Shown in pieces: positions 1 through 64,000 of a DNA stretch of 64,000 nt (the stretch's first letter is position 1; each line of letters starts with the position of its first letter). Position numbers and translations under genes: made by a program. The stretch is from Dokdonia sp. Hel_I_53. GTDB taxonomy: Bacteria; Bacteroidota; Bacteroidia; Flavobacteriales; Flavobacteriaceae. The notes beneath the pieces are model-generated. The model did not search any database and was not told the DNA's origin. It was given only the letters and a program-made list of their open reading frames with translations. The stretch is from the NCBI RefSeq assembly GCF_007827465.1, contig NZ_VISL01000001.1, forward strand, positions 2,189,001-2,253,000, read 5' to 3'.

Positions 1-1109
1 AAGGTAAGAAACAATACACAATGGAATATTTCTATCGCATGATGCGTAAGAAGTACGATATTTTAATGGTAAACGATAAAGACCCAGAAGGTGGTAAATG
101 GAATTTTGACCACAGTAACCGAAATAAGTGGAAAGGCGACACCCTTATCCCACACGAGCGCGGTTTTAGAAAGGATGTAAGCAACATCGTACAACTGCTT
201 AAAGACCAAAAAGTGGAAACTATGGGCCGCATTAATGAACAACACTTTAACTGGCCCACAACAAGAGCCGACGGTCTTTCGGTATTGCGTTATTTCTGTG
301 AAAACTTGCTTGTTCATTTTGGAGATTATCAAGATGCTATGGACCCCAATCAGCCGTATTTATACCACAGCAGGCTAAGCTTTGCACTTAATAGTAAATT
401 GATTGATCCACAAGAAGTGATTAGCTATGTAATTGACCACTGGCGAGAAAATATGGAGGAAATAGCCACTAGTCAAGTGGAAGGTTTTGTGCGGCAAATT
501 TTAGGATGGCGAGAGTATATGCGGGGGATGTATTGGTTGCAAATGCCCGCTTTCGCGAAAGCGAACCATCTAGAAAACACTAATAAATTACCCGATTTCT
601 ACTGGACAGGAAATACTAAAATGAATTGCTTAAAATGTAGTATTACCAATAGTCTTGATGATGCCTATGCCCACCATATACAACGTTTAATGGTTACTGG
701 TAACTATGCCTTGCTTACTATGTGCGACCCGGCTGAGGTAGATAAATGGTATTTAGGCATCTACATAGACGCCATTGAGTGGGTAGAAATTACAAACACC
801 AGAGGAATGTCCCAATGGGCAGATGGCGGTAAAATTGCCACAAAGCCCTATGTCTCTAGCGGTAGTTATATTAATAAAATGTCTAACTACTGTAAAGGTT
901 GCCACTATAAAGTGACCAAGAAAACGGGTGAAGATGCTTGTCCGTTTAACAGCCTTTATTGGAATTTTTTAAGTGAAAAAAGAAAGCATTTTGAACATAA
1001 TAATAGAATGACGATGATGCTTAGTTTACTGGATAAAATGGACAGAAATACACTAGAAGCGCATCAAAAAAGAGCTGCAAGAATTATTGAAAATCCAGAG
1101 AACTATTAA
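1..1109 (+). CDS. FeS-cluster photolyase/cryptochrome-related protein (5' end cut by window)
   Basis: The reading frame is open to the left edge, so the N-terminal Rossmann part is missing; the internal Met at 21 (KKQYTMEYFYR) is a conserved internal segment of the family, not the start. What remains is the helical FAD-binding half of the FeS-BCP/CryB type (COG3046) photolyase family. Four cysteines that would hold the [4Fe-4S] cluster are visible in the motifs MNCLKC, YCKGC and DACPFN near the C-terminus. The family repairs (6-4) photoproducts or acts as a photoreceptor using FAD. The palindrome GCTTTCGCGAAAGC at 549 is translated in frame as AFAKA. It is followed closely by a TIGR03643-like gene, a frequent neighbour of this family. 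Family assignment is confident; repair versus sensing is not decided. Confidence 0.9.
   Translation, partial: GKKQYTMEYFYRMMRKKYDILMVNDKDPEGGKWNFDHSNRNKWKGDTLIPHERGFRKDVSNIVQLLKDQKVETMGRINEQHFNWPTTRADGLSVLRYFCENLLVHFGDYQDAMDPNQPYLYHSRLSFALNSKLIDPQEVISYVIDHWRENMEEIATSQVEGFVRQILGWREYMRGMYWLQMPAFAKANHLENTNKLPDFYWTGNTKMNCLKCSITNSLDDAYAHHIQRLMVTGNYALLTMCDPAEVDKWYLGIYIDAIEWVEITNTRGMSQWADGGKIATKPYVSSGSYINKMSNYCKGCHYKVTKKTGEDACPFNSLYWNFLSEKRKHFEHNNRMTMMLSLLDKMDRNTLEAHQKRAARIIENPENY
549..562. repeat. Dispersed palindrome GCTTTCGCGAAAGC (coding, AFAKA)
   Basis: Perfect copy inside the photolyase gene. Confidence 0.95.
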
Positions 1110-1131
1110 ATTATACAAACACCATCTACCC

Positions 1132-1431
1132 ATGAAAGAAAGAGAAGAGAAAACGTTTACAGCGAGAGAATTAGATCGTATTATAGAAATGGCCTGGGAA
1201 GATCGTACAACATTTGATGCGATTAACTATCAATTTGGCATTTCAGAAAGAGAAGTCATTGACATTATGCGTAGGGAAATGAAGCCTAGTAGTTTTAGAA
1301 TGTGGCGTGCACGGGTACAAGGTAGGGCGACAAAGCATGAGGCAAAACGCAGCTACGAGATGGATGATGCTAGATTTAAATGTAGTAGACAAAAACACAT
1401 CACGCATAACAAAATTTCAAAAAGAAGATAA
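1132..1431 (+). CDS. TIGR03643 / DUF2805 family protein
   Basis: A basic protein of about 99 aa that begins MKEREEKTFTARELDR and holds the pattern ITDA-like 'WEDRTTFDAINYQFG', characteristic of TIGR03643 (DUF2805). The family has a helix-turn-helix-like look (GISEREVIDIMRREM) and is of unknown function. I chose the ATG at 1132; an in-frame start at 1087 would overlap the photolyase end by 23 bases and add residues not typical of the family. It lies 22 bp after the photolyase gene and is probably co-transcribed. The C-terminus is rich in Lys/Arg, which would suit nucleic-acid binding, but that is inference. Confidence 0.8.
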   Translation: MKEREEKTFTARELDRIIEMAWEDRTTFDAINYQFGISEREVIDIMRREMKPSSFRMWRARVQGRATKHEAKRSYEMDDARFKCSRQKHITHNKISKRR

Positions 1432-1443
1432 TGTTTAGATTAC

Positions 1444-1457
1444 GCTTTCGCGAAAGC
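1444..1457. repeat. Dispersed palindrome (intergenic)
   Basis: Perfect copy between the TIGR03643-like gene and the DUF2452 gene; symmetry extends four more bases on each side (TTAC...GTAA). Confidence 0.95.
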
Positions 1458-1476
1458 GTAACTTCAGAATACTATT

Positions 1477-1902
1477 ATGAAGAAAAAGAAACCAGATCAG
1501 GTGGTTTATAATGAGGAAAAGGAAGCCTACGATGCAGCCTTAACACCTTATGCAACAAATCTTGGCGCGCCAGCAATCGTTACAGATGATGTAACAACTT
1601 GGAAAAACACTAATATAAGTAAGGTTAATCATCAATTTAAGACTGAGTATACAGAGCTCAAGCGCAAGTATGATGAAATGATGGAGAGGTTTGAGTATAA
1701 TAATTTAATCTATGCAGCAAAGTTTTCTTTTGAACCTATAGTGGGTGCAATTTATCATCTATATCGCTCAAAAAATGGAGATCCATTTTTGTCTCTCATC
1801 TCACCAGAAGAGTGCAATTGGGATTTTGCCGGAACCTTTGAATTAAAAGCAGATAAAATATGGAGCAGAATAGATGTTCCAGAAACGAAAGTAAATGAGT
1901 AA
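1477..1902 (+). CDS. DUF2452 domain-containing protein
   Basis: A 141-aa soluble protein. It starts MKKKKPDQVVYNEEKEAYDA and carries the DUF2452 signature: an N-terminal YATNLGAP segment, a central helical stretch (KTEYTELKRKYDEMMER) and a C-terminal aromatic block (FLSLISPEECNW). No catalytic residues are evident and the function is unknown. Its 3' end overlaps the msrA start by 8 bases, so translation is probably coupled and the two form one transcript. A complete palindrome sits just upstream at 1444-1457. The family is restricted to a few bacterial phyla and often lies near redox genes; no functional claim is made here. Confidence 0.8.
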   Translation: MKKKKPDQVVYNEEKEAYDAALTPYATNLGAPAIVTDDVTTWKNTNISKVNHQFKTEYTELKRKYDEMMERFEYNNLIYAAKFSFEPIVGAIYHLYRSKNGDPFLSLISPEECNWDFAGTFELKADKIWSRIDVPETKVNE

Positions 1903-2437
1903 AATACAACAAGCAACACTAGGAGCAGGATGTTTCTGGTGTGTAGAGGCAGTTATACAACGATTAAAAGGAGTTTCTAATGTGGTTTCTGGCTACGCTG
2001 GAGGATCAGTTCCTGGGCATCCTACGTATCGAGAAATTTGTTCTGGACTAACGGGACATGCAGAAGTGATTCAGTTTGACTTTGATCCAGAAATCATTAA
2101 GTATGAAGAAATTCTAGCGGTTTTTATGACCACACACGATCCTACTACGTTAAATAGACAAGGCGCCGATCGTGGTACACAGTATCGCTCTGTGATATTT
2201 TATCATTCCGAAGAGCAAAAGAAAACGGCAGAGGCTGTCATTAAGTGGGTGCAGCAGTATTATGAGGACCCAATTGTTACAGAGGTTTCTGAGCTTCCTC
2301 CATTCTATGAGGCGACTCAAGAGCATCAAGATTATTACAATTCAAATAGATTACAAGGCTATTGCCGTGTGGTGATTGACCCTAAGATTGCTAAACTCAA
2401 AAGTCTATATACTCATTTATTGGTTGAAGAAAATTAA
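1895..2437 (+). CDS. msrA: Peptide-methionine (S)-S-oxide reductase
   Basis: Reduces the S epimer of methionine sulfoxide in proteins, normally recycled by thioredoxin. The catalytic GCFWC motif is at residues 12-16, followed by the family blocks VVSGYAGG, GHAEVIQ, FFMTHDPTT-like (FMTTHDPTTLNRQG) and DRGTQYRS. The length of 180 aa is normal for a single-domain MsrA with no fused MsrB. The start ATG overlaps the DUF2452 stop by 8 bases. No signal peptide is present, so it acts in the cytoplasm. A trxA gene lies about 6 kb away on the other strand. Identification is very secure. Confidence 0.97.
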   Translation: MSKIQQATLGAGCFWCVEAVIQRLKGVSNVVSGYAGGSVPGHPTYREICSGLTGHAEVIQFDFDPEIIKYEEILAVFMTTHDPTTLNRQGADRGTQYRSVIFYHSEEQKKTAEAVIKWVQQYYEDPIVTEVSELPPFYEATQEHQDYYNSNRLQGYCRVVIDPKIAKLKSLYTHLLVEEN

Positions 2438-2464
2438 TTCTTACTGATTTTTAAAAATTGAGTT

Positions 2465-3049
2465 TTAAGACTTTAATGTTTTTAAAATTTTTCTAGAAGC
2501 CTGCTTTTTAAAATTACTCTTGGTTAACCTAAGACTGTCTAATTGTTTTATTGCAGCCTTGGAATCATTAGCTTTTAAATATAATAATGCAGTATACCAG
2601 TATAATTGTGGCATGTACTTAGACTGCTTTTGCTTCAATTTTTTGAACATTGAAAGGTCTTGAGTTTCATTATTACTGTTAATGTAACTCATAGCCAGAT
2701 AAAATGCTATGTCTTCATCATACCTATGTTTTAACGAGGCTTCAAATAAACTTGAAGCTTTAGTGTACTTTCCATCTTTATAGGCATTAAATCCATGAAA
2801 AATTAAACTGTCTGAGGATGCATTGAGCTCATTGATATCAATATTCACAGGAAAGGCTTGGTAATAGGAAACATATAAATCCTGAGCATCTGGTTTTTCT
2901 TCTAAAAATTGGTAGATTAATATTGATGAAATCATAATCGCTGCAGCGATGTAATAGAATCTATACTGTTTAGAATAGGAGAGTTGCTCAACCTCTAGCG
3001 ATTCCTTAGTGAAAGATGATTTTAGTGGTTTATTTGATTGTGCATTCAT
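2465..3049 (-). CDS. Membrane-anchored TPR-like protein of unknown function
   Basis: A 194-aa protein with a cytoplasmic N-terminal segment of about 29 residues, one transmembrane helix near residues 30-47 (FYYIAAAIMISSILIYQF) and a C-terminal helical region with tetratricopeptide character (GFNAYKDGKYTKASSLFEAS, then YWYTALLYLKANDSKAAIKQL). The arrangement is typical of small anchored TPR proteins of Flavobacteriia that often accompany sigma-factor genes, but no sigma gene is adjacent here. It is convergent with msrA with only a 27-bp gap. No enzymatic function can be assigned. Confidence 0.7.
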   Translation of the reverse strand: MNAQSNKPLKSSFTKESLEVEQLSYSKQYRFYYIAAAIMISSILIYQFLEEKPDAQDLYVSYYQAFPVNIDINELNASSDSLIFHGFNAYKDGKYTKASSLFEASLKHRYDEDIAFYLAMSYINSNNETQDLSMFKKLKQKQSKYMPQLYWYTALLYLKANDSKAAIKQLDSLRLTKSNFKKQASRKILKTLKS

Positions 3050-3414
3050 AGAGCGTTGGATTCGTATTAACTTTTTGTGTTTTCAATGCCGAATATATTG
3101 AATTAGATCTGTTTTGAAGTTATACGCTTTCGCGAAAGCGGATTTAATTATAACGAGAAGTAGTATTTAAAGCACTTATTAAAATAATGATGCAAATAAT
3201 AATTCTGTAACATAAGAGAATTTTCGTTTTGATAGAGCATAACCTTAATGATTTCGGTCGTAAATAGACTACTTCTTTTGAATTTGATTGATAATCAAAC
3301 ACTAAGAATAATTGAATTAATAGTTTATGACGTGAGGTTTAAAAATGCACACTAATTTCTAAACCGGCACCGAAAAAAAATTTCAAAAAAAACTTCAAAA
3401 AATTCTTTTTTCTT
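3050..3414. other. AT-rich intergenic stretch with one palindrome
   Basis: The gap upstream of tRNA-Asn holds no credible reading frame. It contains one complete copy of the dispersed palindrome (3126-3139) and an extremely A/T-rich run just before the tRNA promoter. I see nothing else in it. Confidence 0.5.
3126..3139. repeat. Dispersed palindrome (intergenic)
   Basis: Perfect copy upstream of the TPR membrane protein gene. Confidence 0.95.
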
Positions 3415-3444
3415 TTTGATGATTATAAAAAAGCTTTATATTTG
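3415..3444 (+). promoter_or_regulatory. Bacteroidetes-type promoter of tRNA-Asn
   Basis: The -33 box TTTG (3415-3418) and the -7 box TATATTTG (3437-3444) are separated by 18 bp, a full match to the Bacteroidetes primary sigma consensus TTTG/TTG, N17-23, TAnnTTTG. Transcription should start about 20 bp before the tRNA. Confidence 0.85.
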
Positions 3445-3467
3445 CATCCGCTTACAAAAAGTAACAC

Positions 3468-3541
3468 TCCTCAATAGCTCAGTTGGTTAGAGCATCTGAC
3501 TGTTAATCAGAGGGTCCTAAGTTCGAGTCTTAGTTGAGGAG
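3468..3541 (+). tRNA. tRNA-Asn (GTT)
   Basis: A 74-nt cloverleaf. The acceptor arms TCCTCAA and TTGAGGA pair perfectly and the discriminator base is G. The anticodon stem TCTGA/TCAGA frames the loop CTGTTAA with anticodon GTT. The T-arm contains GTTCGAGTC. CCA is not encoded, as is usual in this group. Confidence 0.97.
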
Positions 3542-3551
3542 CTAGTAAGTA

Positions 3552-3580
3552 AAACCCACACAGTCCGTGTGGGTTTTTTT
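3552..3580 (+). terminator. Rho-independent terminator after tRNA-Asn
   Basis: Stem AACCCACAC / GTGTGGGTT with a short loop, followed by a run of seven T. It lies about 10 bp past the tRNA end. Confidence 0.9.
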
Positions 3581-3614
3581 GTTCGTACCAGTTACAATAT
3601 TAAATTGTACTATT

Positions 3615-4490
3615 TTAACTATTTGGCATTGCTAGAAGTAAACTCGCCGGATTAACAGTGGCTTTTATGGAGCTGTATTTACCTATATATTCCCCATCAA
3701 TTTGAAGTGCAATTTTGTCATTACATTCTATGGATACAGAAGTGGTGTGATACATTTCAAAATGCTCGTCCCCAATTCTTAATCCTTCAAAAAATGTTTT
3801 AAAAATTTGCTTAACTCCTAATGTTTTAAACACAATAACTTCAAATTTTCCGTCATTAATTTTTCCTTTTGGATTAATAATGGAACCAGTTCCATATTTT
3901 TTTCCATTTGCAAATGCGACTAATATCCCTTCTGTGTTAATGGTTTGGTTATTTACAGAGATATTAAATTTAAATGGGTAATCAGAATTATACACAGTGG
4001 GTAAAACCTGGCTAGCATACCCTAGGAGGCCACTAGATCCAGATTTATCATAATTATAAATAAGCTCTGCATTTATACCAATGTCTGCAATGTGAGTACA
4101 TAACTTATCATTTACCACTATAGTATCAATGGGTTTGCTCTCTCCATTAAAGGCAATTTCAAATTGCGCATCTAGTTCAGTTGGATATTCTAAGGAGGTG
4201 GCGAGACCATTTGCAGAGCCACTAGCTAGTATCCCTAAAATGAGGTCACTATGTAGTAATAGTTTTGCGACCATTCTTATGGTACCATCACCGCCAGCGA
4301 CTACCACACGATCATAATTAGTTTCTCTTAATAATTTTTTGATATCCTCAGCATCATCATCACCAGAAGTTGTATATATATTTAATTTGAAATCATATAG
4401 TTTAGCAAAGGCTTGGGCTGTTGATAAGATTAGATTGTAATCAATAGAGCCTGCTGTAGGATTAATGACTAAAAGAAGATCTTTTTCCAT
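3615..4490 (-). CDS. Diacylglycerol kinase-family lipid kinase (YegS/BmrU type)
   Basis: A 291-aa member of the DAGK catalytic superfamily. Visible motifs are NPTAGS at residues 10-15, the nucleotide-binding GGDGT at 66-70 and SGSANGLATSL about 20 residues later. The C-terminal half has the beta-sandwich typical of YegS-like kinases (DGKFEVIVFK, IQIDGEY-like). It would phosphorylate a lipid such as diacylglycerol to phosphatidic acid, using ATP at the inner membrane face; the actual substrate is unknown. It is transcribed divergently, 51 bp away, from an App1-type phosphatidate phosphatase gene, so the pair may run opposite reactions on the same lipid. Confidence 0.9.
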   Translation of the reverse strand: MEKDLLLVINPTAGSIDYNLILSTAQAFAKLYDFKLNIYTTSGDDDAEDIKKLLRETNYDRVVVAGGDGTIRMVAKLLLHSDLILGILASGSANGLATSLEYPTELDAQFEIAFNGESKPIDTIVVNDKLCTHIADIGINAELIYNYDKSGSSGLLGYASQVLPTVYNSDYPFKFNISVNNQTINTEGILVAFANGKKYGTGSIINPKGKINDGKFEVIVFKTLGVKQIFKTFFEGLRIGDEHFEMYHTTSVSIECNDKIALQIDGEYIGKYSSIKATVNPASLLLAMPNS

Positions 4491-4541
4491 TATATATTTA
4501 TATTAGTATGATAAAGTTAAATATAATTTGAGATAGTAGCC

Positions 4542-5507
4542 ATGGAAGTTGACATTAGTGTTTATAGAGGATATATGAATGAGAGGGAACTTGTTATTTC
4601 TGGACATGTTTTTAATTCTTGGGCTCCTAGTCAATACAGTATTGAGAGAAGATCTGTAAAACATGCATACTCAATCCTGAAGATGTTTACTATTAAACCA
4701 CAACATAATGTTAGAGTTACTTTAAAGTTTCGTGCGTTGTCAGTTACTACTCAAACCCTGAATGATGGTTATTTTGAATTCAAAGTGCCTTATAGTGATG
4801 TAGTAGAAAGTGGTTGGCACACTTGCGAAGTCATTTGTGAACATAAAAAATTCAACATTGTAACAACGGGGGAATTTTTAAAACCCTTTACCAGTTGCTA
4901 TGGAATTATATCAGATATTGACGATACGTTTCTAGTGTCACATAGCTCAAATATATTCAAGAAACTATATGTGATGCTTTGGCAAAATTTAGATAAACGA
5001 GAAGTTTTTGATGATGTGCCTAAACATTATCAAGCCCTTAGCCGTGCTGGGCAGTTAGAGGCAGGTAGTTTTAATTCCTTTTTTTATGTCTCTAGTAGTG
5101 AGTGGAATCTCTATTCCTTTATTGTCGCCATTTCCAAAAAATATGAGTTGCCTAAGGCCGTTATTTTACTTAAAAAAATTAAAACTGGATTAGCAGATTT
5201 CTTTAATACAGGAGGGGGAAATCATAATCACAAGTTTGACAAAATTAAGAAGATCATCACCTTTTATCCTGATATAGAATATATTCTTCTGGGTGACGAT
5301 AGTCAAAAAGATCCCTACATTTATGAACGTATTTGCAAAGAGTTTCCTGAGAACATAAATGCTATTTATATACGCCGGACTGGCAGTGAACAAAAACCAG
5401 CTGTGGAGACTATATTAAACACTATAAAAAGTTCAGGTGTTCAAACATTATACTTTGTAAACAGTCGTGATGCCATTGCCCACTCTCACGACATAGGTAT
5501 TATCTAA
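4542..5507 (+). CDS. App1-family phosphatidate phosphatase (DUF2183)
   Basis: A 321-aa HAD-fold protein. The N-terminal half (about 1-115) is a beta-rich domain (VRVTLKFRALS, GYFEFKVP). The catalytic segment starts at GIISDIDDT, with the DxDxT motif at residues 125-129, followed by FYVSSSEWNLY and LGDDSQKDPYIY, all typical of the APP1 catalytic domain. Yeast App1 dephosphorylates phosphatidic acid; bacterial members are little studied. No signal peptide is seen, so it is probably cytoplasmic. Divergent to a lipid kinase gene, which supports a role in lipid phosphate turnover. Confidence 0.88.
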   Translation: MEVDISVYRGYMNERELVISGHVFNSWAPSQYSIERRSVKHAYSILKMFTIKPQHNVRVTLKFRALSVTTQTLNDGYFEFKVPYSDVVESGWHTCEVICEHKKFNIVTTGEFLKPFTSCYGIISDIDDTFLVSHSSNIFKKLYVMLWQNLDKREVFDDVPKHYQALSRAGQLEAGSFNSFFYVSSSEWNLYSFIVAISKKYELPKAVILLKKIKTGLADFFNTGGGNHNHKFDKIKKIITFYPDIEYILLGDDSQKDPYIYERICKEFPENINAIYIRRTGSEQKPAVETILNTIKSSGVQTLYFVNSRDAIAHSHDIGII

Positions 5508-5667
5508 ATGCTAAGATCAGATACTTAAAACAAATTAGACATAAGATAATATGCATTCAAGTTTGAGTGGGGAACTAATAACATACAAGGCCATTATGTA
5601 AGTTAGGTTTTATAGCTCGTTTACTACTTATATATCTTTTCTAGAACTAGTTAAGAACTGTAGATCA

Positions 5668-5982
5668 CTACTCTATTTTCTTTACAGAAAGCGCGGTATA
5701 TTCATTATATCCTTTTTTGCCATCAGAGAAGCATACTTTATGATAGACGTCCAAATATAATTCTCTACCAGGATAGGCCGTCTTCGTAGAAGTATATGTC
5801 TTTACACTTCCATCGCAATCATAGACTGTCTTTTTTAATTCAACTTTCGCCTTTGTTTTAGAGGAATTAGTAAGATACCAAGTCTTCTTTCCATTTTCAG
5901 GATTCGTTTTAGTTTCTGGCCCAGCCTGAGCAAATAGGTAACCACTAAAGAGTAGTATAGAAATCATCAAAAATCGTTTCAT
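5668..5982 (-). CDS. Small secreted protein of unknown function
   Basis: A 104-aa protein with a clear Sec signal peptide (MKRFLMISILLFSGYLFAQA, cleavage near residue 20). The mature part of about 84 residues is basic, has two cysteines (YDCDGS and KVCFSDG) that could form a disulfide, and looks beta-rich. I do not recognise the family. It stands alone between the App1 gene and a terminator/tRNA-Asp region. Coding is supported by the signal peptide and by ordinary codon use. Confidence 0.7.
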   Translation of the reverse strand: MKRFLMISILLFSGYLFAQAGPETKTNPENGKKTWYLTNSSKTKAKVELKKTVYDCDGSVKTYTSTKTAYPGRELYLDVYHKVCFSDGKKGYNEYTALSVKKIE

Positions 5983-6132
5983 AATGTTATCGTTTTATAA
6001 ATGAATAAGAGTTATGTAGTAAACTTAGACTTTTGATTATTAAAGTAAAATACCTAATAGAGGGTATATTGCAATAAGTCTATTACAGGTGCGGTTCCTC
6101 CCATCTGCATGTTTAATAAAAATGTACAAAAC

Positions 6133-6162
6133 AAAAAAAGCCTTTCCAAACAGGAAAAGCTT
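6133..6162 (-). terminator. Terminator-like hairpin, minus strand
   Basis: On the minus strand an AAGCTTTTCC / GGAAAGGCTT stem is followed by a T-run. It is the second such hairpin downstream of tRNA-Asp; the 90 bases between the two hairpins have no gene I can support. Confidence 0.6.
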
Positions 6163-6251
6163 CTCATCAGGTTCAACTACAAACCCTTACCACGTGTGAC
6201 GTGGCCAACACAACTTCTTTAAAAGTAAGCAATTAATTACTACTTTAAACC

Positions 6252-6278
6252 AAAAAAGCCCACGGACTGTGAGCTTTT
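6252..6278 (-). terminator. Terminator after tRNA-Asp
   Basis: Minus-strand stem AAGCTCAC / GTGGGCTT followed by TTTTTT, starting just 5 bp past the tRNA 3' end. The loop and stem resemble the tRNA-Asn terminator (shared core AC-AGTCC-GT). Confidence 0.85.
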
Positions 6279-6282
6279 ATTG

Positions 6283-6356
6283 CGGTCTGGACGGGACTCG
6301 AACCCGCGACCCCCTGCGTGACAGGCAGATATTCTAACCAGCTGAACTACCAGACC
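6283..6356 (-). tRNA. tRNA-Asp (GTC)
   Basis: A 74-nt cloverleaf on the minus strand. The acceptor arms GGTCTGG and CCAGACC pair fully and the discriminator is G. The anticodon loop CTGTCAC carries GTC, and the T-arm has the canonical GGTTCGAGTCC. CCA is not encoded. Confidence 0.97.
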
Positions 6357-6452
6357 GTTCCCCTTATGTTATAGACTTGTAGGTTGTCTTAATGCTTTCA
6401 ATATTTCAACTCTAAAACTTAGAGAGCAACTCGCTTTGCTTTGTTGCGGGTG

Positions 6453-6483
6453 CAAATATACACTGTCTTTTTAATTGTGCAAA
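6453..6483 (-). promoter_or_regulatory. Promoter of tRNA-Asp
   Basis: Read on the minus strand: TTTG (6480-6483), 19 bp, then TATATTTG (6453-6460). This is a full match to the Bacteroidetes sigma consensus, and the -7 box is identical to the one before tRNA-Asn. Confidence 0.85.
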
Positions 6484-6499
6484 CAAAAAAATAAATTAT

Positions 6500-7435
6500 T
6501 TACACAAATTTTTGCCTTGCCACTAAAAAAGACGTCAAGATAGGGGTGAACCCCTTTTCAATCACCGCAGGAACATATTTTATTTTATATCTAGCACACT
6601 GCAATTCTAAATTTTTAAAATAAGTTTCCACTGCGCTTTTGTAAACGTCACGTATACTGTCTGCATATAAATTTATAGAGGCACCGCTCTCTACATCAAC
6701 AAATTTGCGTGGACTATTATTAAACTCAAAATTATACTCTTTTTCTTTACTATAGGTATGAAAAAGAACCACCTCGTGCTTGTTATATTTTAAATGCTGT
6801 AAGGCTTCAAATAATTGTTCTTGTTCCAGATCGTCTTGCAACATATCAGAAAACAGGAATACTAAAGAACGTCTTTTCAACTTTTCGGCGATGAGGTGAA
6901 GATGCTTGTAGGTTTTTGTTTTTTTAGACGCTTTAGCAAAAGCAGGGTTGAGAACACTACTTAATTGATCTAGCAACATGTGGTGGTGCCGTTCACTCCC
7001 TTTCTCTCCCGTATAAAAATCATAATCTTCGCTATAAACACTCATACCTACCGCATCACGCTGTCTCTTCATAAGATTCATTATCGCGGCGCTAGCCAGT
7101 GCAGAAAAGCTAATCTTATTTAGAGTGTCTAAACTATACTTTTGCACTTCTGGATAATGCATAGAGCTACTGTTGTCTAAAATAAGATGACAGCGCAAAT
7201 TTGTCTCCTCTTCGTAGCGCTTCGTGTAAAGTCTATCTGTTTTTGCGTAGAGCTTCCAGTCTATATGTTTAGTGCTTTCTCCAGGGTTGTAGATCTTGTG
7301 TTCTGCAAACTCTGCAGAGAAGCCGTGAAATGGACTCTTATGCATTCCAGATATAAAACCTTCTACTACCTGCCGGGCAAGCAGCTCAAGATTTCCAAAA
7401 CCCGAAGTTTTATTTAATTCTGAAGTGATATCCAT
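6500..7435 (-). CDS. DUF58 domain-containing protein (vWA-like)
   Basis: A 311-aa protein with the DUF58 signature GFSAEFAEHKIYNPGES (about 39-55), then IDWKLYAKTDRLYTKRYEEE and the vWA/MIDAS-like segment LILDNSSSMHYP. In many Bacteroidetes such proteins sit with a MoxR ATPase and Bat proteins and are thought to help assemble envelope complexes. Here neither MoxR nor Bat genes are adjacent, so it is either detached from that cluster or a separate paralogue. There is no signal peptide. A terminator separates it from the upstream clpP gene. Confidence 0.85.
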   Translation of the reverse strand: MDITSELNKTSGFGNLELLARQVVEGFISGMHKSPFHGFSAEFAEHKIYNPGESTKHIDWKLYAKTDRLYTKRYEEETNLRCHLILDNSSSMHYPEVQKYSLDTLNKISFSALASAAIMNLMKRQRDAVGMSVYSEDYDFYTGEKGSERHHHMLLDQLSSVLNPAFAKASKKTKTYKHLHLIAEKLKRRSLVFLFSDMLQDDLEQEQLFEALQHLKYNKHEVVLFHTYSKEKEYNFEFNNSPRKFVDVESGASINLYADSIRDVYKSAVETYFKNLELQCARYKIKYVPAVIEKGFTPILTSFLVARQKFV

Positions 7436-7480
7436 TTCGTAGAAGTTTAGAATGTAAGATAGGAGATTTTATAGAAAACT

Positions 7481-7511
7481 AAAAAGTGCGGAATTAACTT
7501 CCGCACTTTTT
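7481..7511 (-). terminator. Terminator after clpP
   Basis: A near-perfect inverted repeat (AAAAAGTGCGGAA / TTCCGCACTTTTT around a 5-base loop) with A- and T-runs on both sides. It lies downstream of clpP on the minus strand and could also work in the other direction. Confidence 0.85.
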
Positions 7512-7581
7512 AATAAATAGTATTACCTAAAGTTAAATAGTTTTAACGAATACTCAAGAGCATGCATTAAAATGGTATCAA

Positions 7582-8130
7582 TTACCCTTTATAAATTCCA
7601 TCCACTATCCCATAGTCAACAGACTCATCTGCACCCATCCAGTGATCACGCTGGAAGTCTTTCATTACTTTATCGTAATCTTGTCCACAATTATCAGCAA
7701 GAATTTTTGCACTTAGCTCTTTTGTTTTTACAATTTCTTGAGCTGTAATCTCAATATCAGAGGCTTGACCACGAGCACCTCCAGAAGGTTGGTGTATCAT
7801 GACACGAGCGTGTGGTTGGATAAAACGACGCCCTTTTTCTCCTACAGATAAAAGGATAGATCCCATACTTGCTGCAAGACCAGTACAAATTGTAGACACT
7901 GGGCTCTTAATTGATTTAATGGTATCATACATAGCAAAACCAGCAGTCACATATCCTCCAGGACTGTTTATAAATAATTGAATCTCATCATGACCTTGTG
8001 CATCTAGATATAATAAACGATCCACTACATGCTTTGCCGTCTTATCATCTACCATTCCCCAAAGGAATATTTTTCTATCATTGAGCAATTGGCTATCAAT
8101 TGCATCTTGTACTTTCATTTTCTTTTCCAT
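7582..8130 (-). CDS. clpP: ATP-dependent Clp protease proteolytic subunit
   Basis: A 182-aa ClpP serine peptidase. Motifs in order: FINSPGG (54-60), the nucleophile in GLAASMGS (Ser88), MIHQPSGG (His113) and QRDHWMGA (Asp162), so the catalytic triad is complete. ClpP forms tetradecameric barrels that degrade proteins fed by ClpX or ClpA. It is somewhat shorter at the N-terminus than E. coli ClpP, and no clpX is next to it, so it may be a second ClpP paralogue of the genome. It has its own promoter at 8204-8233 and a terminator after it, so it is likely a single-gene transcript. Confidence 0.95.
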   Translation of the reverse strand: MEKKMKVQDAIDSQLLNDRKIFLWGMVDDKTAKHVVDRLLYLDAQGHDEIQLFINSPGGYVTAGFAMYDTIKSIKSPVSTICTGLAASMGSILLSVGEKGRRFIQPHARVMIHQPSGGARGQASDIEITAQEIVKTKELSAKILADNCGQDYDKVMKDFQRDHWMGADESVDYGIVDGIYKG

Positions 8131-8203
8131 ACGTTTTCCTTAAAAAAAGGGTGTATTAAATGTTTTCATAGCGGTTGTAATAGCATTGGTACTTTACCGC
8201 ATT

Positions 8204-8233
8204 CAAAATTATAGAGTTGTGTGAAGGAGTCAA
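8204..8233 (-). promoter_or_regulatory. Promoter of clpP
   Basis: On the minus strand TTG (8231-8233), 19 bp, then TAATTTTG (8204-8211), which fits TTG-N17-23-TAnnTTTG. It leaves a leader of roughly 65 nt before the clpP ATG. A degenerate copy of the palindrome (TTTCGCGAAAGC) overlaps its upstream edge. Confidence 0.65.
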
Positions 8234-8275
8234 TTTTTCGCGAAAGCAAAATCTCCATTCATACCTGCTAAAAAT

Positions 8276-8309
8276 ACAAAAAGGCTTAGCACTGTGCCAA
8301 ACCTTTTTT
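8276..8309 (-). terminator. Terminator after trxA
   Basis: A minus-strand hairpin (AAGGTTTGGCAC / TGCTAAGCCTT with mismatches) flanked by A and T runs, located 25 bp past the trxA stop. Confidence 0.75.
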
Positions 8310-8332
8310 ATAATCTTATAAAGCGGTATCGC

Positions 8333-8650
8333 TTATAAAAGTCCGTCTATTGCCTCTGTGTAAGTAGCTTTAGGTGCAACGCCTACTTGACGTCCTACAA
8401 CCTCACCACCTTTAAACATAAGTACTGTTGGTATGTTACGCACGCCATATTTTGCTGCAAATTCTTGGTTTGCATCTACGTCTACTTTTCCTACTACTGC
8501 TTTTCCTTCGTACTCTCCAGCAATCTCTTCGATTACAGGGCCTACCATACGACAAGGTCCACACCAAGCAGCCCAAAAGTCTACTAATACGGGCTTGTCG
8601 CTTTTTAATACTTGCTCTTCAAATGTTGCATCTGTGATTTCTAATGCCAT
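8333..8650 (-). CDS. trxA: Thioredoxin
   Basis: A 105-aa classical thioredoxin with the WCGPC active site (Cys30 and Cys33), the preceding VDFWAAW strand and the cis-proline segment [14 protein letters not shown]. It reduces disulfides in cytoplasmic proteins and would recycle MsrA. No signal peptide. A TAAATTTG -7-like box lies upstream on the minus strand at 8690-8697, but a -33 element at the right distance is not clear. A structured RNA-like element lies about 130 bp upstream. Confidence 0.97.
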
Positions 8651-8779
8651 AACTATATATTTTTAATGAGTTATCCTCTGTTTATATTACAAATTTAGTC
8701 AAATATCACTCCAAACCCCTTATGCTGCATATCACCTTTACTTATTGCGCCATTGTGGCAGGTTATACAAGTGTCTTGG

Positions 8780-8907
8780 GCGTGACCACAAGGGTCGGGC
8801 TTTCGCTACTACTCCTCGCAGCTACGGAGGTTTCGATCTCTCTCGACTTCTAGTCAAGATACGCAACCACCTCCGCTACTGTGGGGTAACCGCTCTATCC
8901 CTCACGC
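8780..8907 (-). ncRNA. Structured RNA-like element of unknown class
   Basis: On the minus strand the element opens with GCGTGAGGGATAG and closes with CCCGACCCTTGTGGTCACGC. The ends pair (GCGTGA with TCACGC), and just inside the 3' end is a GACC/GGTC hairpin. A central hairpin pairs TCTTGACT with AGTCGAGA around three bases, enclosed by CGGAGGT / ACCTCCG. It is GC-richer than its surroundings and has no supported reading frame. I recall similar GCGTGAGGGAT...TCACGCCC elements scattered in flavobacterial genomes but cannot name an Rfam family with certainty. It lies between the YugP peptidase and trxA, both on the same strand. Confidence 0.6.
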
Positions 8908-8934
8908 AAATATTCCTGCGGTTTTTTAATTCTG

Positions 8935-9636
8935 TTACCTCCTACTACCCAAAACTTGCAATGCAAAATAAAGTAAGGTAGCTAGTGAACCTATCGCTGC
9001 AACAAGATACGTACGTGCTGCCCATTTAAGGGAATCTTCTGCACCATCATATTCTTGCGGAGTCAACATGTTTTCAGTTTTTAACCATTTAAGCGCTCTA
9101 TTACTTGCATCATATTCTACGGGTAACGTAATAAAAGTAAAGATGGTGGTAAGTGCGTACAAACCTAATCCTACGATGGCCAAAATTCCGCCAAATTGTG
9201 TCGTAGCCATTAAAGCTATACCTCCAATGATAACCCACATGCTAAATTTTGAAGCAATTCCTACCACAGGAACCAACTTTGAGCGCATGGTTAACCAGCT
9301 GTACGCCGTGGCGTGTTGTACAGCGTGACCAACCTCATGTGCTGCAACCGCGGCTGCTGCTGCGTTACGCTGATTGTAAACTGCTTCACTTAGGTTCACT
9401 GTTTTATCTCTTGGATTGTAGTGATCTGTCAATCTTCCTGGAGTTGAAATAACACGTACATCTGTTATATTATTATCTGAAAGCATCTTTTGAGCAATCT
9501 CTGCACCAGACATGCCGTTTTGTAAATGTACATTTGAGTAGTGCTTAAATTTACTTTTAAGCTTGTTACTGACTAACCAGCTTACTAATGCGATGGCTCC
9601 CACAACGATGTAGTAGCCCATATATCCTCCTAACAT
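8935..9636 (-). CDS. Zinc metallopeptidase, YugP family
   Basis: A 233-aa membrane protein matching the YugP/Zn_peptidase_2 family. It has an N-terminal transmembrane helix (YYIVVGAIALVSWLV), the conserved DHYNPRDKTVNLSE segment and the zinc site HEVGH at residues 100-104 (His100, Glu101, His104). Two or three more hydrophobic helices follow (VVGIASKFSMWVIIGGIAL, GLYALTTIFTF and a C-terminal one). Substrates are unknown. Length and motif order are normal for the family. Confidence 0.9.
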   Translation of the reverse strand: MLGGYMGYYIVVGAIALVSWLVSNKLKSKFKHYSNVHLQNGMSGAEIAQKMLSDNNITDVRVISTPGRLTDHYNPRDKTVNLSEAVYNQRNAAAAAVAAHEVGHAVQHATAYSWLTMRSKLVPVVGIASKFSMWVIIGGIALMATTQFGGILAIVGLGLYALTTIFTFITLPVEYDASNRALKWLKTENMLTPQEYDGAEDSLKWAARTYLVAAIGSLATLLYFALQVLGSRR

Positions 9637-9746
9637 AATTTTCTATTTTAAGTCCTCTAAAGTTACAAAGTATACTGTAAATGTTATGCTAAAGTTTGCA
9701 ATAGGATTGTAGAAGATTCTAGTAGCAAGAATAGAGTTAATTAGAA

Positions 9747-10022
9747 TTAGGAAGATTTTTTACCATATTTAAGTTTAAAGAACACGAGTAGAAAAACAGA
9801 TACAATGGTTATTCCGTTTGCCAATAATAATGCAAGACTTTCCTTAAAAATCCCGTAAACAAACCAAAGGCTCACACCGGCAAAAAATAATGCTAGCATG
9901 TATAGGTTAAGTCCTGAGACATCCTTGGTTTTCCAAGTCTGGTAAACCTGAGGAAGAAAAGCGGCGGTAGTTAATGCCGCCGCTATTAATCCTATAATCT
10001 CTATGCCATCTATGTTTACCAT
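9747..10022 (-). CDS. SemiSWEET-family sugar transporter
   Basis: A three-helix PQ-loop protein of about 91 aa. The first helix ends with the PQ motif (AAFLPQVYQTWKTKDVSGL), and helices two and three are LFFAGVSLWFVYGIF and LLLANGITIVSVFLLVFF. SemiSWEETs dimerise to move sugars across the inner membrane. I chose the ATG at 10022 (MVNIDGIEIIGL), which matches typical family starts; another in-frame ATG at 10049 would add nine residues. The Lys-rich tail is common in these proteins. The transported sugar is not known. Confidence 0.85.
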   Translation of the reverse strand: MVNIDGIEIIGLIAAALTTAAFLPQVYQTWKTKDVSGLNLYMLALFFAGVSLWFVYGIFKESLALLLANGITIVSVFLLVFFKLKYGKKSS

Positions 10023-10111
10023 ATTCTCACATTTTAAAACTAAAGTCACTGTTCGTTAAAGCAATAAATAGCTTTTGAGGGTAAAGCGATATCTATGTGA
10101 AATGATACTTC

Positions 10112-13100
10112 TTACCCCACAATATTTACAATCTTCCCTGGAACGATAATTACTTTTTTAGGCTCCCGACCATTTAAATACATCTGTGTTTTTTCGTGAG
10201 CCATCACGGTTTTTTCAATCTCGTCCTTTGACATGTCTAAAGGTAGTTCTAAAGTAAACTTCATTTTCCCGTTAAAAGAAATAGGGTAGTTTTTAGAACT
10301 TTCTACTAAGTGACTAGCATCAAAAACAGGAAATGCAGCTTCAGAAATACTTTCGGTGTGTCCAAGTTTATTCCATAGCTCTTCTGCGATGTGTGGTGCA
10401 TAAGGAGCAATTAAGATTGCAAGCGGTTCTAGAACCTCACGAGAAGTACACTTTTGAGCATTTAATTCATTTACCGCAATCATAAATGTAGAGACAGAGG
10501 TATTGAAAGAGAAATTTTCAATGTCTTCTTCTACTTTTTTAATTGTTTTATGAAGTGTCTTTAAACTGTCTTTGCTGGCACCAGCCTCAGAGATATAAAA
10601 CTCAGCTTCTTCTTGCGGTACTTGTTTTGTTTCTTCTTTTTTGTCTTGTGGCACATAGTTGTGATATAACTTCCAGAATTTCTTTAAGAAACTATGTACA
10701 CCCGTAATACCTGCCGTGTTCCAAGGTTTTGCTTGCTCTAGCGGACCTAAAAACATCTCATACATACGTAAGGTATCTGCCCCGTACTGCTCACAGATTT
10801 CATCTGGATTGACCACGTTGTATTTGGACTTAGACATTTTTTCGACTTCGCGGGAAGCAGTAAATTTATCACTATCTACTTTTGCTACATTTCCTTCATC
10901 GTCAATAAAAATAGCATTTTCAAGTTCTGGTAGCCATCTAGAAAATTTATCTAAATCAACTTGATTTGAAGAGTCTATAAAACTAACATCTAAATGGGTT
11001 GGTATAAAATCCTTAATATTCGCTTTTGCCTTTACTAATTTCGGCCCGAATATTTCCCGCATTTGAAGCAGCAAGTTATTTTCGAAATTTACGACATCAA
11101 TTTCTTTTGATGATAATTTTTCATACATCCCTCCAGAAAAAATGATTGGAATTTTTTTCATCTTTTCTTTTATGTCTGAACCTTCCGAATCTAATCCAAA
11201 CCCAATCCATCTATAAACAAAAGCACTCGTCCCCAAGATCATCCCTTGGTTGATCATTTTTTGGAAAGGTTCTTCTACACCTACATAACCTCTGTCCTTT
11301 AAGAATTTTACCCAGAAGCGAGAGTACAACAAGTGTCCTGTTCCATGCTCAGAGCCTCCTATGTATAAATCTACATTGCCCCAGTAGTCTAATGCTTCTT
11401 TACTAGCAAACACTTGATCGCGCTGGGCTTTCTCCATATACCTAAAGAAATACCAGCTACTTCCTGCCCAACCCGGCATGGTGTTTAATTCTAATGGGAA
11501 AACTGTTTGGTCATCAATCAAATCATTAGATACGACTTCATTTTTTGAAGTATCCCACGCCCAAACATCGGCGCGGCCTAGTGGTGGTTCTCCTTCTTCT
11601 GTTGGAAGATATTTTTCTACTTCTGGGAGGCGTATAGGTAAATGCGCTACATCAATCATTTTAGGAATGCCGTTGTCGTAATATACTGGAAACGGCTCTC
11701 CCCAATATCGTTGACGACTAAAAACAGCATCGCGCAATCGATAATTTGTTTTACCAGATCCTGCACCCATTTTCTCAAGCTCGTAGATCGCAAGTTTTAC
11801 GGCCTTCTTATATTTCAAACCGTTGAGGAAGTCGGAGTTTGTAATTACCGTACCTTCTTTATCTGCATAGGCCTCCTCTGAAATATCAACACCTTCAAAA
11901 ACATTTGGAATAGGAATGCCAAAGTGCGTTGCAAAATCATGATCACGTTGATCACCACATGGTACAGCCATTACGGCTCCAGTACCATACCCCGCCAATA
12001 CATAATCACCTATCCAAATAGGAATAGGCTCCTTCGTAAATGGATGCTCTGCATAAGCTCCTGTAAAAGCACCAGAGATGGTTTTTACATCTGCCATACG
12101 ATCACGCTCAGAACGTTTTGCTGTAGCCTCAATGTATGCATCAACTTCTGCTTTTTGTGCTGGAGTGGTAATCTCCTGTACAAGATCTAACTCTGGTGCT
12201 AGTGTCATGAAGGAAACTCCAAAAATAGTATCAGGTCTAGTTGTAAAGACTTCAATTTTTTTATCGTGATCCTTTAAATCAAAAGAAACGGTAGCACCCA
12301 CAGATTTTCCAATCCAGTTGCGTTGTGTTTCTTTAATCGACTCACTCCAGTCTATGGTCTCTAACCCTTGCCTCAAGCGTTCTGCATAGGCCGAGATACG
12401 CATAGACCATTGAGTCATTTTTTTACGTACAACGGTGTGACCACCACGCTCAGAAACGCCATTTACAATCTCATCATTAGCTAAAACTGTTCCTAATGCT
12501 GGGCACCAGTTCACTTCAGTCTCAGCTAAGTAGGTGAGTCTATATTGTAATAAAATATCTTGTTGTTCTTTCTCTGTAAAGTTTGTCCACTCTGCAGCTG
12601 TAAATGGTGCAATACCTTCATCGCAAGCAGCGTTTATCTGGCTGTTTCCTTCTTTCGCAAAAGCGGAAACCAGCGTATCTATCTGCTCTGCCTTATTTGT
12701 ATCGTAATTATACCAAGAGTTAAACAGCTCTGTAAAAATCCACTGTGTCCATTTATAATAGGCAGGATCTGAAGTGCGTACTTCACGACTCCAGTCAAAA
12801 GAAAAACCTATTTTGTCTAACTGCTGGCGATAGCCTGCAATCTCATTACCTTGATTATCTACACCACCTTCAATATTGACCCTTGTGGTTACCGCGGGAT
12901 GCTGCCCTGTCTGGATAGCATATTGCTCTGCAGGAAGTCCAAAAGAATCATAACCCTGTGGATGAAGCACATTAAAACCCTTTAATCGCTTATAACGAGC
13001 ATACACATCACTAGCGATATACCCAAGTGGGTGACCTACGTGAAGTCCCGCTCCAGAAGGGTAAGGAAACATATCGAGCACATAATATTTAGGCTTATCG

Positions 13101-13183
13101 CTGTTATTTGATGCGTGAAAAGTGCCTTTGTCTGCCCAGTATTTTTGCCATTTGGCTTCAATCTCGTTAAAGTGATATTTCAT
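10112..13183 (-). CDS. leuS: Leucyl-tRNA synthetase
   Basis: A 1023-aa class I synthetase that charges tRNA-Leu. The HIGH-type motif is in YPSGAGLHVGHPLGY near residue 45, the CP1 editing domain follows (TTRPDTIFGVSFM) and the KMSKS loop is EKMSKSKYNVVNPD. The C-terminal anticodon-binding part is complete. It is longer than the usual bacterial enzyme. One reason is an atypical stretch between GTSAFVYR and PTHLDVSF (roughly 11000-11215), about 70 residues where I recall about 20 in relatives. The palindrome-like CTTTCGCAAAAGCGG lies inside the gene near 12653. A TAAATTTG -7-like box is at 13243-13250 and a full palindrome at 13204 lies in the leader. Confidence 0.97.
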   Translation of the reverse strand: MKYHFNEIEAKWQKYWADKGTFHASNNSDKPKYYVLDMFPYPSGAGLHVGHPLGYIASDVYARYKRLKGFNVLHPQGYDSFGLPAEQYAIQTGQHPAVTTRVNIEGGVDNQGNEIAGYRQQLDKIGFSFDWSREVRTSDPAYYKWTQWIFTELFNSWYNYDTNKAEQIDTLVSAFAKEGNSQINAACDEGIAPFTAAEWTNFTEKEQQDILLQYRLTYLAETEVNWCPALGTVLANDEIVNGVSERGGHTVVRKKMTQWSMRISAYAERLRQGLETIDWSESIKETQRNWIGKSVGATVSFDLKDHDKKIEVFTTRPDTIFGVSFMTLAPELDLVQEITTPAQKAEVDAYIEATAKRSERDRMADVKTISGAFTGAYAEHPFTKEPIPIWIGDYVLAGYGTGAVMAVPCGDQRDHDFATHFGIPIPNVFEGVDISEEAYADKEGTVITNSDFLNGLKYKKAVKLAIYELEKMGAGSGKTNYRLRDAVFSRQRYWGEPFPVYYDNGIPKMIDVAHLPIRLPEVEKYLPTEEGEPPLGRADVWAWDTSKNEVVSNDLIDDQTVFPLELNTMPGWAGSSWYFFRYMEKAQRDQVFASKEALDYWGNVDLYIGGSEHGTGHLLYSRFWVKFLKDRGYVGVEEPFQKMINQGMILGTSAFVYRWIGFGLDSEGSDIKEKMKKIPIIFSGGMYEKLSSKEIDVVNFENNLLLQMREIFGPKLVKAKANIKDFIPTHLDVSFIDSSNQVDLDKFSRWLPELENAIFIDDEGNVAKVDSDKFTASREVEKMSKSKYNVVNPDEICEQYGADTLRMYEMFLGPLEQAKPWNTAGITGVHSFLKKFWKLYHNYVPQDKKEETKQVPQEEAEFYISEAGASKDSLKTLHKTIKKVEEDIENFSFNTSVSTFMIAVNELNAQKCTSREVLEPLAILIAPYAPHIAEELWNKLGHTESISEAAFPVFDASHLVESSKNYPISFNGKMKFTLELPLDMSKDEIEKTVMAHEKTQMYLNGREPKKVIIVPGKIVNIVG

Positions 13184-13203
13184 TAGGTATGTGTTGTAGT
13201 TAC

Positions 13204-13217
13204 GCTTTCGCGAAAGC
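13204..13217. repeat. Dispersed palindrome (leuS leader)
   Basis: Perfect copy 20 bp before the leuS start. Confidence 0.95.
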
Positions 13218-13352
13218 GGAATAGGTCTCAGTTTTAAGACGGCAAATTTACAATTATTTATACGGATAGAATTTTGCAGCGAGGATCACTGGAAAATGAA
13301 GATTTTCTTAGCGTAAGATTTGAAGATTAGCTTTGGATAAGAGAAGCCGTTT

Positions 13353-13913
13353 TTATTTTTTCCACTCAATTGTTTCCATTAAATGACGGATGTCATTTTT
13401 GAGGTATACTGCGGCTGGGTAAATGCTATCGTAATTGGGCTTTGTATTGAAGTAAATAGAACCCGTAAGAAAATGATTAGTACTATCTGTAATGTAAAAT
13501 TGCGATTGAGAGGCGGCATTCCCTTTTACATCATAAAACATCCCGTAGGCATTTTGCTTTTCATTAATGTATTTTTCCTCAATAATATCGTCTGCTTTGC
13601 GTACGTGCTCATACGTAAGTTTTTGAGCATCACTGAGGAGTGCATTGATGTTATCCTCTACCTTTCTATAAGTTAAAAAAATACTTCCGTCGAGGCTAGG
13701 GTATTCAATTGTAGCTGCGCAGTTATTTTTTAGGTATAAATTGCTTAAATCATTTTTATCAAAAGAATATGTGCACTCAGTGATAACTCTTTTATACGTT
13801 GGAGCAGGGTAGGAGAGACTTAGTTGACTTTTTGGTTTAGGTAGGGTGTCTCCACCACAGGCGGCAAAGAGATAAAAACTGATTAAGATTAAAATGCCTT
13901 TAAAAGTTCTCAA
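13353..13913 (-). CDS. gldD: Gliding motility lipoprotein GldD
   Basis: A 186-aa lipoprotein; the lipobox is at FAACG with the lipid-bearing Cys at residue 19. The mature part has the GldD blocks PAPTYKRV, AATIEYPSLDGSIFLTYR and GSIYFNTKPNYDSI. GldD is required for Flavobacterium gliding and T9SS function, though its exact role is not known. Its start overlaps the gldE stop by 4 bases (ATGA), so the two are translationally coupled. The order ssb-gldE-gldD is the conserved flavobacterial arrangement. Confidence 0.93.
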   Translation of the reverse strand: MRTFKGILILISFYLFAACGGDTLPKPKSQLSLSYPAPTYKRVITECTYSFDKNDLSNLYLKNNCAATIEYPSLDGSIFLTYRKVEDNINALLSDAQKLTYEHVRKADDIIEEKYINEKQNAYGMFYDVKGNAASQSQFYITDSTNHFLTGSIYFNTKPNYDSIYPAAVYLKNDIRHLMETIEWKK

Positions 13914-15232
13914 GATAGGATCGTAAATTTAAGTTGTTTGATACGTTTTTTGTCAATTGCTTCTATGGTAAACGCATAATTTTCGTAATTTATTACTTCA
14001 TTTTTACGTGGAAAACCACCTGAGATTTCTAAGACAAAACCTGCAACAGTTTCTGCTTCTCCTTTTTTCATTTCAAAGATGGAATCATCTTCAATTTTTA
14101 TAATTCTGTAAAAATCTTTGAGAGAAGTTTTTCCGTCAAATACCCAATTGTTGTCGTCAAGCTTAGAGTAGATGATATTTTCATCGTCAAACTCGTCTGA
14201 AATGTCACCTACAATTTCTTCAATAATATCTTCAAGAGAGATAAGTCCACTGGTGCCTCCATACTCATCTACTACAATAGCGAGATGATTTTTTTTCTCT
14301 TTAAATTCTGCGAGAAGATCATCTAACTTTTTATTTTCTGGTACAAAATAGGGTTCGCGTATCAGTTGTGCCCAGTCAAACTCTTTCTTACTGAGGTGTG
14401 GAAGTAAATCTTTAATGTAGAGAATTCCAATAATAGTGTCTATACTATCTTCAAAAACAGGAATTCTAGAAAATCCGTTTTCTGTTATTTGAGGGAGTAT
14501 GGTGGCGTAGCTGTCTTCTTTATTAAGCGCAAATAAATCCATGCGAGGACGCATTACTTGTTTTGTATCTGTATTACCAAAAGAGACAATTCCTTGTAAG
14601 ATTTTTTGTTCTTCTGAGGTGGTATCCTCTTCACTGGTAAGTTCTAATGCCTGAGAGAGTTGGTCTACATTGAAACTTGTTTTTTGCTCGCCTAATTTAT
14701 TCTGGATCCATAGCGTAGCATGTCTCATAGGTCCACTAAGTGGGGTGAAAATTACATCCATCACCCTAAGAGGATATGCCATAAGTGTGGCAAATTTTTT
14801 ATTATTTCTTATAGCATAAACCTTGGGTAAAATTTCTCCAAAGAGCAAAATTAAAAACGTAATTAAAACGACCTCAAGTAAAAAACGTATTTCAATACCA
14901 ATAAATTTTTGAGTGATATTGGCAAAAATAACCTCACCCAAACTTGCAAAAAGTAATACGATGGCAATGTTAATGGCATTATTTGCGACTAAAATGGTGG
15001 CGAGTAGTTTTTTTGGTTTACTTAGTAGCTTTTTAACCACCAGCATTTTACGATCTGCAATTTGTCCTTCTGTCTCAATTAGGTCATTAGGAGATAAAGA
15101 GAAAAAGGCAACCTCTGCACCACTTATAAGCGCAGAGCATATAAGTAAAATGATAAGCGTGACTATAGAAAATAAACTTGCTGAGTCAAGAGCAAGGAAA
15201 ATTATAAATAAGGGTTCGGGGTCTGGGTCCAA
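13910..15232 (-). CDS. gldE: Gliding motility-associated protein GldE (CNNM/CorC-type)
   Basis: A 440-aa membrane protein. The N-terminal DUF21/CNNM region has about four hydrophobic segments (residues ~15-165), then two CBS domains (about 200-330; MRPRMDLFALNKEDSY, VPENKKLDDLLAEFKE, then DEYGGTSGLISLEDIIEEIVGDI), and a C-terminal CorC_HlyC domain. It resembles magnesium/cobalt transport-associated proteins. In Flavobacterium, GldE partially overlaps GldD function. Start codon and length agree with the family. It is coupled to gldD by a 4-bp overlap and lies 18 bp downstream of ssb. Confidence 0.93.
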   Translation of the reverse strand: MDPDPEPLFIIFLALDSASLFSIVTLIILLICSALISGAEVAFFSLSPNDLIETEGQIADRKMLVVKKLLSKPKKLLATILVANNAINIAIVLLFASLGEVIFANITQKFIGIEIRFLLEVVLITFLILLFGEILPKVYAIRNNKKFATLMAYPLRVMDVIFTPLSGPMRHATLWIQNKLGEQKTSFNVDQLSQALELTSEEDTTSEEQKILQGIVSFGNTDTKQVMRPRMDLFALNKEDSYATILPQITENGFSRIPVFEDSIDTIIGILYIKDLLPHLSKKEFDWAQLIREPYFVPENKKLDDLLAEFKEKKNHLAIVVDEYGGTSGLISLEDIIEEIVGDISDEFDDENIIYSKLDDNNWVFDGKTSLKDFYRIIKIEDDSIFEMKKGEAETVAGFVLEISGGFPRKNEVINYENYAFTIEAIDKKRIKQLKFTILS

Positions 15233-15249
15233 AGGCGTATTATTTTAAT

Positions 15250-15732
15250 TTAAAACGGCAAATCATCTACATCCTCATTCGTACTGCTTGGTGTAGCGGG
15301 TTGGGAGGGTTGATTAGGATTGTAAGGCTGAGCTTGGGCTTTAGGCTGCGCAGCTTGATAGGCACTTTGATTACCAGACTGCGAAGTGTTATCTCCTTTA
15401 GGTGACAAAAAGGTAAATTCCTGACATTGGATTTCTGTGCTGTAGCGATCTAAACCTTTGTCATCTGTCCATTTTCTAGTTTTAAGACGACCTTCAATAT
15501 ATACCTTATCTCCTTTTTTTAAGTACTTTTCGCAAATTTCGGCAGCTTTATTGCGCACAACTATATTGTGCCATTCAGTATTACTTACGCGCTCTCCTGT
15601 CGTGCGATTTACATATTCCTCATTAGTCGCTACTGGAAATCTGCCTATAGACCCACCTCCTTCAAAATAGTTCATCTTCACATCATCTCCCGTGTGACCT
15701 ATAAGAATCACTTTATTTATTGTTCCTGCCAT
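15250..15732 (-). CDS. ssb: Single-stranded DNA-binding protein
   Basis: A 160-aa SSB. The OB-fold occupies about residues 1-108 (VILIGHTGDDVKMNYF, TEWHNIVVRNKAAEICEKYL, GDKVYIEGRLKTRKW). A Gln/Pro-rich linker follows (about 115-150) and the tail ends in the acidic tip DDLPF used to recruit repair and replication proteins. It lies in the conserved block mutY-ssb-gldE-gldD, 18 bp upstream of gldE, and is probably in the same transcript. Confidence 0.97.
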   Translation of the reverse strand: MAGTINKVILIGHTGDDVKMNYFEGGGSIGRFPVATNEEYVNRTTGERVSNTEWHNIVVRNKAAEICEKYLKKGDKVYIEGRLKTRKWTDDKGLDRYSTEIQCQEFTFLSPKGDNTSQSGNQSAYQAAQPKAQAQPYNPNQPSQPATPSSTNEDVDDLPF

Positions 15733-15833
15733 AATATCAAATGTAATAAATTCTCAGATGTGTGTAGGTTAATGCTATTGTATAAATGTAAAAGATTCTT
15801 GAGATCTTTAAAAATTTGATATAGAAATGCGTG

Positions 15834-16892
15834 TTATGTTTTATCAAAAAAAGCGTCTATAAAATTCTCTATGAGAACAGGGACCGGAAAATTTCTAATG
15901 TTTTTTACCGCTATTACCTCATTCTCTAAAGAGTTTACCTCTATAATCCAGAAAGTCGTGTAAAGATGCTGATGGGATAATTTATGAAGTACAGGTTTGT
16001 CATTATACCTTATAATATTTGTGGTTTCAATGTTTTTTAATGCTGTGGAGGCGTTTACGCTTTCGCGAAAGCGTACTTCCTCCTTCTCATCCACAAAATG
16101 ATCTGTTTCTATAAGTGGAAATTCATAGAGCCCCTGCCAGATACCTTTTCCTTTACGCTGTTTAAGAATTGTGGTCTGATCCTTAGAGTTAAATACAAGA
16201 TAATTAAGATGTCGATATTTAACCTTGGTTTTTTTTAATTTAACCGGTAATCTATGTATACTATTGTTCTGAAAGGCAGTACAGCGATCATTATATATAC
16301 AATGGAGGCAATAAGGATTTTGAGGTTTACAATGGATAGCGCCAAATTCCATAATTGCTTGATTGAAATCTGCTGGTCGTTTTTTATCAATCAATTCTTG
16401 TGCTAAGGCTTTAAATTCTTTTATTCCCTCAGTACTATTTATTGGAGTTTCAATGCCAAACACCCTAGAGAGCACTCTATATACATTGCCATCTACCACA
16501 GCGGTAGGTTCATTAAAACATATGCTAGCTATGGCGCTTGCAGTATAATCTCCTACCCCTTTTAATTTTTTAATTTCTGAATAAGTTGATGGAAATTTCC
16601 CGTCCATTTCATTTACGATCATTTTGGCAGAAAAGTGTAGGTTCCGACCTCGTGAATAATAACCTAGTCCTTGCCATAATTTAAGGACCTCTTCCTCACT
16701 AGCTGCAGCAAGATCTTGAACGGTTGGAAAAGCTTCTGTAAAAGAAATGTAGTAGGGTAAACCTTGCGCTACTCGCGTTTGTTGAAGTATGATTTCTGAG
16801 AGCCAAATTTTATAAGGATCTGTGGTGTTGCGCCACGGCATATCTCGTTTATGCTCTATGTACCATGTAATGAGTTTGTTAGAAAACGACAC
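15834..16892 (-). CDS. mutY: A/G-specific adenine DNA glycosylase
   Basis: A 352-aa MutY that removes adenine opposite 8-oxoguanine. The catalytic Glu33 lies in SEIILQQTR, the helix-hairpin-helix is LKGVGDYTA, the catalytic Asp134 is in VVDGN, and the [4Fe-4S] cysteines are at 188, 195, 198 and 204. The C-terminal NUDIX-like domain (GIWQGLYEFPLIE) reads the oxidised base. A perfect dispersed palindrome at 16059-16072 is translated in frame as RFRES in the linker region of this C-terminal domain. It is divergent to hup. Confidence 0.96.
   Translation of the reverse strand: MSFSNKLITWYIEHKRDMPWRNTTDPYKIWLSEIILQQTRVAQGLPYYISFTEAFPTVQDLAAASEEEVLKLWQGLGYYSRGRNLHFSAKMIVNEMDGKFPSTYSEIKKLKGVGDYTASAIASICFNEPTAVVDGNVYRVLSRVFGIETPINSTEGIKEFKALAQELIDKKRPADFNQAIMEFGAIHCKPQNPYCLHCIYNDRCTAFQNNSIHRLPVKLKKTKVKYRHLNYLVFNSKDQTTILKQRKGKGIWQGLYEFPLIETDHFVDEKEEVRFRESVNASTALKNIETTNIIRYNDKPVLHKLSHQHLYTTFWIIEVNSLENEVIAVKNIRNFPVPVLIENFIDAFFDKT
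16059..16072. repeat. Dispersed palindrome (coding, RFRES)
   Basis: Perfect copy inside mutY. Confidence 0.95.
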
Positions 16893-16951
16893 CTTTCTAT
16901 TTTGTTTTGAGCAAAACTAGATGTTATCTACCTATTTTTTAAAAGATTATG

Positions 16952-16984
16952 TTTGATTCTTTGAAATTTTATTGCCTATATTTG
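16952..16984 (+). promoter_or_regulatory. Promoter of hup
   Basis: TTTG (16952-16955), 21 bp, then TATATTTG (16977-16984). The predicted leader to the hup ATG is about 30 nt. Confidence 0.8.
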
Positions 16985-17021
16985 CAATCTTGAATTTTTA
17001 ACCCCCTAAATATTTGACATT

Positions 17022-17312
17022 ATGACGAAAGCTGATATCGTAGCGAAGGTTTCTGAGAAACTAGGTATCGAAAAAAATGACGTGCAGGCAACTATCGAAT
17101 CTTTTATGGAAGAAGTGAAAACTTCTTTAGAAGGCGGAGATAACGTGTACTTAAGAGGATTCGGTAGCTTTATTATCAAAACTAGAGCTGAGAAAACTGG
17201 TAGAAATATTTCAAAAAATACGACTATCAAAATACCAGCACATAATATTCCAGCGTTCAAGCCTGCTAAAGTTTTTGTAGAAGGCGTAAAAACGAACGTT
17301 AGCGTAGACTAA
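17022..17312 (+). CDS. hup: HU/IHF-family DNA-binding protein
   Basis: A 96-aa histone-like protein. Visible are the N-terminal helical part (MTKADIVAKVSEKLGIEK), GDNVYLRGFGSF and the DNA-binding arm segment TGRNISKNTTIKIPAHNIPAFKPAK. It bends and compacts DNA as a dimer. It has a consensus promoter and is followed after 25 bp by a 30-codon basic mini-gene, with a terminator after both, so the two are likely co-transcribed. Divergent to mutY. Confidence 0.95.
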   Translation: MTKADIVAKVSEKLGIEKNDVQATIESFMEEVKTSLEGGDNVYLRGFGSFIIKTRAEKTGRNISKNTTIKIPAHNIPAFKPAKVFVEGVKTNVSVD

Positions 17313-17337
17313 TAAATAATTTAAAACACTCATTTTT

Positions 17338-17430
17338 ATGCCAAGTGGTAAAAAAAGAAAAAGACACAAGGTAGCGACGCACAAGCGTAAGAAAAGACGT
17401 AGAGCAAATCGCCACAAAAAGAAAAAGTAG
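17338..17430 (+). CDS. 30-aa highly basic mini-protein, conserved in Bacteroidetes
   Basis: The frame reads MPSGKKRKRHKVATHKRKKR and ends in a poly-Lys tail, 30 residues in all, more than half of them Lys or Arg, followed by TAG. Near-identical mini-proteins are, to my knowledge, encoded in many Bacteroidetes genomes. The composition is that of a ribosomal or nucleoid mini-protein; an rRNA-binding role is inference and I cannot place it in a named ribosomal family with certainty. It lies 25 bp after hup. The stop codon falls inside the stem of the terminator that follows. Confidence 0.8.
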   Translation: MPSGKKRKRHKVATHKRKKRRRANRHKKKK

Positions 17431-17453
17431 TCGGTAGACTACTTTTTCTTTTT
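17422..17453 (+). terminator. Terminator after hup and the mini-gene
   Basis: Stem AAAAAGTAGTC / GACTACTTTTT with loop GGTA, then a T-rich run. The mini-gene's TAG is part of the ascending arm, so a ribosome finishing translation would occlude the hairpin. Confidence 0.85.
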
Positions 17454-17478
17454 AACACCTCTCTATGTGAGAGGTGTT
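17454..17478 (+). terminator. Second hairpin downstream of the hup operon
   Basis: A perfect 10-bp stem (AACACCTCTC / GAGAGGTGTT, 5-base loop) right after the first terminator and followed by a few T. It may be a back-up terminator or an mRNA-end stabiliser. Confidence 0.5.
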
Positions 17479-17610
17479 ATTATTGTTCTTTGACATCGTA
17501 GTACTTGTAATCTCAAAAACCTTGGAGCGTTACAACCTACACCGCATTTATTACACACCGTATGCATACCGCATACACAAATCACCTGTGATAAATTAAA
17601 ATTATCAACC

Positions 17611-17631
17611 ATTCCTAATGAGATTAGGAAT
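17611..17631 (+). promoter_or_regulatory. Hairpin in the leader of the RNase E/G gene
   Basis: A perfect 9-bp stem (ATTCCTAAT / ATTAGGAAT, loop GAG) ends 15 nt before the GTG start of the RNase gene. RNase E in E. coli autoregulates through leader hairpins; whether this one does so is inference. Confidence 0.4.
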
Positions 17632-17646
17632 AAAAATTACTACACC

Positions 17647-19197
17647 GTGAATAAAGAATTGATCATACGATCTAGTTCCTCCGTAGTTGATTTTGCCTTA
17701 CTAAAAGATGGAAAACTTATTGAACTTCATAAAGAAGAAGATGGAAATAAGTTTAACGTAGGCGATATTTATATCGCAAACGTGCGTAAAGCTGTATCTG
17801 GACTCAATGCTGCATTTGTAAATGTAGGATATGAGAAAGATGCCTTTTTACATTACCACGATCTTGGGCCTAAACTGCCCACGCTTCAGAAATACATTAA
17901 ACATGTAAGCACAGGTAAATTAAAAGACTATTCCTTACAAAACTTTACTTTTGAAAAAGACATAGACAAAAACGGTAAAATTGCCGATGTTCTAAAGTCT
18001 AAACAACCAGTACTTGTACAAATCGCAAAAGAACCTATCTCGACCAAAGGACCTCGCATTAGCAGTGAGCTTTCTATAGCTGGACGATATATTGTTCTCG
18101 TGCCTTTTTCTGACCGTATCTCTATCTCTCAAAAGATAGAAAGTAAAGAAGAAAAAGCGCGTCTTAAGCGATTAGTCACTAGCATTAGACCTAAAGGTTT
18201 TGGTGTTATTGTACGTACAGTAGCTCAAGGAGTTAAAGTAGCAGAACTAGATAAGGACCTGCAAAATTTAGTGGACAAATGGACCACTATGAGCAAAAAA
18301 ATTCCAGGAGCACATCACCCTAGCAAAATATTGGGAGAAATGAATAGAGCATCGTCTATCCTTAGAGATATATTTAACGATAGCTTTACCAGTATTACCG
18401 TAGATGATGAAACGCTCTTTTATCAAATTAAAGATTACCTCAGCGAGATTGCACCTCATAAAGAGGGCATCGTAAAGTTATACGATAGTCAAGTACCTAT
18501 TTTTGAAAAATTTGGTATTGAGAGACAGATTAAAACCTCTTTTGGTAAAACTGTTTCTATGAGTCGTGGCGCATACCTAGTTATTGAACATACAGAAGCC
18601 CTACACGTGGTAGATGTAAATAGTGGTAACAGATCTAATAAAGCAAAAAGTCAAGAAGAGACTGCGCTTGAAGTGAACATGATTGCTGCTACAGAAATGG
18701 CTCGCCAGCTAAGCCTCCGTGATATGGGAGGAATAATAGTGGTAGACTTTATCGATATGAATAAAGCAGAGAACCGTCGCAAGCTCTTTAATCACCTCAA
18801 AGAGGAGATGAAAGATGATCGCGCAAAGCACAAAATATTACCGCCTAGTAAATTTGGACTTATCCAAATTACTAGACAACGAGTTCGCCCAGAAATGAAT
18901 ATAAAGACCCGTGAGGAAAATCCTAACGGAGGTGATGAGGAGATAGAAGCTCCTATTGTCATTGTCGAAAAACTTCAGGCACAACTCATACGCATTCTTA
19001 AGAGTGGTCATAAAAAAGTGACCCTGCACGCACACCCCTTCGTTGCAGCTTTTATTACAAAAGGCTTTCCGTCCATTCGTTCTAAATGGTATTTAAAACA
19101 CAAAAAATGGGTCAAAGTAATGCCTAGAGATGCATATACGTATCTTGAGTATAACTTTACTGACCAAAACGGAAAAGACATTAAGATTGAAAACTAG
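17647..19197 (+). CDS. rng: Ribonuclease E/G family protein
   Basis: A 516-aa RNase of the Rne/Rng family, G-like in length and lacking the long C-terminal scaffold of RNase E. The S1-type RNA-binding domain spans about residues 36-115 (GDIYIANVRKAVSGLNAAFVNVG). Catalytic metal ligands lie in HVVDVNSGNRS (Asp323) and IIVVDFIDMN (Asp367, Asp370). The C-terminal PSKFGLIQITRQR block is conserved. It cleaves single-stranded RNA and takes part in rRNA maturation and mRNA decay. The start codon is GTG. A strong terminator follows. Confidence 0.95.
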   Translation: MNKELIIRSSSSVVDFALLKDGKLIELHKEEDGNKFNVGDIYIANVRKAVSGLNAAFVNVGYEKDAFLHYHDLGPKLPTLQKYIKHVSTGKLKDYSLQNFTFEKDIDKNGKIADVLKSKQPVLVQIAKEPISTKGPRISSELSIAGRYIVLVPFSDRISISQKIESKEEKARLKRLVTSIRPKGFGVIVRTVAQGVKVAELDKDLQNLVDKWTTMSKKIPGAHHPSKILGEMNRASSILRDIFNDSFTSITVDDETLFYQIKDYLSEIAPHKEGIVKLYDSQVPIFEKFGIERQIKTSFGKTVSMSRGAYLVIEHTEALHVVDVNSGNRSNKAKSQEETALEVNMIAATEMARQLSLRDMGGIIVVDFIDMNKAENRRKLFNHLKEEMKDDRAKHKILPPSKFGLIQITRQRVRPEMNIKTREENPNGGDEEIEAPIVIVEKLQAQLIRILKSGHKKVTLHAHPFVAAFITKGFPSIRSKWYLKHKKWVKVMPRDAYTYLEYNFTDQNGKDIKIEN

Positions 19198-19201
19198 AAA
19201 T

Positions 19202-19232
19202 ACCCTGTCCTCACTCGAGGATAGGGTTTTTT
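19202..19232 (+). terminator. Terminator after rng
   Basis: Stem ACCCTGTCCTC / GAGGATAGGGT with a 4-base loop and then seven T, 5 bp past the rng stop. Confidence 0.9.
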
Positions 19233-19281
19233 TATGCGCTTTCGCGAAAATGAACCGCCTCTAATCCACTACATTTGTAGT

Positions 19282-19761
19282 GTGCGACAACCCGTTAAAA
19301 CATACACCGTAGAAGAAGCCAAACGTAAGTTAGAAGCTTATTGTGCCTATCAAGAGCGTTGTCATAAAGATGTAGCTTGTAAACTGCGTGAGATGCGCAT
19401 GATTCCAGAGGCTATAGATATTATTATAAGTCATCTCATCGAGCACAATTTCTTAAATGAAACCCGATTTGCTCAGGCATTTGCACGAGGAAAATTTAGA
19501 CAAAAAAGTTGGGGTAGAAACCGTATCACACGCGAACTCAAATCACGTCATATTTCAGCTTACAATCTTAAGATGGCAATAAAAGAGATAGATTCAGAGG
19601 AGTATTTAGAAGTGTTTGACACCCTTTCGCGAAAGCGGTATGAACAACTATCCTCAGAGTCAAACGTACAGCGCAAGCGTAAAAAACTAGCAGATTATTT
19701 ATTGTATCGTGGTTGGGAGAGTGGGATGGTGTATGAGAAGGTGAGGGAATTAGTTTGTTAG
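19282..19761 (+). CDS. recX: Regulatory protein RecX
   Basis: A RecX-family protein that modulates RecA filaments. The family core begins at YTVEEAKRKLEAYCAYQERCH and continues with the three-helix repeats (ARGKFRQKSWGRNRITRELK, LLYRGWESGMVYEKV). I place the start at the GTG at 19282. The longer frame from ATG 19234 would begin directly at the rng terminator T-run, and its first residues come from a degenerate palindrome (CGCTTTCGCGAAA). A TACATTTG -7-like box at 19270-19277 also lies inside that extension. Another palindrome core at 19625 is read in frame as LSRKR. Confidence 0.88.
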   Translation: MRQPVKTYTVEEAKRKLEAYCAYQERCHKDVACKLREMRMIPEAIDIIISHLIEHNFLNETRFAQAFARGKFRQKSWGRNRITRELKSRHISAYNLKMAIKEIDSEEYLEVFDTLSRKRYEQLSSESNVQRKRKKLADYLLYRGWESGMVYEKVRELVC

Positions 19762-19900
19762 AACCTAAAGATCGCTTTGAGTAACAAGTAACGCGGTAAT
19801 AGCCTATACTCAGTTGTGGAGCTTCATAAATCGCTTATAGTAAATTCTCTAACTATGATTAGTCCGGCTCAAGGAAGGAGGAAAGCTATAAAAAAGATAG
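19762..19900. other. Intergenic stretch without a recognisable gene
   Basis: No credible reading frame or known RNA is seen between recX and the hairpin at 19901. Confidence 0.4.
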
Positions 19901-19946
19901 CAATTAAGTGCTAAGCGTATCTTTTAGCACTTAATTGTTTTTTTTT
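19901..19946 (+). terminator. Long bidirectional-type terminator between recX and the lipoprotein gene
   Basis: A 13-bp stem (AATTAAGTGCTAA / TTTAGCACTTAATT) followed by nine T. A-rich sequence also precedes it, so it can serve the convergent genes on both strands. Confidence 0.85.
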
Positions 19947-20018
19947 AAACCGTGTTATACCACGTTGCTTTGATACAAACTTTATTTTTATTTAAAGTAC
20001 AAAAGCTTTATTTTAGGA

Positions 20019-20594
20019 CTAGCAGGCTGCACAATGTCCAGCTATAACTGCTGCAATCAAGACAGGATTAGTTGCTTGAGCAACACAACCGACCATACCA
20101 TCACAAAATTCATCCCACTCTCTTTTAAAACACTTATCAAAATCTTCACTAGAAGGATGCTCATCACACGGAGCCACAAGTCTTGCTGCTAATTTACTAT
20201 CTAAGTTAGTTCGAGAATTAACAGCTTTGATGTATTCTTGTTTAGGGATACTATTCATAAACATTTCTGATTGAGAATTCATATTTCTATTAAATTCTTC
20301 AGAACTAACTTGATTTAATGTAAAGGACTCATTATTAATTCTAGAACCTGAGATAGTATAACCTTGATTATTTGTTTCAATAAACAATTTTCTACCATCT
20401 GGGTAATTAAATTCATAGCCTCCTTTGTCTAAAATTGTTGTGCTAATACCATATTTTGATTCTAGAATTTTTGACATCTCAATATCAGCATTAACGTCAC
20501 TAGTTTCTATATCATCGGTATTATTAGAACAACTAAACATTACTATTGATAGTAATATCATTGATAATAAAGATAAGTTTAAATATTTTTTCAT
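20019..20594 (-). CDS. Lipoprotein with Cys-rich C-terminus, unknown function
   Basis: Starting at ATG 20594 (MKKYLNLSLLSMILLS), the protein has a lipoprotein signal ending in VMFSCSNN. A longer frame upstream (from 20642) would add 16 residues before this signal and is less likely. The middle part (to about residue 140) is polar without known motif. The last 45 residues hold six cysteines and a hydrophobic end (PVLIAAVIAGHCAAC). Such a tail recalls secreted disulfide-rich peptides or bacteriocin precursors, but I cannot place the family. It stands alone, convergent with recX. Confidence 0.7.
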   Translation of the reverse strand: MKKYLNLSLLSMILLSIVMFSCSNNTDDIETSDVNADIEMSKILESKYGISTTILDKGGYEFNYPDGRKLFIETNNQGYTISGSRINNESFTLNQVSSEEFNRNMNSQSEMFMNSIPKQEYIKAVNSRTNLDSKLAARLVAPCDEHPSSEDFDKCFKREWDEFCDGMVGCVAQATNPVLIAAVIAGHCAAC

Positions 20595-20759
20595 TGGTAT
20601 AAGTTTTAAATGGATTCTTAAGAAATTTTTATAGTCGCTCATAAGTTAATCGACTTAAAGCAGTGTGTAGAATTAAAGTATGCGCATTACTTAATTCAAC
20701 TACTACTAACTAGTTAACTAGATGATTAATCGAGATAAACTTACAATTAAACTACATAC

Positions 20760-20785
20760 CTATTTGGCGGATTACCGCCAAATAG
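20760..20785. repeat. 26-bp inverted repeat
   Basis: Perfect 11-bp arms CTATTTGGCGG / CCGCCAAATAG around ATTA. There is no T-run on either side, so it is not a terminator; it may be a protein-binding site in the leader region shared by the lipoprotein and the metal regulator. Confidence 0.6.
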
Positions 20786-20801
20786 AATATTATACAAATA
20801 A

Positions 20802-20817
20802 TTTAGTCTAACCTAAA
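20802..20817 (+). promoter_or_regulatory. Candidate DtxR/MntR operator
   Basis: TTTAG-TCTAAC-CTAAA: the outer arms are an inverted repeat and the half CTAACCTAAA matches the DtxR/IdeR box (TTAGGTTAGSCTAACCTAA). It lies just upstream of the -7 box of the repressor's own gene. Confidence 0.55.
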
Positions 20818-20847
20818 TATTTTTTTTACTACTCCATAATTAAAGTT

Positions 20848-20855
20848 TACTTTTG
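20848..20855 (+). promoter_or_regulatory. -7 box of the metal-uptake operon
   Basis: TACTTTTG fits TAnnTTTG and ends only 8 bp before the ATG at 20863, so the transcript would be leaderless or nearly so. The -33 region is a T-run without a clear TTTG. Confidence 0.5.
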
Positions 20856-20862
20856 CCGTATT

Positions 20863-21516
20863 ATGTATACAAGGTCAGAAGAAAACTATCTAAAAATTAT
20901 CTTTCACTTAGAGCGTGAGTTTGATAAGGAGGTGAGTACCAATGCTATTGCAGAAACAATGGAGACAAAAGCCTCTAGCGCTACAGATATGGTGCAAAAG
21001 CTAGCAGATAAGGGATTGCTTACCTATCGTAAATATAGAGGAGCGCGTCTCTCAGACGAGGGTAAAAAAGCAGCCATACAAATTGTGCGTAAGCATCGTT
21101 TATGGGAAGTTTTCCTAGTGGACAAGCTTAATTTTCACTGGGATGAGGTACACCATATCGCAGAGCAACTAGAACATGTGCAATCTAATGAACTCACCAA
21201 TAGGTTAGACAAGTTTTTAGACTTTCCTGATTATGATCCACATGGTGATCCTATCCCCGATAAAAACGGAAATATTAAAAGTGCAGACAAACGCCTGCTT
21301 TCTGAACTTGATAAAGGACATCAAGGTATCTTAGTGGGAGTAAGAGAAACTTCTACAGAATTTTTACAATTTCTAGATAAAAGAAATATTGCTATCGGAT
21401 CAAAAATAAAAGTTTTAGGGCGGGAATTTTTTGACGGATCTATGGTGATACAAGTAAAGAGAGAGCAATTTTTTATCTCAAAAAAGATTGCAGAAAATTT
21501 ATATATACAGATTTAA
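20863..21516 (+). CDS. DtxR/MntR-family metal-dependent repressor
   Basis: A 217-aa regulator. It has an N-terminal winged helix (EENYLKIIFHLE, AIAETMETKASSATDMVQKLADKGLL), a dimerisation/metal-binding domain (RKHRLWEVFLVDKL, HHIAEQLEHVQS) and a C-terminal SH3/FeoA-like domain (about residues 150-217). With bound Mn(II) or Fe(II) such proteins repress uptake genes. It heads the metal ABC operon and probably represses it through the box at 20802-20817. The start is set by the canonical MYTRSEENYLK beginning. Confidence 0.93.
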   Translation: MYTRSEENYLKIIFHLEREFDKEVSTNAIAETMETKASSATDMVQKLADKGLLTYRKYRGARLSDEGKKAAIQIVRKHRLWEVFLVDKLNFHWDEVHHIAEQLEHVQSNELTNRLDKFLDFPDYDPHGDPIPDKNGNIKSADKRLLSELDKGHQGILVGVRETSTEFLQFLDKRNIAIGSKIKVLGREFFDGSMVIQVKREQFFISKKIAENLYIQI

Positions 21517-21541
21517 TTCAGCCAAATAATTAAGAGTTTAG

Positions 21542-22336
21542 ATGAAAAAAATAATTACCGTAGTAGTATTGCTTACAACAAGTATGTTTTCGCTTCAAGC
21601 GCAAGAAGGAGACCAGCCAGTAGGTCTCATTACAGATAGACCAGACGCCACGGAGGCACCAACCACCGTGCCTAAATCAAGTTTACAAGTAGAAACAGGT
21701 ACCTTTTTTACAAACTATGAAGATGGTGTTTTAGAAGAAAATGTAATTGGATATAACACTACACTTTTGCGATACGGGCTTTCTTCAAGATTAGAATTAC
21801 GCGTAGGTTGGAATTTTGAAGAAACAACTATAAATCTCAACAATCAAGAAATTGCAAAGTTAAATGGCTTTTCTCCACTTCTTTTTGGTGCCAAAGTGGC
21901 CATTTTTAAAGAGCAAGGATGGATGCCTGAGGTAGGGCTTATCGGCCATTTATTTTTACCATTTACCGCAAGCAGTGACTATAAGCCAGAGTATACCAGC
22001 GCAGACTTTAGATTTGCGTTTAATCATACGTTGTCTGAAAAATCTGGGCTGGCGTATAATATTGGTGGCCAATATGGAGGAGATTCACCAGAGCTTGCTT
22101 ATATCTATACGATTGCTTACGGATATGCTTTGACAGATCAATTAGGAATGTACGTAGAGCTCTATGGTGATTTGCCAGAAGATAGTCGTGCAAATCACTT
22201 TTGGGATGCAGGGCTCACTTATGCGGTAGCCCCGCTCGTGCAATTAGATGCAACAATAGGTAGAAGTATTACAGAAGGTCAAGATTTACTGTTGAGCGCA
22301 GGAGTGAGCTTTAGAATTGATAAAAATAAACAATGA
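21542..22336 (+). CDS. Outer-membrane beta-barrel transporter-like protein (Phenol_MetA_deg family)
   Basis: A 264-aa protein with a signal peptide (cleavage near SLQAQ, residue 20). The mature N-terminus carries GLITDRPDATEAPTT, typical of the PF13557-type 'transporter' family, followed by alternating beta strands (LQVETGTFFTNYE, LELRVGWNFEE, and so on) up to a terminal strand ending in a hydrophobic residue pattern. It lies between the repressor and the binding-protein gene and overlaps the latter by 4 bp. The context suggests an outer-membrane port for the metal, but this is inference. Confidence 0.75.
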   Translation: MKKIITVVVLLTTSMFSLQAQEGDQPVGLITDRPDATEAPTTVPKSSLQVETGTFFTNYEDGVLEENVIGYNTTLLRYGLSSRLELRVGWNFEETTINLNNQEIAKLNGFSPLLFGAKVAIFKEQGWMPEVGLIGHLFLPFTASSDYKPEYTSADFRFAFNHTLSEKSGLAYNIGGQYGGDSPELAYIYTIAYGYALTDQLGMYVELYGDLPEDSRANHFWDAGLTYAVAPLVQLDATIGRSITEGQDLLLSAGVSFRIDKNKQ

Positions 22337-23250
22337 AATTAATAAGAATAGTTACAGTTGCCATTTTCGCTTTAAGCGTGATAAGTTGTAAAGATGGCAA
22401 AGAGGATAATGGTAAACTAAATGTAGTAGCTACTACATCAATGATTACAGACCTTGTCAAAAACATAGGCGGAGACTATATTAATCTACAAGGGTTGATG
22501 GGCGCAGGTGTAGATCCGCATCTATACAAAGCAAGTGCAGGCGATGTTACAAAACTTTCTAATGCAGATGTTATTTTCTACAACGGACTTCATCTTGAGG
22601 GTAAACTAGTGGAGGTGTTTGAGAAAATGAATGCCAGTCAAGTTGCTCAAGTGCCTCTAGGTGAGGCGTTAGATAAAAGTACACTCATTGGTTCAGATTA
22701 TTTTGCATCTAATTATGATCCCCATGTGTGGTTCAACATTCAGTACTTCAAACAATTTGTAGTTGAGGTGACTAATACGCTATCGCGAAAAGACCCAAAG
22801 CATGCAACCTTTTATAAAGAAAATTCTGAGGCCTATCTCGCAAAATTAAACGTCTTGGAGACTGAAATAAAAAGAATTATAAATACCCTGCCAGAGGATA
22901 AAAGAATATTGGTTACGGCACACGACGCCTTTAATTACTTTGGTAAAAGTTATGGTTTTGAAGTAGTAGGTCTTCAAGGTTTATCTACTGCAACAGAGGC
23001 TGGTGTTAAAGACGTACAACGCCTCTCACAATTTATTATAGAAAATAAAGTCAAGGCCATTTTTGTAGAGAGTTCTGTACCTAGAAGAACAATAGAAGCT
23101 TTACAAGCCGCTGTACAATCTAAAAATCATGAAGTAGAAATAGGAGGTTCTTTGTATAGTGATGCTTTGGGTAATAAAGGAACTGTTGAGGGAACGTATA
23201 TAGGCATGTTTAAGTATAACGTAAACACCATAGTAGACGCATTAAAATAA
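22333..23250 (+). CDS. Metal ABC transporter substrate-binding lipoprotein (TroA/PsaA type)
   Basis: A 305-aa lipoprotein with its lipobox at VISCKDG. Metal ligands of the cluster A-I family are visible: His in GVDPHLYK, His in YDPHVWFN, a conserved segment [16 protein letters not shown], and the acidic ligand in YSDALG. There is no His-rich loop, which in this family fits Mn/Fe as well as Zn. It captures the metal for the two permeases. The ATG overlaps the upstream stop (ATGA). Confidence 0.93.
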
Positions 23251-23255
23251 GGGAT

Positions 23256-23996
23256 ATGTCAAATAAAGCAATAGCCATACGTGTAGATGATCTTACGGTA
23301 GCCTACAATTACAAGCCCGTACTTTGGGATATTGATTTGGAAGTTCCAGAAGGTGTTTTAATGGCAATTGTAGGTCCTAATGGAGCGGGTAAGTCTACAC
23401 TAATTAAATCTATTTTAGGCATTATTGATCCCATTGCTGGGTCTGTATCAATTTATGGCAAGCCTTATAAAAAACAACGTAAGCTAGTAGCTTATGTTCC
23501 CCAGAAGGGAAGTGTTGATTGGGATTTTCCTACAACAGCACTTGACGTAGTAATGATGGGTACGTATGGTATATTGGGGTGGATTAAAAGACCAGGTCAA
23601 GCTCAAAAAAAAGCAGCCTTAGAAGCGCTGGAGAAAGTAGGTATGCTTCCCTTTAAAGGAAGACAAATAAGCCAACTTTCAGGAGGGCAGCAACAACGGG
23701 TTTTTCTTGCCAGAGCTCTAGTGCAAAATGCAGCTATATACTTTATGGATGAACCTTTTCAAGGGGTAGATGCCACTACAGAAGTAGCAATAATTAATAT
23801 TTTAAAAGAATTACGTAAAGCAGGTAAAACCGTTGTTGTGGTACATCACGATTTACAAACGGTACCAGAATATTTTGATTGGGTAACTTTTCTCAATGTA
23901 AAGAAAATTGCTACCGGACCAGTAATGGACATTTTCAACGATGACAATCTTACTAAGACCTATGGAATTAATTATAAAGTAGCGGTAAATAAATAA
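23256..23996 (+). CDS. Metal ABC transporter ATP-binding protein
   Basis: A 246-aa ABC ATPase with Walker [10 protein letters not shown], the Q-loop in [13 protein letters not shown] (typical of Mn/Zn/Fe chelate importers), signature LSGGQQQR, Walker B IYFMDEP and the switch His in VVHHDL. It energises import by the adjacent permeases. It starts 5 bp after the binding-protein gene, and its stop overlaps the first permease start. Confidence 0.95.
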
Positions 23997-25111
23997 TGGA
24001 ATTAAGCGAATACTTTTTACAACTTTTTTCTGACTATACTCTCAGAACCATTACTCTGGGAACAGCTATCCTTGGTGCCATTTGTGGGATGTTAGGAAGC
24101 TTTGCTGTCTTAAGAAAACAAAGCTTATTAGGTGACGCGATCTCACATGCAGCTCTGCCAGGTATTGCTATCGCATTTTTAATAACAGGCACTAAGGATA
24201 CAAATTTACTTCTCCTTGGGGCATTGGTAAGTGGTCTTATTGGTACGTTCTGGATACGGGGGATGATTACAAAAACACATCTTAAAAGTGATACTGCGCT
24301 AGGGCTGGTACTATCCTTGTTTTTTGGATTTGGGATGTTACTTCTCACATTTATACAAAAACAACCTAATGCAAATCAAGCTGGTCTTGATAAATATTTG
24401 TTTGGTCAAGCAGCAACGCTTGTAGAAAGTGACGTGATATTAATGGCAATTGTCACTGGTATATGCTTGATTATCTTATTGCTGTTTTGGAAAGAATTTA
24501 AGATTCTTCTATTTGATGCAGACTACACGAAAACACTTGGTTTTAATACAAAGTTTATTGATATACTTATTACCTTTTTTATAGTTCTAGCAATAGTTTT
24601 GGGACTTCAGACAGTAGGCGTTGTTTTAATGAGTGCGATGCTACTAGCTCCTGCTGCAGCAGCTAGGCAGTGGACAAACAAGCTCAGTACGATGATTGTT
24701 TTGGCAGCTATATTTGGCGCTTTTTCTGGTGTTTTTGGGACAGCAATTAGTGCTAGCCAGAACAACTTGTCAACTGGACCAGTGATTGTTCTTGTGGCAG
24801 GAGTGTTCGTATTAATCTCCTTTCTTTTTTCGCCTGGTCGGGGTATAATTTTTAAACAAATACGGGTGTTCCAAAATAGACGGGATTTAGAATTACAAAA
24901 AACCTTACAGTTTATGTTTGATATTGCAAAAACTCATGAAGATATTTCGCACCCCCATGCGATTAAAATTTTAAATAATTTTCAAGGATACACGAAAGCT
25001 ACTTTAAAAGAGCTTGAAGAGAAGAATTGGGTGGCTGTAAATGGTCAAAAGTGGTCACTAACAGAAGCTGGCTATCAGGCAGCGGTAAATTTATACACTA
25101 ATAATCAATGA
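23996..25111 (+). CDS. Metal ABC transporter permease with C-terminal winged-helix-like tail
   Basis: A 371-aa protein. Residues 1-285 form the ABC-3 family permease with about eight or nine transmembrane helices (LRTITLGTAILGAICGMLGS, DAISHAALPGIAIAF with the conserved family pattern, MSAMLLAPAAAA). Residues ~290-371 are soluble and resemble a DtxR-type winged helix (TLQFMFDIAKTHEDIS, TKATLKELEEKNWVAV, KWSLTEAGYQAA). Such tails are typical of MntC/MntD-like permeases of Bacteroidetes and may sense metal. Its 3' end overlaps the next permease by 4 bp. Confidence 0.92.
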   Translation: MELSEYFLQLFSDYTLRTITLGTAILGAICGMLGSFAVLRKQSLLGDAISHAALPGIAIAFLITGTKDTNLLLLGALVSGLIGTFWIRGMITKTHLKSDTALGLVLSLFFGFGMLLLTFIQKQPNANQAGLDKYLFGQAATLVESDVILMAIVTGICLIILLLFWKEFKILLFDADYTKTLGFNTKFIDILITFFIVLAIVLGLQTVGVVLMSAMLLAPAAAARQWTNKLSTMIVLAAIFGAFSGVFGTAISASQNNLSTGPVIVLVAGVFVLISFLFSPGRGIIFKQIRVFQNRRDLELQKTLQFMFDIAKTHEDISHPHAIKILNNFQGYTKATLKELEEKNWVAVNGQKWSLTEAGYQAAVNLYTNNQ

Positions 25112-26265
25112 ATGCACAAGTAGAAATACAACTAATTGCTGCTGTAGTAGCTATTGCCTGTGCAATACCAGGAGTTTTCTTAGTACTACGTAAAATGGCA
25201 CTTTTAAGTGATGCAATTAGTCATTCTATCCTACCAGGAATCGTAATAGGTTTTTTTATAACAGAAGATTTAAATTCTCCACTATTAATAATACTAGCAG
25301 CAGTAACTGGAGTAATTACGGTTATGCTTGTAGAGGCTATTCAAAAAACTGGTCTAGTAAAAGAGGATACTGCTATAGGATTGGTTTTCCCTGCACTCTT
25401 TAGTATAGGAGTGATCTTAATTGCAAAAAATGCAAATGATGTGCATCTTGATGTAGACGCAGTATTACTTGGGGAATTGGCTTTTGCACCTTTTGATAGA
25501 TTGATTATAGATGGTGTTGATATGGGTCCAAAATCTCTTTGGTTAATGGGCGGGATTCTCTCGATTACGCTTGGATTATTATTAGCTTTTTTCAAAGAAC
25601 TTAAAGTAAGCACATTTGATGCTGGACTCTCTGCAGCTCTTGGATTTTCTCCAGTAGTCTTGCATTATGGACTCATGACGGTGTCATCTGTAACTGTTGT
25701 AGGAGCATTTGAAGCTGTGGGTGCGGTACTTGTGGTTGCGCTTATGATCGCACCAGCCGCAACAGCTTATTTACTAACCTCAAATTTGAAAAAAATGCTT
25801 GTATTATCAATAGTTTTTGGTGTGTTTTCTGCTATTGGAGGGTATTGGATGGCCCATTTACTAGATGCTTCCATTGCGGGATCAATGACAACAGTTTTAG
25901 GATTTGTGTTTTTAATGGTTTATCTCTTTGCGCCAAATAAAGGGCTTATTGCGGTTGTCTATAGACAGAAGCAACAGCGCACAGAGGTTTCTTTACTTAC
26001 ATTCTTAATTCATCTTAACAATCATAAAGAGGAAAATGAGCGCCATGTAAAACATTTGAATGAGCATATAAATTGGCAAAAAGTCCGTTCAAAAACAGTT
26101 TTAGAGCTTGCAGAAAAAAATAATCTCATTCAAATTGATAACCAGATTGTAAAACTTACTACAAAAGGTAAAGAGTTTACAGATCTAGCTTTAGAATATA
26201 TTATCTCTAATAGAGATGAAAAAATAGAGCACATGAAGGATGATTTTTTTCTTTTTAGAGGATAG
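25108..26265 (+). CDS. Second metal ABC transporter permease with winged-helix-like tail
   Basis: A 385-aa paralogue of the preceding gene: the same ABC-3 core (DAISHSILPGIVIGFF, TAIGLVFPALFSIGVILIA, VALMIAPAATAYLL) and a C-terminal extension of about 90 residues (LLTFLIHLNNHKEENERHVKHL, KTVLELAEKNNLIQI, VKLTTKGKEFTDLALEYI) of winged-helix type. With its partner it would form a heterodimeric channel. An insert around residues 118-135 (DVHLDVDAVLLGELAFAPFDR) carries extra acidic residues and one His. Confidence 0.92.
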   Translation: MNAQVEIQLIAAVVAIACAIPGVFLVLRKMALLSDAISHSILPGIVIGFFITEDLNSPLLIILAAVTGVITVMLVEAIQKTGLVKEDTAIGLVFPALFSIGVILIAKNANDVHLDVDAVLLGELAFAPFDRLIIDGVDMGPKSLWLMGGILSITLGLLLAFFKELKVSTFDAGLSAALGFSPVVLHYGLMTVSSVTVVGAFEAVGAVLVVALMIAPAATAYLLTSNLKKMLVLSIVFGVFSAIGGYWMAHLLDASIAGSMTTVLGFVFLMVYLFAPNKGLIAVVYRQKQQRTEVSLLTFLIHLNNHKEENERHVKHLNEHINWQKVRSKTVLELAEKNNLIQIDNQIVKLTTKGKEFTDLALEYIISNRDEKIEHMKDDFFLFRG

Positions 26266-26345
26266 GGTGCAACGCGGCATTACTTTTGGAGTCTTTAACG
26301 GGAGAAGCTTATTTTTGGGCTTCGATTATTTTAAAACACTATTTT

Positions 26346-26768
26346 ATGAAGATCACCTCTACATGTATTGCTTTGGGTTTATTGTTTTTCTCTGCTTTCG
26401 CGAAAGCGCAAAGAGATACCACAACGATAACCGTAGATGTGCCTAAAATTGTCATGAAGGCAAGCCTAGGTGTTCCAGTACCCATGGGAGATGTAACTGT
26501 TGAATTAATAGAAGTATTTGAGGATAGTAGATGTCCAAGTGATGTGCAGTGCATCTGGGCAGGACATGTAAAACTTGCTATCGCAATCACGGAAAATCAA
26601 AAAACTACAATTGAAAAGATCACCTTTGGCCAAAATAACTCTACCATGCTTTACGATAGAGATGGTTTTAAGATATATTTGAAGGGTGTATTGCCTTACC
26701 CAAAAACTTCAAAAAAAATTGATAAGGGTGAGTATGCAATCTTAGTAGAGAGGCTAGCTTTCAATTAA
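26346..26768 (+). CDS. Secreted protein with DSRCPxDVxCxWAG motif
   Basis: A 140-aa protein. The signal peptide reads MKITSTCIALGLLFFSAFAKA and is cleaved after AKA. The residues AFAKA are encoded by a perfect copy of the dispersed palindrome (26394-26407). The mature protein has the motif EDSRCPSDVQCIWAGHVKL, seen in a family of small bacterial secreted or lipid-anchored proteins; its two Cys probably form a disulfide. I chose the ATG at 26346 because it starts the signal peptide; an upstream in-frame start at 26286 would bury it. It lies 80 bp after the permease and may belong to the metal operon. Confidence 0.8.
   Translation: MKITSTCIALGLLFFSAFAKAQRDTTTITVDVPKIVMKASLGVPVPMGDVTVELIEVFEDSRCPSDVQCIWAGHVKLAIAITENQKTTIEKITFGQNNSTMLYDRDGFKIYLKGVLPYPKTSKKIDKGEYAILVERLAFN
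26394..26407. repeat. Dispersed palindrome (coding, signal peptide AFAKA)
   Basis: Perfect copy that forms the end of the signal peptide of the DSRCP protein. Confidence 0.95.
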
Positions 26769-26854
26769 AAGACCCTTACCATTAATTCATTAATGATACG
26801 AAGAACTTTACGAAAAAATAATTTATTTTTTAGGCGTTATTTATTCATTAAAAC

Positions 26855-26998
26855 TTAAGAACAACCACAACCACTGCTACCACAACCAGTTTCATTTTTC
26901 TTTTTTAAAAAAGAAGGTGTCCAGATGAATTTTGTGACGATGTATCCTAGAGCCATAATAAAAATGAGGATAACTAGTATGTTTTGTAAAAGCTCCAT
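26855..26998 (-). CDS. FeoB-associated Cys-rich membrane protein
   Basis: A 47-aa protein: one transmembrane helix (about 4-23; LLQNILVILIFIMALGYIV), a short basic segment, and a Cys-rich tail GCGSSGCGCS. This is the FeoB-associated type of mini-protein, encoded right after feoB, 10 bp from its stop. It is probably the third part of a feoA-feoB-mini-protein operon and may help iron release or pore assembly, which is inference from the family's position. Confidence 0.9.
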   Translation of the reverse strand: MELLQNILVILIFIMALGYIVTKFIWTPSFLKKKNETGCGSSGCGCS

Positions 26999-27008
26999 AG
27001 TTCATTTG

Positions 27009-29135
27009 TTATTTTAAAAGTTGATAAGCAATAAGCGCCGCCATATACGCAATTATTGTCATTGAACCCAACTGCCACATGGGCCATTTCCAGCTGTTTG
27101 TTTCTCGCTTTACAATAGCAAGTGTACTCATGCATTGCATGGCAAATGCATAGAAGAGAAGGAGTGAAATACCGCTTGCAAAATTAAAACGGGGTGTGCC
27201 TAGTACAGGATTTACCTCTCCTGCCATTCTGTTTTTAATTGTTTCTTCTTCGGCATCACCTACGCTATAGATAGTTGCGAGTGTTCCCACAAAGACTTCA
27301 CGTGCAGCAAAAGATGTAATTAAAGCAATTCCTATCTTCCAGTCATAACCAAGAGGTTCTACAATAGGCTCTATAGCTTTTCCCATGTAGCCCATATAAC
27401 TATGTTCTAGTTTTTGGCTAGCCAATCTTTTTTCAAATTCAGATTGATACGCATCACTTTTCGCGTAAGTGTTATCATTTATGTCTTGAGATAATTGAGC
27501 TGTGACAATCTCTTCTGCATTGTTAAATTCTTCTCCAGGGCCAAAGGAGCCAAGCACCCATATTATGATACTTATGGCAAGTATAATCTTACCTGCATCA
27601 AAAACAAATGATCTCGTTTTTTCTATTACATTAATAGCAACATTCTTAAACAATGGAAGCTTGTAATTGGGCATTTCAACTACAAAAAAACTTTTACTTT
27701 TAATTTTTAAAATTTTATTAAGTACCCAAGCAGAACCAATTGCCGAGCCAAAGCCAATGAGATATAACAACATCAAAGTGAGCCCTTGAAGATTAAAGAA
27801 CAGAAACTTTTTATCTGGAATGACAAGAGCGATAATAATGAGATAAACAGGTAGACGAGCAGAGCAGGTTGTGAAGGGTGTAACTAATATCGTGATTAAT
27901 CGCTCTTTCCAGCTCTCAATATTTCGGGTCGCCATTACAGCAGGAATTGCACACGCAGTTCCAGAGACTAGCGGTACTACAGATTTACCACTTAGTCCAA
28001 AACGGCGCATCACTCTATCCATTAAAAAAACCACGCGGCTCATATAGCCACTTTCTTCTAAAACAGATATAAATAGAAATAAAAACGCTATTTGTGGAAT
28101 AAAAATAACTATACCTCCTAAACCAGCAATGATACCTTCTGCCAGTAAATCTGTAAGCTTTCCTGGAGGCAAAGTAGCTTGTATCCACTCACTCATATTT
28201 GCAAATGCGAGATCAATGGCATCCATGGGATAATTAGACCAGTCATAAATGACTTGAAAGATAAGCATCAAAATCGTAAAGAAAATAACATAGCCCCATA
28301 CTTTATGAGTAAGGATACGATCTAGTTTTGCTCGTAAATCTTTTGCATTTGCAACGTCTATAGTTTGGGTTTGTTTAAGGACTTCGTTTATAAATTTATA
28401 CCTTATAATCGTCTCTTTTTGTTGCAATCTTTTAAGATTGCTGGAGGATTCTGTTTTAAAAGAAGCGATGGTGTTCATCTCACCACGTTCTAATTTTCCA
28501 AAATTAACGTCTTGTGTAATGACGAGCCATAACTTATATAAGTCTTGATTAGGGAATGTCTTGCGCAGTCTGTCAAAATATTCTGGAGCAATGGCAGAGG
28601 CATTTACACAGGGTTCCTTAGAGATATTTTTGTGTTCAGAAATTAGTTTTTTAAGAATATCTATCCCCGTGTTTTTACGACTACTAACGAGTGCAATACG
28701 GGTATGAAGTAATTCCTCCATTTTCTCTATATCAAGAGAAATTGCTTTGCGTTCCATTCTATCTGCCATATTAATGGCTAGTATGGTAGGGATGCCTAAA
28801 TCTTTAATTTGTGTAAAGAGGAGCAGGTTGCGTTTTAGATTTTCTACGTCAGAAATAACAACGGCTACATCAGGATAATCTTTATCGTTTTTATTAAGTA
28901 ATAACTCAATAACTACGTTTTCATCAAGAGAGGAAGCATTAAGACTATAGGTGCCAGGTAGATCTAAAATGTGTGCTTTTACGCCACGTTCTAGTTTACA
29001 AACACCATTTTTCTTTTCTACAGTTATACCAGGATAATTCCCTACTTGTTGGTTAAGACCAGTGAGATGATTAAAGACAGATGTCTTTCCTGTGTTTGGG
29101 TTCCCTATAAGGGCAACATTAATTTGTTTTGCCAT
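27009..29135 (-). CDS. feoB: Ferrous iron transport protein B
   Basis: A 708-aa FeoB. The N-terminal G domain has G1 GNPNTGKTS (11-19), G3 DLPGTYSL and G4 NMAD. The core has about eight or more transmembrane helices with the two Gate domains (FTTCSARLPVYLIIIAL and TSFAAREVFVGTLATIYSV). A short insert of charged residues (EEFNNAEEIVTAQLSQDIND...) lies between helices. It imports Fe(II) across the inner membrane. It is 4 bp downstream of feoA. Confidence 0.96.
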   Translation of the reverse strand: MAKQINVALIGNPNTGKTSVFNHLTGLNQQVGNYPGITVEKKNGVCKLERGVKAHILDLPGTYSLNASSLDENVVIELLLNKNDKDYPDVAVVISDVENLKRNLLLFTQIKDLGIPTILAINMADRMERKAISLDIEKMEELLHTRIALVSSRKNTGIDILKKLISEHKNISKEPCVNASAIAPEYFDRLRKTFPNQDLYKLWLVITQDVNFGKLERGEMNTIASFKTESSSNLKRLQQKETIIRYKFINEVLKQTQTIDVANAKDLRAKLDRILTHKVWGYVIFFTILMLIFQVIYDWSNYPMDAIDLAFANMSEWIQATLPPGKLTDLLAEGIIAGLGGIVIFIPQIAFLFLFISVLEESGYMSRVVFLMDRVMRRFGLSGKSVVPLVSGTACAIPAVMATRNIESWKERLITILVTPFTTCSARLPVYLIIIALVIPDKKFLFFNLQGLTLMLLYLIGFGSAIGSAWVLNKILKIKSKSFFVVEMPNYKLPLFKNVAINVIEKTRSFVFDAGKIILAISIIIWVLGSFGPGEEFNNAEEIVTAQLSQDINDNTYAKSDAYQSEFEKRLASQKLEHSYMGYMGKAIEPIVEPLGYDWKIGIALITSFAAREVFVGTLATIYSVGDAEEETIKNRMAGEVNPVLGTPRFNFASGISLLLFYAFAMQCMSTLAIVKRETNSWKWPMWQLGSMTIIAYMAALIAYQLLK

Positions 29136-29139
29136 AAGA

Positions 29140-29370
29140 TTAGGATGGCGTTTCTATGAGAATGTGAAGTGCTGTTTCCTTACGTATGGCAAGATGACAT
29201 CCATTTACATCTATATACATTGGGTCTGAGAAAGGGGCTAGTTGTAATAATCGCACCTCATTACCTGGAAGACATCCCATTTCTAAAAGCTTTAAAGGAA
29301 CTTCATCTGTCATTATATCAACGATGACGGCACGTTCTCCTTTTTGTAAGTGAGCAACTGTTTTCTTCAA
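29140..29370 (-). CDS. feoA: Ferrous iron transport protein A
   Basis: A 76-aa SH3-like protein (VAHLQKGERAVIVDIM, LLEMGCLPGNEVRLLQLAPF, LAIRKETALHILIE). FeoA partners FeoB. Its stop is 4 bp from the feoB start. It is preceded by an iron-regulated-looking leader that contains the direct repeat described at 29397-29415. Confidence 0.95.
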   Translation of the reverse strand: MKKTVAHLQKGERAVIVDIMTDEVPLKLLEMGCLPGNEVRLLQLAPFSDPMYIDVNGCHLAIRKETALHILIETPS

Positions 29371-29396
29371 TGTGTTTAATTAGTCAACCTGTTCTT

Positions 29397-29415
29397 ATTT
29401 AGATTGAATTTAGAT
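29397..29415 (-). promoter_or_regulatory. Direct repeat in the feoA leader, candidate operator
   Basis: ATTTAGAT-TGA-ATTTAGAT, located immediately downstream of a -7-like box (minus-strand TACTTTTG at 29418-29425), so it would overlap the transcription start of feoAB. The TTTAG core resembles the arm of the candidate metal operator at 20802. Confidence 0.4.
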
Positions 29416-29494
29416 AACAAAAGTAAGCGTTTTGCAGCAAACGAAAAAGTATATCTATAAATGAGTAGCGAACTTAGGTTTTGGATTTTTTTAC

Positions 29495-29508
29495 GCTTTC
29501 GCGAAAGC
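29495..29508. repeat. Dispersed palindrome (intergenic)
   Basis: Perfect copy between feoA and the SCO1 gene; extended TACGC...GCGTA symmetry. Confidence 0.95.
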
Positions 29509-29558
29509 GTATATTATAAAGAGAGTAATCTATAAGATATGGAGGTTTTCTATTAGTT

Positions 29559-30257
29559 TTAAAATAGCTTTTCCCACCATTTTTTTGCAGGCTCGTAAGA
29601 TTCTTTCAATATCTCAATATCTTCAAGCAATTGTTCAATGGATTCACTACTGGTTCCGTCATAATACCCTCGTATTTGTTTCTTTTTATCTATGAGCATA
29701 AAATTTTCTGTATGCACCATTTCATTTTCTTCGCCAGGAATATCCTTGACCGCAAGATAGCTCTTTCGCGCAAGCGTATAAATTTGCTCGCGAGGGCCTG
29801 TTACAAGATTCCATTTTGTGTCATCGACCCCTTTTTCAACAGCATAAGCTTTTAAAATTTCTGGAGTATCATATTCTGGAATTACCGTATGTGAGAGTAG
29901 GAGTACGGAAGGATCATCTTTGAGTTTGTTTTGAATCTCAACCATGTGTTCTGTCATAATCGGGCAAATATCCTGACAGGTAGTAAAGAAAAAGTCTGCC
30001 ACATAAATCTTATCCTTATAAAAATCCTGTGTGATGATTTTGTTGTTTTGATTAGTCAATTCAAAATCTGCAATGCGATGGTATTTTTTAACATCTTGAA
30101 GTGTGGTGTCTACTAGTGATTTTTCAACCATTTCTGGTTGATATATAGGAAGTTGCGGCGTAGTTTTAAGTTGACTATATATTAAAGTAAGAATAATACT
30201 AGAAAGCACAATCATTGTGATGATAAGCACTTTATACCTTTTTACGATGCTAGACAT
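29559..30257 (-). CDS. SCO1/SenC family copper chaperone
   Basis: A 232-aa protein with one N-terminal membrane anchor (about residues 8-28; VLIITMIVLSSIILTLIY) and a thioredoxin-like domain outside. The copper-binding CxxxC is Cys94-Cys98 (FTTCQDICPIM) and the distal His is in LSHTVIPEYD (His123). SCO proteins deliver copper to cytochrome oxidase CuA. The degenerate palindrome CTCTTTCGCGCAAGCG lies in frame near 29760, read as LARKS. No oxidase genes are nearby. Confidence 0.93.
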   Translation of the reverse strand: MSSIVKRYKVLIITMIVLSSIILTLIYSQLKTTPQLPIYQPEMVEKSLVDTTLQDVKKYHRIADFELTNQNNKIITQDFYKDKIYVADFFFTTCQDICPIMTEHMVEIQNKLKDDPSVLLLSHTVIPEYDTPEILKAYAVEKGVDDTKWNLVTGPREQIYTLARKSYLAVKDIPGEENEMVHTENFMLIDKKKQIRGYYDGTSSESIEQLLEDIEILKESYEPAKKWWEKLF

Positions 30258-30364
30258 TTCTGATATTTTTTACAAATTTACACCGCAAATGGCAGTCCTG
30301 CTCAGTATGGCTTAAAAAATGTGAGGGAGTCTCTATATAACTTTAGTATGCGCATGCAAAAGCC

Positions 30365-30372
30365 TATTTTTG
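30365..30372 (+). promoter_or_regulatory. -7 box upstream of rseP
   Basis: TATTTTTG fits TAnnTTTG; a weak TTTA at 30342 is the only -33 candidate. Confidence 0.4.
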
Positions 30373-30403
30373 TGCGTTTAAATTTTGAATGATATTCCTT
30401 TTT

Positions 30404-31711
30404 ATGGAGACGCTTATACAGATTGCCCAGTTTATACTTGCTATTTCAATACTTGTAATTTTACATGAGTTTGGACATTTTTTACCAGCTAGATGGTTTG
30501 GTATTAAAGTAGAGAAGTTCTTTCTATTTTTTGATGTTAAGTTTGCATTATTTAAGAAGAAAATAGGAGACACCGTGTATGGTGTGGGCTGGTTGCCTCT
30601 AGGTGGTTATGTAAAAATTGCCGGAATGGTAGATGAAAGTATGGATAAAGAGCAAATGGCTCAACCGGCAAAACCTTGGGAGTTTAGATCAAAACCAGCC
30701 TGGCAGCGTCTTATCGTAATGGTGGGCGGTGTAGTAGTAAATGTATTACTTGCTTGGTTTATTTATGCGGCAATGCTGGTGTACTATGGAGATGAGTATG
30801 TGCCTGCAGATAGATTAAAATACGGTATCGCAGTAGGAGAAGTAGGGGAAGAAATAGGATTGCGCAATGGAGATCAAGTAATAAAAATAGATGATAAAAC
30901 GGTTACTCGTTTTGACGATGTGCAGATCGATATTTTATTGGGAGACACAGTCACTGTATTAAGAGAAGGAAGTGAGATGACATTTTCTATCCCAGATGAA
31001 GCAAAAAAATCTGTACTAGATGCAGAAGAGCCATTTGTGATGCCTCGCTTTAGCAATACGGTAGGAAATATAGCACCTAGTTCTTTAGGTTCTAAAAACG
31101 GAGTACGTATTGGCGATAAAATTGTTGCTATAAATAATTCAAAAATCACAGAATGGAAAGAATTTCAGTCTGAGCTAGAAAAAGCGAAAGGATCTGAGGT
31201 GACAATGATTTTAAATCGTGATGGAGAACAACTAACAAAATCTTTTGTAATAAATAAAGATGAGCAATTAGGAGTATTACCTAGCACAGAAGAATTACTT
31301 ATAAAAGATGAGTATACGATAGCGTCTGCAATCCCAGCGGGGTTTACAAAAACCTTTGATGTTCTTACAAAACAAGTAAGGCAATTTAAATTAATCTTCA
31401 ACAGAAAAGTAGAGGGGTATAAAAAAGTAAAAGGACCTATTGGAATTGTGGAGATGATGTCTCCTACTTGGGACTGGAAATCTTTCTGGGCGTTTACAGC
31501 AATGTTTTCTGTGTGGCTCGGTTTTGTAAACATCCTCCCTATACCAGCACTAGATGGTGGTCACGTGATGTTTTTACTCTATGAGATGATCACAGGCAAA
31601 GCGCCTTCAGAAAAAACATTAGAGCGGGGCCAGATCATTGGATTTGTGATTGTCATGGGGCTTATGGTAGTCATTTTTGGCAACGATATTTGGAATCTTA
31701 TTAAGAGATAA
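30404..31711 (+). CDS. rseP: RIP metalloprotease RseP
   Basis: A 435-aa site-2 protease. The zinc motif HEFGH is at residues 21-25 in the first helix, two PDZ-type domains lie between helices (about 140-330; VGEVGEEIGLRNGDQVIKID and IAPSSLGSKNGVRIGDKIVAIN) and the second motif NILPIPALDGGHVMF is near the C-terminus. It cleaves membrane-spanning anti-sigma factors. I chose the second ATG (30404) because METLIQIAQFILAIS is the usual beginning; ATG 30389 adds five residues. A palindrome and a terminator follow. Confidence 0.93.
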   Translation: METLIQIAQFILAISILVILHEFGHFLPARWFGIKVEKFFLFFDVKFALFKKKIGDTVYGVGWLPLGGYVKIAGMVDESMDKEQMAQPAKPWEFRSKPAWQRLIVMVGGVVVNVLLAWFIYAAMLVYYGDEYVPADRLKYGIAVGEVGEEIGLRNGDQVIKIDDKTVTRFDDVQIDILLGDTVTVLREGSEMTFSIPDEAKKSVLDAEEPFVMPRFSNTVGNIAPSSLGSKNGVRIGDKIVAINNSKITEWKEFQSELEKAKGSEVTMILNRDGEQLTKSFVINKDEQLGVLPSTEELLIKDEYTIASAIPAGFTKTFDVLTKQVRQFKLIFNRKVEGYKKVKGPIGIVEMMSPTWDWKSFWAFTAMFSVWLGFVNILPIPALDGGHVMFLLYEMITGKAPSEKTLERGQIIGFVIVMGLMVVIFGNDIWNLIKR

Positions 31712-31723
31712 TTTTTTAGTTGC

Positions 31724-31737
31724 GCTTTCGCGAAAGC
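31724..31737. repeat. Dispersed palindrome (intergenic)
   Basis: Perfect copy 12 bp after the rseP stop, before its terminator. Confidence 0.95.
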
Positions 31738-31751
31738 TAACTTTTAATCAA

Positions 31752-31786
31752 AACCTCATTGAATTATTAAATTCAATGAGGTTTTT
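31752..31786 (+). terminator. Terminator after rseP
   Basis: Perfect stem AACCTCATTGAATT / AATTCAATGAGGTT followed by TTT. It is 40 bp past the rseP stop. Confidence 0.85.
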
Positions 31787-32082
31787 ACATTTTAAACATA
31801 TTCATAAAAAATTTTTTCAACAGTTATTTTGTTATGCAAATAATAATTTTTCATTTTTTGATTACAGAGAAGATTGTGAAGTGTTTCAAGCTAAAATAGC
31901 CCGGAGAAAAAAGGCTAACTTTTTAAAAACCAGGTTTGAAGTATTTACGTACATATATCAAAGCAAATAGCAGAATTATAAAAATGTTGATGTTGGGAGT
32001 GTATTTAATCGATAAAATGTTGTATATTAACCAATAAATTGTTATTTATTGTTTATAACTTTTATTATTTATTTTCTTGCAC

Positions 32083-32090
32083 TACTTTTG
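32083..32090 (+). promoter_or_regulatory. Candidate -7 box for the adhesin operon
   Basis: TACTTTTG matches TAnnTTTG. No clean TTTG lies at 17-23 bp upstream, so it is tentative. Confidence 0.4.
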
Positions 32091-32181
32091 TGCCTAAGTT
32101 ACTGATTTTGATAGCCCCCTGCCTCTTCAATCTTTCAGTTAATTGCTAATTAATTAAAATTATCTTTTAGAAGAGCAAATT

Positions 32182-32298
32182 ATGAATAGACGCCCAAATC
32201 CCCAATTAGCTAGATTCTTATTTTCCATATTTAAGGAAAATCATTTCCAAAACTTCGTCTCCTTAGTCCCTATAAGTAGATATCAATATCCAATGTAA
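32182..32298 (+). CDS. Possible 38-aa leader peptide or mini-protein
   Basis: An ATG frame beginning MNRRPNPQLARFLFSIFKEN and ending QYPM, preceded by AGAAGAG at a suitable distance. It is amphipathic and basic. It sits between the candidate promoter and the adhesin start. I know no homologue, and chance is a real alternative. Confidence 0.3.
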   Translation: MNRRPNPQLARFLFSIFKENHFQNFVSLVPISRYQYPM

Positions 32299-32574
32299 AA
32301 TACAACTTGCAAAAGAGTTATCATAGGAAGTCACTTCCTATCAGTTATTCATTTGTCAATTTTGAGACTTTGGACTACCCTAATTATTTCAATTCCATTC
32401 AACGATAGCTATTGTTCATTCGTAGTACTATAATTACGTATTAACGTATAAAAATTTATAATAGCCTTACAAAAAATAACTTGCATCTTGTTGTCCAATA
32501 TGTGCAAGACACTAAAATATCAAACCTAAAAAATATGTATGCCCACCCATAGTTTTTAGAATGTTATACTGCTT

Positions 32575-35500
32575 ATGAGAAAAATTACTCTTAATACGTT
32601 TTTAATAAAACCACTCTTGGTTGTTTTATTTTTTCTTGCTCAAGTCTCAGGTACTGCTCAGACCACGCGTGCTACTTATGAGGATCAGTTTAATACCGTA
32701 TCTTACCTTAATGATGACGGCGTAATACCCTTTAGTTCACAATGGTTTGAAGATAATGAAAATACTAATCCACAAACAGATCCAACCACCGGAAGAATTC
32801 AAGTAGTAGGAGGGCAATTGAGATTTAGGAATTTAGATGATAGAAGTATTTACAGATTTTTAGATTTAAGTTGGGTTCCTCCAACAGCCACTGTTACTTT
32901 AACCTTTGATTATGATGCTTTAAATAGAGGAAATGAGGGCATAGATGTATGGTTATTTAATAACTCAACGGGCAATTATGATTTAGTAAGTGCAATTAAT
33001 ACCAATACAACTGGTTCAAGGTCGATTACACTCACACCAGGTCAGATATCTAGTAATTCTGAAATATGGTTTTTTCCAGATGACACAAATTGGCAGAACA
33101 ATGACGAAATATTTATTGACAATGTAAAATTTACCATTACAGACACAGAGCAAGATGCTTGTGCATCTGTTCCAGCTTCGATAAGCAATCCAGATGGAGA
33201 TGCGGTTTCTGAGGTTTGTACAAACACGTATGACCTAGATGAAGATAATGATGGAATTTTAGATAGTGACGAATTTGGTATTTGTAATAACAGTTCGTCA
33301 GTATTAGATTGGAGTGCAAACTATACTTCAGGAGGGGCAGCAAGACAATTAGGTGATGACCCTGTTGTAGTAAATCCTACTGCTACTGCAGATGGAGTAA
33401 ATGTATATTTATCCCGTACTGTGAGTTCCAATATTGATGGTTTTGTCTATAAAATTAACGATGAATACTCATCAGGAGCCTATACGCTCTTCCAAGAGGC
33501 GAAGAACGGAGGTAGCTCTTCACATACTTTTGAATTTAGTCAACCAGTGTATAACCTAGGGTTTACAGTGTTCGATGTTGATAGGGATGCTGGAAATACA
33601 ACTTTTATTGACGAGATTCGAATTATTTTAACAGAGCACGATGGTTCTACACACACGCTCTCTGCTGCTGAGTATACGACAAATGGGCAGACGTACACCT
33701 CTCCTAATACTTTTGAAGGTACTACCGCAAGTTTAAATCAATCTTTTTCCCTTAACGGTGTTCAAGCTTGGATCTCTAAAATGGAGATTATATACAGCAA
33801 CCTATCCACTGCTCCTGCATCTAGACAAAATCAAGCAGCTGCAATAAGTGATTTTACTTTTTGTAAAGCGGTTGATACCGATGGGGATGGAACTCCAGAT
33901 TATTTGGATACAGATAGTGATAACGATGGGTGTGCAGATGCTGTAGAAGCAAATGGAAATTTTACAACCTCAGACCTAACTTCCTCAAATAATCTAGCAG
34001 ATACTAATGAAGGAACTGTTAATTCTAATGGTGTTCCGACAAATACAGGTAGTCCCCAAACGACCAATAGTGATGTAATTACAAATGGTCCTGATGCTGA
34101 TAATGATGGAATAGCAGATGCCTGTGATCCTTTTGTAGATATGGATTCAGATCAAGATGGTGTATTTGATATTGCCGATCTTGATGACGATAATGATGGG
34201 ATTTTAGATACCGAAGAACTAAGTTGTAACGAATCACTTACTTATGAGTATTATGATGGTACTCCTTCTGGGAACACGGTTAACAATATACCTTCTTCCG
34301 GAGCAGATGAGACAGGTACTTTCCCTTCCTTAGATGTAGATGCTTTGATAGCTTCAATAGGAGCAACTAATGATACGTATGGACTCAGGTTTAAGGGGTA
34401 TTTTAATATCACTACCGCAGGAACATATACGTTTTACTTGTCTTCTGATGATGGATCTAAGCTGTCTATCGACAGTGCTCAAATTGTTATTAATGATGGT
34501 CTTCATGCAGTAACCACAGTTGCTGGAAATAAATACTTAGAAGCGGGTCTTCATGCCATTGAAATTTTATTTTTTGAAAACACTGGAGGTGAATCTTTGC
34601 AGGTTGAATACGAACTGCCATCAACTATTGCTAGACAAAATGTTCCTTTTTCTAACTTGTACTGTTTCTTAGATTCTGATAATGATGGTACGCCAGATCA
34701 TTTAGATACAGATAGTGACAATGATGGGTGTCCAGATGCGGTAGAAGGGGATGAAAATGTACAACTAAGTCAATTGTCTGCCGAAAGAATTCCTGGTGCT
34801 GTCGATGCAGATGGAGTGCCTAATGCTGTGAATTCTGGTGGCGCTTCAGATGTTGGTGGAGATCAAGGTCAAGGTAGTACATCAGATGTTATTACGCCAC
34901 TCAATGCTGGTGTTTTGAGTGGAGGGTCTGAGGTTTGTGTTGAAGACACCTTGCAGCTGAGCTCTAATGGTGATGCTGGAGGAAGTTGGAGTAGTTCAGA
35001 TGATGCTATTGCTACTATAAACTCTTCAGGATTAGTGTCGGGTATAGATGCTGGTTCAGTTACTATTACCTATACTGTGGGATCAGGAGGGTGTGAAGAT
35101 TCTTCTACTATTGATATTCTGGTAAATGCATTACCAACAGCTGCTACAGTATCTAGCAACAGTCCTGTATGTTCAGGCGATGCTGCTGTCTTTACGATAG
35201 GTGGTGACGCAGGAGATGTGGTAAGTTATACCATTGATGGAGGAGCAGTCACAACAGCGACTATTGAAGCTGATGGTGATGTTGATGTAACGATTACTGG
35301 AGTCACTATCGATACTAGGATAGACTTAACCAATGTAAATGATGGTACTTGTGACCGTGACTTAACAGTAAGCACTACGGTAACGGTCAATACGTTACCA
35401 GCGGTTCCAACTGTAGTAGTCACTTCAGAGGATTGTACTCAGGATGCGAGTAATGTAGTAAGTAACTACGATACTAACTTAACGTATAGTTCAACTCCAG

Positions 35501-38500
35501 CAGGATTAGTTGTAGGTGCTGGCGGAGTAATTACAGGAGGTACTACAGGTACATCTTATACGATTACAGCTGAAAACGCAGCTACATGTGAGAGTGTTTC
35601 TTCAAGTTTCACCTACGATGGTGATACGCAGCTTGCCGCTCCAGTGGTTCCAACTGTAGTAGTCACTTCAGAGGATTGTACTCAGGATGCGAGTAATGTA
35701 GTAAGTAACTACGATACTAACTTAACTTATAGTTCAACTCCAGCAGGATTAGTTGTAGGTGCTGGCGGAGTAATTACAGGAGGTACTACAGGTACATCTT
35801 ATACGATTACAGCTGAAAACGCAGCTACATGTGAGAGTGTTTCTTCAAGTTTCACCTACGATGGTGATACGCAGCTTGCCGCTCCAGCGGTTCCAACTGT
35901 AGTAGTCACTTCAGAGGATTGTACTCAGGATGCGAGTAATGTAGTAAGTAACTACGATACTAACTTAACTTATAGTTCAACTCCAGCAGGATTAGTTGTA
36001 GGTGCTGGCGGAGTAATTACAGGAGGTACTACAGATACATCTTATACGATTACAGCTGAAAACGCAGCTACATGTGAGAGTGTTTCTTCAAGCTTCACCT
36101 ACGATGGTGATACGCAGCTTGCCGCTCCAGCGGTTCCAACTGTAGTAGTCACTTCAGAGGATTGTACTCAGGATGCGAGTAATGTAGTAAGTAACTACGA
36201 TACTAACTTAACTTATAGTTCAACTCCAACAGGATTAGTTGTAGGTGCTGGCGGAGTAATTACAGGAGGTACTACAGGTACATCTTATACGATTACAGCT
36301 GAAAACGCAGCTACATGTGAGAGTGTTTCTTCAAGCTTCACCTACGATGGTGATACGCAGCTTGCCGCTCCAGCGGTTCCAACTGTAGTAGTCACTTCAG
36401 AGGATTGTACTCAGGATGCGAGTAATGTAGTAAGTAACTACGATGCTAACTTAACTTATAGTTCAACTCCAACAGGATTAGTTGTAGGTGCTGGCGGAGT
36501 AATTACAGGAGGTACTACAGGTACATCTTATACGATTACAGCTGAAAACGCAGCTACATGTGAGAGTGTTTCTTCAAGTTTCACCTACGATGGTGATACG
36601 CAGCTTGCCGCTCCAGCGGTTCCAACTGTAGTAGTCACTTCAGAGGATTGTACTCAGGATGCGAGTAATGTAGTAAGTAACTACGATGCTAACTTAACGT
36701 ATAGTTCAACTCCAACAGGATTAGTTGTAGGTGCTGGCGGAGTAATTACAGGAGGTACTACAGGTACATCTTATACGATTACAGCTGAAAACGCAGCTAC
36801 ATGTGAGAGTGTTTCTTCAAGTTTCACCTACGATGGTGATACGCAGCTTGCCGCTCCAGCGGTTCCAACTGTAGTAGTCACTTCAGAGGATTGTACTCAG
36901 GATGCGAGTAATGTAGTAAGTAACTACGATACTAACTTAACGTATAGTTCAACTCCAGCAGGATTAGTTGTAGGTGCTGGCGGAGTAATTACAGGAGGTA
37001 CTACAGGTACATCTTATACGATTACAGCTGAAAACGCAGCTACATGTGAGAGTGTTTCTTCAAGTTTCACCTACGATGGTGATACGCAGCTTGCCGCTCC
37101 AGCGGTTCCAACTGTAGTAGTCACTTCAGAGGATTGTACTCAGGATGCGAGTAATGTAGTAAGTAACTACGATGCTAACTTAACGTATAGTTCAACTCCA
37201 ACAGGATTAGTTGTAGGTGCTGGCGGAGTAATTACAGGAGGTACTACAGGTACATCTTATACGATTACAGCTGAAAACGCAGCTACATGTGAGAGTGTTT
37301 CTTCAAGTTTCACCTACGATGGTGATACGCAGCTTGCCGCTCCAGCGGTTCCAACTGTAGTAGTCACTTCAGAGGATTGTACTCAGGATGCGAGTAATGT
37401 AGTAAGTAACTACGATACTAACTTAACGTATAGTTCAACTCCAACAGGATTAGTTGTAGGTGCTGGCGGAGTAATTACAGGAGGTACTACAGGTACATCT
37501 TATACGATTACAGCTGAAAACGCAGCTACATGTGAGAGTGTTTCTTCAAGTTTCACCTACGATGGTGATACGCAGCTTGCCGCTCCAGCGGTTCCAACTG
37601 TAGTAGTCACTTCAGAGGATTGTACTCAGGATGCGAGTAATGTAGTAAGTAACTACGATGCTAACTTAACGTATAGTTCAACTCCAACAGGATTAGTTGT
37701 AGGTGCTGGCGGAGTAATTACAGGAGGTACTACAGGTACATCTTATACGATTACAGCTGAAAACGCAGCTACATGTGAGAGTGTTTCTTCAAGTTTCACC
37801 TACGATGGTGATACGCAGCTTGCCGCTCCAGCGGTTCCAACTGTAGTAGTCACTTCAGAGGATTGTACTCAGGATGCGAGTAATGTAGTAAGTAACTACG
37901 ATGCTAACTTAACGTATAGTTCAACTCCAACAGGATTAGTTGTAGGTGCTGGCGGAGTAATTACAGGAGGTACTACAGGTACATCTTATACGATTACAGC
38001 TGAAAACGCAGCTACATGTGAGAGTGTTTCTTCAAGTTTCACCTACGATGGTGATACGCAGCTTGCCGCTCCAGCGGTTCCAACTGTAGTAGTCACTTCA
38101 GAGGATTGTACTCAGGATGCGAGTAATGTAGTAAGTAACTACGATACTAACTTAACTTATAGTTCAACTCCAACAGGATTAGTTGTAGGTGCTGGCGGAG
38201 TAATTACAGGAGGTACTACAGGTACATCTTATACGATTACAGCTGAAAACGCAGCTACATGTGAGAGTGTTTCTTCAAGTTTCACCTACGATGGTGATAC
38301 GCAGCTTGCCGCTCCAGCGGTTCCAACTGTAGTAGTCACTTCAGAGGATTGTACTCAGGATGCGAGTAATGTAGTAAGTAACTACGATACTAACTTAACT
38401 TATAGTTCAACTCCAACAGGATTAGTTGTAGGTGCTGGCGGAGTAATTACAGGAGGTACTACAGGTACATCTTATACGATTACAGCTGAAAACGCAGCTA

Positions 38501-40677
38501 CATGTGAGAGTGTTTCTTCAAGTTTCACCTACGATGGTGATACGCAGCTTGCCGCTCCAGCGGTTCCAACTGTAGTAGTCACTTCAGAGGATTGTACTCA
38601 GGATGCGAGTAATGTAGTAAGTAACTACGATGCTAACTTAACGTATAGTTCAACTCCAACAGGATTAGTTGTAGGTGCTGGCGGAGTAATTACAGGAGGT
38701 ACTACAGGTACATCTTATACGATTACAGCTGAAAACGCAGCTACATGTGAGAGTGTTTCTTCAAGTTTCACCTACGATGGTGATACGCAGCTTGCCGCTC
38801 CAGCGGTTCCAACTGTAGTAGTCACTTCAGAGGATTGTACTCAGGATGCGAGTAATGTAGTAAGTAACTACGATACTAACTTAACTTATAGTTCAACTCC
38901 AACAGGATTAGTTGTAGGTGCTGGCGGAGTAATTACAGGAGGTACTACAGGTACATCTTATACGATTACAGCTGAAAACGCAGCTACATGTGAGAGTGTT
39001 TCTTCAAGCTTCACCTACGATGGTGATACGCAGCTTGCCGCTCCAGCGGTTCCAACTGTAGTAGTCACTTCAGAGGATTGTACTCAGGATGCGAGTAATG
39101 TAGTAAGTAACTACGATGCTAACTTAACGTATAGTTCAACTCCAACAGGATTAGTTGTAGGTGCTGGCGGAGTAATTACAGGAGGTACTACAGGTACATC
39201 TTATACGATTACAGCTGAAAACGCAGCTACATGTGAGAGTGTTTCTTCAAGCTTCACCTACGATGGTGATACGCAGCTTGCCGCTCCAGCGGTTCCAACT
39301 GTAGTAGTCACTTCAGAGGATTGTACTCAGGATGCGAGTAATGTAGTAAGTAACTACGATGCTAACTTAACTTATAGTTCAACTCCAACAGGATTAGTTG
39401 TAGGTGCTGGCGGAGTAATTACAGGAGGTACTACAGGTACATCTTATACGATTACAGCTGAAAACGCAGCTACATGTGAGAGTGTTTCTTCAAGTTTCAC
39501 CTACGATGGTGATACGCAGCTTGCCGCTCCAGCGGTTCCAACTGTAGTAGTCACTTCAGAGGATTGTACTCAGGATGCGAGTAATGTAGTAAGTAACTAC
39601 GATGCTAACTTAACGTATAGTTCAACTCCAACAGGATTAGTTGTAGGTGCTGGCGGAGTAATTACAGGAGGTACTACAGGTACATCTTATACGATTACAG
39701 CTGAAAACGCAGCTACATGTGAGAGTGTTTCTTCAAGTTTCACCTACGATGGTGATACGCAGCTTGCCGCTCCAGCGGTTCCAACTGTAGTAGTCACTTC
39801 AGAGGATTGTACTCAGGATGCGAGTAATGTAGTAAGTAACTACGATGCTAACTTAACGTATAGTTCAACTCCAACAGGATTAGTTGTAGGTGCTGGCGGA
39901 GTAATTACAGGAGGTACTACAGGTACATCTTATACGATTACAGCTGAAAACGCAGCTACATGTGAGAGTGTTTCTTCAAGTTTCACCTACGATGGTGATA
40001 CGCAGCTTGCCGCTCCAGCGGTTCCAACTGTAGTAGTCACTTCAGAGGATTGTACTCAGGATGCGAGTAATGTAGTAAGTAACTACGATACTAACTTAAC
40101 TTATAGTTCAACTCCAACAGGATTAGTTGTAGGTGCTGGCGGAGTAATTACAGGAGGTACTACAGGTACATCTTATACGATTACAGCTGAAAACGCAGCT
40201 ACATGTGAGAGTGTTTCTTCAAGTTTCACCTACGATGGTGATACGCAGCTTGCCGCTCCAGCGGTTCCAACTGTAGTAGTCACTTCAGAGGATTGTACTC
40301 AGGATGCGAGTAATGTAGTAAGTAACTACGATGCTAACTTAACGTATAGTTCAACTCCAACAGGATTAGTTGTAGGTGCTGGCGGAGTAATTACAGGAGG
40401 TACTACAGGTACATCTTATACGATTACAGCTGAAAACGCAGCTACATGTGAGAGTGTTTCTTCAAGTTTCACCTACGATGGTGATACGCAGCTTGCCGCT
40501 CCAGCGGTTCCAACTGTAGTAGTCACTTCAGAGGATTGTACTCAGGATGCGAGTAATGTAGTAAGTAACTACGATACTAACTTAACTTATAGTTCAACTC
40601 CAAGCAGGATTAGTTGTAGGTGCTGGCGGAGTAATTACAGGAGGTACTACAGATACATCTTATACGATTACAGCTGA
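32575..40677 (+). CDS. Giant SprB-like T9SS surface adhesin, 5' part (to the frameshift)
   Basis: Start MRKITLNTFLIKPLLV with a signal peptide cleaved near TAQ (residue 29). In order: an N-terminal beta-rich domain (30-200); thrombospondin type 3-like calcium-binding repeats (DEDNDGILDSDE near 220; DTDGDGTPDYLDTDSDNDG near 435; DADNDGIADACD near 505); a PA14-like domain (about 555-685; FKGYFNITTAGTYTFYLSSD); another TSP3 block; a Big_2 Ig-like domain (about 780-860); then 81-aa repeats from residue 944. The frame breaks at 40602-40604 inside unit 22 and stops at 40677 after about 26 out-of-frame residues. With one base removed, the frame continues to 48310, giving one protein of 5244 aa. It belongs with the sprF and OmpA genes downstream. 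Confidence 0.85.
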   Translation: MRKITLNTFLIKPLLVVLFFLAQVSGTAQTTRATYEDQFNTVSYLNDDGVIPFSSQWFEDNENTNPQTDPTTGRIQVVGGQLRFRNLDDRSIYRFLDLSWVPPTATVTLTFDYDALNRGNEGIDVWLFNNSTGNYDLVSAINTNTTGSRSITLTPGQISSNSEIWFFPDDTNWQNNDEIFIDNVKFTITDTEQDACASVPASISNPDGDAVSEVCTNTYDLDEDNDGILDSDEFGICNNSSSVLDWSANYTSGGAARQLGDDPVVVNPTATADGVNVYLSRTVSSNIDGFVYKINDEYSSGAYTLFQEAKNGGSSSHTFEFSQPVYNLGFTVFDVDRDAGNTTFIDEIRIILTEHDGSTHTLSAAEYTTNGQTYTSPNTFEGTTASLNQSFSLNGVQAWISKMEIIYSNLSTAPASRQNQAAAISDFTFCKAVDTDGDGTPDYLDTDSDNDGCADAVEANGNFTTSDLTSSNNLADTNEGTVNSNGVPTNTGSPQTTNSDVITNGPDADNDGIADACDPFVDMDSDQDGVFDIADLDDDNDGILDTEELSCNESLTYEYYDGTPSGNTVNNIPSSGADETGTFPSLDVDALIASIGATNDTYGLRFKGYFNITTAGTYTFYLSSDDGSKLSIDSAQIVINDGLHAVTTVAGNKYLEAGLHAIEILFFENTGGESLQVEYELPSTIARQNVPFSNLYCFLDSDNDGTPDHLDTDSDNDGCPDAVEGDENVQLSQLSAERIPGAVDADGVPNAVNSGGASDVGGDQGQGSTSDVITPLNAGVLSGGSEVCVEDTLQLSSNGDAGGSWSSSDDAIATINSSGLVSGIDAGSVTITYTVGSGGCEDSSTIDILVNALPTAATVSSNSPVCSGDAAVFTIGGDAGDVVSYTIDGGAVTTATIEADGDVDVTITGVTIDTRIDLTNVNDGTCDRDLTVSTTVTVNTLPAVPTVVVTSEDCTQDASNVVSNYDTNLTYSSTPAGLVVGAGGVITGGTTGTSYTITAENAATCESVSSSFTYDGDTQLAAPVVPTVVVTSEDCTQDASNVVSNYDTNLTYSSTPAGLVVGAGGVITGGTTGTSYTITAENAATCESVSSSFTYDGDTQLAAPAVPTVVVTSEDCTQDASNVVSNYDTNLTYSSTPAGLVVGAGGVITGGTTDTSYTITAENAATCESVSSSFTYDGDTQLAAPAVPTVVVTSEDCTQDASNVVSNYDTNLTYSSTPTGLVVGAGGVITGGTTGTSYTITAENAATCESVSSSFTYDGDTQLAAPAVPTVVVTSEDCTQDASNVVSNYDANLTYSSTPTGLVVGAGGVITGGTTGTSYTITAENAATCESVSSSFTYDGDTQLAAPAVPTVVVTSEDCTQDASNVVSNYDANLTYSSTPTGLVVGAGGVITGGTTGTSYTITAENAATCESVSSSFTYDGDTQLAAPAVPTVVVTSEDCTQDASNVVSNYDTNLTYSSTPAGLVVGAGGVITGGTTGTSYTITAENAATCESVSSSFTYDGDTQLAAPAVPTVVVTSEDCTQDASNVVSNYDANLTYSSTPTGLVVGAGGVITGGTTGTSYTITAENAATCESVSSSFTYDGDTQLAAPAVPTVVVTSEDCTQDASNVVSNYDTNLTYSSTPTGLVVGAGGVITGGTTGTSYTITAENAATCESVSSSFTYDGDTQLAAPAVPTVVVTSEDCTQDASNVVSNYDANLTYSSTPTGLVVGAGGVITGGTTGTSYTITAENAATCESVSSSFTYDGDTQLAAPAVPTVVVTSEDCTQDASNVVSNYDANLTYSSTPTGLVVGAGGVITGGTTGTSYTITAENAATCESVSSSFTYDGDTQLAAPAVPTVVVTSEDCTQDASNVVSNYDTNLTYSSTPTGLVVGAGGVITGGTTGTSYTITAENAATCESVSSSFTYDGDTQLAAPAVPTVVVTSEDCTQDASNVVSNYDTNLTYSSTPTGLVVGAGGVITGGTTGTSYTITAENAATCESVSSSFTYDGDTQLAAPAVPTVVVTSEDCTQDASNVVSNYDANLTYSSTPTGLVVGAGGVITGGTTGTSYTITAENAATCESVSSSFTYDGDTQLAAPAVPTVVVTSEDCTQDASNVVSNYDTNLTYSSTPTGLVVGAGGVITGGTTGTSYTITAENAATCESVSSSFTYDGDTQLAAPAVPTVVVTSEDCTQDASNVVSNYDANLTYSSTPTGLVVGAGGVITGGTTGTSYTITAENAATCESVSSSFTYDGDTQLAAPAVPTVVVTSEDCTQDASNVVSNYDANLTYSSTPTGLVVGAGGVITGGTTGTSYTITAENAATCESVSSSFTYDGDTQLAAPAVPTVVVTSEDCTQDASNVVSNYDANLTYSSTPTGLVVGAGGVITGGTTGTSYTITAENAATCESVSSSFTYDGDTQLAAPAVPTVVVTSEDCTQDASNVVSNYDANLTYSSTPTGLVVGAGGVITGGTTGTSYTITAENAATCESVSSSFTYDGDTQLAAPAVPTVVVTSEDCTQDASNVVSNYDTNLTYSSTPTGLVVGAGGVITGGTTGTSYTITAENAATCESVSSSFTYDGDTQLAAPAVPTVVVTSEDCTQDASNVVSNYDANLTYSSTPTGLVVGAGGVITGGTTGTSYTITAENAATCESVSSSFTYDGDTQLAAPAVPTVVVTSEDCTQDASNVVSNYDTNLTYSSTPSRISCRCWRSNYRRYYRYILYDYS

Positions 40678-43600
40678 AAACGCAGCTACATGTGAGAGTG
40701 TTTCTTCAAGCTTCACCTACGATGGTGATACGCAGCTTGCCGCTCCAGCGGTTCCAACTGTAGTAGTCACTTCAGAGGATTGTACTCAGGATGCGAGTAA
40801 TGTAGTAAGTAACTACGATACTAACTTAACGTATAGTTCAACTCCAACAGGATTAGTTGTAGGTGCTGGCGGAGTAATTACAGGAGGTACTACAGGTACA
40901 TCTTATACGATTACAGCTGAAAACGCAGCTACATGTGAGAGTGTTTCTTCAAGTTTCACCTACGATGGTGATACGCAGCTTGCCGCTCCAGCGGTTCCAA
41001 CTGTAGTAGTCACTTCAGAGGATTGTACTCAGGATGCGAGTAATGTAGTAAGTAACTACGATGCTAACTTAACGTATAGTTCAACTCCAACAGGATTAGT
41101 TGTAGGTGCTGGCGGAGTAATTACAGGAGGTACTACAGGTACATCTTATACGATTACAGCTGAAAACGCAGCTACATGTGAGAGTGTTTCTTCAAGTTTC
41201 ACCTACGATGGTGATACGCAGCTTGCCGCTCCAGCGGTTCCAACTGTAGTAGTCACTTCAGAGGATTGTACTCAGGATGCGAGTAATGTAGTAAGTAACT
41301 ACGATACTAACTTAACGTATAGTTCAACTCCAACAGGATTAGTTGTAGGTGCTGGCGGAGTAATTACAGGAGGTACTACAGGTACATCTTATACGATTAC
41401 AGCTGAAAACGCAGCTACATGTGAGAGTGTTTCTTCAAGTTTCACCTACGATGGTGATACGCAGCTTGCCGCTCCAGCGGTTCCAACTGTAGTAGTCACT
41501 TCAGAGGATTGTACTCAGGATGCGAGTAATGTAGTAAGTAACTACGATGCTAACTTAACGTATAGTTCAACTCCAACAGGATTAGTTGTAGGTGCTGGCG
41601 GAGTAATTACAGGAGGTACTACAGGTACATCTTATACGATTACAGCTGAAAACGCAGCTACATGTGAGAGTGTTTCTTCAAGTTTCACCTACGATGGTGA
41701 TACGCAGCTTGCCGCTCCAGCGGTTCCAACTGTAGTAGTCACTTCAGAGGATTGTACTCAGGATGCGAGTAATGTAGTAAGTAACTACGATACTAACTTA
41801 ACGTATAGTTCAACTCCAACAGGATTAGTTGTAGGTGCTGGCGGAGTAATTACAGGAGGTACTACAGGTACATCTTATACGATTACAGCTGAAAACGCAG
41901 CTACATGTGAGAGTGTTTCTTCAAGTTTCACCTACGATGGTGATACGCAGCTTGCCGCTCCAGCGGTTCCAACTGTAGTAGTCACTTCAGAGGATTGTAC
42001 TCAGGATGCGAGTAATGTAGTAAGTAACTACGATACTAACTTAACGTATAGTTCAACTCCAACAGGATTAGTTGTAGGTGCTGGCGGAGTAATTACAGGA
42101 GGTACTACAGGTACATCTTATACGATTACAGCTGAAAACGCAGCTACATGTGAGAGTGTTTCTTCAAGTTTCACCTACGATGGTGATACGCAGCTTGCCG
42201 CTCCAGCGGTTCCAACTGTAGTAGTCACTTCAGAGGATTGTACTCAGGATGCGAGTAATGTAGTAAGTAACTACGATACTAACTTAACGTATAGTTCAAC
42301 TCCAACAGGATTAGTTGTAGGTGCTGGCGGAGTAATTACAGGAGGTACTACAGGTACATCTTATACGATTACAGCTGAAAACGCAGCTACATGTGAGAGT
42401 GTTTCTTCAAGTTTCACCTACGATGGTGATACGCAGCTTGCCGCTCCAGCGGTTCCAACTGTAGTAGTCACTTCAGAGGATTGTACTCAGGATGCGAGTA
42501 ATGTAGTAAGTAACTACGATGCTAACTTAACGTATAGTTCAACTCCAACAGGATTAGTTGTAGGTGCTGGCGGAGTAATTACAGGAGGTACTACAGGTAC
42601 ATCTTATACGATTACAGCTGAAAACGCAGCTACATGTGAGAGTGTTTCTTCAAGTTTCACCTACGATGGTGATACGCAGCTTGCCGCTCCAGCGGTTCCA
42701 ACTGTAGTAGTCACTTCAGAGGATTGTACTCAGGATGCGAGTAATGTAGTAAGTAACTACGATACTAACTTAACTTATAGTTCAACTCCAACAGGATTAG
42801 TTGTAGGTGCTGGCGGAGTAATTACAGGAGGTACTACAGGTACATCTTATACGATTACAGCTGAAAACGCAGCTACATGTGAGAGTGTTTCTTCAAGTTT
42901 CACCTACGATGGTGATACGCAGCTTGCCGCTCCAGCGGTTCCAACTGTAGTAGTCACTTCAGAGGATTGTACTCAGGATGCGAGTAATGTAGTAAGTAAC
43001 TACGATGCTAACTTAACGTATAGTTCAACTCCAACAGGATTAGTTGTAGGTGCTGGCGGAGTAATTACAGGAGGTACTACAGGTACATCTTATACGATTA
43101 CAGCTGAAAACGCAGCTACATGTGAGAGTGTTTCTTCAAGTTTCACCTACGATGGTGATACGCAGCTTGCCGCTCCAGCGGTTCCAACTGTAGTAGTCAC
43201 TTCAGAGGATTGTACTCAGGATGCGAGTAATGTAGTAAGTAACTACGATACTAACTTAACTTATAGTTCAACTCCAACAGGATTAGTTGTAGGTGCTGGC
43301 GGAGTAATTACAGGAGGTACTACAGGTACATCTTATACGATTACAGCTGAAAACGCAGCTACATGTGAGAGTGTTTCTTCAAGTTTCACCTACGATGGTG
43401 ATACGCAGCTTGCCGCTCCAGCGGTTCCAACTGTAGTAGTCACTTCAGAGGATTGTACTCAGGATGCGAGTAATGTAGTAAGTAACTACGATACTAACTT
43501 AACTTATAGTTCAACTCCAACAGGATTAGTTGTAGGTGCTGGCGGAGTAATTACAGGAGGTACTACAGGTACATCTTATACGATTACAGCTGAAAACGCA

Positions 43601-46339
43601 GCTACATGTGAGAGTGTTTCTTCAAGTTTCACCTACGATGGTGATACGCAGCTTGCCGCTCCAGCGGTTCCAACTGTAGTAGTCACTTCAGAGGATTGTA
43701 CTCAGGATGCGAGTAATGTAGTAAGTAACTACGATGCTAACTTAACGTATAGTTCAACTCCAACAGGATTAGTTGTAGGTGCTGGCGGAGTAATTACAGG
43801 AGGTACTACAGGTACATCTTATACGATTACAGCTGAAAACGCAGCTACATGTGAGAGTGTTTCTTCAAGTTTCACCTACGATGGTGATACGCAGCTTGCC
43901 GCTCCAGCGGTTCCAACTGTAGTAGTCACTTCAGAGGATTGTACTCAGGATGCGAGTAATGTAGTAAGTAACTACGATGCTAACTTAACGTATAGTTCAA
44001 CTCCAGCAGGATTAGTTGTAGGTGCTGGCGGAGTAATTACAGGAGGTACTACAGGTACATCTTATACGATTACAGCTGAAAACGCAGCTACATGTGAGAG
44101 TGTTTCTTCAAGTTTCACCTACGATGGTGATACGCAGCTTGCCGCTCCAGCGGTTCCAACTGTAGTAGTCACTTCAGAGGATTGTACTCAGGATGCGAGT
44201 AATGTAGTAAGTAACTACGATACTAACTTAACGTATAGTTCAACTCCAACAGGATTAGTTGTAGGTGCTGGCGGAGTAATTACAGGAGGTACTACAGGTA
44301 CATCTTATACGATTACAGCTGAAAACGCAGCTACATGTGAGAGTGTTTCTTCAAGTTTCACCTACGATGGTGATACGCAGCTTGCCGCTCCAGCGGTTCC
44401 AACTGTAGTAGTCACTTCAGAGGATTGTACTCAGGATGCGAGTAATGTAGTAAGTAACTACGATACTAACTTAACTTATAGTTCAACTCCAACAGGATTA
44501 GTTGTAGGTGCTGGCGGAGTAATTACAGGAGGTACTACAGGTACATCTTATACGATTACAGCTGAAAACGCAGCTACATGTGAGAGTGTTTCTTCAAGTT
44601 TCACCTACGATGGTAATACGCAGCTTGCCGCTCCAGCGGTTCCAACTGTAGTAGTCACTTCAGAGGATTGTACTCAGGATGCGAGTAATGTAGTAAGTAA
44701 CTACGATGCTAACTTAACGTATAGTTCAACTCCAACAGGATTAGTTGTAGGTGCTGGCGGAGTAATTACAGGAGGTACTACAGGTACATCTTATACGATT
44801 ACAGCTGAAAACGCAGCTACATGTGAGAGTGTTTCTTCAAGTTTCACCTACGATGGTGATACGCAGCTTGCCGCTCCAGCGGTTCCAACTGTAGTAGTCA
44901 CTTCAGAGGATTGTACTCAGGATGCGAGTAATGTAGTAAGTAACTACGATGCTAACTTAACGTATAGTTCAACTCCAACAGGATTAGTTGTAGGTGCTGG
45001 CGGAGTAATTACAGGAGGTACTACAGGTACATCTTATACGATTACAGCTGAAAACGCAGCTACATGTGAGAGTGTTTCTTCAAGTTTCACCTACGATGGT
45101 GATACGCAGCTTGCCGCTCCAGTGGTTCCAACTGTAGTAGTCACTTCAGAGGATTGTACTCAGGATGCGAGTAATGTAGTAAGTAACTACGATACTAACT
45201 TAACGTATAGTTCAACTCCAACAGGATTAGTTGTAGGTGCTGGCGGAGTAATTACAGGAGGTACTACAGGTACATCTTATACGATTACAGCTGAAAACGC
45301 AGCTACATGTGAGAGTGTTTCTTCAAGTTTCACCTACGATGGTGATACGCAGCTTGCCGCTCCAGCGGTTCCAACTGTAGTAGTCACTTCAGAGGATTGT
45401 ACTCAGGATGCGAGTAATGTAGTAAGTAACTACGATGCTAACTTAACGTATAGTTCAACTCCAGCAGGATTAGTTGTAGGTGCTGGCGGAGTAATTACAG
45501 GAGGTACTACAGGTACATCTTATACGATTACAGCTGAAAACGCAGCTACATGTGAGAGTGTTTCTTCAAGTTTCACCTACGATGGTGATACGCAGCTTGC
45601 CGCTCCAGCGGTTCCAACTGTAGTAGTCACTTCAGAGGATTGTACTCAGGATGCGAGTAATGTAGTAAGTAACTACGATACTAACTTAACTTATAGTTCA
45701 ACTCCAACAGGATTAGTTGTAGGTGCTGGCGGAGTAATTACAGGAGGTACTACAGGTACATCTTATACGATTACAGCTGAAAACGCAGCTACATGTGAGA
45801 GTGTTTCTTCAAGTTTCACCTACGATGGTGATACGCAGCTTGCCGCTCCAGCGGTTCCAACTGTAGTAGTCACTTCAGAGGATTGTACTCAGGATGCGAG
45901 TAATGTAGTAAGTAACTACGATGCTAACTTAACGTATAGTTCAACTCCAACAGGATTAGTTGTAGGTGCTGGCGGAGTAATTACAGGAGGTACTACAGGT
46001 ACATCTTATACGATTACAGCTGAAAACGCAGCTACATGTGAGAGTGTTTCTTCAAGTTTCACCTACGATGGTGATACGCAGCTTGCCGCTCCAGCGGTTC
46101 CAACTGTAGTAGTCACTTCAGAGGATTGTACTCAGGATGCGAGTAATGTAGTAAGTAACTACGATACTAACTTAACGTATAGTTCAACTCCAACAGGATT
46201 AGTTGTAGGTGCTGGCGGAGTAATTACAGGAGGTACTACAGGTACATCTTATACGATTACAGCTGAAAACGCAGCTACATGTGAGAGTGTTTCTTCAAGC
46301 TTCACCTACGATGGTGATACGCAGCTTGCCGCTCCAACA
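35404..46339 (+). repeat. Tandem array of 45 x 243-bp (81-aa) units
   Basis: Units start with GTTCCAACTG and end with CTTGCCGCTCCAGCG. The start positions 35404, 35647, 35890 ... fall exactly 243 bp apart; from 35404 to 45125 there are 40 units plus one extra base, and five more units run to 46339. Each unit encodes VPTVVVTSEDCTQDASN through DGDTQLAAPA with two Cys, like an Ig-type surface repeat. Units differ at only about seven positions: DTN/DAN, ttaacg/ttaact, TPAG/TPTG, TGT/TDT (units 3 and 22 only), a silent agt/agc, one D/N change in unit 38, and a closing GCG/GTG. The near-identity points to recent expansion with gene conversion. Confidence 0.97.
40602..40604 (+). other. Single-base insertion that breaks the adhesin frame
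   Basis: All other units read CTCCAACAGG or CTCCAGCAGG here; this unit reads CTCCAAGCAGG, containing both alternative bases side by side. It is either a true one-base insertion or a consensus/assembly error in a collapsed or ambiguous repeat. Downstream units are all exactly one base out of phase with the upstream ones. Confidence 0.9.
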
Positions 46340-48310
46340 ATATCAGTAACTACGATTATACAACCATCATGTACAGATCTAACGGGATCTGTTACTTTTG
46401 AAAACTTACCGAGTGGTGTTTGGGTATTAAATCAAATAGGGACTGTAACTACAAGCTATTCAGGAAATACGCCAACGTTTACAATTGATGACCTCATAGC
46501 AGGAAACTATTCGTTCACACTAGAAAATAACAATGGTTGTATATCTTCAAATGAGATTTCAATCACTTTTGATAGTTCAATTTGTGCTAATACTGATGAT
46601 TACACAAGTACACCGATAGATAGTTCTACAGGAGGAACTGCAGGAGATGTCACCTCTAATGATACCCTAGGTGGTAATGCGGTAGATGATACACTTATCA
46701 CCATTACGTTGAATGACGATGATGGATCCGGAATTACAATAGATTCAGAAGGTAATGTTGTAGTACCACCAGGCACAACACCTGGAAGTTATGAATTATC
46801 CTATACTATTTGCGAAGTAGCTGTGCCTACAAATTGTGATACAGCAATAATAGAAATAGTAGTAAATGAGTATACTAATCCCCCAGTAGCAGTTGATGAC
46901 ACTATTAATACAGCAGTGGTTGGAAATAGCGTTATAATAGATATTTTAGAAAATGATCGTCTTGAAGATGGAAATACACCATTGCCTTCAGAAGTTATTG
47001 TTGACTTAGATCCAACAACATCAGGTATACAGACTGAACTTATAGTAGCTGGAGAGGGAACATGGACTTATGATGCAATTACAGGATTGTTAACGTTTGA
47101 CCCGGAAAATGGATTTACAGGTGATCCAACGCCAATTGTCTATGAACTTACAGAGCTAAATACAGGTCTTACAGACACTGCTCTTGTTACAGTAGCATAT
47201 TTATCACCTAATCTCGACCTCGTTAAAACGGGCGAATATGTTGATGTAAATACTAATGGCGTTGTTGATGCGGGGGATACGATCGAGTATACATTGACAG
47301 TAACAAACAATGGAGATGCTATACTTACAGATGTTGTCATCTCAGATCCATTAATAACTCTTACTGGGGCAACAATTGCAACATTGAATATAGGAGAAAG
47401 TGCAACTGAGACAGGAACCTATACACTTACTCAAGAGGATATAGATGCTGGAGGTGTGGTAAATATCGCTACAGTTACAGGTACAGATCCTAATAACAAT
47501 GAGGTTACAGATCTTTCAGATGATCCAAATGATGACACAAATGTAGACAGTGACAGTGACGGTGATTTTGAAGATCCTACAGTAACATTACTTGAACAAA
47601 ATCCTATTTTAAATCTTACTAAAACTGGAGATTATGTAGATGTTAATGCAGACGGAGTTGTAAATGCTGGGGATCAAATTAATTATGAGTTTATAGCCAT
47701 TAATTCTGGTAACGTTACTTTATACGATGTTCAAATTATAGATGATATGGTTGAAGTAATAGGAGGAACAGTTACACTGCTACCAAATGAGTCAGCAAGT
47801 TTTACAGCAGTCTACACAATTACAGAAGAAGATATTGAGGAGGGACTCGTATTTAATCAAGCTACAGTTATAGGGATGGATGGGAATGATCAAGAAATTT
47901 CAGATATTTCTGATGACCCTTCGGATCCTACAGACAATGACCTTGATAATGACGGAGATCCAGATGACCCAACAATTGTGATTTTTGAAGGGGTACTCAG
48001 TATAGCAGATGTAGAGGTGTTTAACGGTATTTCTCCAGATGGTGATGGTCGCAATGATTACTTAATCATCCAAGGGATAGAAAACTTTCCTAATAATAAT
48101 CTTCAGATCTTTAATAGGTGGGGTATAGAAATCTTCACGGTTGATGGCTATAACAATGACGATAGTTCAAAAAGGTGGAATGGTAACTCAAATGCTCGTG
48201 TAACTGTAAATTCAAATAATCAAGTGCCTACGGGAACTTACTATTATATCCTGAAGTATGAAACACCAAGTGGAACTCGTAGCAAAGCAGGTTATATTTA
48301 TGTGAACTAA
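40605..48310 (+). CDS. Giant SprB-like T9SS surface adhesin, 3' part
   Basis: The frame stays open from the indel through units 22-45 and into the unique C-terminal part of 657 residues; it has no own credible start (a GTG at 45122 is only a variant codon of a repeat). After the array: an Ig/SprB-like module (IQPSCTDLTGSVTFENLPSG), a cadherin/Big-like region (NPPVAVDDTINTAVVG), two DUF11-type modules (LDLVKTGEYVDVNTNGVVDAG and LNLTKTGDYVDVNADGVVNAG), and a final gliding-associated CHU_C domain (about 90 aa; VFNGISPDGDGRNDYL, FNRWGIEIF, GTYYYILKY), the type B T9SS signal. It is exported and attached to the surface by the T9SS, probably with the SprF-like partner next door. Confidence 0.85.
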
Positions 48311-48323
48311 ATATTGGGATAAT

Positions 48324-48337
48324 GCTTTCGCGAAAGC
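48324..48337. repeat. Dispersed palindrome (intergenic)
   Basis: Perfect copy 13 bp after the adhesin stop. Confidence 0.95.
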
Positions 48338-48461
48338 GAAGTCTCAATAAAAACTCCTCTTAGTTATGAGGAACGTAGCGAAAAAACAATGGTTTAAGCT
48401 GATCTAAAAACATATAGTATATTGTTTGCAGCGTATATATCATTAAAATGATAAGCATATA

Positions 48462-49409
48462 ATGAAAAAACTACAATTGATTCTAGTGACTATTCTAATC
48501 ACAATGGTGATGATGGATACGTATGCGCAACAAGACCCTCAGTACACACAATATATGTACAACACGGTGGTGATTAATCCTGCATACGCAGGTAACCGTG
48601 GAGTGACAAGTATTGTTGGACTTCATAGAAGCCAGTGGGTGGGGCTTGATGGAGCACCGCGTACGCAAAGCTTTAGTATTCACTCTCCAGTAGGAGAAAA
48701 AAATGTTGGATTAGGTTTATCAATTGTAAATGATGCACTGGGTCCTGCACAGGAAACCTATTTTGGCGTAGATTTTAGTTACACAATTAACACCTCAGAT
48801 AATGGTAGGTTAAGCTTTGGATTAAAAGGTGGAGGACATCTACTAGATGTTGATTTAAGTAAACTTAATATTGCAGACCGATCTGATCCTCGTTTTTCCC
48901 AAAATGTAGATAATAAATTTTCACCAGTGATAGGGGCAGGAGTTTACTATCATGGAGAAAAATTTTATGCAGGTATAAGTGTCCCTAACTTAGTAGAGAC
49001 AGAGCATTTTGACAGAAGTACTAATGATAATAGTTCTTCTAGTTTTGTAGAACAAGAGCGTTTACACTACTATGGAATCATAGGTTACGCATTTGATCTT
49101 ACAGATCAATTAAAGTTTAAGCCAAGTGCAATGGTTAAAGCAGTGACTGGAGCTCCGTTGCAAGTAGATGCTACAGCAAATTTTCTTTTGATGGAGAAAT
49201 TGCATATGGGAATTGCATATCGATGGGATGCAGCATGGAGTGGTCTTGTAGGTTTTCAAGTATCAGATAGTATGCTCATAGGTCTTACCTATGATCGTGA
49301 GAGTACAGATCTAGGAAACACAGTGTATAACGATGGTAGTTTTGAAGTCTTTTTAAGATTTGAATTATTTAATGAATATGATCGAATGCTTACACCTAGA
49401 TTTTTCTAA
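48462..49409 (+). CDS. PorP/SprF family type IX secretion system membrane protein
   Basis: A 315-aa outer-membrane protein with a signal peptide (cleavage after TYAQ) and the family beginning QQDPQYTQYMYNTVVINPAYAGNRG. Beta strands alternate through the protein (LSFGLKGGGHLLDVDLS, FYAGISVPNLVET, LHMGIAYRWD) to a final F (TPRFF). In Flavobacterium johnsoniae, SprF is needed to deliver SprB to the surface, and PorP/SprF proteins pair with CHU_C (type B) cargo. It follows the adhesin gene directly, after a palindrome copy, so it is probably the dedicated partner. Confidence 0.95.
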   Translation: MKKLQLILVTILITMVMMDTYAQQDPQYTQYMYNTVVINPAYAGNRGVTSIVGLHRSQWVGLDGAPRTQSFSIHSPVGEKNVGLGLSIVNDALGPAQETYFGVDFSYTINTSDNGRLSFGLKGGGHLLDVDLSKLNIADRSDPRFSQNVDNKFSPVIGAGVYYHGEKFYAGISVPNLVETEHFDRSTNDNSSSSFVEQERLHYYGIIGYAFDLTDQLKFKPSAMVKAVTGAPLQVDATANFLLMEKLHMGIAYRWDAAWSGLVGFQVSDSMLIGLTYDRESTDLGNTVYNDGSFEVFLRFELFNEYDRMLTPRFF

Positions 49410-49443
49410 AGTCTTAAGGGTATTCATTTAAATAAACAGTATT

Positions 49444-51387
49444 ATGATGAAAAATACATCTTTAATTCTATTACTTTTTGTAGTTATTAGTGGCTACGCT
49501 CAAGAAAATAAAGTAGAGAGAGCAGATAAAAAATTTAACCAGTATGCCTTTGTAGACGCCCGTAAAATTTATTTGGAGGTAGCAGAAAAAGGATATGAAT
49601 CTGCAGATTTATTTCAAAAAATAGCAGATAGCTATTATTTTAATGGGGAATACGGTCAGGCAGAAGGATGGTATGATAAGTTGGTTAACAACTACCCTAA
49701 TGAAATAAGGCCAGAGTATTACTTCCGTTTTGCACAGACCTTAAGATCTCTTAAAAACTATGATCGTGCAGATGATATGATGCGTAGGTTTAATGAGCTC
49801 AGTGGAGATGACCTAAGAGCAACGCTTTTTGAAGAAGAGCCTAACTATCTAAAAAATATCGAGTACATAAAAAGTAATTATATAATTGAAAATATACGTA
49901 GTCTAAATTCAAGGTATTCTGATTTTGCTCCAACAGAATATGAAGGCAGTCTTATTTTTGCCTCTTCTCGGGATACAGGAGGTGTAGTCAAGAAAATACA
50001 TAAGTGGAATAATGAGCCTTTTTTAGATTTATACGAAACAAGTAAGAAATCAGATTCTGAAGATTACAATCAACCTACCACATTTAGTAAAAATTTAAAT
50101 ACAAAGTTTCACGAAAGTACTACCACATTTACTAAAGATGGTAATACTGTATACTTCACACGAAATAATTTTACAAAAGGAACGTATCGTAAATCTAAAA
50201 AGGGGACCAATAAACTTAAGATCTATAAATCTCAAAAAGTGGATGGTAAATGGTCTGTTGCAGAAGAAATGCCATTTAATAGTGATGAATACTCAACAGC
50301 TCACCCTACATTAAATGCAGATGATACAAAATTATACTTTGCTTCAGATATGGAGGGCACCGTAGGACTCTCAGATATATGGGTAGTAGCTATCGATAGT
50401 AATGGAGATGTTGGAGAACCTTCTAATCTAGGGAGACCTATTAATACAGAAGGTAGAGAGACTTTTCCATTCATGAGTACTTCAGGTGTTCTCTACTTTG
50501 CATCAGATGGACATCCTGGGTTAGGGGGGCTTGATATTTTTGCAACGACTCCACGTACAAGTAACGAAAGGATAGAAAAAGTAGATAATGTAGGTGAACC
50601 TATTAACAGCTCGTATGATGATTTTACCTTTGTTCTTAATGATGATACTAGAGTAGGTTATTTTGCTTCTAATAGAAAGGAAGGAGTAGGGAGTGATGAT
50701 ATTTATAGGTTTATAAAAGAAGAAGATCCTTGTGTAATTACCATTAATGGTAAAGTAATCGATGAGGATAGCAAAGAAATGATACCAGATGCAACAGTTT
50801 CTCTAATTAACCAAAATGGAGATGTGATAGATACAGCAGTTACAACTACAGAGGGAACCTACGTTTTCAATAATGTAACCTGTGAGATGACTTATGTTGT
50901 ACGGGCCGGAAAAGAAACATACAAGGCATCTGAAGAGATTATTAAGGTAGCAGATGTACCGGGTACAATAACCACAGATTTAGAAATAGGTTTACTACAG
51001 AAAAAAGTTGAAGTAGGTGATGATTTGTCTTTAACATTAGACCTAAACCCTATTTATTTTGATTTTGATAAAGCATATATAAGAAAAGATGCTGCATTGG
51101 AGTTAGAGAAAGTGATTTCAGTAATGAAACAGTATCCTAATATGATAATAGATGCACGATCACACACAGATAGCCGTGGTGATGACGCCTATAATCTTAT
51201 GCTATCAGAGAGACGTGCAAAATCAACAATAGAATTTATTATAAGTCAAGGTATTGATAAGAGCAGAATTTCTGGACAAGGATATGGGGAAACAAATTTA
51301 GTAAATGACTGCGCAAACGGAGTGCCCTGCTCTGAGGAACAGCATCAACTCAATCGTAGATCTGAATTTATAGTAGTGAAATATTAA
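49444..51387 (+). CDS. OmpA-family protein with TPR, PD40 and carboxypeptidase-regulatory-like domains
   Basis: A 647-aa secreted protein (signal peptide to about YAQ, residue 19). In order: a TPR-like helical region (about 20-140; ADKKFNQYAFVDARKIYLEV), WD40/PD40-type repeats (about 150-425; LIFASSRDTGGVV, KLYFASDMEGTVGLSDIWV, GVLYFASDGHPGLGGLDIF), a CarboxypepD_reg-like fold (430-510; INGKVIDEDSKEMIPDATVS) and an OmpA peptidoglycan-binding domain (540-647; YFDFDKAYIRKDAALEL, DARSHTDSRGDDAYNLMLS). It starts 35 bp after sprF and completes the usual adhesin-SprF-OmpA set (PorE-like). A terminator follows. Confidence 0.94.
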   Translation: MMKNTSLILLLFVVISGYAQENKVERADKKFNQYAFVDARKIYLEVAEKGYESADLFQKIADSYYFNGEYGQAEGWYDKLVNNYPNEIRPEYYFRFAQTLRSLKNYDRADDMMRRFNELSGDDLRATLFEEEPNYLKNIEYIKSNYIIENIRSLNSRYSDFAPTEYEGSLIFASSRDTGGVVKKIHKWNNEPFLDLYETSKKSDSEDYNQPTTFSKNLNTKFHESTTTFTKDGNTVYFTRNNFTKGTYRKSKKGTNKLKIYKSQKVDGKWSVAEEMPFNSDEYSTAHPTLNADDTKLYFASDMEGTVGLSDIWVVAIDSNGDVGEPSNLGRPINTEGRETFPFMSTSGVLYFASDGHPGLGGLDIFATTPRTSNERIEKVDNVGEPINSSYDDFTFVLNDDTRVGYFASNRKEGVGSDDIYRFIKEEDPCVITINGKVIDEDSKEMIPDATVSLINQNGDVIDTAVTTTEGTYVFNNVTCEMTYVVRAGKETYKASEEIIKVADVPGTITTDLEIGLLQKKVEVGDDLSLTLDLNPIYFDFDKAYIRKDAALELEKVISVMKQYPNMIIDARSHTDSRGDDAYNLMLSERRAKSTIEFIISQGIDKSRISGQGYGETNLVNDCANGVPCSEEQHQLNRRSEFIVVKY

Positions 51388-51410
51388 ATAAAATTTCCTT
51401 TCAGCATATT

Positions 51411-51446
51411 AAACCTCTTTCGTGAAATTGAAAGAGGTTTTTGTTT
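51411..51446 (+). terminator. Terminator after the adhesin operon
   Basis: Stem AAACCTCTTTC / GAAAGAGGTTT with an 8-base loop, then TTGTTTT. A palindrome copy follows at 51454. Confidence 0.85.
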
Positions 51447-51453
51447 TACGTAC

Positions 51454-51467
51454 GCTTTCGCGAAAGC
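51454..51467. repeat. Dispersed palindrome (intergenic)
   Basis: Perfect copy just past the terminator of the OmpA-family gene. Confidence 0.95.
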
Positions 51468-51555
51468 AAACTCCATCTCAATAATCCCAGTATAATTACT
51501 TTCTCCCTGTAAACAAAACAATTGTCATCTACTAAATACGATAAATATAGAATTT

Positions 51556-51595
51556 TATAACTAAAAAGTTAGTTTAAACTAACTTTTTAGTTATA
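51556..51595 (+). promoter_or_regulatory. 40-bp perfect palindrome, probable BlaI operator
   Basis: The right half (51576-51595) is the exact reverse complement of the left half. It contains two overlapping dyads of the form AACTAA-N4-TTAGTT, which suits two repressor dimers. Its right end overlaps the -7 box TATATTTG (51592-51599), so a bound repressor would block transcription of blaI. Confidence 0.75.
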
Positions 51596-51599
51596 TTTG
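51592..51599 (+). promoter_or_regulatory. -7 box of the blaI operon
   Basis: TATATTTG fits TAnnTTTG; no exact TTTG precedes it, since the region is taken up by the palindrome. The leader to the blaI ATG would be about 12-15 nt. Confidence 0.6.
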
Positions 51600-51618
51600 A
51601 AAAGTCAATACATCACAT

Positions 51619-51975
51619 ATGAAGCAATTAACAAAAGCAGAAGAAGAGGTAATGCAACTTTTATGGGTTGCAAAAAAGGCTAATGTTGCAACACTTATAG
51701 CAACTATATCAGAGCCTAAACCAGCCTATAATACGATATCTACCATCATTCGCATCTTAGAAAGTAAAGGATTCGTAGGCCACGAGAAAGAGGGCAGAGG
51801 CTATCTGTATTATCCACTTGTTACAAAAGAGGCTTACAGTAATGACTCTATGCATAAGATGATGGATAATTACTTTAACGGTAGTTTTAAAAGTATGGTG
51901 AGTTTTTTTGTGAAGAAAAATGATCTTGATGTCAATGAACTGGAGTCTATTCTAGAAGAAATTAATAAAAAATAA
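51619..51975 (+). CDS. BlaI/MecI/CopY family transcriptional repressor
   Basis: A 118-aa winged-helix repressor of the BlaI family (MKQLTKAEEEVMQLLW, TISEPKPAYNTISTIIRILESKGFVGHEKEGRGYLYYPLVT). The dimerisation tail includes VSFFVKKNDLDVNELESILEEI. It probably binds the large palindrome at its own promoter. It starts 6 bp before the BlaR1-type gene and is its partner: sensor proteolysis inactivates the repressor. No beta-lactamase gene is nearby. Confidence 0.93.
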   Translation: MKQLTKAEEEVMQLLWVAKKANVATLIATISEPKPAYNTISTIIRILESKGFVGHEKEGRGYLYYPLVTKEAYSNDSMHKMMDNYFNGSFKSMVSFFVKKNDLDVNELESILEEINKK

Positions 51976-51980
51976 AAGTT

Positions 51981-53417
51981 ATGCTGTCGTATATCACACA
52001 AGTCATTTGCTTTCAAGCTCTATTCATGGCGGTTTACTATTTTCTGTTGCGTAAAGAAACTTTTTTTCAGTATAACAGGTTCTATTTATTAGCAACGGTC
52101 TTCGCATCATTTATCATCCCAATGATTAAGATTAGTTTTCTGGAGACAGCTGTTCCTGTCGAAGCTTTTCAGACAGTACTTCCAGAAGTGATTATAGGTA
52201 ATACTCAACTAGCAAAAGGGGAAATAGTAACGAATCAAGGATACTATAGTTTTCCGTGGCTCATAGTATATGTCATTGGTGTTGTTACAAGTATTTTTGT
52301 TTTGTTTTCAAAAATTATTAAGCTGTTACCTTATTTTAAGTATAAACAACTCGGAAAAAATATCATAGAAATTCCAGAGTCTAAAGAAGCATTCACGCTC
52401 TTCAATTACATATTTATAGGAAAGGATATAGACAAGCTTTCGCGAAAGCAAATACTTATTCACGAACGCATACACGTGAAGCAAAAGCATACTTGGGATC
52501 TCCTATTTTTTGAATTGTTACGCATTGTGATGTGGTTTAATCCTTTTATTTATGTTTTCCAAAAGCAAACAAGCATTATTCATGAATACTTAGCCGATCA
52601 AAAGGCGGTAAACGCGCAATCAAAGAAAGAATATTTTGAGCAACTACTTAATGCAGCATTTGGCACAGAGCAATTATCATTTACAAATACATTTTTCAAT
52701 CATTCATTAATCAAAAAACGAATCACTATGTTACAAAAATCAAAATCAAAAAGAATTACTTTAATTAAGTACACACTTATAGTACCATTAGTTCTAGCGA
52801 TGTTGGTATACACATCTTGCTCTAAAGAAAATGAATTAGAAACAGAGCAGTCACTAGAACAACAAATTGCTTCATTAAAATTTGCTATTGAGGAAAAAGG
52901 CGAGATCTCAGAGAGTGAAACACAACTGCTCAATGAGCTCAATAAATCATTAGTGGGAAAATCTAACATGACTCTGGTTTATTCATATAGCCCGGACAAT
53001 AATGGAAAGGATATAGAAGAAGTAGTAGAGCAAAGAAGACTTGAAGAGAATGGTGAAAATATCCCATTTGCAGTTATTGATGAAGTTCCCGTTTTTCCTG
53101 GATGTGAAGGACTTTCCTCTAACGCAGAGCGCAAGCAATGTATGTCTAGTAAAATCTCAGAAAGTATAGGAAGTAACTTTGACACCTCAATAGGAAAAAA
53201 GTTAGGATTATCAGGTGTTACTAGAATTTTTGCCACTTTCAAAATTGACAAAAATGGATATATTTCAGGGCTACGTACACGCTCGCCTCATCCCTCATTG
53301 GATCTCGAAGCAGAACGTGTGATATCAATGATTCCTAAAATGGAACCTGGTAAGCAAAATGGAGAGCCTGTAAGTGTTTTATATAGCCTCCCAATTACTT
53401 TCGCAATCAGTGAATAA
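51981..53417 (+). CDS. BlaR1/M56-family sensor peptidase with C-terminal TonB-like domain
   Basis: A 478-aa protein. The N-terminal M56 part has four transmembrane helices (about 4-22, 33-50, 92-112, 262-281) and the zinc motif HERIH at 161-165. The palindrome at 52436 is translated as LSRK just before it. Instead of a penicillin-binding sensor there is a lipobox-like TSCSKE, a coiled-coil-prone segment (about 285-330) and a TonB_C-like domain (about 355-478; VPVFPGCEGLSSNAERKQC, TRIFATFKIDKNGYISGLR, EAERVISMIPKMEPGKQNG). This is the common Bacteroidetes variant; what it senses is unknown. It is 6 bp after the repressor gene and 5 bp before the TPR gene. Confidence 0.9.
   Translation: MLSYITQVICFQALFMAVYYFLLRKETFFQYNRFYLLATVFASFIIPMIKISFLETAVPVEAFQTVLPEVIIGNTQLAKGEIVTNQGYYSFPWLIVYVIGVVTSIFVLFSKIIKLLPYFKYKQLGKNIIEIPESKEAFTLFNYIFIGKDIDKLSRKQILIHERIHVKQKHTWDLLFFELLRIVMWFNPFIYVFQKQTSIIHEYLADQKAVNAQSKKEYFEQLLNAAFGTEQLSFTNTFFNHSLIKKRITMLQKSKSKRITLIKYTLIVPLVLAMLVYTSCSKENELETEQSLEQQIASLKFAIEEKGEISESETQLLNELNKSLVGKSNMTLVYSYSPDNNGKDIEEVVEQRRLEENGENIPFAVIDEVPVFPGCEGLSSNAERKQCMSSKISESIGSNFDTSIGKKLGLSGVTRIFATFKIDKNGYISGLRTRSPHPSLDLEAERVISMIPKMEPGKQNGEPVSVLYSLPITFAISE
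52436..52449. repeat. Dispersed palindrome (coding, LSRK)
   Basis: Perfect copy in the BlaR1-type gene, five residues ahead of HERIH. Confidence 0.95.
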
Positions 53418-53421
53418 CAGA

Positions 53422-54618
53422 ATGAAAAACTTAATTGGAATCTTATTAATCTTAGGTAGTATAAAAGCCGGAGCACAGTCTTCGGCTTTAACTATTGGTG
53501 ATAGTTTATATGCGTCAGGGAACTATTCAAAAGCAATTGCTAGTTATGTATCTGTAGTAAACCCAAATTCTAAAACATTTTTACAAATCGCCAGAGCTTA
53601 TAATGCAAAGGGGGTAAAAGGTTCAGCACTAGAATACTATAAAAAGTCAATTCAAAAAGAGAATCGGCAGCCTATCGCACAATTAGAATATGGAAAGCTA
53701 TTGCTCTCGCAATTAAAATTTTACACCGCAGATACCGTATTTTCCTCGCTCACAAACCAGTATCCAGATAATCCAGAATATTATTACCAATTAGGAAGAT
53801 CTTTACAGCTAATTGAGAGAAAAAATAAAACGGACTCAACCTCAATTGCATCCGTTAGTACTATTGAATTACCTGAGACCGCTTTCGCGAAAGCGGTACA
53901 ACTAGATTCCACCCATCAGAAGGCGATGTATGACTTATCTAAAATATATCTTGCAAAAAGGGACTATACAAATGTTGAAAAAATCACAAGCAAGGCGTTA
54001 GAAAGCGACCCAGAAAATATTAAAATGATAAGCCTTCAGGCGCAGAATTATTATTACAAAGGCTGGTGGACAGAAGCGATTGTGCGTTTTGAAAAATTGA
54101 TCTCATTAGGGCAATCTACTAGTTTTATTCATGACAAATTGGGTAGATCTTATTACCAAAAAAGACAATATAAAAAAGCGATAGCCCAGTACGAGATACT
54201 GTTAGAATCTGCAGATGATGATTGGGGCTTACATCTTACACTTTCTAGACTTTATGCTTTTGAAAATGAACTAGAAAAATCAATAACCTCTGGAAAGCAA
54301 GCACTTTATTTAAAGGATTTGCCGCTCGATGATGTGTTCTTTACATTAGGTAGATCTTACGAATTAAAAAGGGATTACAAACAAGCTTTAAATTATTACA
54401 GCAATGCCCTGAAGGAGAATTCTAATAATGATGACGCGCGCTATGGTCTAGCAGTAGCAGCAGATAATTATTATGAAGATAAAAGTGAGGTACTCAAAAT
54501 GTATGAAACGTATGTGAATAGCCTAGATAAAAGTAAGATTACACCTTACAAAGCTAGACTTGCAGAGTTGCGTATACAGGAGCTAAAGCGGCAAATTTTT
54601 GTGGAAAGTAACCAATAG
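53422..54618 (+). CDS. Secreted TPR-repeat protein
   Basis: A 398-aa protein with a signal peptide (MKNLIGILLILGSIKAGAQ, cleavage after GAQ) and about eight tetratricopeptide repeats (SGNYSKAIASYVSVV, KGSALEYYKKSIQ, KRDYTNVEKITSKALESD, KRDYKQALNYYSNALKE and others). The start is the ATG at 53422, five bases after the blaR1 stop; a longer frame within blaR1 is not needed. A perfect palindrome at 53881 gives AFAKA in a loop between repeats (extended to 20 bp, ACC...GGT). It probably scaffolds periplasmic partners of the operon; this is inference. Confidence 0.88.
   Translation: MKNLIGILLILGSIKAGAQSSALTIGDSLYASGNYSKAIASYVSVVNPNSKTFLQIARAYNAKGVKGSALEYYKKSIQKENRQPIAQLEYGKLLLSQLKFYTADTVFSSLTNQYPDNPEYYYQLGRSLQLIERKNKTDSTSIASVSTIELPETAFAKAVQLDSTHQKAMYDLSKIYLAKRDYTNVEKITSKALESDPENIKMISLQAQNYYYKGWWTEAIVRFEKLISLGQSTSFIHDKLGRSYYQKRQYKKAIAQYEILLESADDDWGLHLTLSRLYAFENELEKSITSGKQALYLKDLPLDDVFFTLGRSYELKRDYKQALNYYSNALKENSNNDDARYGLAVAADNYYEDKSEVLKMYETYVNSLDKSKITPYKARLAELRIQELKRQIFVESNQ
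53881..53894. repeat. Dispersed palindrome (coding, AFAKA)
   Basis: Perfect copy in the TPR gene; extended by ACC...GGT to 20 bp. Confidence 0.95.
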
Positions 54619-54697
54619 CTGTTCTTTTTAAAGGATCGTAAGAGAATGAAAAAATAGGTTTTAAAAGCACGATAAAAGCCGTATTTTTCCACTACGT

Positions 54698-55192
54698 ATG
54701 AAGAGGAGTCTATATCGTGTAGTTTTTATCTGTACAGCGGTACTGTTTTTACTAAGCTGTGATCAATTACAGACTAAAAAAATCGAGTCTTCTCAATACC
54801 TTGCAGAAGACTGGAAAGCCATTAACCTTAATGAAGTAGACGTATATCCTACTTTTGAAATATGTAATAACACTCCAGAAAATGAAGAAATGCGTCTTTG
54901 CTTTGAAAAGACCGTTACAAGCATTTTTTACGAAGCACTTAATAAACATCAGGTTGTAGTTTCTCAAGACTTAGAGGAAACCGTGGTGGTAGATTTTGTG
55001 ATTAATAAAAAAGGCAATTACTGTATTGATACGTTACGTGTTACAGAGGCTGTACGTTTTGAAATTCCAGAGCTAGAACAGTGGATTCATGAAGCTGCCA
55101 GAGAGCTCCCAAAAGCGTTTCCAGCCAGAAAAGAAGGGGTGCCAGTCAAAACTAGATTTAAAATCCCAGTAATCTTTAAAGTAGAAGAATAA
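54698..55192 (+). CDS. Lipoprotein with TonB_C-like domain
   Basis: A 164-aa lipoprotein (lipobox LLSCDQL). The mature part (PTFEICNNTPENEEMRLCFEKT, then ETVVVDFVINKKGNYCIDTLRV, ALPKAFPARKEGVPVKTRFKIPV-like) has the same layout as the C-terminal domain of the BlaR1-type protein two genes upstream: a Cys-containing opening, a KxG turn and a closing basic strand. It lies 80 bp after the TPR gene. It may be a paralogous module or interaction partner of the sensor; that is inference. Confidence 0.8.
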   Translation: MKRSLYRVVFICTAVLFLLSCDQLQTKKIESSQYLAEDWKAINLNEVDVYPTFEICNNTPENEEMRLCFEKTVTSIFYEALNKHQVVVSQDLEETVVVDFVINKKGNYCIDTLRVTEAVRFEIPELEQWIHEAARELPKAFPARKEGVPVKTRFKIPVIFKVEE

Positions 55193-55221
55193 GTACTCAT
55201 CATTATTATTTGATAATGGGT

Positions 55222-56103
55222 TTATAAAATAAATGTATACCCTATACTAAGATCTATTGGAAATTGTTCATTATCCTCAATAAAAATAGCGAATGCATCA
55301 CGGTAGTGTACGTTAAGAAAACCTTTTCCTATTCTTATATCTGCTCCTAGTCCAAAGATTGTTGGTGCTTGAAAGCTTGATCCAGAATTTTCAAAAATTA
55401 TAGTTTCACTCACAGGGTCATTAGAATCAAAATAAGCTCCTCTGTCAAAAGAGGTGAAGGTTACTAGCTTCGTATTTATAAAGACATCAATTGCTTTTAG
55501 TTTTAAAAATTTAAAACGATAGTTTAGTGAGAACTGTGACCTTTTATAATCAAAGTCATTAGTAGCAAAGGTTTGCTCAACTTGAAAAACGATAGCATGC
55601 CTAGGCAAAGAAAGCGGATCTAAAATCTCAAAAGCCACTCCACCTTGAGGATTCTTTGAGTTTTTAGGATTTGTTGTAAAAATGTTATTCGTGATTCCAC
55701 CAAAAATACCTAGTCGATATTCAGGATCTGTCATAAAACTATTTGCAACATAAGAGGCATCCTTAAGAAGATTGTATGTGTTGAAGAAAGTACGCAAACT
55801 ACCTAAAGTTAGGTTGATTTTAGCTGTATCAATCGAAGCATCTGTAGTTAATTCAGCAAGGGTTTTTTTATATTCCTCTTGGTACTTATCATCAATTCTA
55901 GTATTGACTAGTTCCATTACAATCCCATCTTTCAGTGCGAAGTAGCGGTAATCGCGATCAATAGTATTCCATAGGAGTGTGAGAGTTCCTTCTACTTCTT
56001 TCCCTAAATCATAAGAAACACCATCTACCTTATATGTTTCCGTTTGTGCGTTTGCAAGAACAGTACAAGACAACACTATTATTGTTAGGAAAAAATTTTT
56101 CAT
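55222..56103 (-). CDS. Outer-membrane beta-barrel-like protein of unknown function
   Basis: A 293-aa protein with a signal peptide (cleavage after ANAQ, residue 20). Residues 21-120 hold an alpha/beta region (GKEVEGTLTLLWNTIDRDYRYFAL), and the rest consists of amphipathic strands (YRLGIFGGITNNIFT, SQFSLNYRFKFLKLKAIDVFI, IFGLGADIRIGKGFLNVHYR) ending in SIGYTFIL, as in small outer-membrane barrels. I do not recognise the family. Convergent with the blaI operon, 30 bp gap. Confidence 0.65.
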   Translation of the reverse strand: MKNFFLTIIVLSCTVLANAQTETYKVDGVSYDLGKEVEGTLTLLWNTIDRDYRYFALKDGIVMELVNTRIDDKYQEEYKKTLAELTTDASIDTAKINLTLGSLRTFFNTYNLLKDASYVANSFMTDPEYRLGIFGGITNNIFTTNPKNSKNPQGGVAFEILDPLSLPRHAIVFQVEQTFATNDFDYKRSQFSLNYRFKFLKLKAIDVFINTKLVTFTSFDRGAYFDSNDPVSETIIFENSGSSFQAPTIFGLGADIRIGKGFLNVHYRDAFAIFIEDNEQFPIDLSIGYTFIL

Positions 56104-56135
56104 AAAAGAAATTTGGGCAGTTTAAATATAGCAAA

Positions 56136-57305
56136 TTATCTACGGTAGTTACGTCCTTTCCATTCAAAACCAACCATTAAGGCATTTAAAGCGATGTAAG
56201 TGCTTATAAATGGATAGAATATGGATACTAATGGAAGATAGGCTATATATCGCCATCTTTTATAAAATGCAGCCTCTTTTAGGATTAACTGGGCGTCTAT
56301 TATAAGCTTAACAATTAGCAGTGGTAAAATGATTAATAATGCATAATGGTATACACCAGTCTTCAATAGAAAATTATCAAATAAGGTAAATATTAAGTAA
56401 CTAAATAGAAAAACCCAAAGTGCATTAACTACCAAAACTAAGAGCCCAATATATTTTGAAAACCAAAAACTATAATGAGTAGCTTTTTTTGCCCATCGTA
56501 TTCTTTGATTTATAAAACCAGTCCAACTTTTTTGTGGCTGTGTAGTTGTAATTACTAAAGAAGATTTTAGGTATTGAATGTTTGCATCCTTTCGACTCGC
56601 CATTTGTTCCAGTAAAAAATGATCATCTCCACTAGCGATGTGGTTATGAGCATCGTATCCATTTAATTTCAAGAAATGTTCTTTATCAAAAGCAAGATTT
56701 GCACCGTTGCATAGAAAAGGTAGCTTTAGTCCAAATCCACCTACAGTAGCTCCCATCAAACTTAAAAAATCTAGCTGCTCGTAAGCTTTAAAGAATGATC
56801 GTTTCTCTGATATGGCAATCGCAACAGGCATAACAACCAATTGGCAGTTTTTAGCCCTTATAAAATGATCAAGAACATCAAGCCAAGAAGGTTGTACAAT
56901 ACAATCTGCATCTGTAGTTACAATCCAGTCACCAGAGGCAAGATGTATTGCCGTTTGTAACGCATCTTTTTTTGGTGACGAGGATTTTATTTGATTATCG
57001 ATTAAACGTATATGATTTGTAGCATGCTTTTTAATGAAATCTAAAACAATACGTTCAGAATTATCGGTTGAGGCATCATTTACGAGTATAATTTCAAATA
57101 ATGCCGTGGGATACGTTAAGCTATTTAAGGAAGAGAGTAGATTTAAAAGGTTATCAGCTTCATTTCTAAATGGAATAATAACAGAAAATCGAGTGATGGG
57201 AGTGGATAATTTAGGAACAAACTCTTTCTCTAAGATACTGCCTATATATAAAGCCCCAATGGTGATTACATACAAAGCAAAAGGTATGATAATAAGCCAT
57301 ATCAT
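56136..57305 (-). CDS. Family 2 glycosyltransferase, membrane-bound
   Basis: A 389-aa protein with an N-terminal membrane anchor (IIPFALYVITIGALYIG) and a GT-A domain (FSVIIPFRNEADNLLNLLSS, EIILVNDASTDNS, VTTDADCIVQP, SGDDHFLLEQMA, QRIRWAKKATHY), where DxD and QxxRW-type motifs are visible. Two to three C-terminal helices follow. This is the processive/poly-GT2 family layout, used for polysaccharide or glycolipid synthesis. Its start overlaps the upstream flippase-like gene by 4 bp, so the two are coupled. Confidence 0.9.
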   Translation of the reverse strand: MIWLIIIPFALYVITIGALYIGSILEKEFVPKLSTPITRFSVIIPFRNEADNLLNLLSSLNSLTYPTALFEIILVNDASTDNSERIVLDFIKKHATNHIRLIDNQIKSSSPKKDALQTAIHLASGDWIVTTDADCIVQPSWLDVLDHFIRAKNCQLVVMPVAIAISEKRSFFKAYEQLDFLSLMGATVGGFGLKLPFLCNGANLAFDKEHFLKLNGYDAHNHIASGDDHFLLEQMASRKDANIQYLKSSLVITTTQPQKSWTGFINQRIRWAKKATHYSFWFSKYIGLLVLVVNALWVFLFSYLIFTLFDNFLLKTGVYHYALLIILPLLIVKLIIDAQLILKEAAFYKRWRYIAYLPLVSIFYPFISTYIALNALMVGFEWKGRNYRR

Positions 57306-58264
57306 TGAGTTGCAATTTTGAAAGGTCTTTGACGTATCAACAAGTAATAAGCACCTAAAATTAGCGGAAGCAATACATTAAAAAACCACATTAGTAATAC
57401 GGTCATAAGTACAATTTCTTCAGCCACATCAAACCAGGCAAAAACAATAACAGCTACACTCACACGAACAACCACATCAAATAATTGCATGATTGGAAAA
57501 AGAGAACTTAATACATACATGGTAAAAATACACGCCATTGAAAATGGATAGTTAAGATCAGATCCCAAAAGATATAGAATTAGATAAAATTGGTGTGCAA
57601 AAATGACATACCTTAAGATGGATAACAAGCGAACCTTCGTTTTCAATGGTGCTGGAATTTTCTTCCAAAATCCCTTAATTTTATACCAAACATTACCTTT
57701 TAAGGTCCAGTTTATACTCCTTAAAAGTTTAGGTGTAATTTGATACAGAATTAAGGTCATAAAAATACTTAGTCCCCAAAAGAAAATAGCTGTACCACTT
57801 GTGAAAAAAGCAATGACACCTAAACCGATAAAACCAAAAATTAACGTAGCCAGTAATTGATACATATTGCCAATAAAATTTAGAAATAATATCTTTTTTC
57901 GCTCTTTTGGATTATAAAAAAATGCTTTAGAACCGTAATCACCAGCTTTTGCAGGAGTAATAAAACCAATAAGATGAGCGGTAAATGTTTGGTTTACGCT
58001 TTCGCGAAAGCGTATATCTTCTAAATAACTAACTAATTCCTTCCATTTTAAAACCTCAAAAAACCAATTTGCTGTCGAAAAGAGAAGTAAGGTAGTAACG
58101 AGAAAAATAACATTTAAAGTTGAATGAAGATCTAGTTGATTGCGGAGTTCTTGCAAAGATTGAGCATCTATTTTTAAATAGATGAAATAGGCAGCAGCTA
58201 CGAGAATGAGAATCTTAACGATTGCCCATAGTAATTGTTTAGTTTTGCTTGATAATCTTGGCAT
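57302..58264 (-). CDS. Lysylphosphatidylglycerol synthase-like / flippase-like membrane protein
   Basis: A 320-aa polytopic protein with about eight hydrophobic segments (ILVAAAYFIYLKIDAQ, FLVTTLLLFSTANWF, FITPAKAGDYGSKAFFY, FIGLGVIAFFTSGTAIFF and others), matching the LPG_synthase_TM/UPF0104 family. Members move or modify lipids or polyprenyl sugars; here it is coupled to a GT2 gene, which suggests glycolipid or polysaccharide work. A perfect palindrome at 57998 is read on the minus strand as RFRES in the loop VRFRESVNQ-like (EDIRFRESVNQTF). Confidence 0.82.
   Translation of the reverse strand: MPRLSSKTKQLLWAIVKILILVAAAYFIYLKIDAQSLQELRNQLDLHSTLNVIFLVTTLLLFSTANWFFEVLKWKELVSYLEDIRFRESVNQTFTAHLIGFITPAKAGDYGSKAFFYNPKERKKILFLNFIGNMYQLLATLIFGFIGLGVIAFFTSGTAIFFWGLSIFMTLILYQITPKLLRSINWTLKGNVWYKIKGFWKKIPAPLKTKVRLLSILRYVIFAHQFYLILYLLGSDLNYPFSMACIFTMYVLSSLFPIMQLFDVVVRVSVAVIVFAWFDVAEEIVLMTVLLMWFFNVLLPLILGAYYLLIRQRPFKIATQ
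57998..58011. repeat. Dispersed palindrome (coding, RFRES)
   Basis: Perfect copy in the flippase-like gene; extended TACGC...GCGTA symmetry. Confidence 0.95.
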
Positions 58265-58303
58265 TAAATTTCTTTAAGAAGTCACAAAGTAACAATAAAA
58301 CCA

Positions 58304-58858
58304 TTGGTAGAAGAAAAAATCATATTAGGTATCGATCCAGGAACTACAATTATGGGGTTTGGACTTATAAAGGTGGTAAATAAAAAGATGGAATTCATTC
58401 AGTTTAATGAGTTGCTTTTACAGAAATATAACGACCCATATGTCAAGCTAAAACTGATTTTTGAACGAACTATTCACCTCATAGATACCTACCATCCTGA
58501 TGAAATTGCTATTGAAGCGCCATTTTTTGGAAAAAACGTACAGAGTATGCTTAAATTAGGTAGGGCACAAGGTGTAGCCATGGCTGCTGGGCTTTCAAGG
58601 CAAATACCTATTACAGAGTATTTACCTAAAAAAATAAAAATGGCAATTACCGGCAATGGTAATGCCAGTAAAGAACAAGTAGCAAAAATGCTGCAATCTG
58701 TTCTTAAACTCAAAACCCTCCCTAAAAACTTAGACGCAACAGATGGACTCGCTGCTGCTGTGTGTCATTTTTACAATTCTGGACGTGTAGAAATAGGGAA
58801 GAGTTACTCTGGATGGGAAAGTTTTGTAAAGCAAAATGAGAAACGAATAAAAAAGTAG
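58304..58858 (+). CDS. ruvC: Holliday junction endonuclease RuvC
   Basis: A 184-aa RuvC. The catalytic acids are in LGIDPGTT (first Asp), IAIEAPFFGKN (Glu) and DATDGLAAAVCHF (C-terminal Asp pair). It resolves Holliday junctions with RuvAB. The start appears to be TTG at 58304, giving a VEEKIILGIDPGT opening; no ATG or GTG lies in frame upstream at a suitable distance. TTG starts are rare in this group, so it is worth noting. No ruvAB genes are adjacent. Confidence 0.93.
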   Translation: MVEEKIILGIDPGTTIMGFGLIKVVNKKMEFIQFNELLLQKYNDPYVKLKLIFERTIHLIDTYHPDEIAIEAPFFGKNVQSMLKLGRAQGVAMAAGLSRQIPITEYLPKKIKMAITGNGNASKEQVAKMLQSVLKLKTLPKNLDATDGLAAAVCHFYNSGRVEIGKSYSGWESFVKQNEKRIKK

Positions 58859-58912
58859 TTCGCAATATTTTAATGAGTACGTGCAACTAATTGAAGGAAT
58901 CACATAACACTT

Positions 58913-60046
58913 ATGTCTAGTCTTTACATCCATATACCGTTTTGCAAGCAGGCGTGTCACTATTGTGACTTCCACTTTTCTACTACCATGGGGAAAAAGG
59001 AGGAGATGATAGCAGCGATAATTCGGGAATTAGAGCTTCGCAAAGACGAGTTTGAGGGTGAAGAAGTTTCAAATATCTATTTTGGCGGGGGGACTCCTTC
59101 TGTGCTCGATACAGAAGAAATTAACCAAATTATTGACGCGTGTTATAAAAATTATAACATTCAAGAGGATCCAGAAATCACTTTAGAAGCAAATCCAGAT
59201 GATCTCACAGAGATAAAAATCAACCAGTTAGCTGCCTCGAGAATCAATAGACTGAGCATTGGAGTACAATCTTTTTTTGAGCAAGATTTAAAATTAATGA
59301 ACCGTGCTCATAATGCACAAGAGGCGATTGACTGTATCACGCTTTCGCGAAAGCGTTTTCCCAATAGTTCACTCGACCTCATTTACGGTATCCCAGAGAT
59401 GAGTATGGAGCGTTGGGAACAGAACATTGACACCGCTCTTTCTTTAGGTGTTCCTCACATTTCTGCCTATGCTTTAACGGTTGAGCCTAAAACTGCTCTT
59501 GAAAACTTCATAAAAAAGGGTATTGTCCCTCCGGTACAAGATGAAGTAGCTCAAGAACATCATGCCTTATTAATTAAGAAAATGGAGGCGGAAGGATATG
59601 AAAATTACGAGTTTTCAAATTTTGCATTACCTGGCTACCATTCAAAGAATAATACGGCTTACTGGCAGGGTAAAAAATATATAGGGATAGGACCCTCTGC
59701 GCATAGTTACGATGGGAAGAGACGCGCGTGGAATATCAATAACAACCCAAAATTTATTAAGGCAATCACAGCGGGAGAGCTCCCTCAAGAAGTAGAGAAA
59801 CTTACACTTACAGATAGTTATAATGAGTATGTGATGACACGATTGCGTACTAAATATGGTGTGTCTTTAAATGAGATCAATTCCTTGTTTGGTGCGAAGT
59901 TTAAAAATTACTTTCTAGAACATTCTAAAAAGCATCTGGACGAGCATTTACTTTTTAGAGAAGAAGATCGTGTCTACGTTTCAAGAAAAGGAAAATTCCT
60001 AAGTGACGGTATCGCTAGCGACTTATTCTTGCTTAATTTGGGGTAA
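58913..60046 (+). CDS. hemW: Radical SAM heme chaperone HemW
   Basis: A 377-aa radical SAM protein. The SAM cluster motif CxxxCxxC is Cys11-Cys15-Cys18 (PFCKQACHYCDF), then YFGGGTPS, the RLSIGVQSF segment and the C-terminal HemN_C-type region. HemW transfers heme; older annotations call it coproporphyrinogen III oxidase-like. The residue pattern and length match HemW rather than HemN. The palindrome at 59341 is read as LSRKR in a solvent-exposed-looking segment (TLSRKRFPNS). It lies 55 bp after ruvC. Confidence 0.93.
   Translation: MSSLYIHIPFCKQACHYCDFHFSTTMGKKEEMIAAIIRELELRKDEFEGEEVSNIYFGGGTPSVLDTEEINQIIDACYKNYNIQEDPEITLEANPDDLTEIKINQLAASRINRLSIGVQSFFEQDLKLMNRAHNAQEAIDCITLSRKRFPNSSLDLIYGIPEMSMERWEQNIDTALSLGVPHISAYALTVEPKTALENFIKKGIVPPVQDEVAQEHHALLIKKMEAEGYENYEFSNFALPGYHSKNNTAYWQGKKYIGIGPSAHSYDGKRRAWNINNNPKFIKAITAGELPQEVEKLTLTDSYNEYVMTRLRTKYGVSLNEINSLFGAKFKNYFLEHSKKHLDEHLLFREEDRVYVSRKGKFLSDGIASDLFLLNLG
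59341..59354. repeat. Dispersed palindrome (coding, LSRKR)
   Basis: Perfect copy in hemW. Confidence 0.95.
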
Positions 60047-60069
60047 TTACCTCTAGTGATTGACATATA

Positions 60070-60100
60070 TTGTCTAAAAATTACAGATTCCGTATATTTA
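60070..60100 (+). promoter_or_regulatory. Promoter of the cyclase gene
   Basis: TTG (60070-60072), 20 bp, then TATATTTA (60093-60100; one mismatch to TAnnTTTG). It argues that the TTG is a promoter box and not a start codon. Confidence 0.55.
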
Positions 60101-60123
60101 AACAAACCTCATATCTAGCTACT

Positions 60124-60876
60124 GTGCACGCAAAAATTACCCATAACAATAAAATCTACGCTGTAGATTTATCCAAACCTATCGATATTTCTATACCGCT
60201 TAGGCAAGATAAAAATCCAACTGCGTGGTATCTCGAAGGGCCAAAATTTGAACCCGTAACTGACGGGGAATGGGTAGGAAAAGTAAGTGAAGGAGGAGAT
60301 GTAAACTTCACAACCATTACTTTTAACCCGCATTCTCACGGTACGCATACAGAATCTGCCGGTCACATTACAGAAAAAGTATATAGCATCAATAAACAGC
60401 TTACACAATTTTTCTTCATTGCAGAAGTAATCACAGTCATACCAGAACCTCTAGATAATGAAGATGATGATTTTATCCTAAAAGATAGACAGTTTGCAAG
60501 GTTGCTTAGAGATAAATCCCCCGAAGCATTAGTAGTAAGAACACTCCCTAATGCGAGAGAGAAAAAAACGATGGATTGGTCACACACCAATTGGCCTTAC
60601 GTAGAGGATAAAGCAATGGCGAGATTTTGTCGTAATGGTATCAAGCACCTGCTTATTGATTTGCCTAGTGTAGACAAAGAAAAAGATGGTGGCGAACTCA
60701 AATCTCATCACGCTTTTTGGAATATTCCCAAAAATATACGCTTAGACGCGACCATAACAGAGATGATTTACGTGCCACATGATGTTCCAGACGGTACCTA
60801 TCTTCTCAATTTACAGATTGCATCTTTCGAAAATGACGCAACACCTAGTAAGCCAGTTTTGTATGCTATAGAATAA
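60124..60876 (+). CDS. Cyclase family protein (kynurenine formamidase-like)
   Basis: A 250-aa metal-dependent hydrolase. The family motif HxxxHxxxxxH-like stretch is HSHGTHTESAGHI, near residues 78-90, followed by a conserved DLPSVDKEKD segment. The family includes bacterial kynurenine formamidase; the substrate here is not known. I place the start at the GTG at 60124 (VHAKITHNNKIYAVDLSKPI): a promoter-like pair lies upstream of it, and the earlier in-frame TTG at 60070 coincides with the -33 box. The longer version would have 268 aa. Confidence 0.85.
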   Translation: MHAKITHNNKIYAVDLSKPIDISIPLRQDKNPTAWYLEGPKFEPVTDGEWVGKVSEGGDVNFTTITFNPHSHGTHTESAGHITEKVYSINKQLTQFFFIAEVITVIPEPLDNEDDDFILKDRQFARLLRDKSPEALVVRTLPNAREKKTMDWSHTNWPYVEDKAMARFCRNGIKHLLIDLPSVDKEKDGGELKSHHAFWNIPKNIRLDATITEMIYVPHDVPDGTYLLNLQIASFENDATPSKPVLYAIE

Positions 60877-60961
60877 AAGAAGTGTAACCTTTCAATATAA
60901 ATTAGCTAGTATTTCAGGTTCTTCAAATTGCGTTAGTTCTTTTAGTATCTTAAAGTCTATT

Positions 60962-61888
60962 ATGAATAGATATACTAAAAGTCTTCCGTTGGCAATTTTC
61001 CTTTTCGCTTTCGCGAAAGCGATTACCGCACAATCATATGTTGATCTAGTAAAGTTTAATTATGGGTCTATCATAAATGCTGGCTATGAAAATAGTGATG
61101 AGCATACAGATATATCTTTAATTAATGGAACAATCACACTTCCCATTCCCGTAACCGAAGATGTAGCCATTATTACTGGAGCAGAATTTATAAGTCAAAA
61201 TCTTTCACTAAGTCCTAATGCTTTTGAAACCAACATATCCTCCATAGCTTTAAGAGCAGGTTTATCTTGGAAACATAGTGACAAGTGGTCTGGTACGTAT
61301 GTACTCATACCAAAAATGGCTGGTGAGGAACTTAATTTTGAGGGAGATAATTTCTTTTTGGGTGCAATTGCTCTTTTAAAATATCAAAAGACCTCTAGCA
61401 CGCAATATCGTTTTGGCATTTATGCCTCAGATGAAGCTTTTGGTACGCTGGTAACTCCCATACTAGGTATGTACTATAATAGCCCATCGAACAATTGGGA
61501 GGTTACGGCAAACCTGCCACTCACAGCAGATGTGAATTATAGCTTTAATCCAGGTCTTGCGCTTGGTTTTGCCTTACAATCTCAAGTACGCTCCTATGGA
61601 CTTAAACCTATCGAGGGAATTGAAAATCGATACGTTCAAGGTCAGAATATAGAATTTGGACCTTACATACAGCAATCTTTTTTAGATAAAAAATTGTTGT
61701 TAAACTTTCAAACGGGTTATGCCAGCATTGATTATGCGAGTTATGCCGTTAGTGATAAAGTGTCTTGGCGATTATTAGCTTTTGATTTTGGAGATAATCG
61801 TACACAACTTAATCCAGTCACAACGGGTTCAATCTTTTTGCGAATAGGAGCTATTTATAGATTTCATCTCAAAACGGATGAGGATTAA
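60962..61888 (+). CDS. DUF6268-like outer-membrane protein
   Basis: A 308-aa protein. The signal peptide contains FLFAFAKAITAQ, where AFAKA is encoded by the palindrome at 61007; cleavage is probably after TAQ. The mature part is made of beta strands (ISLINGTITLPIPV, GTYVLIPKMAGEEL, VTANLPLTADVNYSF) and a terminal strand IGAIYRFHLK, as expected for an outer-membrane barrel of the DUF6268 type. Function unknown. Convergent with the CYTH gene, 10-bp gap. Confidence 0.78.
   Translation: MNRYTKSLPLAIFLFAFAKAITAQSYVDLVKFNYGSIINAGYENSDEHTDISLINGTITLPIPVTEDVAIITGAEFISQNLSLSPNAFETNISSIALRAGLSWKHSDKWSGTYVLIPKMAGEELNFEGDNFFLGAIALLKYQKTSSTQYRFGIYASDEAFGTLVTPILGMYYNSPSNNWEVTANLPLTADVNYSFNPGLALGFALQSQVRSYGLKPIEGIENRYVQGQNIEFGPYIQQSFLDKKLLLNFQTGYASIDYASYAVSDKVSWRLLAFDFGDNRTQLNPVTTGSIFLRIGAIYRFHLKTDED
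61007..61020. repeat. Dispersed palindrome (coding, signal peptide AFAKA)
   Basis: Perfect copy within the signal peptide of the DUF6268-like protein. Confidence 0.95.
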
Positions 61889-61897
61889 TATTAAGTA

Positions 61898-62365
61898 TCA
61901 CCATCTAGTATAAGGATGTTTAGAAAGTTGAGCATTGTAATATCTTATGTCACCTGTAACTTCTTTTCCTAGCCAAGAAGGTTTTTCAAAATGTTCATCT
62001 TCTGCAGTAAGTTCAATTTCTGCAAGTATAAGTCCGTTATTTTCACCATAGAAGATATCTACTTCCCATAAATGTTTCCCTGCCGGTATCTCATAGCGTG
62101 TTTTATCTATTACTCCGGGTAAGGAAAGTTTTAAAAGTTGCTCTGCTTTTGGAATTATAATTTCTTCCTCTACTTCAATACGAGACATCCCGCTACTACT
62201 GGACTTTCCTTTTATAGTGAGATAACCTTTATCACCTTTAATTCGCACTCTAACGGTACGTTCTGGGTCAACGGAAAGATACCCTTGGGTAATGCGAGTA
62301 GTAACCTGAGCTTCTTCTTTAAAAGCATCTGAAATCACTAAGAATTTACGTTCTATTTCCAGCAT
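61898..62365 (-). CDS. CYTH domain-containing protein
   Basis: A 155-aa protein of the CYTH (adenylyl cyclase CyaB/thiamine triphosphatase) fold. The ExExK signature is EIERK at residues 3-7; further charged strands (VRVRIKGDKGYLTIKGK, EVDIFYGENNGLILAEIEL) build the triphosphate tunnel. It probably hydrolyses a triphosphate such as inorganic triphosphate or ThTP. It is 23 bp from the neighbouring NAD-binding gene on the same strand and may form an operon with it. Confidence 0.93.
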   Translation of the reverse strand: MLEIERKFLVISDAFKEEAQVTTRITQGYLSVDPERTVRVRIKGDKGYLTIKGKSSSSGMSRIEVEEEIIIPKAEQLLKLSLPGVIDKTRYEIPAGKHLWEVDIFYGENNGLILAEIELTAEDEHFEKPSWLGKEVTGDIRYYNAQLSKHPYTRW

Positions 62366-62388
62366 TAGTTAATTATTAATTATTGAGT

Positions 62389-63066
62389 TTACTTCGAGTC
62401 GATTGTATACAATTTACTAAGCTCTTTAATTTCAATGTTTTCAATCTCTGAGTGATCTACTGGTTTTAAGGCAAGTTGCAGTATTGCTTTTGCAATTTCA
62501 GTAGCCTGAGTAGACCTCCATTTTTTTAGCGGACCGATCAAAATCACGTCAAGAACTGACATCATCGATTTTATAATTTTTTCCCCTTTGCGCTCCTCAT
62601 TCGGTCGGCCGTTTATAAATGCAGGCTTAAGTATGTAAGTGTTTTCTATACCTACTTTTAAAACATCACGTTCCATTTCTCCTTTAGTCCTTACATAAAA
62701 AAATGGACTATTAGTTGAGGTACCCATTGACGAAATGACAAGGTAATTTGTAATACCTTTTTCCTTCGCAAGTTTTGCTGTGTTTACAGGAATTCCAAAA
62801 TCAATCGCGTGGTATTTCTCTTTGTCTGGGGTCTGCGCTTTAGTGGTCCCTATGCAACAGAATACAACATCTCCAATAAAGTCATCTTTAAAAGTGTTCA
62901 TATCGAGTAAGTCACAAATAATTTCTTCAACTTTTTCATGCGAGAATTCTGTGGGTCTTCTGGTAAAGAGTTTGACTTTTGAAAACGAAGCATCTTTGAT
63001 AAGAAGTTCCGTAAGTAGGCCTCCTGTGAGTCCAGTAGCTCCTAATACGATTGCAGTTTTTGACAT
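62389..63066 (-). CDS. NAD(P)-binding oxidoreductase (atypical SDR, HTATIP2-like)
   Basis: A 225-aa Rossmann protein with the glycine motif GATGLTGGL (9-17) near the N-terminus and NYLVISSMGTS and YVRTKGEMERDVL (the latter containing the YxxxK-like YVRTKGE segment) in the middle. It belongs with the NAD(P)H-binding/HTATIP2-type group; the substrate is unknown. It lies divergent to dinB, separated by about 58 bp. Confidence 0.85.
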   Translation of the reverse strand: MSKTAIVLGATGLTGGLLTELLIKDASFSKVKLFTRRPTEFSHEKVEEIICDLLDMNTFKDDFIGDVVFCCIGTTKAQTPDKEKYHAIDFGIPVNTAKLAKEKGITNYLVISSMGTSTNSPFFYVRTKGEMERDVLKVGIENTYILKPAFINGRPNEERKGEKIIKSMMSVLDVILIGPLKKWRSTQATEIAKAILQLALKPVDHSEIENIEIKELSKLYTIDSK

Positions 63067-63124
63067 CTCTCAAAGTTACGATTTACATTGTAAAACTGTA
63101 GGTGCACTTCGTAACTTGCAAGTA

Positions 63125-64000
63125 ATGCAAGAACTTCCCATCAGAAAAATTATTCATGTAGATATGGATGCGTTTTATGCCTCTGTAGAGCAGCTTGACA
63201 ATCCTGATTTAAGGGGCAAAGCAATTGCTGTGGGTGGTGGTGGAGAACGAGGAGTGGTAAGCGCAGCAAGCTATGAAGCACGTAAATTTGGAGTGCGCAG
63301 TGCGATGGCGGGTGCGCTTGCGCGAAAGTTATGTCCTGAACTTATTTTTGTAAAAACAAATTTTGAGCGCTATCGGGAAATTTCTAACCAGATTAGAAAG
63401 GTTTTTTATGAGTTTACAGACCTTGTAGAACCTTTATCGCTAGATGAGGCCTATCTTGATGTTACCGAAAATAAAAAAGGAATGCCAAGTGCCACGGTTA
63501 TTGCCTCTTGGATACGACAACGCATCAAAGAAACTACAGGATTAAATGCCAGTGCAGGGATAAGCATTAATAAGTTTATTGCTAAAGTTGCCAGCGACAT
63601 CAATAAACCCAACGGACAAAAAACAATCCCGCCAGAAGAGGTTATTACTTTTTTAGAAGAGCTAGATATCAGAAAATTTTATGGTATCGGTAAAAAAACT
63701 GCCGAAAAAATGTACCTCCACGGGATTTTTACAGGCCTTGATTTGAAGTCAAAATCCAACGAATACTTGTCAAAAAATTTTGGAAAAAGTGGGGCGTACT
63801 ATTACAATATTGTACGTGGAATTCAACACAGTGATGTCAAGCCAAATCGCATACGCAAATCTTTAGCAGCAGAGCGTACCTTTAAAGAAAACATCACTAG
63901 CGAAGTTTTTATGCTAGAAAAGCTAGATCATATTGCAACAGAGGTAGCTCGTCGCCTTGAAAAAAGTAAAGTCGCCGGTAAAACCATTACGCTTAAAATC
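63125..64000 (+). CDS. dinB: DNA polymerase IV (3' end cut by window)
   Basis: The frame starts at ATG 63125 (MQELPIRKIIHVDMDAFYAS) and runs open to the window edge, 292 codons. Y-family motifs are visible: the metal-binding HVDMDAFYASVEQ, VVSAASYEARKFGVRS, PLSLDEAYLDVT with the catalytic acidic pair and GIGKKTAEKM-type HhH (FYGIGKKTAEKMYL). It is an error-prone translesion polymerase. A degenerate palindrome (GCGCTTGCGCGAAAG) lies in frame near 63314. The C-terminal little-finger domain is only partly included. Confidence 0.95.
   Translation, partial: MQELPIRKIIHVDMDAFYASVEQLDNPDLRGKAIAVGGGGERGVVSAASYEARKFGVRSAMAGALARKLCPELIFVKTNFERYREISNQIRKVFYEFTDLVEPLSLDEAYLDVTENKKGMPSATVIASWIRQRIKETTGLNASAGISINKFIAKVASDINKPNGQKTIPPEEVITFLEELDIRKFYGIGKKTAEKMYLHGIFTGLDLKSKSNEYLSKNFGKSGAYYYNIVRGIQHSDVKPNRIRKSLAAERTFKENITSEVFMLEKLDHIATEVARRLEKSKVAGKTITLKI

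What the first reader, a model, noticed from the sequence alone, without database searches (positions are those of the whole stretch)
549..61020. A 14-bp palindrome GCTTTCGCGAAAGC is repeated 15 times perfectly
I count 15 exact copies plus several degenerate ones (8236, 12653, 19236, 19625, 29760, 63314). By chance, a given 14-mer should be nearly absent from 64 kb of AT-rich DNA. Seven copies are intergenic, often just after stop codons or before starts, and eight are inside genes. Many are extended symmetrically by TAC/GTA or ACC/GGT. None occurs inside the 16-kb adhesin gene. It behaves like a genome-wide word (compare cyanobacterial HIP1): a protein-binding, methylation, uptake or chromosome-organisation site are all open.
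Basis: seen in the sequence. Interest (0 to 1): 0.72.

Follow-up and report, generated by a model that had tools for sequence, protein, structure and literature searches.

The report
A genome-wide, evenly spaced palindromic DNA word
A marine flavobacterium and its close kin carry one 14-letter mirror-image DNA word hundreds of times across their genomes, kept in place over evolution and spaced apart, most likely as a mark by which they recognise and exchange their own DNA.

Summary
GCTTTCGCGAAAGC occurs 15 times in the window and 700 times in its 2.93-Mb genome; reversed control 0. All 18 held genomes of its genus (inferred Dokdonia) and all 23 of a second (inferred Nonlabens) have 288-905 copies; a third genus has one sampled genome with 408. 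The other 391 of 397 family genomes have 0-19. The unit is about 60 bp: invariant 14-mer, preferred TAC/GTA arms, and on each strand a 5' flank poor in C. Sites repel each other: 3 of 89 gaps under 1 kb, 27 expected with gene placement kept. At 75% DNA identity 7 of 10 sites are intact at the orthologous place, against 3.5% of other 14-mers. Neither of two methyltransferase families tested is shared by all carriers, and there is no extra ParB. Best reading, 0.37: a palindromic self-DNA uptake signal accumulated through transformation. Rivals: chromosome organiser, bidirectional Chi-like site, HIP1-like repair mark. The reader protein is unknown and competence in these genera untested.

The parts
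549..562 (.). exact palindrome inside ORF 21-1109 (photolyase-related, PF04244)
   Evidence: exact at the orthologous place in G206 (L082:3731)
1444..1457 (.). exact palindrome, intergenic, TTAC/GTAA arms
   Evidence: not conserved in G206
3126..3139 (.). exact palindrome, intergenic
13204..13217 (.). exact palindrome just upstream of leuS; 2-mismatch copy at the orthologous place in G206 (L084:365)
16059..16072 (.). exact palindrome inside mutY; exact at the orthologous place in G206
26394..26407 (.). exact palindrome inside ORF 26286-26768 (no Pfam match; in the ORF only with the TTG start)
29495..29508 (.). exact palindrome, intergenic, next to feoB
31724..31737 (.). exact palindrome, intergenic, just after rseP; exact at the orthologous place in G206
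48324..48337 (.). exact palindrome, intergenic, just after the T9SS type B sorting-domain ORF
51454..51467 (.). exact palindrome, intergenic, after the OmpA-domain ORF 49444-51387
52436..52449 (.). exact palindrome inside M56/TonB_C ORF 51981-53417
53881..53894 (.). exact palindrome inside TPR ORF 53374-54618, ACC/GGT arms
57998..58011 (.). exact palindrome inside ORF 57302-58264 (no Pfam match)
59341..59354 (.). exact palindrome inside radical-SAM/HemN_C ORF 58913-60046
61007..61020 (.). exact palindrome inside DUF6268 ORF 60962-61888
6930..6943 (.). 2-mismatch copy; exact at the aligned place in G206
8234..8247 (.). 2-mismatch copy
12651..12664 (.). 2-mismatch copy inside leuS; exact in G206; Nonlabens-type G010 has an exact copy in the same loop in another reading frame
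19238..19251 (.). 2-mismatch copy
19623..19636 (.). 1-mismatch copy; exact in G206
29762..29775 (.). 2-mismatch copy
63316..63329 (.). 2-mismatch copy

Best explanation
The palindrome is the core of a DNA self-recognition signal of Dokdonia, Nonlabens and one related genus: a DNA uptake sequence that happens to be palindromic. A dimeric surface or periplasmic DNA-binding component (not identified) would recognise about 60 bp (14-bp core, TAC/GTA arms, C-poor 5' flanks) and favour uptake of fragments that carry it. Homologous recombination of such fragments would spread and repair sites by biased conversion (molecular drive). One site per fragment is enough, so a second site within 1-3 kb brings no gain and decays, which gives the spacing. 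SHOWN: abundance, lineage restriction, nearly invariant core, symmetric flank signature, intergenic preference in all gene orientations, mutual exclusion, conservation at orthologous places in one species pair, turnover, absence from two Nonlabens phages. INFERRED: that transformation is the process, and the existence and nature of the reader protein.
For: Abundance confined to three genera: 700/857 (g1), 578/664/609 (g11) and 408 (g191) against at most 19 in the other 391 of 397 genomes; 18 of 18 and 23 of 23 genomes by genus; a 24-bp extended form hits only records named Dokdonia, Nonlabens or BBFL7 (which I recall as Nonlabens) among 84,980 species; that form would miss carriers with other flanks. 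Spacing: gaps under 1 kb 2 of 99 (20 expected) and 3 of 79 (19.6 expected), and 3 of 89 in the gene-called sample (26.9 expected with coding/intergenic class kept, 20.2 with one site per spacer); the rate of meeting the next site rises from 0.03 per kb below 500 bp to 0.44 per kb at 3-5 kb and then falls to 0.28. Degenerate copies also keep away from exact ones (5 of 41 within 1 kb, 14.4 expected). leuS pair: of two sites 550 bp apart, each of the two Dokdonia-type genomes keeps a different one exact and the other with 2 mismatches. Same leuS loop, other reading frame in G010: most simply an independent gain. Density 0.72 per kb outside called genes, 0.116 inside. Counts do not grow with genome size (4.3-5.5 Mb members 570-903, complete 2.9-3.6 Mb members 685-905). 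Published uptake sequences show relatively even distribution, spacing matching conversion fragments, no gain from two close sites, and under-representation in new DNA and constrained genes (passages of PMC2397512 and PMC7811141). Riemerella columbina, a flavobacterium, prefers its own DNA (abstract passage of PMC7965970). ComEC is present in 10 of 10 genomes tested.
Against: Known uptake sequences are not palindromic (recalled) and lie about 1-1.5 kb apart, not 4 kb. No held paper joins Dokdonia with natural competence (Nonlabens was not searched for it). No receptor was found: DUF5689, a Riemerella transformation gene family, is in 18 of 18 genomes tested, with and without the word, and its tree does not follow the word; ComEC is likewise in both genomes without the word. 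Depletion in acquired DNA is not clear: temperate-phage-like contigs carry sites with the flank signature, and a defence-gene-rich 34-kb stretch holds 4 exact and 5 one-mismatch copies, an ordinary total with fewer intact ones. No comparable word was seen in 10 other genomes of 9 genera sampled at 80-120 kb, so no family-wide system with dialects is apparent.
Confidence: 0.37

Rival explanations
1. A chromosome-organising site: a dimeric nucleoid protein (Noc/SlmA/MatP-like in role) or an SMC/topoisomerase anchor binds every few kb, and selection keeps roughly one site per 3-5 kb.
For: Palindrome with a structured footprint of about 60 bp; strict core and no visible gradient over 20 stretches; spacing rule; conservation of place; near-ordinary density of near-exact copies even in a defence-gene stretch.
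Against: No extra ParB_N protein: one copy in each of 8 carriers, 1-2 in each of 8 non-carriers. The 16-kb adhesin stretch has no exact site; large genomes are not filled with sites.
Confidence: 0.24
2. A bidirectional Chi-like recombination or self-recognition site: it halts an end-processing helicase-nuclease, and the GT-rich strand leading up to it (each strand's 5' flank) becomes the 3' tail on which RecA loads.
For: One site per 4.2 kb, close to the density of Chi in E. coli (recalled). 5' flanks on both strands are G/T-rich and C-poor out to about 20 nt, fading by 30; this is the strand that would become the 3' tail. Temperate-phage-like contigs carry the site, as phages can carry Chi (recalled).
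Against: Chi sites are short, non-palindromic and shared by related genera (recalled); here other genera have nothing like it. A 14-bp requirement would be unusual for a helicase-nuclease.
Confidence: 0.15
3. An HIP1-like mark: an orphan DNA methyltransferase acts on an inner site and methyl-directed mismatch repair creates and protects the palindrome (model of Elhai 2015, PMC4390886).
For: One-mismatch copies fall on the outermost base in 8 of 14 (G000) and 7 of 13 (G206), as reported for HIP1. That model also predicts saturation by range.
Against: In G190 only 5 of 22 one-mismatch copies are at the outermost base. PF00145 is absent from 3 of 9 carriers, two of them single-contig; PF01555 from 6 of 8. 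TCGCGA outside the 14-mer is near expectation. Known methyltransferase sites are shorter (recalled). PF02086, PF02384 and Eco57I families were not tested across genomes.
Confidence: 0.13
4. RNA-level element (terminator hairpins) or a mobile repeat such as REP/MITE copies.
For: Intergenic preference and perfect self-complementarity.
Against: Intergenic copies lie in ++ 18, -- 14, -+ 15 and +- 11 contexts (9 more with an unknown neighbour), so divergent spacers are not avoided. The palindrome is not extended site by site beyond about -2. Flanks are a composition bias, not a shared sequence, and gains occur inside reading frames.
Confidence: 0.03

Closest known systems
DNA uptake sequences of Neisseriaceae and Pasteurellaceae (DUS/USS)
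   Same: Hundreds of copies of one word confined to a lineage; even spacing; fewer copies in coding sequence; core plus flanks (published side: and recall; here)
   Different: Palindromic, 14-bp core, footprint about 60 bp, one per 4.2 kb, in Bacteroidota; uptake preference not shown; close pairs are rare, unlike the inverted DUS pairs at terminators
HIP1 of cyanobacteria (GCGATCGC) and alternate HIPs
   Same: Palindromic, highly iterated, symmetric extensions, deviation often at the outermost base (for HIP1; here, but not G190)
   Different: Core 14 bp instead of 8; inner hexamer not enriched; no PF00145 or PF01555 methyltransferase shared by all carriers; about a quarter of the density given for HIP1 (about one per 1000 nt)
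Chi sites
   Same: Density and possible G/T-rich 5' flank (Chi side recalled)
   Different: Palindromic, long, lineage-specific
ParB/Noc/SlmA-type binding sites (parS, NBS)
   Same: Palindromic binding-site look with TTTC half-site elements (recalled)
   Different: Far more copies than those sites have (recalled), intragenic copies, no extra ParB_N gene

Membership tests
DNA uptake sequence (DUS/USS) | Genome-wide over-representation of one word confined to a lineage | tested here: met
DNA uptake sequence (DUS/USS) | Even spacing on the scale of recombining fragments | tested here: inconclusive
   Even spacing shown; fragment size not measured
DNA uptake sequence (DUS/USS) | Under-represented in coding and newly acquired DNA | tested here: inconclusive
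   Coding 0.116 against 0.72 per kb and none in two Nonlabens phages; but temperate-phage-like contigs carry it and a defence-gene stretch has an ordinary number of near-exact copies
DNA uptake sequence (DUS/USS) | Fragments carrying the word are taken up preferentially | not testable with these tools
   Needs an uptake assay
DNA uptake sequence (DUS/USS) | Cognate receptor and competence machinery | tested here: inconclusive
   ComEC in 10 of 10 and DUF5689 in 18 of 18 genomes, with and without the word; receptor not identified
HIP (HIP1 type) | Highly iterated palindrome genome-wide | tested here: met
HIP (HIP1 type) | Methyltransferase for an inner site present where the word is abundant | tested here: not met
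   Not met for PF00145 and PF01555; other methyltransferase families not tested
Chi | Stimulates recombination by acting on AddAB/RecBCD | not testable with these tools
   Needs enzymology or crosses
ParB/Noc site | Dedicated ParB-family reader in genomes with the word | tested here: not met
   no ParB_N copy beyond the one also present in genomes without the word
Intrinsic terminator | Lies at 3' ends of genes, not in divergent spacers | tested here: not met
REP/MITE mobile repeat | Copies share sequence beyond the core as inserted units | tested here: not met

The most novel reading that the evidence does not exclude
Dokdonia, Nonlabens and a third genus share a previously undescribed palindromic self-DNA signal with an enforced range: each 60-bp site serves a neighbourhood of about 1-3 kb, redundant neighbours erode, and missing ones re-arise by substitution even at the cost of amino-acid changes. 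It would be the first uptake or bidirectional recombination signal of the Bacteroidota and the first palindromic one, read by an unknown dimeric protein.
Probability: 0.45. Interest if true: 0.88.

Novelty: new variant of a known kind. Interest (0 to 1): 0.76.

Why it matters
Genome-wide words (DUS, USS, Chi, HIP1) mark how bacteria tell their own DNA from foreign DNA and repair or exchange it. Here is one in a phylum where my searches found none described (most subscription journals are not held), with a quantitative spacing rule and visible gain, loss and replacement of sites between species. That makes the drive-versus-selection question directly testable in culturable marine bacteria. The word may also tag gene flow: copies with the same flank signature in efflux-gene islands of other genera suggest Dokdonia/Nonlabens-type donors.

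Tried and rejected
Terminator and REP/MITE readings were rejected. Inner-site methyltransferase: C5 (PF00145) and N4/N6 (PF01555) families are not shared by all carriers. Extra ParB/Noc: none. DUF5689 as receptor: scores are lower in all 8 carriers (136-180 bits) than in the 10 non-carriers (184-222), but ParB scores show a milder trend of the same kind and the DUF5689 tree needs three changes of the label, so I do not claim it. Single origin: the LeuS tree puts G190 (408 copies) with G254 (0 copies) at 100/99; the ComEC tree, with only two non-carriers, puts G190 with Dokdonia at 98/96 and all carriers on one side of a branch (90/92); ParB separates G190 from G254 but does not join it to Dokdonia alone; undecided. 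Fossil copies in the genus of G254: none (G254 32 against 21 control, G027 25 against 26). Other iterated words: none comparable in 10 other genomes of 9 genera, by exact 10- and 12-mers. LexA-like operators of Bacteroidetes: different motifs (passages of PMC8565304).

Mended on re-check: a stretch that I had called poor in the word has an ordinary number of near-exact copies; the G206 partner of site 13204 has 2 mismatches, not 1, and belongs in the conservation count (now 7 of 10); inspected low-copy genomes number six, not seven. Because the first of these weakens the depletion argument, I lowered uptake from 0.40 to 0.37 and raised the organiser from 0.22 to 0.24.
Full report
CHECK. The 14-mer occurs 15 times exactly in the 64-kb window, plus 7 copies with 1-2 mismatches; shuffled sequence gives 0.12. 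The window lies at 2,189,001-2,253,000 of a single-contig genome (G000, 2.93 Mb), which holds 700 exact copies and none of the reversed control word. In 464 kb (the window plus 20 evenly placed 20-kb stretches; some bases are masked) there are 110 exact, 14 one-mismatch and 21 two-mismatch copies; 8 of the 14 differ at the outermost base. The word is nearly all-or-none. Each of the 20 stretches holds 1 to 10 copies with no visible gradient.

WHO HAS IT. Of 397 family genomes searched, 80 have at least one copy, but only six have hundreds: G000 700, G206 857 (same genus), G010 578, G242 664 and G394 609 (genus g11), and G190 408 (genus g191). The next highest are 19, 17 and 16. All 18 held genomes of the window's genus have 369-905 and all 23 of g11 have 288-857, incomplete genomes included. 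A 24-bp extended form, searched in 84,980 named species, gave 32 stretches, all from records named Dokdonia, Nonlabens or 'Flavobacteria bacterium BBFL7'; carriers with other flanks would be missed, and G190's genus stayed unnamed. One g11 contig has the length (624,900) of a Nonlabens tegetincola contig, so I take g11 to be Nonlabens and g1, by elimination and genome size, to be Dokdonia; this is inference. G190 has 45.8% G+C and the same dominant word; the window has 35-44%. The genus of G254 shows no degenerate remains. In 10 other genomes of 9 genera, 80-120 kb each, no exact 10- or 12-mer was comparable: the best 12-mer count was 7, against 20-31 in G000 and G206 samples of 80 kb.

COPIES IN OTHER GENERA. 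I read 20 copies in six low-copy genomes (G087, G078, G337, G093, G012, G101), a small part of all such copies. Nine lie in ORFs with RND-pump, outer-membrane-efflux or heavy-metal P-type-ATPase domains, two in other genes (DUF3570, DsbD-type), three between genes and six in ORFs that I did not test. Their 5' flanks have 0.078 C (local background 0.187), as in G000 (0.086). I read these as islands received from lineages with the word.

ANATOMY. At 176 sites from stretches not chosen by flank, position -1 is C in 80%, -2 A in 46% and -3 T in 74%; the 5' flank of each strand has 0.07-0.11 C from -20 to -5 (background 0.187) and more G and T, fading by about -30. A pool of 275 sites agrees, but 57 of them come from named loci picked by an extended pattern, which biases -1 to -5 there. 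A at -2 is weaker in the Nonlabens-type sample (0.17) and in G190 (0.30). The signature holds in coding and intergenic sites and on both strands of coding sites; the palindrome is not extended site by site beyond about -2, and left and right flanks are not correlated. By contrast, 95 single copies in viral contigs, mostly high in G+C, lack it on average, though a few low-G+C ones have it. TCGCGA outside the 14-mer is near expectation, 44 against 34. So the recognised unit is the whole 14-mer with its flanks, about 60 bp. In G000 and G206 one-mismatch copies differ mostly at the outermost base (8 of 14; 7 of 13), in G190 they spread over the outer five (5 of 22 at the outermost).

PLACEMENT. 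My simple gene caller covers 80% of the sample and misses some genes (it called two of the window's eight intragenic copies intergenic), so its intergenic share is somewhat high. It gives 66 intergenic, 43 coding and 1 partial; orientation is ++ 18, -- 14, -+ 15, +- 11, with 9 unknown. Divergent spacers are not avoided, against terminators as the main role. Density is 0.72 per kb outside called genes and 0.116 inside.

SPACING. Gaps below 1 kb: 2 of 99 in the first 437 kb (20 expected; 0 of 20,000 permutations) and 3 of 79 in the stretches beyond (19.6 expected; 0 of 5,000). Keeping the coding/intergenic split, 3 of 89 against 26.9 expected, and with at most one intergenic site per spacer 20.2 expected (0 of 5,000 each). 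Pooling first-listed sites of G000, G397 and one contig of G413 (291 gaps, 11 below 1 kb; three listed G413 sites on other contigs dropped), the chance of meeting the next site rises from 0.03 per kb below 500 bp to 0.44 per kb at 3-5 kb and falls to 0.28 beyond 6 kb. Small samples are weaker: G206 2 of 17 (3.6 expected), G010 0 of 9 (1.7), named loci 1 of 25 (6.6); G190 1 of 32 exact (4.9 expected, p 0.03), 2 of 54 with one mismatch allowed (9.7 expected, p 0.001). Degenerate copies also avoid exact ones: 5 of 41 within 1 kb, 14.4 expected, random places drawn in the same stretches.

EVOLUTION. Between G000 and G206 (74.6% identity over 28 alignments), 7 of 9 G000 sites inside alignments are exact in G206, whereas 3.5% of other 14-mers are fully conserved. 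A tenth, 13204, cut by an alignment end, has 2 mismatches in G206, so the count is 7 of 10. Seen from G206 it is 7 of 12 (one duplicate row dropped). The alignments with G190 (12 kb) held no site and those with G010 (10 kb) one, with 2 mismatches in G000, too few to judge; two more matches come from a 94%-identical segment shared with G413. At leuS, G206 has an exact site in a variable loop where G000 has a 2-mismatch copy, and G000 has an exact site upstream of leuS where G206 has a 2-mismatch copy, 550 bp apart. G010 has an exact site in that same loop in another reading frame, encoding different residues: most simply an independent gain. None of the 28 non-carrier genomes in that alignment has it there.

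FOREIGN DNA. Two related Nonlabens phages (35.7 kb each, no integrase annotated) have no copy within 2 mismatches, where host density would give about 8 each. Against a simple rule that foreign DNA lacks it: of 15 IMG/VR contig groups with 2-4 copies, 13 have C-poor 5' flanks (0.15 or less); of the three that I tested for genes, one encodes portal, capsid and connector proteins, one an integrase and primase, one a head protease. And a 34-kb stretch of G000 with MmeI/Eco57I-type, OLD-type and helicase genes, which contains a 20-kb gap between exact copies, holds 4 exact and 5 one-mismatch copies: an ordinary total with fewer intact ones. Its pair 223 bp apart lies in a DUF7192 segment 94% identical to G413, hence recently exchanged.

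READER. No C5 methyltransferase (PF00145) exists in G000, G242 or G190, 3 of 9 carriers; PF01555 occurs in 2 of 8 carriers; ParB_N is single in 8 of 8. ComEC is in 10 of 10 genomes, 8 carriers and 2 not. A Riemerella transformation gene family (DUF5689; abstract, passages and one section of PMC8459023 read) is in 18 of 18 genomes but does not follow the word.

LITERATURE. Elhai 2015 (PMC4390886; abstract, sections 2.4 and 2.6 and the first part of 3.4 read) describes HIP1 and a methylation-directed repair model; a term search found no Bacteroid- or Flavobacter- in it. Passages of PMC2397512 and PMC7811141 give the uptake-sequence facts used here. Passages of PMC7965970 report own-DNA preference in Riemerella columbina. 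Searches for the word or for such a signal in Flavobacteria found no paper on it in their listings.

VERDICT. A real genome-wide signal, undescribed as far as these searches reach. Conservation of place together with turnover, mutual exclusion over 1-3 kb and restriction to a lineage fit a signal of which one per fragment is enough. I favour uptake or self-recognition in transformation (0.37); chromosome organiser (0.24), bidirectional Chi-like site (0.15) and HIP1-like mark (0.13) are live rivals.

Noticed in passing
window 32575-48310: Large adhesin stretch, G+C up to 44% against about 36% around it, read as two long ORFs (32575-40677; 45122-48310 with a T9SS type B sorting domain); no exact copy of the word in it.
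   Followed up: partly
L095, L096, L100 (G087, G078, G101); G215 by coordinates: Two copies exactly 933 bp apart in a 405-aa ORF (outer-membrane efflux protein in G078), shared by genomes otherwise nearly without the word: islands that moved between genera.
   Followed up: partly
L298, L299 (G000 391-425 kb): Stretch with MmeI/Eco57I-type, OLD-type and strawberry-notch-helicase genes; a higher share of one-mismatch copies than elsewhere (5 of 9), and a DUF7192 segment 94% identical to Nonlabens-type G413.
   Followed up: partly
L184, L218, L245 and other IMG/VR contigs: Temperate-phage-like contigs bearing 2-4 copies with the flank signature; candidate phages of Dokdonia/Nonlabens.
   Followed up: partly
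L330-L337: DUF5689 proteins differ sharply within one genus (G206 against G000/G397; G010/G242 against G394/G429), suggesting replacement between lineages.
   Followed up: no
L389-L392 (G078): A weaker repeated 12-mer TTCCGAAGAAAA (7 copies in 80 kb).
   Followed up: no
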